Below, one piece after another: positions 1-64,000 of a stretch of DNA of 64,000 nt. The position numbers were made by a program, and so were the translations under genes. The stretch lies in contig QPFY01000018.1 in NCBI GenBank assembly GCA_003665825.1, positions 1-64,000 on the forward strand, given 5' to 3'. The notes below the pieces were generated by a model. The model had not been told where the DNA came from, made no database searches, and saw nothing but the letters and a program-made list of their open reading frames with translations. The stretch is from Microbotryum silenes-acaulis. Taxonomy: Eukaryota > Basidiomycota > Microbotryomycetes > Microbotryales > Microbotryaceae. How positions within the stretch are numbered: position 1 is the stretch's first letter; each line of letters opens with the position of its first letter.

Positions 1-949
1 CTGGTTGGTCATCGACGCGGGTTCTGGCAGCACTCTAAGGAACCCGCCCTGGCGCACGAGCACGTGTGGTCGCGCGTGGGTCAGTTGCTCAAGGCGAAAG
101 CGTTGCTGCCAGACCGCGTTGCGACCTGCTCGGATACCTCTCAAGGAGGCTCCCCGTCCCCGGTGCTTCAACTTCTTTGGGCTCACCCGACCGTTCACTA
201 TTCGCAAGCTTCGTCGGCTTGTGAACGTGGTTTCGGTTCCCAGGGAGGGAGGATCGTGTCAAGCGTTTCCGTGATGGGACTTCTCAGAGCGATAGGAAGC
301 GCTTCTGGAGATGGCTTCATGACCGGTTCGCGTCTGCTGTGGAGCAGGACACCCACTGGCGGCTCATGTACGACGTGACGCCGACACGCAAGAGGCAGAT
401 ACTCAGGGTCATGCCTCTTCGCCGACGTGTCTATTCTGCGGCAACGATGCAGCGGTCATCGAGACGGTGTCGCACTACTTTTTCGAGTGCGCGTACTCGA
501 CCAGCTTCTGGGGCGGGTGCTTTGCATTCTGTTCGACAAGCTCGGCATCGAGGATACCGACGTCGATCCGTCAACGTTCACTCCGGAGCAGCTGACTATG
601 GGGCTCCCCCTTTTGCGGGGTCGTGGGAGAACGACCTCGAAATGGATGTGGGTTCGGCTGGCTTGCGCGATCGGCTTCCAGCGGCTGCACCTGCTCCGCT
701 GGCGCGTTCATCAGCGGTTCGAGCTGGACAAGGTCGTGGCCCCTCCCTCGCTGCCCCAGTGCACTCAGAGCGTTCGAGCGAGATTTTCTCTCTCGAGCGG
801 GCTTTGTGCCTGGGGCTCGAGATTGGGAGGTGTGATGACCGAGTTAATGGAAGGCTGCGCACCTCTCTCTCTCTCTCTCTACTTGCGCAGTAGCGGTTTT
901 CGTTCTTGGATGGATCGGCAAGCCCGGTCGATCGTCTTTGCGTTGGAGG
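1..949 (+). pseudogene. LINE (non-LTR) ORF2 C-terminal remnant
   Basis: This is the decayed end of a non-LTR retrotransposon reverse-transcriptase ORF. The clearest signature is a zinc-knuckle of the zf-RVT type at 428-490, with Cys codons at 428 and 437, His at 473 and Cys at 488 (C-x2-C-x11-H-x4-C), in the context 'ETVSHYFFEC' that is typical of LINE ORF2 C-termini. Upstream, 306-410 reads as a plausible coding stretch (FWRWLHDRFASAV) in another frame, so at least one frameshift separates the two. No RT catalytic motif is present, because the window starts downstream of it. The piece is on the plus strand and is followed by a 3' UTR and poly(A). It is a dead copy or a 5'-cut copy at the window edge. 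The family (Tad-like or other) cannot be decided from this fragment. Confidence 0.6.
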
Positions 950-1701
950 CTTTGTGAAGTTCTCCCCTCTCCTTTCCCCCCCTTTTCCCTTCCCTTCCTC
1001 TTCTCGTTCTTGTTGCTCGGTTGTTGACTACGCTTCAGCCACTTCCCCTTTTATTCCTAAGCCGTGTGTTGGATTCCGTCGAATGGTTCGTTCGTTCGCG
1101 TTGGTCAAGATCTACGGCATGGCTTGGGAAGAAAGGTCGCTCGTTCTTGGTCAATATCCTCGCGTCAAGGCGAGGCTCGTTTTGTTGTATTGGATCGTCT
1201 TTCGCTCGGCCCCAACGGCTCAACAGCCAGCACTCGAGACTCAGCCAAGGGAGGACATCAGGCGCTGTCGGGTGACGAGTAGCTGGGGCTTGGCTGCGGC
1301 CTGTCAATCCCTGGGGACCTCTATCTCTGGCTTCGACCCCCTCCCTTGGCCCCTCGGGTGTGTTCCCCTCCTCTCTGTCTTAGTATTCCTGGTTCTCCGT
1401 GTTTCCAGTTGTGCTTTTGTATATTCTCCCCTTTCTTTCTCTAGGCGCTCTTGCCTGGTTTTCGAGTATCTTCGCTCCACTCTTGGGACGTGAAGCAGCA
1501 GCAGTACTCACCGCCCGTTGGAGTCCGCGTTAGGTGCTCGGCGGGTTTTGATCTGCGCAGCGCTCTTTGCGCGCAGGGGTTTGACTTTCACCCAACTGCT
1601 TGCCGTCGTTGCTTTATAACCTCTTTTAGCTCTTTTTGTAGCGGTCCCAGCCAAGCCGAAGGATAGCAATTTATGAGCCCCAGTCAAAAAAAAATAAAAA
1701 A
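950..1701 (+). other. LINE 3' UTR ending in poly(A)
   Basis: I see no convincing coding region here. The stretch is pyrimidine-rich (for example 960-1020) and ends at an A-tract, 1686-1701, interrupted by one T. That fits the 3' end of the LINE whose ORF2 remnant lies upstream. A second A-run at 1793-1805, about 90 bp further on, could be the end of another LINE tail or a 3' extension. Confidence 0.5.
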
Positions 1702-1901
1702 TGTTTGTGTTATCATCGTCGACTTCCATCTAGTTTTTCCGTAGGCCAAATAGGGGGAACATGAACTGGGGGCAATATGAACAAGTTCTATGAAAAAAAA
1801 AAAAAGACTTTACACACACACAAAAGTGAGTTTTGCGGTGTAGCGTGTGTAGTTGACCACCCCGTACCCCCTTAAGTGTTACAGGACAACACCAACAACC
1901 G
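1702..1901 (+). other. LINE-LINE junction and presumed 5' UTR of second LINE
   Basis: A short non-coding stretch between the poly(A) of the upstream LINE and ORF1 of the downstream LINE. It contains an A-run (1793-1805) followed by a short CA repeat. The head-to-tail placement suggests that the second LINE inserted at or next to the tail of the first. Confidence 0.4.
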
Positions 1902-3500
1902 ATGCCGGATCCGCCCGGTCCAACTCCGCCCCCGCCCAACGACCCGTTGGCCGGTAGCGGCGCGAGTGACAAATCACTCAACATGCGAACGCATGAAACG
2001 GTCGCTGGAAGAACCGCGAATCCTCCAGCCTGGTCCCCCGAGGCAACTCAGGTCCGGTTGGACTATGAGAAATTGATGCAGAAGACCTTTAGAGCACTCG
2101 TATCGTTCCCTCCGGCAAGTCGACCCGCCGACTGATGGTCCTGATGCACGACACCTCGACCCCGCCTTCGCAGGCGCCAGTGCTCGCACGAGCCGCCCAA
2201 AGAGCGGTGCGAAACGACGCAGCCCCGGCCTCCAATGTGATCCGAGTCATTATGGATGGTCCTGGATCACCCAGAGGTCCTGTACAGATCGCGCTGCGCA
2301 AGCACTTTGGATTGGCCGAGACGCCGTTCATGTTCGCGCGGCCCGAGGGCGTCGTGCTCGACCCCGAGGTTGAGAAGCTTTTCTCGAAATGTGTGAAGCT
2401 GAACCCAATTGTGACGAAAGCCACGAAGAGGTTCCCGATCGCTCGTCACATGTACGAGCTTGTTTTCGAATCCGACCAAGCCTGTCTCGAAGCCGCTGCA
2501 GCGGGCCCGTTCTCTCACCACGGCAAGGAGATGGTTACCGAGCTCCCCAGCGCCTCTCCCCTTAACCACGTCGTTCAGGTGCGATTCACCTTGCCCTCCT
2601 CCTCCAGCGCGATCCCGCTTCCGTGCTCCGAAAATCTCTCGATGATGCTCTCACCCTTTCGTTCGGCCGCGCAGGTCGTACGCAAGGTTATACCCTGATG
2701 CAATTACAGCGGGGCCTCGCGGTCGATCCGAATGGAGATCCGATGGCCATGACCGAAGACGGGTTCCACTGCGCGTACCTTCGCTTACATGCTGATCTTT
2801 TCCAAGGCTCTACCGAGACGCAGAAGGCTGCGCTCAACGCCGCCTTGCCACAAGAGATCGAGATCCTGGGCCCAAGTACGGCTTGCGACACGAATTCGAG
2901 ACGCACTACTGCGCCGTGTGCGATCGCGCCGGACATCAGTGGGGCGCTTGCAGGAAGCCGGTTTCGACTCCGGCCACCGCCGCCCCTGTTCCGGGGGCCT
3001 CGACTTCGACTTCGACCACCGGCTTCCGAGTTGCTGGAAAGAATGGGAAGCACGGTGGGCCTGCCGCATTGAACTCTCGCGTCTCTGGCGCGAACATGAT
3101 CCAGCTGGGACCTCGTGCTAACCCCGCAGGTGCAGCGACCGGCAACAAGGACGATGCGAACGACGGCGACGACGACGGCGAATCGGTCGCTTCGACCGAA
3201 CCGGAGGGCGGCGACACTGGGAAAGAGATGTTGACGCGTGCCACCACGGGCTCAACAAAGGAGACGCAGACGACGACGGCGGCGCCCGTTTCGACCCCGA
3301 CCTCTCCTTCGCCTTCTGCTTCTGCTCCGGCTTCGCCGTTGTCCGGTGGCACGTCGGGATCATCGGCCACCTTGACAATCTCGATAGCCTCGACGCCTTC
3401 GTTCGAGCTCGGCACCCGGCAACCGACGTGTCACCCGGGCGGGATCCGCCGTGATCCTCGGTGCATCAGGGGGTTACAGGTCCGAGGGGTGCTGAACTGA
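1902..3500 (+). pseudogene. LINE ORF1 (Gag-like, CCHC), frame-broken
   Basis: ORF1 of a non-LTR element, split over three frames: 1902-2135, then 2135-2698, then 2623-3072 and 2883-3500. The middle part has an RNA-binding-like body of about 190 residues. The last part carries one zinc knuckle, C-x2-C-x4-H-x4-C (CAVCDRAGHQWGAC) at about 2904-2945, followed by a low-complexity Ser/Thr/Pro-rich tail. A knuckle downstream of a basic body and directly ahead of an endonuclease ORF is the usual LINE ORF1 arrangement. The frame jumps near 2690 and 2890 mean it cannot make a full-length protein unless the sequence has errors. Confidence 0.6.
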
Positions 3501-3508
3501 TTTAATCA

Positions 3509-4084
3509 TGATTGAGTCTCTCACCGTGTTGACGTTCAACGTCCGATCGATGAAGAACGCAGTCAACCAAGTCAAAATCATCCGTTATCTCAAAACCCTT
3601 CGGCCGGCCCCTGCGGCCATCCTCCTGCAAGAGCACCACCTCAGCTACAACGCGTCGCGCGAAGGCTTCGAGAGTGCTTAGCCAGGGGCTTGTATTTGTT
3701 TCACTCCTCATACCCGATGGCTCACCTTTGGCGGGCCATCTCCTTTCCTCTATCCCGGTCGTCTTTGCAGGAGCTCCTCGTTTTGACGGTCGGATTCTGC
3801 GCTCGGTGTTTCGTCTTGAGGAGCTCAATGTCAAGATCATCAACATGTACGCGCCGGTGCAGGAGGACGATCGTCGCAACTTTTTCGGGCTTCTGCACTT
3901 CAACGCCCCGAGACCCAAGACTCTTCGGATCTTGGCCGGCAATCTCAACGATTGTCCGGATGTATCGGTCGACCGAGTGTCCATCACCAATCGCGCTTGG
4001 ACTCCTGTATCGCACTGGCAGACCTTGCTGTCAAAGATCGCGTTCAAGGCACTCGACACGGTCCGACATGTCCATCCTTGCTGA
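3509..4084 (+). pseudogene. LINE ORF2, N-terminal endonuclease part 1
   Basis: Start of ORF2, with a start codon 9 bp after the ORF1 stop. The first 56 codons (LTFNVRSMKN ... ILLQEHHL) match the N-terminal strand and metal-binding region of an APE-type endonuclease (exonuclease-endonuclease-phosphatase fold). A stop at about 3680 is followed in another frame by a continuation from 3674 that contains NMYAPVQEDDRRNFF and ILAGNLNDCPD. The last is the endonuclease GDLN block with Asp replaced by Asn. It ends with a 'VRHVHP' block at about 4078, where an unrelated segment begins. It is clearly endonuclease-derived and clearly inactive. Confidence 0.65.
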
Positions 4085-4734
4085 CAGGACCACTCCCTCG
4101 AGGTCGAGGCAGGGCAACCTGCACGGGGTGACACGGGCCGTGCGAACGGTACGCAGAGCTGGCTGGGAAGACTCGACAGCAAGCAGGGAGGATGATCGAT
4201 TGAGCCGTAAGGCGAGTCGATGACCGAGAGGACGACACCCAGGAGAGCACACGAGAGCTCGATACGAGGTGAGGATGCGGAGTCGAATATGTGACTCGAA
4301 CGCGAGGTGAAAGCACGAGGTGCTGCTCCCAACGAGGACCCAAAGGTATACGCTGTATCAGGACTACCTTGCAATCAAGAGAAGAGCAGCAATGAAGCTG
4401 GGGTTGATGAACGAGATACGAAAAACTGGGCGATGATGATAGATGATTCTAAGCCAGAGAGGCAAGTGCGCGCAAGAGAGCCAGTCAAACTAAGCAGGGT
4501 CCAAGCTCAATAAACTCCACTCAGCGACCAATTCCTCCGACCCAACCACCTCTCCTCTGCCGCCAGTCTCTGATCCCAGTGATCCCAAACCCAAGGCACG
4601 GACTTGATACACGACAGGGCTGATCCAGACCAAATGTGAGAGGTGTTGAACCCCTGGAAGAAGAGCGTTGTTCGAGACCGAAGGAAAGCGCCTGCAGTCG
4701 CTTGTGTCAGGAGTTGGAGGCGTTCAGCTCCTTA
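4085..4734. other. Unassigned segment splitting the LINE endonuclease
   Basis: About 650 bp that interrupts the LINE endonuclease reading between its 'HVHP' block and its SRIDY block. No protein domain is recognisable. The sequence is purine-rich with short repeats of the gacgagg type. It could be an old solo LTR (it begins tgacagg) or a duplicated and rearranged piece, but I cannot define ends or a target duplication. The last 100 bp (4640-4734) may already be diverged LINE coding sequence. Confidence 0.3.
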
Positions 4735-5200
4735 CACTTGCACCCCCGCATTCACTCTCCTCACTACCGTGGTAGAGGGGAAGAGCGAAATATTTGCTCG
4801 TGGTCGCGGATCGACTATATTCTTGTCCAATCCAGTTGTTGAGCGCTTCTACGCTCTTCGACGCACCCTGTTCGGACCACAGACCTGTAGTTGCGACTTT
4901 CGCTTTGCCTACATTGAATGCTGATGCCGAACCTCCCCTTTCTCTTCCCTCTACGAGAGATTTCATTTCGAGGCTCAACCCGACGGTCTATCACGAAGGA
5001 CAAAGATAGGAGAGGTGAGCCGGACGCAGGGGCTCGAGACGAGGACAAGGGCGAGTGACGAGTTGAGAGATGTTCTAGGGACTTCTCACAAGAGGCGAGG
5101 ACGAGGGACGAGTGCAAGGATGTGACCTTTGACGAGATTCGAGTTGCAGAAAGGAAGGAGAGAAGTAAGCTACGGAGATGGGGAACTAGACCAGAGGAGT
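4735..5200 (+). pseudogene. LINE ORF2 endonuclease C-terminal part, decayed
   Basis: Three frames share the remaining endonuclease blocks. 'LHLHP' is at about 4735, 'SRIDYI' (the conserved SRIDYI/FV block) at about 4805, and '[10 protein letters not shown]' (catalytic Asp-His) at about 4875-4905. Downstream, 5130-5190 reads as a basic linker ([17 protein letters not shown]) like that between endonuclease and RT domains. No RT core follows, so ORF2 is truncated here. Confidence 0.55.
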
Positions 5201-5544
5201 CGGGGACGAGGTGGCGAGCTTGAGGAGGCGAGGCACGAGGATCACGTAATAGTGTTGAGGCTGAGGATCACGTAAGAGTCGGGGGCGAGAGGGTTGTGAG
5301 TGTGTAGTCGGAGGAGAAGAGAGCAGTGCAGGTGCCGAAGCGGGGAGAGGAGGTCCGAGCGCGGGAAGGCCGAAGTCACGCGGATGACGAAGGTGCTGAG
5401 AGGCCGAACTTCCATTCGTGACACGGTCTTTGACGATCAAGACTTTGTCGCATCGATTCCCGGGGTCGTCGACTGTTAAGTTGGGACCGGAGGTCGCTGG
5501 GGATTCGTGTAACGGCACAAGCCGGATCATTTTGGAGAGGTTGC
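5201..5544. other. Unassigned, low-complexity purine-rich DNA
   Basis: No gene or element is recognisable. It contains a short direct repeat with the core gaggatcacgtaa (about 5237 and 5269) and GA-rich runs. It may be further decayed LINE sequence. It ends abruptly at the start of an LTR of family A. Confidence 0.3.
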
Positions 5545-5859
5545 TGTGAAGAGTCCACTCTCAGCTCGACAGGGGCGCCTCGGTCGTTGCGCGCGCCCAC
5601 TAGCCCGCCCCCTTGCGGAGGGGACTTAGACGCGCGCGACTGCCTCAGCCCGCCGGCGCCGGCGGATTCGGGCGCGCGACCGCTGGGCCGCCCCCCTGCG
5701 GTGGCGACTTAGACGCGCGCGACTGCCTTAGCGCGCCAGCGATTTCACCCGCGCCTGGGCCTATCCCAGCGCGGGCCCCCCTTTCTGTTTCTTAGCTTCC
5801 TTCTCATCACTTCTGTTCGACTCTCAACCTCTCCTGACAGTAGTGGTGATCATCTTATA
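5545..5859 (+). repeat. Lone LTR of copia family A
   Basis: 315 bp, beginning TGTGAAGAGTCC and ending CATCTTATA. It matches the 5' LTR of element A3 (47668-47972) and the 3' LTR of A1 over its length. It contains GC-rich internal tandem repeats with the core acttagacgcgc. No primer-binding site follows. The flanks (gttgc left, gttct right) do not form a target duplication, and only the right flank belongs to the Gag-only element B'. The left junction is therefore a rearrangement and not a clean solo-LTR insertion. Confidence 0.8.
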
Positions 5860-6973
5860 GTTCTTGGAACCGTGAGATTGTGCCTACGACGGGTGCGTCC
5901 TCCGGTGCGGTAATGGTTGGGGCCGTGGTGTGACGTTGGTGTCCGTGGCGTCGCTCGATGTAACGTTGGCGGGCGGCGTCGTCGGGGCAATGTCGTACTC
6001 GATGCATGCCGTTGTTGCAGGCGGGGCAGGAAAACTTAGCTGGGGACTGTTGCGAGGTACGAGATGACGATGGTGATGCTGCCGCAAATGCGGTTACGTT
6101 CGGGCCAGTGTTACGAGTGTCGTGGTGGTTCTTGACTTGCTTGTGTGCAAGGGTCATGAGGTTTGCCGGGGTCGGTAGCTGGTCGGTGTTGTGGAGCTCC
6201 ATGTATTGGCGGAATGCGTCCAGTTTGTCGGGGATCAGGGTGAGAGCTCGAGCCGTGATGACGTCCATTATCGTGATTTGGGCTGATTCGAGGCAGGCTG
6301 ACTGGTTGAGGAATTCGGCCATCCATTCGACGAAGCCCTTCTCCTCGATAGGTGCGCGCGGAATGTTGAAGAACGAGTGGAGCAGACGGAGTGTGGACTG
6401 TGACGATGTTGGATTGTACTCCCGATTTAGGTGATCGTAGTAGGCCTGTGCGCGACGGTGGGCGGTGGCAACGGTGAGCAGCGACTTTCGAACGTTTCCG
6501 GCGACACCATCTGATACTTGGCGGACGGCGAAGATCTCGACATTTTCGTGGTCGATGGCTTCCGCACGGTCGGGGAGGGTGCCAGTCGTGATGTACTCGT
6601 AGATGGTGGCGCCAACGCGGTCTTGTAACGTGCGGTCCCAAATTCGGAAGGTCTTGACGCCGGAGAGGAGAGCGTCGGCCGGCCAGGTTGAGAGGTGACG
6701 GGGAATATCGATGTTGTAGATGATGGGTTTACGTTCGGTGGCCGGTGTAGGGGAGGTAGTGAACTCACGCAGACGACGTTGCACCTCGAGGTGTATGCGC
6801 TCGTCGATACTGGCCGCCAGGGTGGGGTCAACGTGGCTCGAGGTGGACATGGGGGCGTCGGTGGTGTCGCGAGGAGCGGTGGTGGTGGGTTCGGGTGCGT
6901 CCGGGGAGGCGTCGGAGGTAGGGTTCGCAGGTGCTGCAGGGAATCGGGGCAGATCAGGTCGATTGGGGCTCAT
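5860..6973 (-). CDS. Gag-only protein of element B' (3'-truncated)
   Basis: A 372-codon minus-strand ORF whose last codons come from the abutting A-family LTR. It is homologous over its whole length to the 389-residue Gag of the B array (54564-55733). Shared blocks include DPTLAASIDERIH near residue 50, RQVSDGVA, EEKGFVEWM and one zinc knuckle, C-x2-C-x4-H-x4-C (CPACNNGMHRVRHC, about residues 320-333). No protease, integrase, RT or RNase H follows. The start codon ATG at 6971-6973 lies inside the primer-binding site, as in B. It should act as a capsid/nucleocapsid protein of virus-like particles. Loss of its 3' LTR makes this copy immobile. Confidence 0.75.
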
Positions 6974-7078
6974 AACCTGTTGAATGTAGGCTGCAGGACC
7001 TTGGGAGGTTGGCGTAGCGACCGCTAGGGCTACTGTAGGAGCGTCGACGTGGCAGGGTTGCGACGGACGGTCCGGGCG
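6967..7078 (-). repeat. B' primer-binding site and truncated 5' LTR
   Basis: On the minus strand the LTR remnant ends ACATTCAACA, followed directly by the PBS GGTTATGAGCC (6967-6977). This is the perfect complement of the anticodon stem-loop of initiator tRNA-Met (half-tRNA priming). Only the last ~100 bp of the LTR remain. The rest is cut by the insertion of C3 at 7079. Confidence 0.75.
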
Positions 7079-7298
7079 TGTGAGGAATCCACTCTCCGCT
7101 CGGGTCAGGACTTAGGCGCGCGGAGCGAGCCGGGCGCATCGGCTCAGGACTTAGGCGCGCGCAGCGAGCCTGGCACATTGGCTCAGCCCCGAGGCTCGCT
7201 GGCTGAGGACTTGGGGCGCGCGGCTCCCTTACTGTTAGATTCCTATTCATCACTCTTGGCTATAACTACATCGCTGACGTAGTAGAGTTGATCGAATA
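7079..7298 (+). repeat. 5' LTR of copia element C3
   Basis: 220 bp, TGTGAGGAATCC to GATCGAATA. It is the short form of the C LTR. It lacks the 70-bp GT...AG unit found in C1 and C2 and has one fewer copy of a 39-bp GC-rich tandem repeat (cttaggcgcgcg...). It is followed by the PBS GGTTATAAGCCC at 7299-7310, one base different from the initiator tRNA anticodon-arm complement. It is inserted into the B' LTR. Confidence 0.85.
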
Positions 7299-7392
7299 GG
7301 TTATAAGCCCACGAGCTACCAGCCCCGCCGCTTGCAATTTTTCCCTCGAGCCCAGCCACTCGAGCCGCCCCAGCCCATCGCACCATCGCAGC

Positions 7393-9485
7393 ATGGACAG
7401 CTCCCCCGCCCCGCCTTCGCCCCCCAGGGACATCAGCTCCCCTGACCCTTCGATCAGCGTGCAAATCGCCACGCTACAGGCACAGCTTGCCGCTCTACAG
7501 GCCTCACAGCCCCCTGCCGCCGCCGCCGCCGCCACCCCGCCCGTCACTGCCACGCAGGCAAACACCGCCACCGCATCAAAAGTTGTGTTCCCCAAGCACG
7601 CTCGTCTTGACGGGCCTAAGTCGTTTACAAACTGGTTACGTCAACTCCGTCTCGCGCTTCCAAATCAAGTCCGTAGTTACGTTCTTGACGGTGTCATTCC
7701 CCCGACGTGGACGGCCGACCAGCTTGCCGCCCGTGACGACGCTGCGCGGGAAATCATCGTTGGCTCGATCGACTCAGCCGACGTCTCAGCCACCCTCGAC
7801 GACCTGTCGGCACCACGCATCTTCGCCGCACTCAAGGCTCGTTTCGCACCGGACGACGCCACTCGCACCCTCGAGTTGTTCGCCCGCCTTTGGGATTTCA
7901 GGAAGATGCCTGCCTCCGTCGAGGCGTACGACACGTGGCTCCGTGAATACATGTCGATCGCGCAGGAAATCCGCGACGCCAAAACCTCGCTCAACGACGT
8001 GCTCGCCACTCACGTGCTCGCCATGGTCCCACCCTGCCTCGACAGCTTCCGACTCACGTTCACGGACGAGCAGCGCAACCAACGCGACCTCCCGGAACTC
8101 ACGACGCTGACGGACCGCATTCGCATCCAGCTTCGCTCGGCGGGACTCTCGTCATCGCACTCGGCCATGCTCGCCACCGCCTCCCCTTGTCCCGCCTGCC
8201 GCGCCCCCGGCCACCGTCTGCGCGACTGCACCTCACGGGCGACACACCCGCCCGCCGGCCCCTGCCGCCGCTGCCACAAGAAAGGTCACTGGGCCCTCGA
8301 CTGCAAGCACCGGGGCGAACAGAAACACACCGGCGACGACAACCAGGACGACATGTCTCTCCCCGCCGCTCAACAGCCTAACGTCGGCTATTTCGCCTCC
8401 TGCCTGTTTGCTCGCCGGCAACTCCCGACTGACACCTTTGTAGTCGACTCGGGCGCCACGGCACACATGGTCGCCGATCGCTCTCTATTCACGGCTTATC
8501 GCCAGACGGCGCACACCAAGATTGGCGGCATTGCCGGCGGTATCACGGCCATCGGTATGGGGGACGTAGCGTTTGTTGCCAAGACCGGACATCCGATCAC
8601 GCTGCGTGGCGTTCTGCACACGCCGGGCCTCCACGTCAACCTCCTCTCCGTCTCTCGCCTCTGCGACACCGACCGTGTTCGACTCGCCTTCACCAGCGAC
8701 GGCATCAACATCGCCAAGGACGGCCAGGCCATTGCTCACGGTACCAGGGTTAACGACGGTCTCTACCTTTTGGACGCGGACCACACCAAGTGTCAGCAGC
8801 TTGCCCTTCTCTTGCGTTCTGAGTCGACTGTGCCCCTGCTTACCCTTCACCGCTGCCTCGGCCATCTTGCCCCATCCTCGATACAGAAGATGATCGCCGC
8901 AGGTTTGCTGGATGGGTTTGGGGCCGGGTACAGTGACAAAGACGTAGAGGAGTTTGTTTGCAATGCTTGCCTTGGTTCCAAAGGTCACCGTCTTCCCTTT
9001 CCCAACTCTGAGTCGCATTCCCCCGAAAGACTTGGCCTCGTGCACAGCGATGTCCTTTCGTTCCCCACTCCGTCCTTGACTGGGAAGCGCTACCTTGTCA
9101 CATTTCTTGACGACCACTCTCGCAAACTCTGGGCATACGCGATCGATCACAAAAGCGACGTCTTCCCAACTTTCCAGACTTGGCTCGCCGAAGTGGAGTT
9201 AGAGACGAACGCGCGTTTAAAAACCCTTCGCACCGACAACGACGGGGAGTACAGATCGAACGCATTCACGGAGTTCTGCAAGTCCAGGGGCATTCGTCGT
9301 CAATACTCTATCCCCTACACACCTCAGCAAAACGGTCGTGCCGAACGTGTCAATCTCTCCATTGTCGAGGGCGTCCTCGCCCTCCTTGCTGACTCCCATC
9401 TGCCGGCCACCTTTTGGGATGAAGCGGCTGCGTACTTCGTTTATTGCAAAAACAGGTGCTCACACTCAGCTTTGGCCAAACAGAC
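7393..9485 (+). pseudogene. Copia C3 Gag-protease-integrase, 3'-truncated
   Basis: The 5' half of a copia polyprotein, almost identical to C1. Gag is followed by two zinc knuckles ([14 protein letters not shown] and [14 protein letters not shown]), an aspartic protease ([11 protein letters not shown]) and the integrase with its HHCC domain and DDE core. Compared with C1 it lacks five residues in Gag (after SATLD). It also has TDNDGEY where C1 has TDNGGEY, a Gly-to-Asp change next to the second catalytic Asp. At 9485/9486 the sequence jumps without a stop into family A Gag. RT, RNase H and the 3' LTR are missing. Confidence 0.85.
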
Positions 9486-11615
9486 CGCTCCGCCCGCGAC
9501 GTTGTGACTCGTGAGATCCTTGCGAACTCAATCGATGGCAGTCCTCGACAAGATCCCTACCGCCGACCTCACAGCGCCCAAGATTTACTCGACGCTGAAA
9601 TCGCGGTACGCCCCTGACGATGCAACCCGCACACTTGAGCTCTTCTCGCGACTCTGGGGTTTCCGACCCATGCCCGGTACGGTTGGCGAATTCGACAGTT
9701 GGATCATGGACTTCAAGTCGGTTGCGCAAGAGATCATCGATACCAAAACGACGATCAACGACGTCCTTGCCACACTCCTCCTCGCGATCGCCCACCCGTC
9801 ACTCGAGAGCTTCAAGGCGACGTTCACCAACGAACAACGCACGCAACGAACTCTCCCTGACATTGATTCGCTTGCTGACCGCATGCGAGTTCAACTCCGG
9901 TCAATGAACCTCTCCAGCGACCAATCGGCCCTTCTTGCCTCGTCGTCGCCACGTCCCACCCGTCCCAAGTGTCTCGCCTGCCGCAGTCCTTCTCACCGTG
10001 TCGTGGAGTGCCCTACGAGGGCGCAACATCCGCCGCCAGGACCCTGTCGTTTCTGCAAGAAGGCTCTCGGCGACGGGAAAACGCCCAACACCTCCGACTC
10101 GCAACACCATGTCGGATGTCTCGCCACCGGTCTTCTCGCACGTCGTCGTCAGCTTCGCAACAACTCTTTCGTCGTTGACTCGGGCGCCTCTTCGCACATG
10201 GTCTCCGACAAGTCGCTGTTCACGACCTATCGCCACATCGCTCCTACGAAGATTGGTGGTATTGCAGGGGGTATCAACGCCATCGGGACGGGAAATATCG
10301 CCTTCGTTGCCGCCTCTGGTCATCCGATCACGCTCACCGGCGTTCTGCACACTCCGGGCCTGCCTGTCAACCTCCTCTCGGTCTCTCGACTTTGCGACAC
10401 CGACAATGTCCGTGTTGCCTTCACGAAACACGGCATCCACATTGACAAGAACGGCAACGCTATCGCTGAAGGCACAAGGCTCGACGAAGGGCTCTACTTG
10501 CTGGACGCTGATCATTCCAAATGTCAGCATCTTGCTCTCCTTTCTCACTCACAGTCTTCCGTGCCCCTACTGACCCTCCACCGCTGCCTCGGCCATCTCG
10601 CACCTTCCTCCATACAGAAGATGGTTGCCGCTGGTTTGCTGGAGGGTCTCGGGGCCGGATATAGTGACAAAGAGGTAGAGAAGTTTGTCTGCAATGCTTG
10701 CCTCAGCGCAAAGGGCCATCATCTTCCTTTTCCCGATTCGGATTCGCACTCCTCCGAGAGACTCGGCCTTGTCCACAGCGATGTTCTTTCCCTCCCCGAG
10801 CGGTCCTTGACTGGCAAACGGTATCTTGTCACGTTCCTCGACGATTACTCCCGCAAACTCTGGGCCTACGCGATCGGACACAAAAGCGAAGTCTTCGGCG
10901 TGTTCAAGACTTGGCTTGCCGAGGTCGAGCTCGAGACAGGTGCGACGCTGAAGGTCCTCCGAACCGACAACGGTGGCGAATATTGTTCGAGAGCGTTCAC
11001 GGAGTTCTGCAAGGCACGCGGCACACGGCAACAATACTCTATCCCACGCACGCCTCAACAGAACGGTCGTGCGGAGCAGGTCAATCGTTCCATCGTCGAA
11101 GGTGTCCTTGCGCTTCTTGCGGACGCACATTTACCCAAGACATTCTGGGAGGAGGCCGCAGCCTATTTCGTATACTGCAAGAACTTGTGTCAACACTCGG
11201 CCCTGGACAAGGCAACACCGAACTCCGTCTGGCAGGGCGACCGCGCCAACGCCTCGGCGCTTCACCCGTTCGGCTGCACAGCTTGGCTCACGGTCGCGCC
11301 CGAACTTCGCTCGAAACTCGACCCGAAAGCGGTTCGCGTTCTCTTCACCGGCTACGACCTGGCTTCTAAAGCCTTCCGTTTCTACGACACTACGACAAAG
11401 AAGATCATTCTGGGCAGAAATGCCACGTTCCTCGACACTGAATTCCCCGGGCTACCTGGCGACTCCACCGAGCAAGACGTCGACACGCACTTCGCCAGCG
11501 CTCCCATCGCCGACCTTCAAGACACTGTCAAGACATGGACCCCACTAGTAAGGTCGGCGCACATGGACGTCTCATCCCCCCTTGATGATTCTGCCATGAG
11601 CGCCGTTGACGTGGC
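9486..11615 (+). pseudogene. Copia A2 fragment (Gag to integrase/linker)
   Basis: Family A polyprotein from mid-Gag to just before the RT, homologous to A3 (48002-50899). The 5' LTR, PBS and Gag N-terminus are replaced by C3. A 17-bp deletion relative to A3 at about 9535 breaks the Gag frame. The second zinc knuckle is deleted ([10 protein letters not shown], lacking the KDHWSLDC seen in A3). The protease ([12 protein letters not shown]), HHCC zinc finger and integrase DDE (TDNGGEY ... PQQNGRAEQ) are readable. Its 3' side stops at 'SAVDVA', where Y1 inserted (flank gtggc at 11611-11615). The missing 3' half is recognisable as A1, in inverted orientation, at 38530-29812. Confidence 0.8.
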
Positions 11616-11830
11616 AGTTGGTGTGTTGGGAATGAGGGTTAGGAATGGCGCGTTCATTGGTAATCTGTTTAGAAGTGCTCGTCTGTTTAGTGAAGCCTGG
11701 CGATGCGCACCAACCGTTGTCTTCTCTCCACGGTTGGATTACACGCTCGTCAGGTACGCATGTTTAGCTTCACAGCCACTTTCGTTGCAATTAACTGACG
11801 GTTGGATTACACGCTCGTCAGTCTCTTATT
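11616..11830 (+). repeat. Y1 5' LTR
   Basis: 215 bp running from AGTTGGTGTG to TCTCTTATT. The limits are set by comparing three Y LTRs with different neighbours: gtggc or gggcg before AGTTGG, and tggtagcg, ctctgagg or gtggcccc after TTATT. It therefore lacks the usual TG...CA ends. It contains a 68-bp GT...AG unit (11754-11821). Confidence 0.8.
11754..11821 (+). other. Intron-like duplicated unit in Y LTR
   Basis: 68 bp that starts GTACGC immediately after CTCGTCAG and ends with a second copy of GGTTGGATTACACGCTCGTCAG-type sequence (about 25 bp repeated). It contains TTAACTGAC, a branch-point-like motif, about 30 nt before the final AG. The same unit is present at 29192-29259 and in Y2. No unit-less Y LTR is seen in this window. 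Confidence 0.6.
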
Positions 11831-11838
11831 TGGTAGCG
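11831..11838 (+). other. Y primer-binding site (tRNA-iMet 3' end)
   Basis: TGGTAGCG directly abuts the LTR end and matches the complement of the 3' end of initiator tRNA-Met (...CGCUACCA), the mode used by yeast Ty1. All other copia families in the window with a visible PBS use the anticodon arm of the same tRNA instead. Confidence 0.65.
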
Positions 11839-11895
11839 TCTGTATTGCCGCAAGGCACAGATCCGCACGCAGAAAAGACGCAGCGCGTATCCAAG

Positions 11896-13927
11896 ATGGC
11901 TACGACCTCGGTGGATTCCGGGTCCGCCACTCATCGCGGCCTTATGGGCGACCTGTATGGCAATGTCGACGCCACAAATTGGGGAACGGCCAAGGATCGA
12001 CTCCAACGGGTGTTGGAGGGCGATGGCCGGTTCAAGCACGTCACGACCGAACTCAGCGTTGGCCCCGAGCCCGAACAGTCCGAGTTCACCCGTACGCTGG
12101 GTGGCTCCACTGTGGCCGACGTAGCCACGTTCCGTACACAACATCGGAACTACCGTCATGACGTCGACGACCTCGATCAAGCCTTGGCGCAGGCCCGCAA
12201 CATCTTGTTCGTGTGCCTGGGGGAGGCCACGTTCGCGCGCATCGCAGACCAGCCAACGCACGAGCTGTGGGCGGCCCTCGATAAGGATCTCGGCGCCGCA
12301 TCCCACGACTTCGCGCGGTCGGAGAAACTCGATGCTCTTTTCCAATACCAAGCCTACGTCGATGGAGACCCTCTCGACCCTTGGTTGTCGCGCTTCAACC
12401 GGCTGTTCGTCGATCTCAACGCCGCGCATGTTTCCCGCGACAAGGCCTACCAGCGCGCCAAGATCGACGGGGTCAAGTACACGCAAGCTGAGTTTGACAA
12501 GTGGGTTCCGCCGCCTGCGTTGTCGGAAGGCATCCGCATGGACCTCTTGAAGGCGAGGATGCCACGGCCTATTGTCACGGTTATCGACGCCCTCGGCCCT
12601 ATCCCGTCGCTCAGTGATGTGGAGGGCGCGATTCGTCGCGCGGCGATGTCTCGCTCTTCCGGCACCGACGTCGCCGAAGCCCTCGCGGCGAAGACTCAGG
12701 GTCGTCGCAGGCGCCCCGCTCGTTCGTCAGGCAAACCGAAGTCCAGTTTTCTCTCGGCTTCGAAGGTACCGGGTCTCGTGGACAAGTGGCCGCACGGGGT
12801 TGCGCAGAACGGTCGCCTGAGGCTGGGCCCGTCGCAGTGTCGGAAATGCTACGAGCAGGGTCATCTTGGCGACGAATGTACCGTCCCCTCGACCGAACTG
12901 TGCCGTCGTCGGGTTGCCGTCTTAGCCAAGCACAACATCTCCATCGGCGCGGCCGACGCGATGGCGCTCGTGGCTGAGTACGGTCCCGACCCATCGGTTG
13001 ACGACGACTCTTACGTGAACTATTTTGCCGAGGTCGCCCTTGACACCGAAGTCTCTGCGCTGTACTTGCACGACGGTCCCCGCTACCTCCTTGACTCGGG
13101 GGCGACGCGCCACATGACCACTCGTCGGGATCTCTTGGTCGACTTCCAGCCTTTCACGACGGAGCGGGTGCGCGTAGTCGGCGCATTCAAGTCCAGCGCC
13201 ATGGCTGTCGGCAAGGGCACCCTTCGCTTTGACGCCAATGGCGCGCCTCTCGAGCTCCGCAACGTCCTTCTCGTCCCGGGTCTGTCCGCCGAGCTCGTCT
13301 CTCTTGCCAGTCTCATGAAGGATGGGTACCAGCTGTCTGGGATTTGCGACGCCGCGGGCGCACACTCTGGTCTCACCATCTCGGGTCCGGCTTCGAGTCT
13401 CACCTTCGCTCTCGATCGCAACCACTACGTTCTCCAGGCGAGTCCGGCCTCACCTCCTCTGGCGGATCACCACGCGCTGACAGCCACCTCCTTGCCTACA
13501 GATGTAGTGCTTTGGCATCAGCGTTTGGGTCATCTGTCCTGGGGTCGTTTGGTAGAAGTTGCTAAGTCGGGCGACATTTCCCTCGACATCTCTGCTGTAA
13601 CCCGGGATCAACTTCGTCTCCTCGATCAGTGCGATGCCTGCTGCTCCGGCAAGGCCGTGTCTGCCCCCAGTCGTGAGGCTGCCCACCACCCCGCCGACGC
13701 ACCTTTCGCTCGGGTCTTCGCCGACGTGTGGGGGCCTTCCCCTGTCCCTGCTCTCTCCGGCGTCCGATATCTGTGCGGTGTCACGGATGAATACTCGCGT
13801 TTCCGCTGGGCTCGCGGCATTCGGCTCAAGAGCGAGGCTTCGTCCGTACTCAAGGGCTTCGTTGCGATGTCGAAAATCCAGTATGCTGGCCCGGGAGTGG
13901 CGACCTTGCGCACGGATAGGGGGGGTG
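11896..13927 (+). CDS. Y1 Gag-protease-integrase (first part)
   Basis: The start is taken at the ATG at 11896 (MATTSVDSG), 57 bp after the PBS. The open frame continues upstream through the LTR into A2, but that is fortuitous. Gag covers about residues 1-310 and ends with one zinc knuckle, [14 protein letters not shown] (C-x2-C-x4-H-x4-C, residues 315-328). The protease block [11 protein letters not shown] is near residue 398. The pre-integrase/HHCC region has HQRLGHL and CDACCSGK. The integrase core starts with FADVWG and reaches TLRTDRGG, where G1 inserted at 13927/13928. The frame then resumes at 21371 (GGEFVNN). Gag is clearly different from the Gag of A and C (no [10 protein letters not shown] block). 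Confidence 0.85.
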
Positions 13928-14498
13928 TGACAGGCGACGTCGGCGAGGATGACGTCGTCTACACGACGAAGGACGGGGGTGTCGAGGAGTATCGGCTGTG
14001 GTGGCGGCAGTCGGCGAGGGAGCGATCGAAGAGGGGTGTCGACCGAAAAGCTCGCGGGAAGTCAAGTATAACGGACTTTATTCCAACGATCGGCAAGGAG
14101 AGGGGGGGGCCAATAAGATGATGAGCGGACCAGGCTCCGGCGGAAGGTGTCGAAACCGAAGGGAGGGACTGCCCAGGCGCCGAGGGAACTCAGCCAAATC
14201 AAACTACTCCAAGAGGTCGCCTCAGGGGTAAAAAGGATTGCTCGCGGGAGCACCGGTAAAAACCCTGAGGCCGCGCCTCAGCTAGCAAAAAAGATAAAAC
14301 AAATCGAAAGAAGATTGCGCTCGCAACGCATCGAACCTGCAACCAGCGGGTGCGCGCCCACGCGCCAAACGGCTACACCACGACGCCCGCGATGCTTGAA
14401 ACGAATCCGCCATTGGGTCAAGTCATCGCTACCTGCACACAACCTCGGGGAAGACTTCCTTTGAGTACTGCTGTCAGTGTACCGCTGTCATCCTGACA
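13928..14498 (-). repeat. G1 3' LTR
   Basis: 571 bp, nearly identical to the 5' LTR (one G fewer in a G-run and one A/G difference). It carries the same short in-LTR ORF that opens the polyprotein in the 5' LTR, and a tRNA-like stretch on the minus strand at about 14316-14392. Confidence 0.9.
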
Positions 14499-14519
14499 CT
14501 GTCCCCCCCAAAAGGAAGT

Positions 14520-17500
14520 CTACCGTGCGGCGAGGCGGCGGTTCGAGCGATCGAGGCGCGCAAAGTAGGCGTCGAGGACGGACGGATGGTCCAGGCGAAG
14601 GGACTGCTCTGACATCCAAGTATCGTCGGTGTCGTTACGGCCTACCCATCGCACCAAGAACGAACGAGCGCCCCGAGCGTTCCGCCGATCGCGAACAATC
14701 CGTTCCGGAATCGCAGAGTTGTCGGCCGCATCGGCTACATCTTCGACAAAAAGAACTGCGGGGTCACGCCCAGGGAACCTTTCAGCATCATTCTCAATGT
14801 AAGGGCGAAGCAGTCGAGCATGGAAGCGATTGTGCACTCGCGACATGGCTGGTGGAAGCTCGAGGTCGTAGCTGGATGTTGCCGGAATTGCCGCTCGAAT
14901 ACGGAAAGGGCCGATGTAGCGCGGCAACAACTTCGACTTCATCCCTTCAGGAACTGCCAGATTCTTTGTCGAAAGGTAGACGTAACTGCCGGTCCGAAAG
15001 GCGGGGTCATCCGGGCGTCGATGCTTGTTGGCCTGATAGGACTGGTCGAGGCGTGCTCCAATGATCGCATCCGTGACATCGAGGTTCCGTAACTGTCGAG
15101 TCCGAGCAAACGCTTCCGCCCGAGGGACAGCCGAGACAGACCAGGAATCGGTGGGCCAACGTCGAGGAAGGTAGCCGTAAGTCGCCTCGAAAGCCGACAA
15201 AGACGTGGACACAGCAACAGAAGAGTTAAGAGCGAACTCAGCTTCAACTAGACGAGATGCCCAAGCCTCGTGATTTGACGACACCATGATCCGCAGTGTT
15301 TGGGTGACCATCTTGATCCGATTCTCGCTCGATCCGTCCGTCTCGGGGTGTGCCGCGGTTGACATTCGCAAGACGGCGCCAACCTTTGCCTGCAATGCCC
15401 GCCAAAACTGCGAGGTGAACTTGGGATCGCGGTCGGAAACGATGGCTGAAGGCGTCCCATGCAGTCGAAAGATGGTGGCGTAGTACTTCTCGGCAACGAG
15501 CTCAGAGTCGGCGTCGGCTGGGAGGGGAATTAGGTGGACCATCTTTCCCCAAGTGTCAGTGACCACCATGATTTGAGCGACCATCATCCCTTCGAACTCG
15601 ACCGGAGGCAGTCCTGTCATGAAGTCGATCGCCACTTGTTCCCAAGGACCGGAGGGGATCGGCATTGGGTGCAGTCGGCCATAGGGAACTTGAGTGGACG
15701 CCTTGCCGCGGGCACAGTCTTCGCAGGAACGGCAGAACTCAGCGCAATCGGCAGACATGGACGACCACCAATACAAAGGACGTATGGCGGCCAAGGTGAT
15801 GCGATGTCCCGCGTGCCCGACGCTCCGATGTATCTCCGAAAGCACGAGCTCGCGCAGCGACGGGACCTTGTCGGAATCGACGACGCCGGTAGCGAGACCA
15901 CGAGGCACAAACAGGGAAAGAGACTCATCTGGATGTACGCGCAAGATCCTCCCTTCCTCGGTCACCCGAAACATAGGCCATGATATTGGGTCGGTAATGA
16001 TGACCTGGGCTTGCGAATCGTTGGTGTATGCTCGGATGATGGTGTCGAGGAAGGGTTGGGGCAGTGGATCAGGCGGCCGATGGACTACAGGTGCGTCGTT
16101 GACTGCATCGGCAGCGACTCCCAACAAATCGAGTTCATCAGCGTCGGCATCAACCGGAATGGGCGGGTCGTTGGCCGAGGCCGCAGCGATAGCGTGAACT
16201 CGATTGACGGCGATGGGAGGAGGAAGGGGGCCGGTAGACAAGTCGACGGCGTCCATTATGTTCTCGGCGAGGCGATGGGAACCGGGAGAGCCTGAATTGT
16301 AACCGTGTCCCCAGGGCCCGAAGGCACAATCAACAGCCGGCAACCGGTCGTGCGAAGGTGAGGTGTAAGGACGTTCCTCGAGGAGGCTCTCACCGGGCGT
16401 AGTGAACTCGTGGCATTCTTCCTTCAAGAACAAATTCCCCAAATCCCGTCCATTCACATCCTCGTCTTGCGATTCCTCCTTGAGCGCGTAGTATCCGGGA
16501 GAGCCTGCCTCGCAATCGTCGCGTTGGGGCCCGAGGGCAAAATCAACAGGAGGCAACCGATCGGGAGATGGAGAGGTGTAAGGACGTTCCTCGGGGAGGC
16601 TCTCACCGGGCGTAGTGAATCCGTGGCGTTCTCCATCAAAGAACATGTCCTCCAACTCATTCTCCTCGACCTGATCCTCGTACGATCCCTCCTTGACCTC
16701 CCACAAGCGCGACAATGAATCAGCAAGGGAGTTGTTCCTGCCGGCGATGAATTCAAACTCAAAGTCGAAACGGCTGAGTTCGAGACACATGCGGATGTGC
16801 CGAGGCGTTTGGCGTAACTTCTGCGTTTTGATCGTGCGAAGGGCTTGATGGTCGGTGACGATGACGAAGGGGTAGCCAATCAAGTGCTGCTCGAACGCCC
16901 GACACGCCGAAACGACGGCTAGGAACTCCTTATCAGTTACATGATAGTTGAGCTGAGCACCGTTGAACTTAGCGGAAAAGAATCGGGTAGGGATGGCCTG
17001 CGAACGAGTGGGCCCCGAGGCCAGGCAAGCACCAATGCCAACACGACTGGCATCGGTGAACAGGTAGATCTTGTGCTCGCCGGAGGTGACCTTAGCGCCG
17101 TCGATCGGTCGCAGCGTTGCTGGGACGAGGGACTTGACGGTGTTGAAGGCCTGCTGTTCGCGGTCGTTCCAACGCCACGAAGTCGATTGCGCCAACAACG
17201 CGGTGATCGGCTCCAAAATCGTCGAGAGGTGTGATAGGTGATCTCGCATCCAATTGACGGTGCCGAGGAAACGCTGGATGTCGCACTTGTTGCACGGAAT
17301 CGGCCACTGTCGGATACGCTCCCACTTGGCGGGGTCGACCTCGATGCCGTTGTCGGAGATGATGACACCCAACGAATCCAACGACTTGGAGAACCACTCG
17401 GATTTGTTGGATCCTAAGTAGAATCGGTAGTGTCGCAATGTCATCAGCAAGATCTCGATGTGTCTCAAGTGCGCTCGACGAGTATCGGAGTGGACGTGAA

Positions 17501-20500
17501 CATCGTCGAAAAAGATCTTGGTGAACGAAAGGCATGGCTGGAACATCGCTGACGTTAACAGATTCAGGGTGTTGGGCGCATTGGTGTCGCCAAACTGCAT
17601 GACCCGCGACGTGTACGTGCCCGTGACCGTGGCAAAGCCGGTGCGATCGACGTGCTCGGGTATGACCCGCACCTGCTCAAAGGCTGCGGCCACATCGAAC
17701 TTGGACCGGTAACGCGAGCGGGCGACTTCATAGCGCACACTGGTCATGTCGGGGATGGGCGAGAATCGCTTTGCGGTGTTGCTGTTGCGAGCCCGGAGGT
17801 CGATGACGAAACGAGCGGTCTGCGAGTTCTTTTTCGGAATGGCAAAGACCGGGGCTGCCGAATCGATCGGACCCGAAACCCAGAAGCGACCGCGAGTGTA
17901 CTTAGCTGAGTGCTCCGCCCATTGGCTTCGATATTTGTCGGCGAGGGGGTACACCTTGGGCTTGACCTTCTCGTTTGGGTCGATCAGAGGGATTTCGTGA
18001 TTTACGGGTCGGTACGGCGGGAGTCGGTCCATGGGGAGCGAATCTACGAACACATCAGAGTATTTCTCGAGTAAGGCAGCTAATCGTGTTCGTGCTTCGG
18101 ACTCGGACAAATCCTCGAGCGCCGGGTCATCGACGACATCCAGCAGTGGGTTGTGCGGCTCGAGGCCAATAATCTCGTCGTCGGGAAGCAACCCCGGGTG
18201 ATTGTAACCGATGGCGGAACCGGCAAAGATGGGCGCCACAGTGACTGCGCGATCCCACTCATGAGTGCCCAGGGCGACGGGTTGCGAAGGGCCTGGGTGC
18301 GCGACCGTGAAGGCGCCCCAGCCAACGAGCATGCCTGTATCCTTAAGAAAGGGCAGCCCCAAGATGGCATCGTACCCAGTCATCCGGAAGATAAAGAACG
18401 CTCGCGAACCGAGGTCGAGGGTGCCCGACAGAAAAGGGGCGGTGGCGAACACAGCACATCGGTCGGACGTATCCTTGGTGCCGAGGCGCAAGTGCAACGG
18501 CGCGGTCAACCGGGCCGTTGCGAAGCTCGGGTCGGCTCGCACCACCTCCTGGTCCACCAAGTCGATCTCTGACCCAGAATCGATCAAACAACGCAGGACC
18601 CTCCCAGAAGGCAACGTCCAAGCGATGACGTTGCGGGCGCGCACAATGGCGGGCTCGACAGGTCGGTCGGGTTCGTCGATGTCGAGCAGGGGTGCGGCGG
18701 ACGCCAAGAGAGACACACCCGACGGCACAGGAATCTGGAAAGAGCTCACCGAAGCAGTCCTTTCCGCCTTGCGAGACGACACCACTTCCGGCCCCCAATA
18801 ACGACGCAAGCGCAACTCGGCATCAGCGTAAGACAAGACATCTTCCACCGCGTCAAGCGCGGAGTCAGTCAGGCTGTCGTCGAAACGAAGTGAGTCTGCA
18901 TCATTTGCCGAGGCGGTCGGCTGTGAACTACTTGATGTAACCTCAACTTCCAGCGAAGAAGAAGCGACATCTTTCACTCGTCCAACAGGGTCTGCGGAGG
19001 GCCAAAAGGGGTGCGTCACTGAGGCGGAATCGGAACTCAACGGTCGAGTCTGATCAGGCTCAAGTGGAAGGGAAGATCTCACCTGGGGGTCCTCGGCACC
19101 TTCTGAGCCCGAAGACCATTCCTCCTCGTCGAAGTTGGCCACGGCAATCGCGGATAGCTGGACGACTGCGGGAGATTGACGCTCGGAGGTACAGTGCTGT
19201 GAAAAGTGACCGCCTTGGCCACAATTGAAACAGGCCATACTTGTAGGTACTCCTCCTGGTGCGGGCGAGAACCACGTTGGTCGATCCTTCCACAAATGCG
19301 ACTGTTGCCATTTGGTGGCGCGGTCGACCCATCGAGCTCGGCGGATCTGCGAGCGCTGGTCGTTGTTTGTTGTGGGTGGGGTAGTGCGTGGAGCATGCGA
19401 AATCGCTCCAAAGGTCGCGGTGCGAGTCGAAGGGGTGGCAGCCGGCGTCGGTGTCGAAATCTCGTCGGCGATGGCGGCCCATTCGGTGATTTCGTCGAGG
19501 GACGGGACCGTCCGACCGAACCTCCCTGTGATCACTAAGGAGTTGTCACGATGTTCGCGTAACATACCTGCGCGGACTTCACGCTTGGCCACGTCGTTCA
19601 AGGATTGGTAGAATGCCGTGGCGAGCTGAAGTGCCGAGAGACCGAAGCTTGGGTTGTCGTGCATGAACGTGCGGTAGCGCGCGCGCCATTCGCCGACATG
19701 GTCGTACGCCCGAGACGAAGATTGGCGGCACCCATAGAATTCTTCGGCCACCCGGTCGGCAAACCCAGGGTCCGGCCAACGACGTCCCACTGCCGTCATG
19801 AGCGACGTCCAGCAGTGAGGGCGCCTGTCCCGGATCGCGTCCCTCAACTCGTCGACGGCCCAATCGTGAGGGGACTGGCGGCGCTGGCGAGACGTCGAAC
19901 GAGCGAATAGGGTGGCCACGAGCTGGACGACGCGGTCGGTGGTGAACAGTTCGTCGATTGCGATGTCGCACAAAAGTGAGAGGTACGAGTTCCCGAATGC
20001 AGTGAAAGTCACCAACCTTTCCGGGTGATCCCCGGTCCATAACCCTTCCTGGTCGGGCAATGTCCCTCTCCAACGAGAGCTAATCACCGCCGGGGAAGGG
20101 CCGTCCCTGATTTCGCTGTGAGATTCCCCCCCAGGGGCACGAGCAAGGGGGTCAGCGGTAGTGTTGGAGCGTCCCGAAAATTGGTGCGGAGGGACGTCCA
20201 GGGGGACCGATCTCACCGGCGTGAACTCCCCGGCCCGAGCTGCGGCTGGTTCAGTCAAGCCAGCCCGCGCCGCAGCCGGTTCAGTGGAGTTCTTCAAAAG
20301 GCGCTCTACCAATTTCTCCAAGTGCTGAACTCGATGATCGGAGTCGAGGCGTCGAGCTTCGGATTCTTCGAGGCGAGCTTCGAGCGACATCAGAGCGGCG
20401 GCGGTATGGGCCGGTTTTGGCGGTGGGGACTTAAAGGATTCTGGGCGCCCGGCCTCGTCGTCGCGGAGAGGGCTGACGCTGTCTCCGGCAAAGACGCGCG

Positions 20501-20936
20501 ACGTGTCACGTTCGTCGGCCATGGCGAGCTCGCGATTCAACGGTCGGCGATTCCGGGGTGAACGGTGGCGAGGGCGGGATGGCTGGAAGAAAGGGTAGGA
20601 GGGAAGAACGCGTTCGCCGTCGGACTCGGTGAAGGAGGTCACGAAAGACAGTGACGCGTTCGTGGGGGATGAGTTCGGCAACGGGGAGGAGGCTGACGAC
20701 TCGAGATCAGACGGCGGGGGCGACTGCTCGTCCAGGGTATGGGACTTAGCAGTTGTAGGGGTTCTGATCGTTGTTGGCGATGCCGTACTTGAAAAAAGTG
20801 ACAGGCGACGTCGGCGAGGATGACGTCGTCTACACGACGAAGGACGGGGGTGTCGAGGAGTATCGGCTGTGGTGGCGGCAGTCGGCGAGGGAGCGATCGA
20901 AGAGGGGTGTCGACCGAAAAGCTCGCGGGAAGTCAA
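14520..20936 (-). CDS. G1 Gag-Pol polyprotein with chromodomain
   Basis: A single 2138-codon ORF without frameshift. In order it contains: Gag; a zinc knuckle CFNCGQGGHFSQHC (about residue 567); an aspartic protease LIDSGSEIDLV (about 785); an RT whose catalytic box reads FFDDVHVHS (about 1142) where most Ty3 RTs have YIDD; RNase H starting FTDASRVGIG (about 1294); a linker with a roughly 70-residue internal duplication; an integrase with H-x4-H...C-x2-C and DDE (IDFMTGLP about 1770, SDRDPKF about 1835, then ENRIK); a GPF/Y-like block; and a terminal chromodomain-like segment (FLVRWVGRNDTDDTW, residues about 2072-2136). The first 46 codons lie in the 5' LTR. The next Met, MADERDTS at residue 139 (20522), is an alternative start. 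Confidence 0.92.
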   Translation of the reverse strand: MTSRELFGRHPSSIAPSPTAATTADTPRHPRPSSCRRRHPRRRRLSLFSSTASPTTIRTPTTAKSHTLDEQSPPPSDLESSASSPLPNSSPTNASLSFVTSFTESDGERVLPSYPFFQPSRPRHRSPRNRRPLNRELAMADERDTSRVFAGDSVSPLRDDEAGRPESFKSPPPKPAHTAAALMSLEARLEESEARRLDSDHRVQHLEKLVERLLKNSTEPAAARAGLTEPAAARAGEFTPVRSVPLDVPPHQFSGRSNTTADPLARAPGGESHSEIRDGPSPAVISSRWRGTLPDQEGLWTGDHPERLVTFTAFGNSYLSLLCDIAIDELFTTDRVVQLVATLFARSTSRQRRQSPHDWAVDELRDAIRDRRPHCWTSLMTAVGRRWPDPGFADRVAEEFYGCRQSSSRAYDHVGEWRARYRTFMHDNPSFGLSALQLATAFYQSLNDVAKREVRAGMLREHRDNSLVITGRFGRTVPSLDEITEWAAIADEISTPTPAATPSTRTATFGAISHAPRTTPPTTNNDQRSQIRRARWVDRATKWQQSHLWKDRPTWFSPAPGGVPTSMACFNCGQGGHFSQHCTSERQSPAVVQLSAIAVANFDEEEWSSGSEGAEDPQVRSSLPLEPDQTRPLSSDSASVTHPFWPSADPVGRVKDVASSSLEVEVTSSSSQPTASANDADSLRFDDSLTDSALDAVEDVLSYADAELRLRRYWGPEVVSSRKAERTASVSSFQIPVPSGVSLLASAAPLLDIDEPDRPVEPAIVRARNVIAWTLPSGRVLRCLIDSGSEIDLVDQEVVRADPSFATARLTAPLHLRLGTKDTSDRCAVFATAPFLSGTLDLGSRAFFIFRMTGYDAILGLPFLKDTGMLVGWGAFTVAHPGPSQPVALGTHEWDRAVTVAPIFAGSAIGYNHPGLLPDDEIIGLEPHNPLLDVVDDPALEDLSESEARTRLAALLEKYSDVFVDSLPMDRLPPYRPVNHEIPLIDPNEKVKPKVYPLADKYRSQWAEHSAKYTRGRFWVSGPIDSAAPVFAIPKKNSQTARFVIDLRARNSNTAKRFSPIPDMTSVRYEVARSRYRSKFDVAAAFEQVRVIPEHVDRTGFATVTGTYTSRVMQFGDTNAPNTLNLLTSAMFQPCLSFTKIFFDDVHVHSDTRRAHLRHIEILLMTLRHYRFYLGSNKSEWFSKSLDSLGVIISDNGIEVDPAKWERIRQWPIPCNKCDIQRFLGTVNWMRDHLSHLSTILEPITALLAQSTSWRWNDREQQAFNTVKSLVPATLRPIDGAKVTSGEHKIYLFTDASRVGIGACLASGPTRSQAIPTRFFSAKFNGAQLNYHVTDKEFLAVVSACRAFEQHLIGYPFVIVTDHQALRTIKTQKLRQTPRHIRMCLELSRFDFEFEFIAGRNNSLADSLSRLWEVKEGSYEDQVEENELEDMFFDGERHGFTTPGESLPEERPYTSPSPDRLPPVDFALGPQRDDCEAGSPGYYALKEESQDEDVNGRDLGNLFLKEECHEFTTPGESLLEERPYTSPSHDRLPAVDCAFGPWGHGYNSGSPGSHRLAENIMDAVDLSTGPLPPPIAVNRVHAIAAASANDPPIPVDADADELDLLGVAADAVNDAPVVHRPPDPLPQPFLDTIIRAYTNDSQAQVIITDPISWPMFRVTEEGRILRVHPDESLSLFVPRGLATGVVDSDKVPSLRELVLSEIHRSVGHAGHRITLAAIRPLYWWSSMSADCAEFCRSCEDCARGKASTQVPYGRLHPMPIPSGPWEQVAIDFMTGLPPVEFEGMMVAQIMVVTDTWGKMVHLIPLPADADSELVAEKYYATIFRLHGTPSAIVSDRDPKFTSQFWRALQAKVGAVLRMSTAAHPETDGSSENRIKMVTQTLRIMVSSNHEAWASRLVEAEFALNSSVAVSTSLSAFEATYGYLPRRWPTDSWSVSAVPRAEAFARTRQLRNLDVTDAIIGARLDQSYQANKHRRPDDPAFRTGSYVYLSTKNLAVPEGMKSKLLPRYIGPFRIRAAIPATSSYDLELPPAMSRVHNRFHARLLRPYIENDAERFPGRDPAVLFVEDVADAADNSAIPERIVRDRRNARGARSFLVRWVGRNDTDDTWMSEQSLRLDHPSVLDAYFARLDRSNRRLAAR

Positions 20937-21370
20937 GTATAACGGACTTTATTCCAACGATCGGCAAGGAGAGGGGGGGGGCCAATAAGATGATGAGCGG
21001 ACCAGGCTCCGGCGGAAGGTGTCGAAACCGAAGGGAGGGACTGCCCAGGCGCCGAGGGAACTCAGCCAAATCAAACTACTCCAAGAGGTCGCCTCAGGGG
21101 TAAAAAGGATTGCTCGCGGGAGCACCGGTAAAAACCCTGAGGCCGCGCCTCAGCTAGCAAAAAAGATAAAACAAATCGAAAGAAGATTGCGCTCGCAACG
21201 CATCGAACCTGCAACCAGCGGGTGCGCGCCCACGCGCCAAACGGCTACACCACGACGCCCGCGATGCTTGAAACGAATCCGCCATTGGGTCAAGTCATCG
21301 CTACCTGCACACAACCTCGGGGAGGACTTCCTTTGAGTACTGCTGTCAGTGTACCGCTGTCATCCTGACA
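20799..21370 (-). repeat. G1 5' LTR
   Basis: 572 bp. The open reading frame of the polyprotein begins inside it (ATG at 20936). Just inside, the minus strand reads CTTTTTTCAAGTACGG. I could not match this to a tRNA 3' end, so self-priming of the Tf1/sushi type is possible but not shown. Confidence 0.9.
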
Positions 21371-21668
21371 GGGTGAGTTCGTCAACAACGACCTCCGGGA
21401 TTGGCTTGCTGAGCGGGGCATTTTTCACGAGCTATCCACGGCATACGAGCACGGTCAGATGGGCATACAAGAGCGGAGTTGGCGTACGATTTTCAACTCT
21501 GTTCGAGCGTGGCTTCATCGTTCGGGACTGCCGTCATCGCTGTGGGAAGAGGCTGCGCAGGCGGCCATCTACGTTATCAACCTCCTCCCGTCGTCGCCTC
21601 TGCAGCAGCGCACCCCTGATGCCGTTCTTCACGCCGCTGCGAGTCCCGTTACGTCCACCCGTCGTCCC
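21371..21668 (+). CDS. Y1 integrase (second part)
   Basis: Continues the Y1 frame after the G1 target duplication: GGEFVNN..., then EHGQMGIQERSW, which holds the third catalytic acidic residue (QERSW in place of the common NGxAER), and WEEAAQAAIYVINLLPS. It ends at the gtccc duplication where X1 inserted (21664-21668). Confidence 0.85.
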
Positions 21669-21945
21669 TATGAAGATGCGACGACTGCTCAAGCGGTGGT
21701 TAGGCTCTGATCGACGGACCAAGGAGACCAGACCAAGAAGTTGCTTGAGCAGGAGAGTGAGAAGTGCGGAGCCAGTTGGCTGAGGTAAGCTCGGGGCTGG
21801 CTCCGTGGCCTGTGTCAGGCGCACGGACCCAGCCCAGTGAGGAAGAGAGCTAGGTGGGAAAAGGCAGGCCAAAAACCAAGAGAAGACAAGGAAAGGAAGT
21901 GAGGGATGATATGAGAAGGAAATAGAAGAGGTTGTCAATCTCACA
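21669..21945 (-). repeat. X1 3' LTR (short form)
   Basis: 277 bp. Single copy of the 62-bp CAAGCAACTTCTTGG...GAGCAG segment; both GT...AG units are missing. Confidence 0.9.
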
Positions 21946-21963
21946 CCCCCCCTACTTCGAGTA

Positions 21964-24900
21964 TCAGGAAACACAGATGCCAAGTCGGCCGCGGTGTCGA
22001 GCAAAGAGGTCGCGAGACAAAGCCTTGGTGAAAATGTCGGCAGTCATCTCGCTGGTGGCGATATATTGTACGATGATGTCACCCAGGGAGACCATATCTC
22101 GGACGAAGTGTTCACGAAGACGAATGTGCCGAGTGCGAGCGTGAAAGACCGGGTTTTTGGTGAGAGCATTGGCACCTTGGTTGTCGCCATAGATGAGAAC
22201 GGGTTGGGATGAAGGAAGGCCGAGCTCACCAAACAGCTGACGTAGGAAGATAGCCTCCTTGCCGGTGTGTGACAAGGCAAGGTACTCGGCGTCACAAGTA
22301 GAGTCGGCAACCCGAGACTGGAGGCGAGATGACCACAAGACGGCCGCGCCTGCGAAGACAAAGGTGTAACCCATGGTCGATTTTGAGGATAGGACGCAAG
22401 CACCCCAGTTGCAGTCCGAGTAGCCAACCAAGGGTGCCGGATCCCCGCAAGTGTAGCGTAGACCGTGAGACAGAGTACCAGCGAGATAGCGAAAGGCGTG
22501 CTTGACAGCACCCCAGGCAGCAACGGATGGTGACTGAGAGAACCGAGCCAAGTAACCGACGGTGTAGGCCAGGTCGGGGCGAGTACCGGTCGATGCGTAC
22601 ATGAGGGAGCCAATCGCCTGTAGATACCGAGTGCGATCCGGGAACGGGGTGGGCTGGAGCTCGACTTCGAGGCGGAGATCGGCTTGCATGGGCGTGGCAA
22701 CGGGATGGGCGTCGGACATACCAAAACGAGCGAGGACGTCCTTGAGGTATTGTTCCTGACTGAGGGAGATGGAGCCGTCGGCAGAACGCCGAATCTGGAT
22801 ACCAAGGACGTATTCAGCCTCACCGAGTCGTTTGACACCGTAGCGCTGCTCAAGGCCTTGGAGGGTACGCTCGATCTCTGGGAGAGAAGGGCTGATCATG
22901 AGCAAGTCGTCAACATAGAGCGCGATGTAGTGGCGCTCATCACCGGCAGTGCGGACATAGACGCAGTGGTCGGACTCGGTGGCGACGTAGCCAAGTGCCG
23001 ACAATGCAGAGTCGATCTCGTCGTTCCAGATGCGACCAGCCTGGCGCAAGCCGTAGAGAGACCGGTGCAGCTGGAGGACCTTGCCCGGCATGTAAATCCC
23101 TTCGGGCACGCGAATGTACAGGGGCTTGTCGAGTTTACCGTGAAGATAAGCCTTGTCGATGTCGGCCTGGTGGACGTGGTACCCATGAGCGGCTGCGAGG
23201 GCCAGGAGTGTGCGAATGGAGGTGAATTTGGCGACGGGGGCAAAGGTCTCGTCGAAATCGATGCCCGAGCGTTGAGAATCACCACGAGCAACCAGGCGGC
23301 CTTTGTACGACTTGATTTGGCCGTGTTGATCGCGTTTTGTGCGGAAGACAAAGCGCGAACCGAGAACCTTGGAGTCTGCAGGCACGAGAGACTCATCAAT
23401 TGGTGTGAAGGCCGAGAAATCGCGGGAGAGCGAGTCGAATTCGGCCTGGGCAGCGAGGCGCCACTCGTCTGCCTGCGGGGTTGCCATCGCAGCGCGCCAG
23501 TGTGGAGGGTCCCGAGCAGGAGCGATCAGTTCCGTCGGGTCGGCGGGCGAGGTGTCGAGCAGAGCAGCGGCTCCAGAGGCAAGGTAGGCGACGGCCGGAG
23601 GCGAGTGGAGCGCGGCATCGATGTCGTCAGGGAATTCCTGCGCAAGGCAGAGTGAAGCAACGTTGCCCGAACGTGGCAAGAGGTCGATGGGGTCTGGTGA
23701 TTCGGATCGAGCAGGCGAGGGTGGCGCCGGCAACGGACGTGGAGCCACCGGTCGCGGTGATGGGCAGGGCGTGGAGATGGCCGAGTCGGAGCTGCCTTGG
23801 TCAGAGGCGGTGGAGGTTGGTGAGCCCTGGTCAGGGTGGTCACCAGCGTGGGCTACGGGAGAGCCTTGGTCGGAGGCAGGAGGCGCGCGGGAGCCCTGGT
23901 CAGGGATGTCGCGGGCCGGGGAGGGACGGCGCAGGCCTTGGTCAGAGGCAGCGGGCACAGGTCCAGGGAGCTCAGCGCGAGGCGCCAGAGAGCGAGGGGA
24001 AGCAACGAGCAAAGGCTCAGAGTGGTCTACCTGGTCAGGGTAAATGTCGGCGGCCACAGGAAGCGGAATGGCGCCGGTGTGGGTGTTGGCCACAGGCTGC
24101 AGGGCGGGGAACTCAGATTCACGAAAGACGACGTTGCGACTGAGGATAATTTTGCGTGTAGCCGGGTCGAAGAGGCGATAGGCCTTTGCGTGGTCGTCGA
24201 GCCCTACGAAGATGAGTGGCACGGCCTTGGGGTCGAGGTCGGTGCGCTTAACCGAGGGGAGGCAGTGCCAAGCGCGGCAGCCAAAGGCACGCAGCGAGGA
24301 GACATCCGGTGCGACACCATGCCAGCAAGTGTCGGGAATATCGCCACGGATGCCCGCATGGGGCATCAAGTTCTTGCAGTGCACGAAGTACTTGGCAGCT
24401 TCAGCCCAGAGGCGTGGATCAGCGCCAGCCGAGTAGAGCAAAGCGAGGATACCCTCTTTGATCGTCCGATTGGTGCGCTCGACGCGTCCGTTTTGTTGAG
24501 GCGTGTAAGGGATTGTGAGTTCCCGACGGATGCCCTTGCTCAAACAGAAATCGACGAAACTACGCAGGGTGAACTCCCCGCCGTTGTCCGAGCGAATGGT
24601 TTTCACCCGATCACCCGTGGTGTTCTCGACTTCGAGGATCCAGTTGCGGAGGCGATGGAAGACGTTACTTTTGTAAGTGAGGAGGATGCACCAATGTTTA
24701 CGAGTGTAGTCGTCGACAATCACGAGCATGTAGCGATGGCCACCAAAGCTGGGTCGGGGCATTTGGGCAACATCCACATGGACAAGGTCCAGACGGCCAG
24801 AGGCAATGGACTTGGAACGAGCAAAAGGAAGGGCGTGCGCTTTGGAAGCGAGACAAGCATTGCAATTGAAAGACCTAACCTCCTCCTCTGAATATACCCA

Positions 24901-26319
24901 ATCCACCCCAGTGACCAAGCCTTTCTGCACGACGTTCTTGAGTTGCGCAACGGGTAAATGCGCGAAGCGACGGTGCAGAGTCAGCAAGGAAACTCTGTGA
25001 GGGGTGGCAAGGAGGGCATTGGGCATACAGGGTGAGGGTGCGACGTTTAACGCGTACAGGTCATTTGCAACGGCTTGAGCAGTGGCAACGACGGTGCCGG
25101 AGGAGTTTCTGATCCTGGCGCAGCCGGAGCCAAAGGAGATGCTGAACCCAAGGCGATCCAAGCGACGGACGGATAGCAGGTTGCACGGCAGGGAGGGCAC
25201 CAAAAGGACATCGGTCGCCACGACGGGGCCAGCAGGAGTCGATATGCGGACAGAGCCACAGCCGGTGGAAGGAAGCGAACCGGCAACTCCAGCAACGGGT
25301 GGGCCGGCAAACGAGCGCAGCGTCGAGAAAAGCGTACTGTCGTTGGCCATGTGACGATTCGCACCGGAGTCGAGGAGCCACGCCGATTTGTGAAACGGTG
25401 ACGGCGTGGCAAGGAGACAGGCAGTGAACGTTGTAGGCTCGGGCATCTCGACGACGGCGGGGGAGGCGACGGCCGGGGAACCCTTCTTTTGTCCTCGGGA
25501 AGTTGCGCCGGCGGAAGTCTTGCGGGCACGAAAAGCGGCGGCCCAGGCGGTGTCGGGGCAATCCTTGAGCCAGTGCATCTTGCGACATGTTGGGTTGGGA
25601 CAGGGTCCGTGAGGCGCGCGTTGTTGGGTGGTGGCGACGGCGACAGCAGGTGATTCGACCGGGCGAGCCTTGATCTCTCGATAGATACGGTCGAGGATAT
25701 CGGCTGCGGGGGGTAAGGTACCGGACGTGCCTTGAGAATTTACAAAGGTTGTGCGCCATGCGGAGAGAGATGACGGCATCCGGGCAAGTAAGTGCGACGC
25801 GAGGAGGGAATCCGTGGTGACGTCGGAGTCGGCCAGAAGGCGAGAATCGTTCTCAAAACGGTCGCGAAACTGGAGGAAGGCGTCGGGGGTGTCGGGCATG
25901 GGCTCGGGACTGAAGAGTCGAGCAACAACTGGGAGGAGGTCGACAGCCGAGACGGCGCCATATCGCATGCGGAGAGCCATCCAAATCTTGTGACCACTGT
26001 GGGCGTCGCTGAAGTAACGAGAGAGGCCAGGGAGAACCGTCCGGGGGTCGACAGCAGCGCAGATGGATGCGCGAGCGTAGTGGTCCCATAGTGGTACATA
26101 GGACGGGGGCCAAGACGGATGGGGTACGCCGGACTTGAGGTATTCGAGGACGTCGGATGGCAGGCGGGAGCACAGCGTAAGAACCCAGTCCGGGTAGCCG
26201 TTGGCGTCGCGGAGGAGATCGGAGGCAGCGAAGGCTGCAACCTGCGTGGGCGGACGAGGTGGGGGAACCGCGAGCGTTGTGGCGGGGCCGACGGACTTAG
26301 AAGCGTCGGGCGCAGACAT
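21964..26319 (-). CDS. X1 Gag-Pol polyprotein
   Basis: A single open frame of 1451 codons, start MSAPDASKSVG. Gag contains an unusual zinc-binding stretch, CPNPTCRKMHWLKDC (C-x4-C-x3-H-x4-C). It is followed by the protease LLDSGANRHMA (about residue 313), HHCC (HRRFAHL ... CNACLASK), integrase DDE (LVHVDV, SDNGGEF about 578, NGRVERTN), a Pro/Ser-rich linker with repeated ASDQGS-type words, RT ([28 protein letters not shown] about 1137) and RNase H (DCNWGAC about 1302, [21 protein letters not shown]). All catalytic residues I can check are present, so this is the best candidate autonomous copia element besides C1. Confidence 0.93.
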   Translation of the reverse strand: MSAPDASKSVGPATTLAVPPPRPPTQVAAFAASDLLRDANGYPDWVLTLCSRLPSDVLEYLKSGVPHPSWPPSYVPLWDHYARASICAAVDPRTVLPGLSRYFSDAHSGHKIWMALRMRYGAVSAVDLLPVVARLFSPEPMPDTPDAFLQFRDRFENDSRLLADSDVTTDSLLASHLLARMPSSLSAWRTTFVNSQGTSGTLPPAADILDRIYREIKARPVESPAVAVATTQQRAPHGPCPNPTCRKMHWLKDCPDTAWAAAFRARKTSAGATSRGQKKGSPAVASPAVVEMPEPTTFTACLLATPSPFHKSAWLLDSGANRHMANDSTLFSTLRSFAGPPVAGVAGSLPSTGCGSVRISTPAGPVVATDVLLVPSLPCNLLSVRRLDRLGFSISFGSGCARIRNSSGTVVATAQAVANDLYALNVAPSPCMPNALLATPHRVSLLTLHRRFAHLPVAQLKNVVQKGLVTGVDWVYSEEEVRSFNCNACLASKAHALPFARSKSIASGRLDLVHVDVAQMPRPSFGGHRYMLVIVDDYTRKHWCILLTYKSNVFHRLRNWILEVENTTGDRVKTIRSDNGGEFTLRSFVDFCLSKGIRRELTIPYTPQQNGRVERTNRTIKEGILALLYSAGADPRLWAEAAKYFVHCKNLMPHAGIRGDIPDTCWHGVAPDVSSLRAFGCRAWHCLPSVKRTDLDPKAVPLIFVGLDDHAKAYRLFDPATRKIILSRNVVFRESEFPALQPVANTHTGAIPLPVAADIYPDQVDHSEPLLVASPRSLAPRAELPGPVPAASDQGLRRPSPARDIPDQGSRAPPASDQGSPVAHAGDHPDQGSPTSTASDQGSSDSAISTPCPSPRPVAPRPLPAPPSPARSESPDPIDLLPRSGNVASLCLAQEFPDDIDAALHSPPAVAYLASGAAALLDTSPADPTELIAPARDPPHWRAAMATPQADEWRLAAQAEFDSLSRDFSAFTPIDESLVPADSKVLGSRFVFRTKRDQHGQIKSYKGRLVARGDSQRSGIDFDETFAPVAKFTSIRTLLALAAAHGYHVHQADIDKAYLHGKLDKPLYIRVPEGIYMPGKVLQLHRSLYGLRQAGRIWNDEIDSALSALGYVATESDHCVYVRTAGDERHYIALYVDDLLMISPSLPEIERTLQGLEQRYGVKRLGEAEYVLGIQIRRSADGSISLSQEQYLKDVLARFGMSDAHPVATPMQADLRLEVELQPTPFPDRTRYLQAIGSLMYASTGTRPDLAYTVGYLARFSQSPSVAAWGAVKHAFRYLAGTLSHGLRYTCGDPAPLVGYSDCNWGACVLSSKSTMGYTFVFAGAAVLWSSRLQSRVADSTCDAEYLALSHTGKEAIFLRQLFGELGLPSSQPVLIYGDNQGANALTKNPVFHARTRHIRLREHFVRDMVSLGDIIVQYIATSEMTADIFTKALSRDLFARHRGRLGICVS

Positions 26320-26433
26320 GCTGAGTCGTGCGAAGCGCCGGGCGAGGCTGAGCCGTGCGAAGCGCGAAAAAATTCAACAGGCAAAGGCGGGCACGAAGGT
26401 GGCCGCGCTGGTAGGTCGTATGGGCTTATAACC

Positions 26434-29268
<2,835 letters not shown>

Positions 29269-29811
29269 CTCTGAGGCCCAGGTTGTCACGATGAATCTTG
29301 AACACCAAGGGCCCAAGTGTTTTGGTGAAGATGTCGGCGACCATGGTTTTTGTGTCCACATAGTCGACTTGAATGGTGCCCAGCCTGACCTGGTCGCGTA
29401 CAAAGTGCTCACGAATGCGAATGTGACGAGACCGGTGGTGAAGGGTGGGGTTCTTGGCGAGAGCAATGGCTCCTTGGTTGTCGCCGTACAGCTGGACGGG
29501 AGCTCGGGTGTCGATGCCCAGCTCCATGAGCAGTTCTTGGAGGTGGCCAGCTTCCTTTGAGGCATGTGAGAGGGCAAGGTACTCGGCGTCTGTAGTGGAG
29601 TCGGCCACACGGTTTTGCACTTTGGAGGACCAGGAGATGACAGATCCCGCAAGGTGGAAGCTGTACCCCATGGTTGACCGTGATGATGTGGTGCAGGTTC
29701 CCCAGTCTGCGTCAGAGTAACCGGTGAAGCCGGAGAACTTGCCTTGTTCAGAGCTGTAGTGCAGTCCCAGATGTGCGGTTCCACATAAGTACCGAAAGAC
29801 GGTCTTGATGG
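29269..29811 (-). pseudogene. Copia fragment V (RT end and RNase H)
   Basis: Minus-strand C-terminal piece of a copia Pol, from FRYLCGTAHLGLHYSS through [29 protein letters not shown] and MVADIFTKTLG to NLGLR at the Y LTR. It resembles X but is clearly a different family, about 45% similar by eye in the RNase H. It lacks Gag, protease, integrase and the RT core. Its two ends are cut by a Y LTR and by the A1 3' LTR (flank gatgg at 29807-29811). It is probably the oldest host element of this part. It could be the 3' end of a Z-type element, but Z's own RT lies outside the window. Confidence 0.75.
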
Positions 29812-32278
<2,467 letters not shown>

Positions 32279-35200
32279 GGTTATAAGCCCACGAGCTACC
32301 AGCCCCGCCGCTTGAAATTTTTCCCTCGAGCCCAGCCACTCGAGCCGCCCCAGCCCATCGCACCATCGCAGCATGGACAGCTCCCCCGCCCCGCCTTCGC
32401 CCCCCAGGGACATCAGCTCCCCTGACCCTTCGATCAGCGTGCAAATCGCCACGCTACAGGCACAGCTTGCCGCTCTACAGGCCTCACAGCCCCCTGCCGC
32501 CGCCGCCGCCTCCCCGCCCGTCACTGCCACGCAGGCAAACACCGCCACCGCATCAAAAGTCGTGTTCCCCAAGCACGCTCGCCTTGACGGCCCTAAGTCG
32601 TTTACAAACTGGTTACGTCAACTCCGTCTCGCGCTTCCAAATCAAGCCCGTGGTTACGTTCTTGACGGTGTCATTCCCCCGACGTGGACGGCCGACCAGC
32701 TTGCCGCCCGTGACGACGCCGCGCGTGAAATCATCGTTGGCTCGATCGACTCAGCCGACGTCTCAGCCACCCTCGACACCATCCCCAGCGACGACCTGTC
32801 GGCACCACGCATCTTCGCCGCACTCAAGGCTCGTTTCGCACCGGACGACGCCACTCGTACCCTCGAGTTGTTCGCCCGCCTTTGGGACTTCAGGAAGATG
32901 CCTGCCTCCGTCGAGGCGTACGACACGTGGCTCCGTGAATACATGTCGATCGCGCAGGAAATCCGCGACGCCAAAACCTCGCTCAACGACGTGCTCGCCA
33001 CTCACGTGCTCGCCATGGTCCCACCCTGCCTCGACAGCTTCCGACTCACGTTCACGGACGAGCAGCGCAACCAACGCGACCTCCCGGAACTCACGACGCT
33101 GACGGATCGCATTCGCATCCAGCTTCGCTCGGCGGGACTCTCGTCATCGCACTCGGCCATGCTCGCCACCGCCTCCCCTTGTCCCGCCTGCCGCGCCCCC
33201 GGCCACCGTCTGCGCGACTGCACCTCACGGGCGACACACCCGCCCGCCGGCCCCTGCCGCCGCTGCCACAAGAAAGGTCACTGGGCCCTCGACTGCAAGC
33301 ACCGGGGCGAACAGAAACACACCGGCGACGACAACCAGGACGACACGTCTCTCCCCGCCGCTCAACAGCCTAACATCGGCTATTTCGCCTCCTGCCTGTT
33401 CGCTCGCCGGCAACTCCCGACTGACGCCTTTGTAGTCGACTCGGGCGCCACGGCACACATGGTCGCCGATCGCTCTCTATTCACGGCTTATCGCCAGACG
33501 GCGCACACCAAGATCGGCGGCATCGCCGGCGGTATCACGGCCATTGGTATGGGGGACGTAGCGTTCGTTGCCAAGACCGGACATCCGATCACGCTGCGTG
33601 GCGTTCTGCACACGCCGGGCCTCCACGTCAACCTCCTCTCTGTTTCTCGCCTCTGCGACACCGACCGCGTTCGACTCGCCTTCACCAGCGACGGCATCGA
33701 CATCGCCAAGGACGGCCAGGCCATTGCTCACGGTACCAGGGTTAACGACGGTCTCTACCTTTTGGACGCGGATCACACCAAGTGTCAGCAGCTTGCCCTT
33801 CTCTCGCGTTCTGAGTCTACCGTGCCCCTGCTTACCCTTCACCGCTGCCTCGGCCATCTTGCCCCATCCTCTATACAGAAGATGATCGCCGCAGGTTTGC
33901 TGGACGGGTTTGGGGCCGGGTACAGTGACAAAGACGTAGAGGAGTTTGTTTGCAATGCTTGCCTTGGTTCCAAAGGCCACCGTCTTCCTTTTCCCGACTC
34001 TGAGTCGCATTCCCCCGAGAGACTCGGCCTCGTGCACAGCGATGTCCTTTCGTTCCCCACTCCGTCCTTGACCGGGAAGCGCTACCTTGTCACATTTCTT
34101 GACGACCACTCTCGCAAACTCTGGGCATACGCGATCGATCACAAAAGCGACGTCTTCCCGACCTTCCAGACTTGGCTCGCCGAAGTGGAGTTAGAGACGA
34201 ACGCGCGTTTAAAAACCCTTCGCACTGACAACGGCGGGGAGTACCGATCGAACGCATTCACGGAGTTCTGCAAGTCCAGGGGCATTCGTCGTCAATACTC
34301 TATCCCCTACACACCTCAGCAAAACGGTCGTGCCGAACGTGTCAATCTCTCCATTGTCGAGGGCATCCTCGCCCTCCTTGCTGACTCCCATCTGCCGGCC
34401 ACCTTTTGGGATGAAGCGGCTGCGTACTTCGTTTATTGCAAAAACAGGTGCTCACACTCAGCTTTGGCCAAACAGACTCCAGAATCCGTTTGGAACGGCC
34501 GACGCACCACCACCACCGCCCTCCACCCGTTCGGCTGCGCGGCCTGGCTCACGGTCGCGCCGGACCTTCGCAGCAAGCTCGACCCCAAGGCCGCGCGCGT
34601 GATCTTCACCGGTTACGACCTCGCCTCCAAGGCTTTCCGTTTCTTCGACCATTATACCAACAAGGTTGTGATTGGCCGAAATGCCACCTTCCTCGACGAC
34701 GACTTCCCCGGCCTCCCAATCAACACGCCCGTCGATGTGGACAACACCGAACGCCAGTTCGTCATTCCCGCCGACACGCCCGCCCCCGCCGTCAAGACGA
34801 GGACCCCACTAGTAAGGTCGGCGCACATGGACGTCTCATCCTCTCTTGATGATTCTGCCATGAGCGCCGTTGACGTGGCCCCAGGGTACACTGGCGGATC
34901 CTTACTTAATTCTACAGATATCAGCCCCTCGCCGTCCCCGTCGCTTGTCCCGCTTTCGTCGCCCGCCACGTCCTCGGCCGGAGGACCGTCCCTCGATGAC
35001 TCGGACGACCCGCTTGACCTCCTCAACTCCAACACCGCGGTTCGCCTCAACCTGATGGACGTACATCGATCCGACGACGACACCCTGGTGACGCCCGCAC
35101 CCGCCATTGCCCCCGCTGAACAGCCCTCCGATGACGACTCCCCTGATGAGATCGATTTCCTCTCTCGCCACCACCGCGCCTTCATCGCCACAGACGACGA

Positions 35201-36847
35201 CGACCCCACCCTCGACGCCATCGAGCCCGTCAAGTCGATTACTAGCGATCCTCAGACCTGGCGCGAAGCAATGTCCAGCGACGAGCACGACATCTGGGCT
35301 CAGGCTGCCGCCGCCGAGTTCACCGCCATGCGCGACGACTTCAAGGTGTTCACCATCGAGCCTCGATCCTCCGTACCACCGGGCGCCACTATCGTCACCT
35401 CCAAGTTCGTCTGGAAGACCAAACGCGACGCACGCGGCGAAGTCACGGGGCACAAGGCACGTCTCGTAGCGCAAGGTAACCGACAACGCGACGGCATCGA
35501 CTTCTCGGAGACTTTCGCACCCGTCGCCCGGTTCTCCTCCATTCGCTGCCTCCTTGCCCTCGCCGCTGCCAATGGTTACCACGTTCATCAGGCCGACATC
35601 GACAAGGCTTACCTCCACGGCGAGCTCGATCACGATATCTGGATGACGACGCCACGAGGTTTCGACTTCCCAAGTGATAAGATTCTCCGCCTGCGGCGCT
35701 CAATCTACGGTCTCAAGCAGGCCGGTCGCATCTGGAATCGCCACATTGACACATCACTCAGGAGTCTCGGGTACAAGGCAACGGGCACTGATCACTGCAT
35801 TTACTCTCACATTGATGATCAGCAACGGCCCCATTATATCGCCTTGTATGTCGACGATCTCCTCATTGTCAGCCCCGCCCTCGACGAGATCGAACGCGTC
35901 ATCTCCGGCCTCGAACAACGATACGGCGTCAAACGACTCGGCCCCGCGGAATACATCCTCGGCATCCAAATCCGCCGCCTGGACGACGGCTCCATTGCCC
36001 TATCCCAGGAACGCTACATCATGGACGTGCTCGCCCGGTTTCACTTCGACACCACGACACGCGGCGCTACGGTGCCAATGACGCCCGGCCTCTCGCTCAC
36101 GGCAGTTCCGGGTCAAGGAACGGAGCGCATTCGATCGTGGTACCTACAAGCCATTGGCTCCCTCCTGTACATTTCCCTTGGCACTCGACCCGACATTGCC
36201 TTCGCCGTCTCGTACTTGTCCCGGTTCGCCAACAACCCTGGCCGCCGTCATTGGATTGCCGTCAAACACGTCCTTCGCTACCTTCGCGCCACGTACCGCG
36301 ATGAGCTACTCTACGCCCGCGGTCCAGCCAAAGTTACGGGTGTGGTTGGGTATTCCGATGCGAACTGGGGTGCCTGCGTCGACACGTCCATCTCCACAAT
36401 GGGCTTCGTCTTTTACTTGGCCGGCTCCGCCGTCTCTTGGTCATCGAAGCGTCAGACTCGGGTGGCGGATTCCACCACTGATGCCGAATACCTCGCCTTG
36501 TCGCACGCTGGTAAGGAAGCGATTTACCTTACGCAACTCCTCTCCGAGCTCCACGTTCGCCCGATCGATGCAGCTCACATCTTCACCGACAACGAGGCCG
36601 CGGCCGCCGTCGCTCACGACCCCGTTCGCACCTCCGGCACTCGACACATACGCCTCCGCGAGCATTTTGTCCGCGACATGGTCAACCGAGGCGATATCTC
36701 CCTCTCACACGTTGGCACAGCGGACATGGTTGCGGACCTATTCACCAAAGCGCTGGGTCCCAAGATTTTTGGTATACATTGCTATGCTCTAGGCCTCCGG
36801 ACGCGGCACCCACGGCTCAAGTCTACCTCGCGTTCGCGTGGGGGGGG

Positions 36848-38511
<1,664 letters not shown>

Positions 38512-38530
38512 CAGTGTACCCTGGGGCCAC

Positions 38531-40291
<1,761 letters not shown>

Positions 40292-43200
40292 CCCCCCCCC
40301 ACGCGAACGCGAGGTAGACTTGAGCCGTGGGTGCCGCGTCCGGAGGCCTAGAGCATAGCAATGTATACCAAAAATCTTGGGACCCAGCGCTTTGGTGAAT
40401 AGGTCCGCAACCATGTCCGCTGTGCCAACGTGTGAGAGGGAGATATCGCCTCGGTTGACCATGTCGCGGACAAAATGCTCGCGGAGGCGTATGTGTCGAG
40501 TGCCGGAGGTGCGAACGGGGTCGTGAGCGACGGCGGCCGCGGCCTCGTTGTCGGTGAAGATGTGAGCTGCATCGATCGGGCGAACGTGGAGCTCGGAGAG
40601 GAGTTGCGTAAGGTAAATCGCTTCCTTACCAGCGTGCGACAAGGCGAGGTATTCGGCATCAGTGGTGGAATCCGCCACCCGAGTCTGACGCTTCGATGAC
40701 CAAGAGACGGCGGAGCCGGCCAAGTAAAAGACGAAGCCCATTGTGGAGATGGACGTGTCGACGCAGGCACCCCAGTTCGCATCGGAATACCCAACCACAC
40801 CCGTAACTTTGGCTGGACCGCGGGCGTAGAGTAGCTCATCGCGGTACGTGGCGCGAAGGTAGCGAAGGACGTGTTTGACGGCAATCCAATGACGGCGGCC
40901 AGGGTTGTTGGCGAACCGGGACAAGTACGAGACGGCGAAGGCAATGTCGGGTCGAGTGCCAAGGGAAATGTACAGGAGGGAGCCAATGGCTTGTAGGTAC
41001 CACGATCGAATGCGCTCCGTTCCTTGACCCGGAACTGCCGTGAGCGAGAGGCCGGGCGTCATTGGCACCGTAGCGCCGCGTGTCGTGGTGTCGAAGTGAA
41101 ACCGGGCGAGCACGTCCATGATGTAGCGTTCCTGGGATAGGGCAATGGAGCCGTCGTCCAGGCGGCGGATTTGGATGCCGAGGATGTATTCCGCGGGGCC
41201 GAGTCGTTTGACGCCGTATCGTTGTTCGAGGCCGGAGATGACGCGTTCGATCTCGTCGAGGGCGGGGCTGACAATGAGGAGATCGTCGACATACAAGGCG
41301 ATATAATGGGGCCGTTGCTGATCATCAATGTGAGAGTAAATGCAGTGATCAGTGCCCGTTGCCTTGTACCCGAGACTCCTGAGTGATGTGTCAATGTGGC
41401 GATTCCAGATGCGACCGGCCTGCTTGAGACCGTAGATTGAGCGCCGCAGGCGGAGAATCTTATCACTTGGGAAGTCGAAACCTCGTGGCGTCGTCATCCA
41501 GATATCGTGATCGAGCTCGCCGTGGCGGTAAGCCTTGTCGATGTCGGCCTGATGAACGTGGTAACCATTGGCAGCGGCGAGGGCAAGGAGGCAGCGAATG
41601 GAGGAGAACCGGGCGACGGGTGCGAAAGTCTCCGAGAAGTCGATGCCGTCGCGTTGTCGGTTACCTTGCGCTACGAGACGTGCCTTGTGCCCCGTGACTT
41701 CGCCGCGTGCGTCGCGTTTGGTCTTCCAGACGAACTTGGAGGTGACGATAGTGGCGCCCGGTGGTACGGAGGATCGAGGCTCGATGGTGAACACCTTGAA
41801 GTCGTCGCGCATGGCGGTGAACTCGGCGGCGGCAGCCTGAGCCCAGATGTCGTGCTCGTCGCTGGACATTGCTTCGCGCCAGGTCTGAGGATCGCTAGTA
41901 ATCGACTTGACGGGCTCGATGGCGTCGAGGGTGGGGTCGTCGTCGTCTGTGGCGATGAAGGCGCGGTGGTGGCGAGAGAGGAAATCGATCTCATCAGGGG
42001 AGTCGTCATCGGAGGGCTGTTCAGCGGGGGCAATGGCGGGTGCGGGCGTCACCAGGGTGTCGTCGTCGGATCGATGTACGTCCATCAGGTTGAGGCGAAC
42101 CGCGGTGTTGGAGTTGAGGAGGTCAAGCGGGTCGTCCGAGTCATCGAGGGACGGTCCTCCGGCCGAGGACGTGGCGGGCGACGAAAGCGGGACAAGCGAC
42201 GGGGACGGCGAGGGGCTGATATCTGTAGAATTAAGTAAGGATCCGCCAGTGTACCCTGGGGCCACGTCAACGGCGCTCATGGCAGAATCATCAAGAGAGG
42301 ATGAGACGTCCATGTGCGCCGACCTTACTAGTGGGGTCCTCGTCTTGACGGCGGGGGCGGGCGTGTCGGCGGGAATGACGAACTGGCGTTCGGTGTTGTC
42401 CACATCGACGGGCGTGTTGATTGGGAGGCCGGGGAAGTCGTCGTCGAGGAAGGTGGCATTTCGGCCAATCACAACCTTGTTGGTATAATGGTCGAAGAAA
42501 CGGAAAGCCTTGGAGGCGAGGTCGTAACCGGTGAAGATCACGCGCGCGGCCTTGGGGTCGAGCTTGCTGCGAAGGTCCGGCGCGACCGTGAGCCAGGCCG
42601 CGCAGCCGAACGGGTGGAGGGCGGTGGTGGTGGTGCGTCGGCCGTTCCAAACGGATTCTGGAGTCTGTTTGGCCAAAGCTGAGTGTGAGCACCTGTTTTT
42701 GCAATAAACGAAGTACGCAGCCGCTTCATCCCAAAAGGTGGCCGGCAGATGGGAGTCAGCAAGGAGGGCGAGGATGCCCTCGACAATGGAGAGATTGACA
42801 CGTTCGGCACGACCGTTTTGCTGAGGTGTGTAGGGGATAGAGTATTGACGACGAATGCCCCTGGACTTGCAGAACTCCGTGAATGCGTTCGATCGGTACT
42901 CCCCGCCGTTGTCAGTGCGAAGGGTTTTTAAACGCGCGTTCGTCTCTAACTCCACTTCGGCGAGCCAAGTCTGGAAGGTCGGGAAGACGTCGCTTTTGTG
43001 ATCGATCGCGTATGCCCAGAGTTTGCGAGAGTGGTCGTCAAGAAATGTGACAAGGTAGCGCTTCCCGGTCAAGGACGGAGTGGGGAACGAAAGGACATCG
43101 CTGTGCACGAGGCCGAGTCTCTCGGGGGAATGCGACTCAGAGTCGGGAAAAGGAAGACGGTGGCCTTTGGAACCAAGGCAAGCATTGCAAACAAACTCCT

Positions 43201-44861
43201 CTACGTCTTTGTCACTGTACCCGGCCCCAAACCCGTCCAGCAAACCTGCGGCGATCATCTTCTGTATAGAGGATGGGGCAAGATGGCCGAGGCAGCGGTG
43301 AAGGGTAAGCAGGGGCACGGTAGACTCAGAACGCGAGAGAAGGGCAAGCTGCTGACACTTGGTGTGATCCGCGTCCAAAAGGTAGAGACCGTCGTTAACC
43401 CTGGTACCGTGAGCAATGGCCTGGCCGTCCTTGGCGATGTCGATGCCGTCGCTGGTGAAGGCGAGTCGAACGCGGTCGGTGTCGCAGAGGCGAGAAACAG
43501 AGAGGAGGTTGACGTGGAGGCCCGGCGTGTGCAGAACGCCACGCAGCGTGATCGGATGTCCGGTCTTGGCAACGAACGCTACGTCCCCCATACCAATGGC
43601 CGTGATACCGCCGGCGATGCCGCCGATCTTGGTGTGCGCCGTCTGGCGATAAGCCGTGAATAGAGAGCGATCGGCGACCATGTGTGCCGTGGCGCCCGAG
43701 TCGACTACAAAGGCGTCAGTCGGGAGTTGCCGGCGAGCGAACAGGCAGGAGGCGAAATAGCCGATGTTAGGCTGTTGAGCGGCGGGGAGAGACGTGTCGT
43801 CCTGGTTGTCGTCGCCGGTGTGTTTCTGTTCGCCCCGGTGCTTGCAGTCGAGGGCCCAGTGACCTTTCTTGTGGCAGCGGCGGCAGGGGCCGGCGGGCGG
43901 GTGTGTCGCCCGTGAGGTGCAGTCGCGCAGACGGTGGCCGGGGGCGCGGCAGGCGGGACAAGGGGAGGCGGTGGCGAGCATGGCCGAGTGCGATGACGAG
44001 AGTCCCGCCGAGCGAAGCTGGATGCGAATGCGATCCGTCAGCGTCGTGAGTTCCGGGAGGTCGCGTTGGTTGCGCTGCTCGTCCGTGAACGTGAGTCGGA
44101 AGCTGTCGAGGCAGGGTGGGACCATGGCGAGCACGTGAGTGGCGAGCACGTCGTTGAGCGAGGTTTTGGCGTCGCGGATTTCCTGCGCGATCGACATGTA
44201 TTCACGGAGCCACGTGTCGTACGCCTCGACGGAGGCAGGCATCTTCCTGAAGTCCCAAAGGCGGGCGAACAACTCGAGGGTACGAGTGGCGTCGTCCGGT
44301 GCGAAACGAGCCTTGAGTGCGGCGAAGATGCGTGGTGCCGACAGGTCGTCGCTGGGGATGGTGTCGAGGGTGGCTGAGACGTCGGCTGAGTCGATCGAGC
44401 CAACGATGATTTCACGCGCGGCGTCGTCACGGGCGGCAAGCTGGTCGGCCGTCCACGTCGGGGGAATGACACCGTCAAGAACGTAACCACGGGCTTGATT
44501 TGGAAGCGCGAGACGGAGTTGACGTAACCAGTTTGTAAACGACTTAGGGCCGTCAAGGCGAGCGTGCTTGGGGAACACGACTTTTGATGCGGTGGCGGTG
44601 TTTGCCTGCGTGGCAGTGACGGGCGGGGAGGCGGCGGCGGCGGCAGGGGGCTGTGAGGCCTGTAGAGCGGCAAGCTGTGCCTGTAGCGTGGCGATTTGCA
44701 CGCTGATCGAAGGGTCAGGGGAGCTGATGTCCCTGGGGGGCGAAGGCGGGGCGGGGGAGCTGTCCATGCTGCGATGGTGCGATGGGCTGGGGCGGCTCGA
44801 GTGGCTGGGCTCGAGGGAAAAATTTCAAGCGGCGGGGCTGGTAGCTCGTGGGCTTATAACC

Positions 44862-45190
44862 TATTCGATCAACTCTACTACGTCAGCGATGTAGTTATAG
44901 CCAAGAGTGATGAATATCATTTCAACATACCTATTCGATCAACTCTACTACGTCAGCGATGTAGTTATAGCCAAGAGTGATGAATAGGAATCTAACAGTA
45001 AGGGAGCCGCGCGCCCCAAGTCCTCAGCCAGCGAGCCTCGGGGCTGAGCCAATGTGCCAGGCTCGCTGCGCGCGCCTAAGTCCTGGGCCGATGCGCCCGG
45101 CTCGCTCCGCGCGCCTAAGTCCTGGGCCGATGCGCCCGGCTCGCTCCGCGCGCCTAAGTCCTGACCCGAGCGGAGAGTGGATTCCTCACA
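44862..45190 (-). repeat. C2 5' LTR
   Basis: 329 bp, long form. The GT...AG unit, read on the minus strand, occupies 44861-44930, its last G falling in the PBS. Confidence 0.92.
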
Positions 45191-47667
45191 CTGGGTCTCC
45201 CACTCGTTCTCAACGGCAAGGGCGAGCAGCAGGCGATGGGAGGCGGCGCGGCCAGTAGGCGAGAACGAGTCAATTTGCTCACCCCGACGCCTCTGCATGT
45301 CCCCACGCGCAACGAGGCGAGCTTTGTACTTTACGATTTTGCCCTCGGCGTCGCGCTTCACCATGAGGACCCACATACTGCCGATTATGATAGCCCCGCG
45401 AGGGGGACGAAGCGGCTTGGAAAATGTTTGCTTCGCCGCCAGTGCGCCCTCCTCGGTCGCCATGGCCGCCAGCCAGTAGTCGCGGAACGAACCAGCGAGT
45501 GCCGCGCGAACGGAAGGGGCGTCGTCCTTGTCGACTTTGGCAAGAAAGGCAGTCGCTTCCTCGTACGAGTACAGCTGGACGTCGGGATCGTCCTCGTCAA
45601 AGTCCTCGATCGAGACGGAGGCGTGCGCGGCGAACTCCAAGTCGTGAGCCGCGCGGGCGAAACCCAGGTAGTCAGGGGGGCGACGAGCACGAGTGGAACG
45701 ATCACCTACAGGAGGGGCGTTCGCCGGACCCGGATTGGAGAACACGAGGGAGGGCGGGACAGGTGGGGCCACAACGTCGACCGGACCAGCCGCGGGCGGG
45801 ACAGCAACGGCGGGGGCAACAGCGGGAGCGGCTGCGACGGCGGGTGCGACGCCCGCAGGATTGACAGTATCGTCGTCGTCAGGGGGAAGGTCGGGCGGAG
45901 GAACTCTGCGCGGGACGGACGGATAGGACAGAACGGCGGGCGCAACAACAGTAGGTACAGGGTTTGCCGCGGCGGGGAAGAAGCGATCTTCGAAGAACTT
46001 GGCCTGAGACGACTCGAAGACCTTGTTGCCAACCGGGTCGTAGAAGCGCCAGGCCTTAGAGCGCAAAGAGTACCCGACAAAGTAGCACAGGCGCGAACGC
46101 GGAGCCAACTTGTTGGAACGTTGCTCGGGAGTGAACGGTACCTGGGCGGCGCAGCCCCAGGTTTTGACACAATCGATGCGGGGACGACGGGTGGACGTAA
46201 CGGGACTCGCAGCGGCGTGAAGAACGGCATCAGGGGTGCGCTGCTGCAGAGGCGACGACGGGAGGAGGTTGATAACGTAGATGGCCGCCTGCGCAGCCTC
46301 TTCCCACAGCGATGACGGCAGTCCCGAACGATGAAGCCACGCCCGAACAGAGTTGAAAATCGTATGCCAACTCCGCTCCTGTATGCCCATCTGACCGTGC
46401 TCGTATGCCGTGGATAGCTCGTGAAAAATGCCCCGCTCAGCAAGCCAATCCCGGAGGTCGTTGTTGACGAACTCACCCCCCCTATCCGTGCGCAAGGTCG
46501 CCACTCCCGGGCCAGCATACTGGATTTTCGACATCGCAACGAAGCCCTTGAGTACGGACGAAGCCTCGCTCTTGAGCCAAATGCCGCGAGCCCAGCGGAA
46601 ACGCGAGTATTCATCCGTGACACCGCACAGATATCGGACGCCGGAGAGAGCAGGGACAGGGGAAGGCCCCCACACGTCGGCGAAGACCCGAGCGAAAGGT
46701 GCGTCGGCGGGTGGGGGCAGACACGGCCTTGCCGGAGCAGCAGGCATCGCACTGATCAAGGAGACGAAGTTGATCCCGGGTTACAGCAGAGATGTCGAGG
46801 GAAATGTCGCCCGACTTAGCAACTTCTACCAAACGACCCCAGGACAGATGACCCAAACGCTGATGCCAAAGCACTACATCTGTAGGCAAGGAGGTGGCTG
46901 TCAGCGCGTGGTGATCCGCCAGAGGAGGTGAGGCCGGACTCGCCTGGAGAACGTAGTGGTTGCGATCGAGAGCGAAGGTGAGACTCGAAGCCGGACCCGA
47001 GACGGTGAGACCAGAGTGTGCACCTGCGGCGTCGCAAATCCCAGACAGCTGGTACCCATCCTTCATGAGACTGGCAAGAGAGACGAGCTCGGCGGACAGA
47101 CCCGGGACGAGAAGGACGTCGCGGAGCTCGAGAGGCGCGCCATTGGCGTCAAAGCGAAGGGTGCCCTTGCCAACAGCCATGGCGCTGGACTTGAATGCGC
47201 CGACTACGCGCACCCGCTCCGTCGTGAAAGGCTGGAAGTCGACCAAGAGATCCCGACGAGTGGTCATGTGGCGCGTCGCCCCCGAGTCGAGGAGGTAGCG
47301 GGGATCGTCGTGCAAGTACAGCGCAGAGACTTCGGTGTCAAGGGCGACCTCGGCAAAATAGTTCACGTAAGAGTCGTCGTCAACCGATGGGTTGGGACCG
47401 TACTCAGCCACGAGCGCCATCGCGTCGGCCGTGCCGATGGAGATGTTGTGCTTGGCTAAGACGGCAACCCGACGACGGGACAGTTCGGTCGAGGGGACGG
47501 TACATTCGTCGCCAAGATGACCCTGCTTGTAGCATTTCCGACACTGCGACGGGCCCAGCCTCAGGCGACCGTTCTGCGCAACCCCGTGCGGCCACTTGTC
47601 CACGAGACCCGGTACCTTCGAAGCCGAGAGAAAACTGGACTTCGGTTTGCCTGACAAACGAGCGGGG
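45191..47667 (-). pseudogene. Y2 Gag end-protease-integrase-linker
   Basis: Minus-strand Y2 from the Gag C-terminus ([13 protein letters not shown], zinc knuckle [14 protein letters not shown]) through the protease [11 protein letters not shown] and HHCC to the integrase and linker. A 20-bp deletion relative to Y1 at about 46714 (after GKAVSAP) shifts the frame between HHCC and the integrase core. The core then reads on in another frame ([23 protein letters not shown]) to the C2 target. The 5' LTR and most of Gag are cut off by A3 at 47668. Confidence 0.85.
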
Positions 47668-47972
47668 TGTGAAGAGTCCACTCTCAGCTCGACAGGGGCG
47701 CCTCGGTCGTTGCGCGCGCGCGCTAGCCCGCCCCCTTGCGGTGGCGACTTGGGCGCGCCGGCGCCCGCTAGGCCGCCCCCTTGCGGTGGGGACTTAGACG
47801 CGCACGACTGCCTCAGCCCGCCGGCGATTTCGCCCGCGGCTGACTTAGGGACGTTCATTGCCACGCGCCTGGGCCTATCCCAGCGCGGCCCCTCTTTCTG
47901 TTTCTTAGCTTCCTTCTCATCACTTCTGTTCGACGCTCAACCTCTCCTGACAGTAGTGGTGATCGTCTCATA
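47668..47972 (+). repeat. A3 5' LTR
   Basis: 305 bp, TGTGAAGAGTCC to CGTCTCATA, followed by PBS GGTTATAAGCCC (47973-47984). Contains GC-rich repeats (gcccccttgcggtgg). No GT...AG unit. Confidence 0.9.
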
Positions 47973-47980
47973 GGTTATAA

Positions 47981-50899
<2,919 letters not shown>

Positions 50900-51207
50900 T
50901 GTTGAATTCCATACACTCTTGCTTAGATCAATCTCCAATCCGCGCCGCGCCTGGCTAGCCGCGCCGCTTGGACCTCTCTTTGGACTTAGAGATATTTCGC
51001 ACACTCGCACTGCGCGCCTCTTTAGTCTTCCCCCTAACGCTCCAAACTACTCCCTTACAACCCGTACTCTGTCTCGTGTACTTACTGGTTGCCGATCCAG
51101 GTTAGTTGCAATCCTAACGCTCCAAACTACTCCCTTACAACCCGTACTCTGTCTCGTGTACTTACTGGTTGCCGATCCAGTCCCCTCTCGAGACATACGG
51201 TTTAACA
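50900..51207 (+). repeat. Z 5' LTR (long form)
   Basis: 308 bp, TGTTGAATTCC to GGTTTAACA. It equals the 228-bp solo LTR at 29901 plus exactly 80 bp (51101-51180). The left flank in A3 is caggct; the other end is outside the window. Confidence 0.88.
51101..51180 (+). other. Intron-like duplicated unit in Z LTR
   Basis: 80 bp beginning GTTAGTTGCAAT right after GATCCAG and ending with a second copy (about 67 bp) of CTAACGCTCC...GCCGATCCAG. A TACTTACTGG branch-like motif lies about 20 nt before the final AG. The first 12 bases are identical to those of the unit in the B LTRs, although the two LTR families are otherwise unrelated there. Confidence 0.65.
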
Positions 51208-51218
51208 GGTTATGAGCC
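51208..51218 (+). promoter_or_regulatory. Z primer-binding site with micro-uORF
   Basis: GGTTATGAGCC is the exact complement of the initiator tRNA-Met anticodon arm. Its ATG opens a four-codon ORF (M-S-P-S-stop, 51212-51226) just before the Z ORF start at 51239. Confidence 0.7.
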
Positions 51219-51238
51219 CGAGCTAAAGCTGCTCCACG

Positions 51239-51615
51239 ATGCCACCACCACCATCGTCACTTGCGACCGTCATGATCGTCTTCGTCATCTTCATCGCCCT
51301 GTACCACACTGTTACGACCGCCCTCGCCCATGCGACAGGCCGTTACCGCACCATGACGCAACTTGACACGTCGCACCTGGACCCAACTGTGAGCGTGACA
51401 GTTCGGCCCAGCGTGAACGTCGCCGCACTCCTAGGTCGTCTACAACCGAACCGTGAACTCCACCTTCCCAACGACACTCTTGTACTCGACTCGGGCGCCT
51501 CCCACCATATGGTCAAGGACGCGTCTCTCTTCGACGTCTGGCACACACGGTCGCACATCGCCGTTGATGGCGCTGGTGGATCACTCATGGCCCAAGGAAC
51601 CGGCTCGATCACGAT
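51239..51615 (+). CDS. Z polyprotein, N-terminal part (no Gag; TM segment then protease)
   Basis: The ORF starts only 20 bp after the PBS. Residues about 8-30 (LATVMIVFVIFIALYHTV...) are strongly hydrophobic and look like a membrane anchor or uncleaved signal. About 50 hydrophilic residues follow, then the protease active-site block LVLDSGASHHMV near residue 82. There is no Gag domain and no zinc knuckle ahead of it. The frame continues, after the X2 target acgat (51611-51615), at 62339 (RTSKQRTIKLCNVYYVPDLPANLISV), which completes the protease. A Gag-less copia Pol with a membrane segment is unusual. Start-site choice is fair, as it is the first ATG after the PBS uORF. Confidence 0.75.
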
Positions 51616-52103
51616 TATGAAGTTACGACGACTGCTCAAGCAGTGGTAAGGCTCTGATCGACGGACCAAGGAGACCAGACCAAGAAGTTGCTTGTTACAC
51701 ACCTGCTCAAGCAGTGGTAAGGCTCTGATCGACGGACCAAGGAGACCAGACCAAGAAGTTGCTTGTTACACACCTGCTCAAGCACTACAGTGAGTTATGA
51801 TAGCTAGTAAAGATAAAGGAAGAAGGAAATGTAGTGCTCACCTGCTCAAGCAGTGGTAAGGCTCTGATCGACGGACCAAGGAGACCAGACCAAGAAGTTG
51901 CTTGAGCAGGAGAGAGAGAAGCGCGGAGCCATTTGGCTCGGGTGAGCGCGCGGCTGGGTCTGCCACCTTTGTCAGGCGCACGGACCCAACCCAGGAAAGG
52001 GAGAGAGCCTAGGTGTGGAAGGCAGGCCAAAAAGGAGGTAAGATGAGACCAAGAAAAGGAGGCATGATGCGAGAAGGAAACATAAGAGTTTGTCAATCTC
52101 ACA
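51616..52103 (-). repeat. X2 3' LTR
   Basis: 488 bp with three tandem GT...AG units on the minus strand, next to tatgaagttacgacga. A seven-C run (polypurine tract on the minus strand) adjoins at 52104. Confidence 0.9.
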
Positions 52104-52121
52104 CCCCCCCTACTTCGAGTA

Positions 52122-53674
52122 TCAGGGAGTGCAGACACCAAGTCGACCGCGGTGCCGAGCGAACAGGTCGCGAGACAAAGCCTTGGTGAAGATATCGGCC
52201 GTCATCTCGCCGGTGGCAATGTACTGTACACTGATGTCACCCAGGGAGACCATATCCCGGACGAAGTGTTCGCGGAGCCGAATATGCCGAGTGCGAGCGT
52301 GGAAGACCGGATTCTTGGTGAGGGCATTGGCACCTTGGTTGTCGCCATAGATGAGAACCGGCCGAGAGGAGGGAAGCCCAAGCTCACCAAAGAGCTGACG
52401 CAGGAAGATAGCCTCCTTGCCAGCGTGCGACAAGGCCAGGTACTCGGCGTCACAAGTAGAGTCGGCAACCCGCGACTGGAGGCGAGATGACCACGAGACG
52501 GCCGCGCCTGCGAAGACAAAGGTGTAACCCATGGTCGACTTTGAGGACATGGCGCAGGCACCCCAGTTGCAGTCGGAGTAGCCAACCAAGGGCGCCGGAT
52601 CCCCGCGGGTGTAGCGTAGGCCGTGAGACAGAGTGCCGGCGAGGTAGCGAAAGGCGTGCTTGACAGCGCCCCAGGCAGCAGCAGACGGGGACTGAGAGAA
52701 CCGAGCCAAGTAACCGACGGTGTAGGCCAGGTCGGGGCGAGTACCGGTCGAGGCGTACATGAGGGAGCCAATCGCTTGCAGATACCGAGTGCGATCCGGA
52801 AAGGGAGTAGGCTGGAGTTCGACTTCAAGGCGAAGGTCGGCCTGCATGGGTGTGGCGACAGGGTGGGCGTCGGACATGCCGAAACGAGCGAGGACGTCCT
52901 TGAGGTATTGCTCTTGACTGAGGGAGATGGAGCCGTCGGCAGAACGCCGAATCTGGATACCAAGTACGTATTCCGCCTCACCAAGTCGTTTGACACCATA
53001 GCGCTGCTCAAGGCCCTGGAGGGTACGCTCGATCTCTGGGAGGGAAGGGCTGATCATGAGCAAGTCATCGACATAGAGCGCGATATAGTGGCGCTCATCA
53101 CCGACAGTTCGGACATAAACGCAGTGGTCAGACTCCGTGGCGACGTAGCCAAGAGCCGACAAAGCAGAGTCGATCTCGTCGTTCCAGATACGTCCGGCCT
53201 GGCGCAAGCCGTAGAGTGACCGGTGCAGTTGGAGGACCTTGCCGGGCATGTAGATCCCTTCGGGCACGCGAATGTACAGGGGGGTGTCCAGTTTACCGTG
53301 GAGATAGGCCTTGTCGATGTCGGCCTGATGGACGTGGTACCCATGAGCGGCTGCAAGGGCCAGGAGTGCGCGAATGGATGTGAACTTAGCGACGGGTGCG
53401 AAGGTCTCATCGAAATCAATGCCGGAACGCTGAGAGTCACCACGAGCAACCAGTCGGCCTTTGTAAGACTTGATGTGGCCGTGTTGGTCGCGTTTCGTGC
53501 GGAAGACAAAGCGCGAGCCGAGGACTTTGGAGTCTGCAGGCACGAGGGACTCATCAATTGGTGTGAAGGCCGAGAAATCCCGGGAGAGCGAGTCGAATTC
53601 GGCCTGGGCAGCGAGACGCCACTCGTCTGCTTGCGGGGTTGCCATCGCAGCGCGCCAGTGAGGAGGGTCCCGGG
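52122..53674 (-). CDS. X2 RT-RNase H (C-terminal part)
   Basis: Continues from the interruption at DPPHWRAAMATPQADEW. It includes [63 protein letters not shown] and TADIFTKALS, ending at 52122 (GVCTP). Nearly identical to X1 and fully open. Codons beyond 53674 in this frame come from the inserted LTR. Confidence 0.9.
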
Positions 53675-54559
53675 TGTTGAATTTCATTCTACTACAAGCG
53701 TTCGAACACTTCAACTTTGGGCCGCCGTTTGTCAGGACCGCCCAGTTTTCGGCGCCTCTTTCGCCGCCGCGCGCCTTCGCCTCGGCGCCTTTGCCCTCGC
53801 TGCCAAGCCGCCCCCCAGTCTTTCGCCTCGGCGCCTTCGCCTTCACAGCCAAGCCGCCCCCCTTTTGTTCGCCGCTCCCGCGCCAGCCTGTTCAACTCAC
53901 GCTCGCGCGCCGCCGCCTCCACATCGGAACTTAGTCGGTCTACTTCTCCTGTCTTGCCAAGCCGTTGCCTCCGCCTAGCCACCGCCAGCTTGCCGCCACC
54001 GTCCTCATGTCTCATCGGCCATCCAGTGTATCGCCCATGCATGACGCCCGTTGTTCGCAACCTGGATCTTGTTGCTACGGATTGCCCAGCTCACCAACAC
54101 TCGACCAAGGTAGATAAGTTTCCCTTCGTGTACATCGTCCAACACGACACCCCTCAGAGCCTTGATGGTCCGCTTGGAGTTCGGTCTTGTAGCTTCGCAT
54201 TGTGCTAGCCCAGTTTGTCTTAGCGCGGCCCCTTGCTAGAACCTCACCCGACTCGCGCGCCCCTGTGCCTTTCTTCCTCTTCTCTACCGCTTCCCAACAT
54301 TAGCCAGACAGCTAATCTTCGGTAGAGAACAGGTTAGTTGCAATCATCATACCGCTTCCCAACATTAGCCAGACAGCTAATCTTCGGTAGAGAACAGATC
54401 GTCCAGCCGCACCGCGTCCGTCTCATCAGACCGCGCCAGTGCCGCCTCACGACTTCTCCTGTCGACCGTCCGTCGCATCCTTGCCACGTCGACGCTCCAC
54501 TAGTAGCCCTAGCGGTCGCTACGCCAAATTCCGATAAGCCCTACAGTCCACATTCAACA
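53675..54559 (+). repeat. B LTR 1
   Basis: 885 bp, TGTTGAATTTCATT to CACATTCAACA, a near-palindromic terminal octamer. It is GC-rich in the first third and contains the 65-bp GT...AG unit at 54333-54397. Confidence 0.93.
54333..54397 (+). other. Intron-like duplicated unit in B LTR
   Basis: 65 bp beginning GTTAGTTGCAAT after GAGAACAG and ending with a second copy (47 bp) of ACCGCTTCCC...GAGAACAG. GCTAAT lies about 22 nt before the AG. Repeated at 56507-56571 and 58681-58745. Missing from the solo B-type LTR at 37484-38511. Confidence 0.65.
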
Positions 54560-54563
54560 GGTT

Positions 54564-55733
54564 ATGAGCCTACTTCGACCCGAACTGCCCAGATTCCCCC
54601 CAGCACCCACGAACCCTGCCGACGACACAGCCTCGGCCGCACCTGCCCACACCGAACCACCCGTACCCGACGAAGCCGACGGCACAATGTCCAGCCACGT
54701 TGACCCCACCCTGGCCGCCAGCATTGACGAGCGCATCCACATGGAAGTCCAACGTCGCCTCCGAGAATTCACCATGTCCCCTAGCCCGGCCCCAGATCGC
54801 AGACCCCACCACAACATCGACATCCCCCGCCACCTTTCAAGCTGGCCGGCCGACGCTCTCCTTTCTGGTGTTGAAACCTTCCGCGTTTGGAACCGCACGT
54901 TACAAGACCGCGTAGGTACTACGATCTACGCCTACATCACCACTGGACACCTACCCGACCGTGCCGACGACATCGACCGTGAGAATGTCGAAATCTTTGC
55001 CGTCCGCCAAGTCTCCGATGGCGTCGCAAGTAACGTCCGCAAGTCCCTGCTCACCGTCGCCTCGACGCAACAACGCGCCCAGGCCTACTACGAACATCTT
55101 GACCACGAGTACAACCCTACGTCGGCACAGTCTACCCTTCGTATGCTTCACTCATTCTTCAACATCACCCGTGCCCCCATCGAAGAAAAGGGCTTCGTCG
55201 AATGGATGACCGACTTCCTCGACCACTCAAACTGTCTCGAGTCCGCCAATATTACAATCACCGACGTCATCACCGCCCGAGCACTTACCCTCATCCCCGA
55301 CGAACTAGATGCGTTCCGACAATACATGGAACTGCACAACACGGACAAACTTCCAACACCGGCAAACCTGATGGCCCTCGCACACAAGCAGGTCAAAAAC
55401 CATCACGACACTCGAAACGCCGGCTCGAACGTCACCGCATTCGCAGCAACCTCCTCGAACACTCCGTCATCGAACAAACCTAACACTTCATCCCGATCGT
55501 CGCAACTACCACCGGCCCGATACATGTGCCCTGCCTGTAAGATCAGCGTGCACCGCGTCCGTGACTGCCCCGACGACGAAGCACGACAACGTTACATCGA
55601 TCGCCGCAACCGACAACCACAACAACCTGTGGATCAGAATACAGACACCCCAGAGGACGCACCCGTTGTAGCATCCATCTCAAGGTTCCAAGATTTACCA
55701 GACCCCTCAACGCGCCTCGGCCAGAATTGGTAA
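54564..55733 (+). CDS. B Gag (copy 1)
   Basis: 389 codons. The ATG at 54564 is inside the PBS (GGTTATGAGCC, 54560-54570). The Gag body contains DERIHMEVQRRLREF, HLSSWPADALLSG, RQVSDGVASNV, EYNPTSAQSTL, EEKGFVEWM and TDVITARALTLIPDELD, a copia-like UBN2/DUF4219-type capsid arrangement. One zinc knuckle, CPACKISVHRVRDC (C-x2-C-x4-H-x4-C), is near residue 318. It ends well before the 3' LTR, with a short non-coding stretch and a polypurine run. No Pol domains at all. It should form particles and must borrow Pol in trans. It resembles the plant TR-GAG class in organisation. Confidence 0.9.
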   Translation: MSLLRPELPRFPPAPTNPADDTASAAPAHTEPPVPDEADGTMSSHVDPTLAASIDERIHMEVQRRLREFTMSPSPAPDRRPHHNIDIPRHLSSWPADALLSGVETFRVWNRTLQDRVGTTIYAYITTGHLPDRADDIDRENVEIFAVRQVSDGVASNVRKSLLTVASTQQRAQAYYEHLDHEYNPTSAQSTLRMLHSFFNITRAPIEEKGFVEWMTDFLDHSNCLESANITITDVITARALTLIPDELDAFRQYMELHNTDKLPTPANLMALAHKQVKNHHDTRNAGSNVTAFAATSSNTPSSNKPNTSSRSSQLPPARYMCPACKISVHRVRDCPDDEARQRYIDRRNRQPQQPVDQNTDTPEDAPVVASISRFQDLPDPSTRLGQNW

Positions 55734-55848
55734 AGTTACCCCTCCGCCCCGCGCCCAGGTCCCCCTACACCGGTCACTACCTCGTCGATTACACTACTTG
55801 CCTCAACCTCCCTTCGTGCTCTTATGGAAGCGTTCGAACGAGGGGGGG

Positions 55849-56733
55849 TGTTGAATTTCATTCTACTACAAGCGTTCGAACACTTCAACTTTGGGCCGCC
55901 GTTTGTCAGGACCGCCCAGTTTTCGGCGCCTCTTTCGCCGCCGCGCGCCTTCGCCTCGGCGCCTTTGCCCTCGCTGCCAAGCCGCCCCCCAGTCTTTCGC
56001 CTCGGCGCCTTCGCCTTCACAGCCAAGCCGCCCCCCTTTTGTTCGCCGCTCCCGCGCCAGCCTGTTCAACTCACGCTCGCGCGCCGCCGCCTCCACATCG
56101 GAACTTAGTCGGTCTACTTCTCCTGTCTTGCCAAGCCGTTGCCTCCGCCTAGCCACCGCCAGCTTGCCGCCACCGTCCTCATGTCTCATCGGCCATCCAG
56201 TGTATCGCCCATGCATGACGCCCGTTGTTCGCAACCTGGATCTTGTTGCTACGGATTGCCCAGCTCACCAACACTCGACCAAGGTAGATAAGTTTCCCTT
56301 CGTGTACATCGTCCAACACGACACCCCTCAGAGCCTTGATGGTCCGCTTGGAGTTCGGTCTTGTAGCTTCGCATTGTGCTAGCCCAGTTTGTCTTAGCGC
56401 GGCCCCTTGCTAGAACCTCACCCGACTCGCGCGCCCCTGTGCCTTTCTTCCTCTTCTCTACCGCTTCCCAACATTAGCCAGACAGCTAATCTTCGGTAGA
56501 GAACAGGTTAGTTGCAATCATCATACCGCTTCCCAACATTAGCCAGACAGCTAATCTTCGGTAGAGAACAGATCGTCCAGCCGCACCGCGTCCGTCTCAT
56601 CAGACCGCGCCAGTGCCGCCTCACGACTTCTCCTGTCGACCGTCCGTCGCATCCTTGCCACGTCGACGCTCCACTAGTAGCCCTAGCGGTCGCTACGCCA
56701 AATTCCGATAAGCCCTACAGTCCACATTCAACA
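55849..56733 (+). repeat. B LTR 2 (shared)
   Basis: 885 bp, same as LTR 1; serves as 3' LTR of copy 1 and 5' LTR of copy 2. Unit at 56507-56571; PBS follows at 56734-56744. Confidence 0.93.
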
Positions 56734-56737
56734 GGTT

Positions 56738-57907
56738 ATGAGCCTACTTCGACCCGAACTGCCCAGATTCCCCCCAGCACCCACGAACCCTGCCGACGAC
56801 ACAGCCTCGGCCGCACCTGCCCACACCGAACCACCCGTACCCGACGAAGCCGACGGCACAATGTCCAGCCACGTTGACCCCACCCTGGCCGCCAGCATTG
56901 ACGAGCGCATCCACATGGAAGTCCAACGTCGCCTCCGAGAATTCACCATGTCCCCTAGCCCGGCCCCAGATCGCAGACCCCACCACAACATCGACATCCC
57001 CCGCCACCTTTCAAGCTGGCCGGCCGACGCTCTCCTTTCTGGTGTTGAAACCTTCCGCGTTTGGAACCGCACGTTACAAGACCGCGTAGGTACTACGATC
57101 TACGCCTACATCACCACTGGACACCTACCCGACCGTGCCGACGACATCGACCGTGAGAATGTCGAAATCTTTGCCGTCCGCCAAGTCTCCGATGGCGTCG
57201 CAAGTAACGTCCGCAAGTCCCTGCTCACCGTCGCCTCGACGCAACAACGCGCCCAGGCCTACTACGAACATCTTGACCACGAGTACAACCCTACGTCGGC
57301 ACAGTCTACCCTTCGTATGCTTCACTCATTCTTCAACATCACCCGTGCCCCCATCGAAGAAAAGGGCTTCGTCGAATGGATGACCGACTTCCTCGACCAC
57401 TCAAACTGTCTCGAGTCCGCCAATATTACAATCACCGACGTCATCACCGCCCGAGCACTTACCCTCATCCCCGACGAACTAGATGCGTTCCGACAATACA
57501 TGGAACTGCACAACACGGACAAACTTCCAACACCGGCAAACCTGATGGCCCTCGCACACAAGCAGGTCAAAAACCATCACGACACTCGAAACGCCGGCTC
57601 GAACGTCACCGCATTCGCAGCAACCTCCTCGAACACTCCGTCATCGAACAAACCTAACACTTCATCCCGATCGTCGCAACTACCACCGGCCCGATACATG
57701 TGCCCTGCCTGTAAGATCAGCGTGCACCGCGTCCGTGACTGCCCCGACGACGAAGCACGACAACGTTACATCGATCGCCGCAACCGACAACCACAACAAC
57801 CTGTGGATCAGAATACAGACACCCCAGAGGACGCACCCGTTGTAGCATCCATCTCAAGGTTCCAAGATTTACCAGACCCCTCAACGCGCCTCGGCCAGAA
57901 TTGGTAA
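56738..57907 (+). CDS. B Gag (copy 2)
   Basis: Same 389-codon Gag as at 54564, no difference seen. Its ATG is again in the PBS of the middle LTR. Confidence 0.9.
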   Translation: MSLLRPELPRFPPAPTNPADDTASAAPAHTEPPVPDEADGTMSSHVDPTLAASIDERIHMEVQRRLREFTMSPSPAPDRRPHHNIDIPRHLSSWPADALLSGVETFRVWNRTLQDRVGTTIYAYITTGHLPDRADDIDRENVEIFAVRQVSDGVASNVRKSLLTVASTQQRAQAYYEHLDHEYNPTSAQSTLRMLHSFFNITRAPIEEKGFVEWMTDFLDHSNCLESANITITDVITARALTLIPDELDAFRQYMELHNTDKLPTPANLMALAHKQVKNHHDTRNAGSNVTAFAATSSNTPSSNKPNTSSRSSQLPPARYMCPACKISVHRVRDCPDDEARQRYIDRRNRQPQQPVDQNTDTPEDAPVVASISRFQDLPDPSTRLGQNW

Positions 57908-58022
57908 AGTTACCCCTCCGCCCCGCGCCCAGGTCCCCCTACACCGGTCACTACCTCGTCGATTACACTACTTGCCTCAACCTCCCTTCGTGCTCTTATG
58001 GAAGCGTTCGAACGAGGGGGGG

Positions 58023-58907
58023 TGTTGAATTTCATTCTACTACAAGCGTTCGAACACTTCAACTTTGGGCCGCCGTTTGTCAGGACCGCCCAGTTTTCGG
58101 CGCCTCTTTCGCCGCCGCGCGCCTTCGCCTCGGCGCCTTTGCCCTCGCTGCCAAGCCGCCCCCCAGTCTTTCGCCTCGGCGCCTTCGCCTTCACAGCCAA
58201 GCCGCCCCCCTTTTGTTCGCCGCTCCCGCGCCAGCCTGTTCAACTCACGCTCGCGCGCCGCCGCCTCCACATCGGAACTTAGTCGGTCTACTTCTCCTGT
58301 CTTGCCAAGCCGTTGCCTCCGCCTAGCCACCGCCAGCTTGCCGCCACCGTCCTCATGTCTCATCGGCCATCCAGTGTATCGCCCATGCATGACGCCCGTT
58401 GTTCGCAACCTGGATCTTGTTGCTACGGATTGCCCAGCTCACCAACACTCGACCAAGGTAGATAAGTTTCCCTTCGTGTACATCGTCCAACACGACACCC
58501 CTCAGAGCCTTGATGGTCCGCTTGGAGTTCGGTCTTGTAGCTTCGCATTGTGCTAGCCCAGTTTGTCTTAGCGCGGCCCCTTGCTAGAACCTCACCCGAC
58601 TCGCGCGCCCCTGTGCCTTTCTTCCTCTTCTCTACCGCTTCCCAACATTAGCCAGACAGCTAATCTTCGGTAGAGAACAGGTTAGTTGCAATCATCATAC
58701 CGCTTCCCAACATTAGCCAGACAGCTAATCTTCGGTAGAGAACAGATCGTCCAGCCGCACCGCGTCCGTCTCATCAGACCGCGCCAGTGCCGCCTCACGA
58801 CTTCTCCTGTCGACCGTCCGTCGCATCCTTGCCACGTCGACGCTCCACTAGTAGCCCTAGCGGTCGCTACGCCAAATTCCGATAAGCCCTACAGTCCACA
58901 TTCAACA
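58023..58907 (+). repeat. B LTR 3
   Basis: 885 bp, same as LTR 1 and 2, unit at 58681-58745. The right flank is the ccggg duplication and then the X2 ORF. Confidence 0.93.
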
Positions 58908-61796
58908 CCGGGCAGGTGCGATCAGTTCCGTCGGGTCGACGGGCGAGGTTTCGAGCAGAGCAGTGGCGCCAGAGGCGAGGTAGGCAACAGGCGAGGGGGA
59001 GTGAAGCGCAGCATCAACGTCGTCAGGGAATTCCTGCGCAAGGCAGAGGGACGCAACATCACCAGAGCGTGGCAAGAGGTCGATGGGATCGGGCGATTCG
59101 GATCGAGCGGGCGAGGGTGGCGCGGGTAATGGACGTGGAGCCACCGGTCGCGGGGATGGACAGGGCGTGGAGATGGCCGAGTCGGAGCTGCCTTGGTCAG
59201 AGGCGCAGGAGGTTGGGGAATCCCGGTCGGAGTGGTCACCAGTTTGGGATATGGGAGAGCCTTGGTCAGAGGCAGGAGGCGCGCGTGAGTCCTGGTCAGG
59301 GATGTCACGGGCCGGGGAGGGACGGCGCAGGCCTTGGTCAGAGGCAGCGGGCACAGGTCCAGGGAGCTCAGCGCGAGGCGCCAGAGAGCGAGGGGAAGCA
59401 ACGAGCAAAGGCTCAGAGTGGTCTACCTGGTCAGGGTAAATGTCGGCGGCCACAGGAAGCGGAATGGCGCCGGTGTGGGTGTTGGCCACAGGCTGCAGGG
59501 CGGGGAAATCAGATTCACGAAAGACGACGTTGCGACTGAGGATAATTTTGCGTGTAGCCGGGTCGAAGAGGCGATAGGCCTTTGCATGGTCGTCGAGCCC
59601 TACGAAGATGAGTGGCACGGCCTTGGGGTCGAGGTCGGTGCGCTTAACCGAGGGGAGGCAGTGCCAAGCGCGGCAGCCAAAGGCACGCAGCGAGGAGACA
59701 TCCGGTGCGACGCCATGCCAGCGAGTGTCGGGAATATCGCCACGGATGCCCGCATGGGGCATCAAGTTCTTGCAGTGCACGAAGTACTTGGCAGCTTCGG
59801 CCCAGAGACGTGTATCGGCGCCGGCCGAGTAGAGCAAAGCAAGGATACCCTCTTTGATGGTCCGATTGGTGCGTTCAACACGTCCGTTTTGTTGAGGCGT
59901 GTACGGAATAGTGAGTTCGCGACGGATGCCCTTGGTCAAACAGAAGTCGACAAAGTTGCGCAGAGTGAACTCGCCACCATTGTCAGAGCGAATGGTTTTT
60001 ACCCGATCACCCGTGGTGTTCTCTACCTCAAGAATCCAGTTGCGGAGACGGTGAAAGACGTCGCTCTTGTAAGTGAGGAGGATGCACCAATGTTTGCGGG
60101 TGTAGTCGTCGACAATCACAAGCATGTAGCGATGACCGCCGAAGCTGGCTCGAGGCATTTGGGCAACGTCGACATGGACAAGGTCCAGACGGCCAGACGC
60201 AATGGACTGGGAACGACTGAAAGGAAGGGCGTGCGCTTTGGAAGCGAGACAAGCATTGCAATTGAAGGACCTAACCTCCTCCTCTGAATATACCCAATCC
60301 ACCCCAGTGACCAAGCCTTTCTGCACGACGTTCTTGAGTTGCGCAACGGGTAAATGCGCGAAGCGACGGTGCAGAGTCAGCAAGGAAACTCTGTGAGGGG
60401 TGGCAAGGAGGGCATTGGGCATACAGGGTGAGGGTGCGACGTTTAACGCGTACAGGTCATTTGCAACGGCTTGAGCAGTGGCAACAACGGTGCCAGAGGA
60501 GTTGCTGATCTTGGCGCAGCCGGAGCCAAAGGAGATGCTGAACCCAAGGCGATCCAATCGTCGGACGGACAGCAGGTTGCACGGCAGGGATGGCACCAAG
60601 AGGACATCGGTCGCCACGACGGGGCCAGCTGGAGTCGATATGCGGACAGAGCCACAACCGGTGGAGGGGAGGGAACCGGCAACTCCAGCAACAGGCGGGC
60701 CGGTGAACGAGCGCAGCGTCGAGAATAGTGAACGGTCGTTGGCCATGTGACGATTTGCACCGGAGTCGAGGAGCCATGCCGATTTGGGAAACGGTGACGG
60801 AGTGGCAAGGAGACAGGCGGTGAACGTTGTGGGCTCGGGCATCTCGACAACGGCGGGAGAGGCGACGGCTGGGGTACCCTTCTTACGTCCTCGCGAACTC
60901 GCTCCGGTGGAAGCCTTGCGGGCGCGGAAAGCGGCGGCCCAGGCGGTGTCAGGACAATCTCTGAGCCAGTGCAGTTGGCGACATGTTGGGTTGGGGCATG
61001 GTCCGGGAACGGCGCGGTGCTGGGGGGTGGCGACAGCGACAGCGGGAGCTTCAGCCGGACGAGCCTTGATCTCCCGATAGATGCGGTCGAGGATGTCGGC
61101 CGCGGGAGGTAAGGTACCGGATGTGCCCTGAGCATTCACGAAGGTTGTGCGCCATGCGGAGAGGGACGATGGCATCCTCGCGAGTAGGTGAGACGCAAGC
61201 AGGGAATCTGTGGTGACGTTGGAGTCGGCGAGAAGTCGAGAATCGTTGTCAAAGCGATCACGAAACTGGAGGAATGCGTCGGGGCTGTCGGGCATGGGCT
61301 CGGGGCTGAAGAGGCGAGCGACGACGGGTAGGAGGTCGACAGCCGAGACGGCGCCATATCGCATGCGGAGAGCCACCCAAATCTTGTGGCCGCTGTGGGC
61401 GTCGCCGAAGTAACGAGAGAGACCGGGAAGAACCATCCGTGGGTCGACGGCGGCGCAGATGGAGGCGCGAGCGTAGTGATCCCATAGTGGGACGTAGGAC
61501 GGGGGCCAAGATGGATGGGGTACACCGGATTGAAGGTATCCGAGGACGTCGGAGGGTAGGCGGGAGCACAGCGTAAGGACCCAGTCCTGGTAGCCGTTGG
61601 CGTCGCGGAGGAGATCGGAGGCAGCGAAGGCTGCGACTTGCGTGGGCGGGCGAGGTGGAGGAACCGCGAGCGTCGTGGCGGGGCCTACGGACTTGCTGTC
61701 GGCAGGCGCGGACTTGGTGTCGTCAAGCGCAGACATGCTGAGTCGTGCGGAGCGCCGGGCAAAGCCGGGCGGTGCGAAGGACGCAAAGTTCGACAA
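58908..61796 (-). CDS. X2 Gag-protease-integrase (N-terminal part)
   Basis: Minus-strand start at 61796 (MSNFASFAPPG) or at the internal MSALDDTKSA, which corresponds to the X1 start. Gag is followed by CPNPTCRQLHWLRDC, protease LLDSGANRHMA, HHCC, integrase DDE (LVHVDV, SDNGGEF, NGRVERTN) and the ASDQGS-rich linker. It is open up to TELIAPAR, where the B array inserted. Together with 52122-53674 the X2 frame was intact before that insertion. Confidence 0.9.
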
Positions 61797-61845
61797 AGGC
61801 GGACACGGGAGTGGCCGCGCTGGTAGGTCGTTCGGGCTTATAACC

Positions 61846-62333
61846 TATGAAGTTACGACGACTGCTCAAGCAGTGGTAAGGCTCTGATCGACGGACCAAG
61901 GAGACCAGACCAAGAAGTTGCTTGTTACACACCTGCTCAAGCAGTGGTAAGGCTCTGATCGACGGACCAAGGAGACCAGACCAAGAAGTTGCTTGTTACA
62001 CACCTGCTCAAGCACTACAGTGAGTTATGATAGCTAGTAAAGATAAAGGAAGAAGGAAATGTAGTGCTCACCTGCTCAAGCAGTGGTAAGGCTCTGATCG
62101 ACGGACCAAGGAGACCAGACCAAGAAGTTGCTTGAGCAGGAGAGAGAGAAGCGCGGAGCCATTTGGCTCGGGTGAGCGCGCGGCTGGGTCTGCCACCTTT
62201 GTCAGGCGCACGGACCCAACCCAGGAAAGGGAGAGAGCCTAGGTGTGGAAGGCAGGCCAAAAAGGAGGTAAGATGAGACCAAGAAAAGGAGGCATGATGC
62301 GAGAAGGAAACATAAGAGTTTGTCAATCTCACA
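61846..62333 (-). repeat. X2 5' LTR
   Basis: 488 bp, same architecture as the 3' LTR. Starts (minus strand) TGTGAGATTGACAAAC and ends AACTTCATA before the PBS. Confidence 0.9.
61862..62071 (-). other. Three tandem intron-like units in X2 LTR
   Basis: Minus-strand order: 62071-62004 (68 bp, GTGAGC...GAGCAG), 62003-61933 and 61932-61862 (71 bp each, GTGTGT...GAGCAG). Each is preceded by CAG. The first contains CATAACTCAC, and all end CTTGAGCAG. X1 has two such units in its 5' LTR and none in its 3' LTR. Confidence 0.6.
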
Positions 62334-64000
62334 ACGATACGAACGTCGAAACAACGAACGATCAAGCTCTGCAACGTCTACTACGTTCCCGACCTTCCGG
62401 CAAACCTGATCTCGGTCATGCAGCTGCGCCGCGAGCGCATTTACACCCACTTTGGCAAGACCATCGAGCTCCGGTCACAAGGTCACCTCATAGGTGTCGC
62501 ATCCCTCATTGCGAACAAATTGTCGACACTGGACGCCACCCCAATCCGCACCAAGGTATCACCGGTTGCAGCAGCCGCCATCCCTCTCCTAACTTTGCAC
62601 CAACGATTCGGCCACCTATCCCTTCCCAACCTGCGAAGGGCAGTCTCGTCGGGTCAACTACAAGGTCAAATATGGACGTACTCGGCGGCCGAATGCAAGG
62701 CCTTCTCCTGCGACACCTGCAAAGCGGCAAAGGCAACCAGGACACCTTTCCCAACATCGGACTCTCGCGCTTCGCAACCACTCGAACTGGTTCACTCCGA
62801 TGTCCTCACTCTGCCCGAACCAGCCACCGACGGGGAACGATATGTTGTCACCTTCATCGACGATTTCTCCCGAAAGACGTGGGTCAGCGCGCTGAGAAAC
62901 AAGAGTCAAGTCTTCGACACCTTCCAGCGTTGGCACACCATGATTGAACGCTCAACGGGCCTCAAGCTCCGCACGTTACGAACGGACAATGGCGGCGAAT
63001 ACACGTCCAAAGCCTTCATTGAGTACTGCTCTCACCACGGCATTACCAGGCAGCTCACAATCCCGTACACCCCGGAGCAGAACGGCCGAGCCGAAAGGAC
63101 AAACCGCACGATCATCGAGGGGACGATCGCCCTGCTCCAGCACTCGGGACTGCCCATGACACTCTGGCGAGAGGCCCTCCGGTACGTTGTTGACACCAAG
63201 AACCTCAGCCCGCACAGCGCCATCGACCACAAGATCCCGGACGCTGTCTGGTTTGGCAAACCTCCCAGCACGGCAAACCTGAGGGTATTCGGATGCCGCG
63301 CCTGGCACACCACCCCTCAGCACAAGCGAGCAAAACTCGACCCCAAGGCCAAACCATTCATCTTCGTTGGCATCGATAACAGATCGAAGGCCTGGACGCT
63401 TTACGACCCGGCCACAACTTCGTTCTTCCAGAGCCGCGACGTCCTATTCGATGAGAAAGTCTTCCCCGCTCGAGATGCCCCGATCGACCAACCGAAACCT
63501 CACATGACGTCCACCACTGGCGACTGGACCTTTGTTGACGCTGCACATGGCTCCCGCGCGGCACCACCTCCGTCCCTCCAACCTGTCGTGCACGAAAATC
63601 GATTTGCCGCGCTTGAGACCAACGCGAGTGACGACACAACGATCGACATGTCCGACGATGGCTTTGACACACCGTCCGACATGTCCAGGGCTCAGTTCTC
63701 GCCATCACCTCCTGCGTCGGACGTGACCGATGACTCGGCCGACCCAATCGACTTCTTGTCATGCCCGTCTCGCGCCGCTGCCTTCGCCGCCACCACCGCT
63801 GGTTCATCAGTCGTCGAACTCGAAGGGCCAACCGAGGACCCCCAAAATTGGTCGCAGGCGGTCAAGTCAGGTAAAGAGGAGATCTGGAGGCAAGCAGCAG
63901 CCGATGAGTTTCACTCCCTTGCCACCGAGTACAAATGCTTCACCCCGGTCAACTCCTCCTCACTGCCCCCCGGTGCCAAAGTCCTTGGATCCAGGTTCAT
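62334..64000 (+). CDS. Z polyprotein continued: protease end, integrase, linker, start of RT
   Basis: Continues Z after X2, open to the window end. Blocks: PDLPANLISV (end of protease), LLTLHQRFGHLSLPNLRRA and CDTCKAAKA (HHCC), [27 protein letters not shown] and PEQNGRAERTNRTI (integrase DDE), then GCRAWHTTPQHKRAKLDPKAK (C-terminal integrase). An acidic linker includes SADPIDFLS, and the RT begins with WSQAVKSGKEEIWRQAAADEF and ends at KVLGSRF. No stop is seen in about 555 codons. Z was therefore intact before X2 inserted. RT core, RNase H and 3' LTR lie beyond the window. Confidence 0.88.

Follow-up and report, generated by a model that had tools for sequence, protein, structure and literature searches.

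The long terminal repeats (LTRs) of nine retrotransposon families in one fungal genome carry a GT..AG unit downstream of U3, whose 3' part usually copies the sequence just ahead of the unit. This unit is probably a leader intron: the spliced RNA would be reverse transcribed, and minus strong-stop DNA would land on the copy of exon 1 within the unit, thereby restoring the intron. We also lean towards a broader reading, in which a self-restoring R-U5 leader intron would be spliced from the template and returned at first-strand transfer, and the same jump would explain the birth of the unit across the nine families. The window, the whole stretch of DNA analysed, comprises 64,000 nucleotides (C18:1-64000), and genome-wide searches covered the 29.85 Mb assembly; C1, C3, C8 and similar labels before a colon denote contigs.

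A gypsy polyprotein in the window (14520-20936, residues 100-1200) matched Microbotryum proteins at 60-98% identity, which indicates that the source of the units is Microbotryum, an anther-smut fungus. A repeat scan of the gypsy LTR at 13927-14498 detected no repeat. The unit-bearing elements show paired LTRs with a putative primer-binding site (PBS) adjoining the 5' LTR, as in Ty1/copia elements. The copia order, Pfam rve followed by RVT_2, was checked on two polyproteins among the nine families and found in both: the single polyprotein of X1 (ORF 21964-26319, minus strand) and the C1 copy of family C (ORF 32373-36884, plus strand). The putative PBS, GGTTAT(A/G)AGCCC / AGGTTATRAGCCC, which we take to pair with a half tRNA, occurs at 384 places genome-wide, versus 0 for a reversed control. 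A tRNA gene search with GGGCTYATAACCC gave 0 matches, and ARAGORN on seven loci yielded no tRNA for this site; the primer and PBS therefore remain putative. Rfam and tRNA scans of the 64-kb window returned nothing.

In families B, C, X, Y and Z, the sequence confirmed the units at the positions given in the preliminary description (Table 1). The layout is a segment S, then the unit (GT, spacer and S', a copy of S), then a segment D. S ends in AG (CAG or TAG); its first base in most families is an A preceded by a CT-rich stretch, and the Z repeat opens with CCTAACG. The spacer measures 9-44 nt and the unit 65-92 nt. D precedes the putative PBS; its length is 0 nt in C and C2 and reaches about 165 nt in B. 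Y carries TGGTAGCG at the PBS position. In every family examined the putative PBS lies outside the unit, except that its first G is common to both in C and C2. X contains an extra unit, U1, and one to three U2 units; double units are also present in C and B. The earlier statement that the 3' part of each unit copies the sequence before its donor held for S' and S and failed for U1: this unit is not a copy of S, and the rebuilding step proposed below does not account for it. The short LTR forms reported for the C3 5' LTR, the X1 3' LTR, Z and B do consist of S joined straight to D or the PBS. Family B also occurs as a tandem array (53672-58907) with a period of 2174 bp and a 389-aa ORF without a Pfam match.

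Table 1. Units, short forms and associated features in the window.
Feature	Position	Strand	Remark
B, S (putative exon 1)	54286..54332	+	putative cap site to CAG
B, unit (GT-spacer-S')	54333..54397	+	variable junction base at 54350
B, unit, array LTR 2	56507..56571	+	
B, unit, array LTR 3	58681..58745	+	
B, short form	38298..38344	+	no unit; S joined straight to D
C, S (putative exon 1)	32155..32209	+	
C, unit, 5' LTR	32210..32279	+	final G is base 1 of putative PBS
C, putative PBS	32279..32290	+	GGTTATAAGCCC
C, unit, 3' LTR	37108..37176	+	flank leaves AG incomplete
Inverted C copy, unit, 5' LTR	44862..44930	-	
Inverted C copy, unit, 3' LTR	39963..40031	-	
C3 copy, 5' LTR short form	7245..7310	+	S, then PBS directly
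X1, S	26586..26647	-	
X1, unit U1	26521..26585	-	GTGAGC..CAG; no S copy
X1, unit U2	26450..26520	-	GTGTGTAAC + S'
X1, putative PBS	26422..26433	-	
X1, 3' LTR short form	21685..21746	-	S, then D directly
X2, unit U1	62004..62071	-	
X2, tandem pair of U2 units	61862..62003	-	
X2, other LTR in window	51632..51841	-	U1 and two U2 units
Y, unit	11754..11821	+	S at 11730-11753
Y, unit, LTR copy 2	29192..29259	+	
Y, unit, LTR copy 3	38540..38607	-	
Z, unit	51101..51180	+	S at 51034-51100; putative PBS 51208-51219
Z, short form	30035..30101	+	S, then D directly
C2, short form	47919..47972	+	S, then putative PBS (47973-47984) directly

The 3' edge of the homology coincided with AG/GT in all seven families in which it could be placed. 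The donors were GTTAGT (B, Z, W2), GTCAGT (a Z variant, W3), GTATGT (C), GTACGC (Y, C2), GTACAC (one C2 copy), GTGTGT and GTGAGC (X), and GTCAGC (W1). A CTNAY motif ended 15-23 nt before the AG in nine of ten unit types, W1 having none in that range; its background was 4.7% of AG sites in the window and 13.1% in leaders. The units thus display the GT..AG ends, donor and branch-like motif of spliceosomal introns, the strict branch motif being absent in W1, and the donor-like start, the AG on either side and the CTNA(C)-like motif described previously were all recovered. Three actin-related loci gave some plausible introns of 61-87 nt with GTNNG donors, in a spliced alignment to a generic actin that also produced clear artefacts. 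These boundaries and motifs argue against plain tandem duplication of a U5 hairpin or regulatory element with a chance resemblance to introns, which we regard as very unlikely, and the RNA folding of S was unremarkable (z -1.7 to +0.7, eight types). Consistent with such an origin, duplications lacking GT do occur, both in the U3 of family C and in that of a C2-like LTR. By the preliminary description's own criterion, duplications of this kind would count against its proposal; the present ones start away from the putative start site and are therefore set apart as a different class. Those in C LTRs (31949-32153 and others) are 39-nt head-to-tail repeats with no spacer and no GT rule, and that in the C2-like LTR (5589-5741) is a diverged 70-nt direct repeat with a 13-nt spacer.

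A repeat scan that did not require GT detected the same anatomy in four further families, C2, W1 (one copy), W2 (two unit copies) and W3. Leaders were read at 100 PBS places, taken from the start of the contig order (C1-C6). Of the 88 leaders obtained, 43 had a unit, 37 had none and 8 belonged to other families; at least 7 of the remaining 12 places match unit-bearing sequence. Copies with a unit were present in all eight families recognised in this sample (B, C, C2, W1, W2, W3, X, Z), Y being the ninth family, with a different PBS. Six of the eight also had unitless copies, C2 and W1 having none in this sample; a single odd W3 copy (L115), with its two PBSs, accounts for two of the three unitless W3 places.

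Four families, B, C, C2 and X, had a hypervariable base at the junction between spacer and S', frequently a G. In B, 20 of 31 copies differed from the commonest base at this column, compared with 6 at the next highest; the spacer columns beside it stand at 3-4 because a second spacer type exists. The C junction deviated in 13 of 66 copies, and a column four bases inside, at -1 of a second A, in 17 of 66, all with G. C2 deviated in 4 of 12 copies, and two adjacent junction columns of X in 6 and 10 of 72. Two more variable columns in the S' of X (19/72 and 6/72) are subfamily sites, also found in S. Genome-wide, all four bases occurred at the B junction (76/76 places read), with C or T commoner than G, while 100 of 289 C places read gave T (57), G (39), C (3) and one deletion. 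No junction variation was seen in Y (23 copies) or Z (6 copies). A RIP-like process was ruled out as the source of these changes, given that all four bases and insertions occur; its target in Microbotryum is TpCpG (PMC5381629). An origin of the spacer as tRNA read-through or an old PBS was rejected by visual comparison: past GGT in C the spacers bore no likeness to the sequence following the PBS.

By comparison, the base at the U3-S boundary of unit-bearing copies was near-invariant, with variants in 0 of 66 (C), 0 of 31 (B) and 1 of 37 (X; a separate 38-copy X alignment was anchored on this site, and 1/37 is the figure used). Without a unit, the variable base can sit at U3-S: in W2, which is mostly unitless, the -1 base was not C in 8 of 86 places, and an extra A was present in 3 of 6 unitless X copies versus 1 of 37 with a unit. 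Unitless C copies varied here in 0 of 11, although landing on S should mark them. Five unitless B copies had the usual T, on which the search itself was anchored.

The position of the mark could be explained without splicing if transcription truly started at S', S and the spacer belonged to U3, and the variable base were an ordinary cap-marked U3/R junction. We consider this unlikely. It leaves the AG/GT edges and branch-like motifs unexplained, together with the identity of S and S' in 212 of 228 units. Furthermore, where the unit is missing but the CT-rich U3 is the same, transcription has no place to start other than at or near S, and unit-bearing copies would start at least 65 nt further from the same promoter. 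The identity exceeds expectation within families as well: S and S' agree in 35 of 43 B units (20.1 expected if independent) and in 66 of 70 X units (38.3 expected), and the eight sites in S that distinguish Z from its variant differ likewise in S' (six copies).

Strong-stop DNA made on unspliced RNA would end at S, with S' copied internally, whereas splicing of S to D would give a DNA ending at S with D directly behind it. From the mark at S', it seems that a strong-stop DNA whose terminus was the start of S had been transferred to S'. We therefore propose, as a model derived from these patterns, that S forms exon 1, with its first base as the transcription start and its end at AG/GT, and that D and the PBS lie in exon 2. 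After removal of the unit, the spliced RNA (cap-S-D-PBS-gag-pol-U3...) would be packaged and reverse transcribed. Minus strong-stop DNA would copy D and S up to the cap, sometimes copying the cap as G or adding a base, and would anneal to S' instead of S in the 3'-end repeat of an acceptor RNA that still contains S-GT-spacer-S'. Extension would then restore the spacer, S and U3, so that both new LTRs regain the intron and S' becomes a fresh copy of exon 1, sometimes with a new junction base; landing on S would generate a short LTR. The 3' copy would have to stay unspliced. C and C2 usually lack the acceptor G there; in the other families, a hypothetical poly(A) site inside S' would suffice. 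The first S' could have arisen from strong-stop DNA landing inside an older leader intron.

This model keeps the leader introns of the preliminary description, now with nine families, and lends no support to their suggested purpose of letting spliced mRNA coexist with unspliced genomic RNA: with the putative PBS downstream of the unit, spliced RNA would keep the PBS and the genes, and the junction marks and S-S' identity point to a spliced template. Similarly, the common duplication process is supported and extends to the nine families, and its "tandem duplication" would be more aptly described as an exon-1 copy introduced at first-strand transfer.

Eight B units have an S unlike their S', and four of them locate the exchange between spacer and S': U3 is of type 1, S of type a and the spacer of type I, but S' is of type c and is joined to a D known from type-c elements. 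The forms U1-a-I-c-D2, U1-a-I-a-D2 and unitless U1-a-D2 (U1 here meaning U3 type 1) all exist, matching the precursor and the two predicted products of rebuilding. Among the other four mixed units, two have an uninformative spacer, one joins U3 type 1 to a type-II-like spacer and one is an old divergent copy. Linkage between S' and D is loose in B: all three S' types (a, b and c) are found next to D2, and two of them (b and c) next to D4.

Adjacent places spaced like LTR pairs agreed in their junction base in 24 of 26 cases in B and 28 of 30 in C (drawn from 100 listed places, one double-unit element being counted twice), and W2 pairs agreed at the U3-S base in 25 of 28. Since most pairs agree, the junction change precedes or accompanies LTR duplication; the marks are thus largely inherited, and neither one event per cycle nor a per-cycle rate can be claimed. 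Such inheritance would also be expected if real leader introns were kept only via unspliced RNA, the junction bases were old subfamily marks and S-S' identity came from slippage or conversion. This alternative, which we find rather improbable, is in line with the slippage signature of one to three units in X and double units in C and B, and with the B recombinants being few and partly ambiguous. Slippage, however, does not focus change on one base while the rest of the B and C units is nearly invariant. In addition, parsimony on 32 C copies required nine changes at the ATT(C/G) column, the most inside the element, followed by an indel column with eight; the tree is poorly resolved and gives a hint only (columns 110-115 are flank, and the T/G junction is invariant in this subset). 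Judged from the sequences, the evidence as a whole exceeds what slippage explains.

Some pairs were discordant: only one of the two X1 LTRs has the unit, and the junction base differs within two C pairs and within three W2 pairs. Since one strand transfer alone cannot produce these, intermolecular transfer or later change is needed. The three W2 pairs (C1:1120435/1124645, C1:2378821/2383001, C8:200465/204678) have a 5'-side copy that departs from the usual C at U3-S, and in one of them the other copy departs as well, which suggests an intermolecular second transfer or change at an active promoter.

A related change is known from HIV-1: cap copying and mismatch extension of strong-stop DNA at minus-strand transfer convert the base just ahead of a major start site to G, at a frequency of about 5% per cycle (PMC12172438). 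Enzymes of the MMLV type append bases on reaching a capped RNA end (PMC6885630). Here, in contrast to HIV-1, the mark lies inside the unit downstream of U3, at the putative exon-1 copy, and other bases are common too. Another conceivable source of the junction base is, in place of a cap, an RNA with a 2'-5' branch, an intermediate at one time suggested for first-strand transfer in Ty1; a lariat intermediate of Ty1 is referred to in the literature (PMC1266399). We hold this to be extremely improbable, as the abundant G fits cap copying and branching by itself gives no reason for a mark within the unit and not at U3-S.

Reverse transcription of spliced RNA is a classic route of intron loss. If the proposed rebuilding is correct, these elements would escape that loss by a simple rule, retaining an intron although their template is spliced; start sites, splicing and strand transfer would also be recorded in the DNA of the units, which would provide a concrete route for the birth of new introns. 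In complex retroviruses such as HTLV-1, a splice donor lies in R, inside the 5' LTR, and subgenomic RNAs result. A donor within the 5' LTR is the feature in common with the present units, which differ in their exon-1 copy at the acceptor; we know of no such copy for HTLV-1-type donors. Introns can also be gained by tandem duplication of an AGGT-bearing sequence, in which case the whole intron is a copy of the adjacent exon, whereas only the 3' part is duplicated here and the GT spacer of 9-44 nt lies outside the repeat. Resembling introners (PMC3488318), the units are many similar putative introns; they sit in retrotransposon leaders, the only loci examined. BARE1 and Drosophila copia are likewise copia-superfamily elements with spliced RNA, predicted in our case; their splicing yields a Gag-only RNA excluded from replication (PMC3735527), unlike the present R-U5 leader unit, whose spliced RNA would keep the PBS and all genes. 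The literature searched, with most subscription papers outside it, contained no description of such an LTR unit.

The odd W3-like copy L115 (C3:1580604-1580931) reads S-D-PBS, then a partial spacer and a second S'-D-PBS, with two putative PBSs, as if a strand transfer had brought leader sequence along. Additionally, the spacers of B, Z, W2, Y, W3, C, C2 and W1 contain a TTG(C/A/G)AAT-like motif, degenerate in some and in most located near the 3' end of the spacer; it may be left over from a shared ancestral intron or serve as a 3'-end signal.
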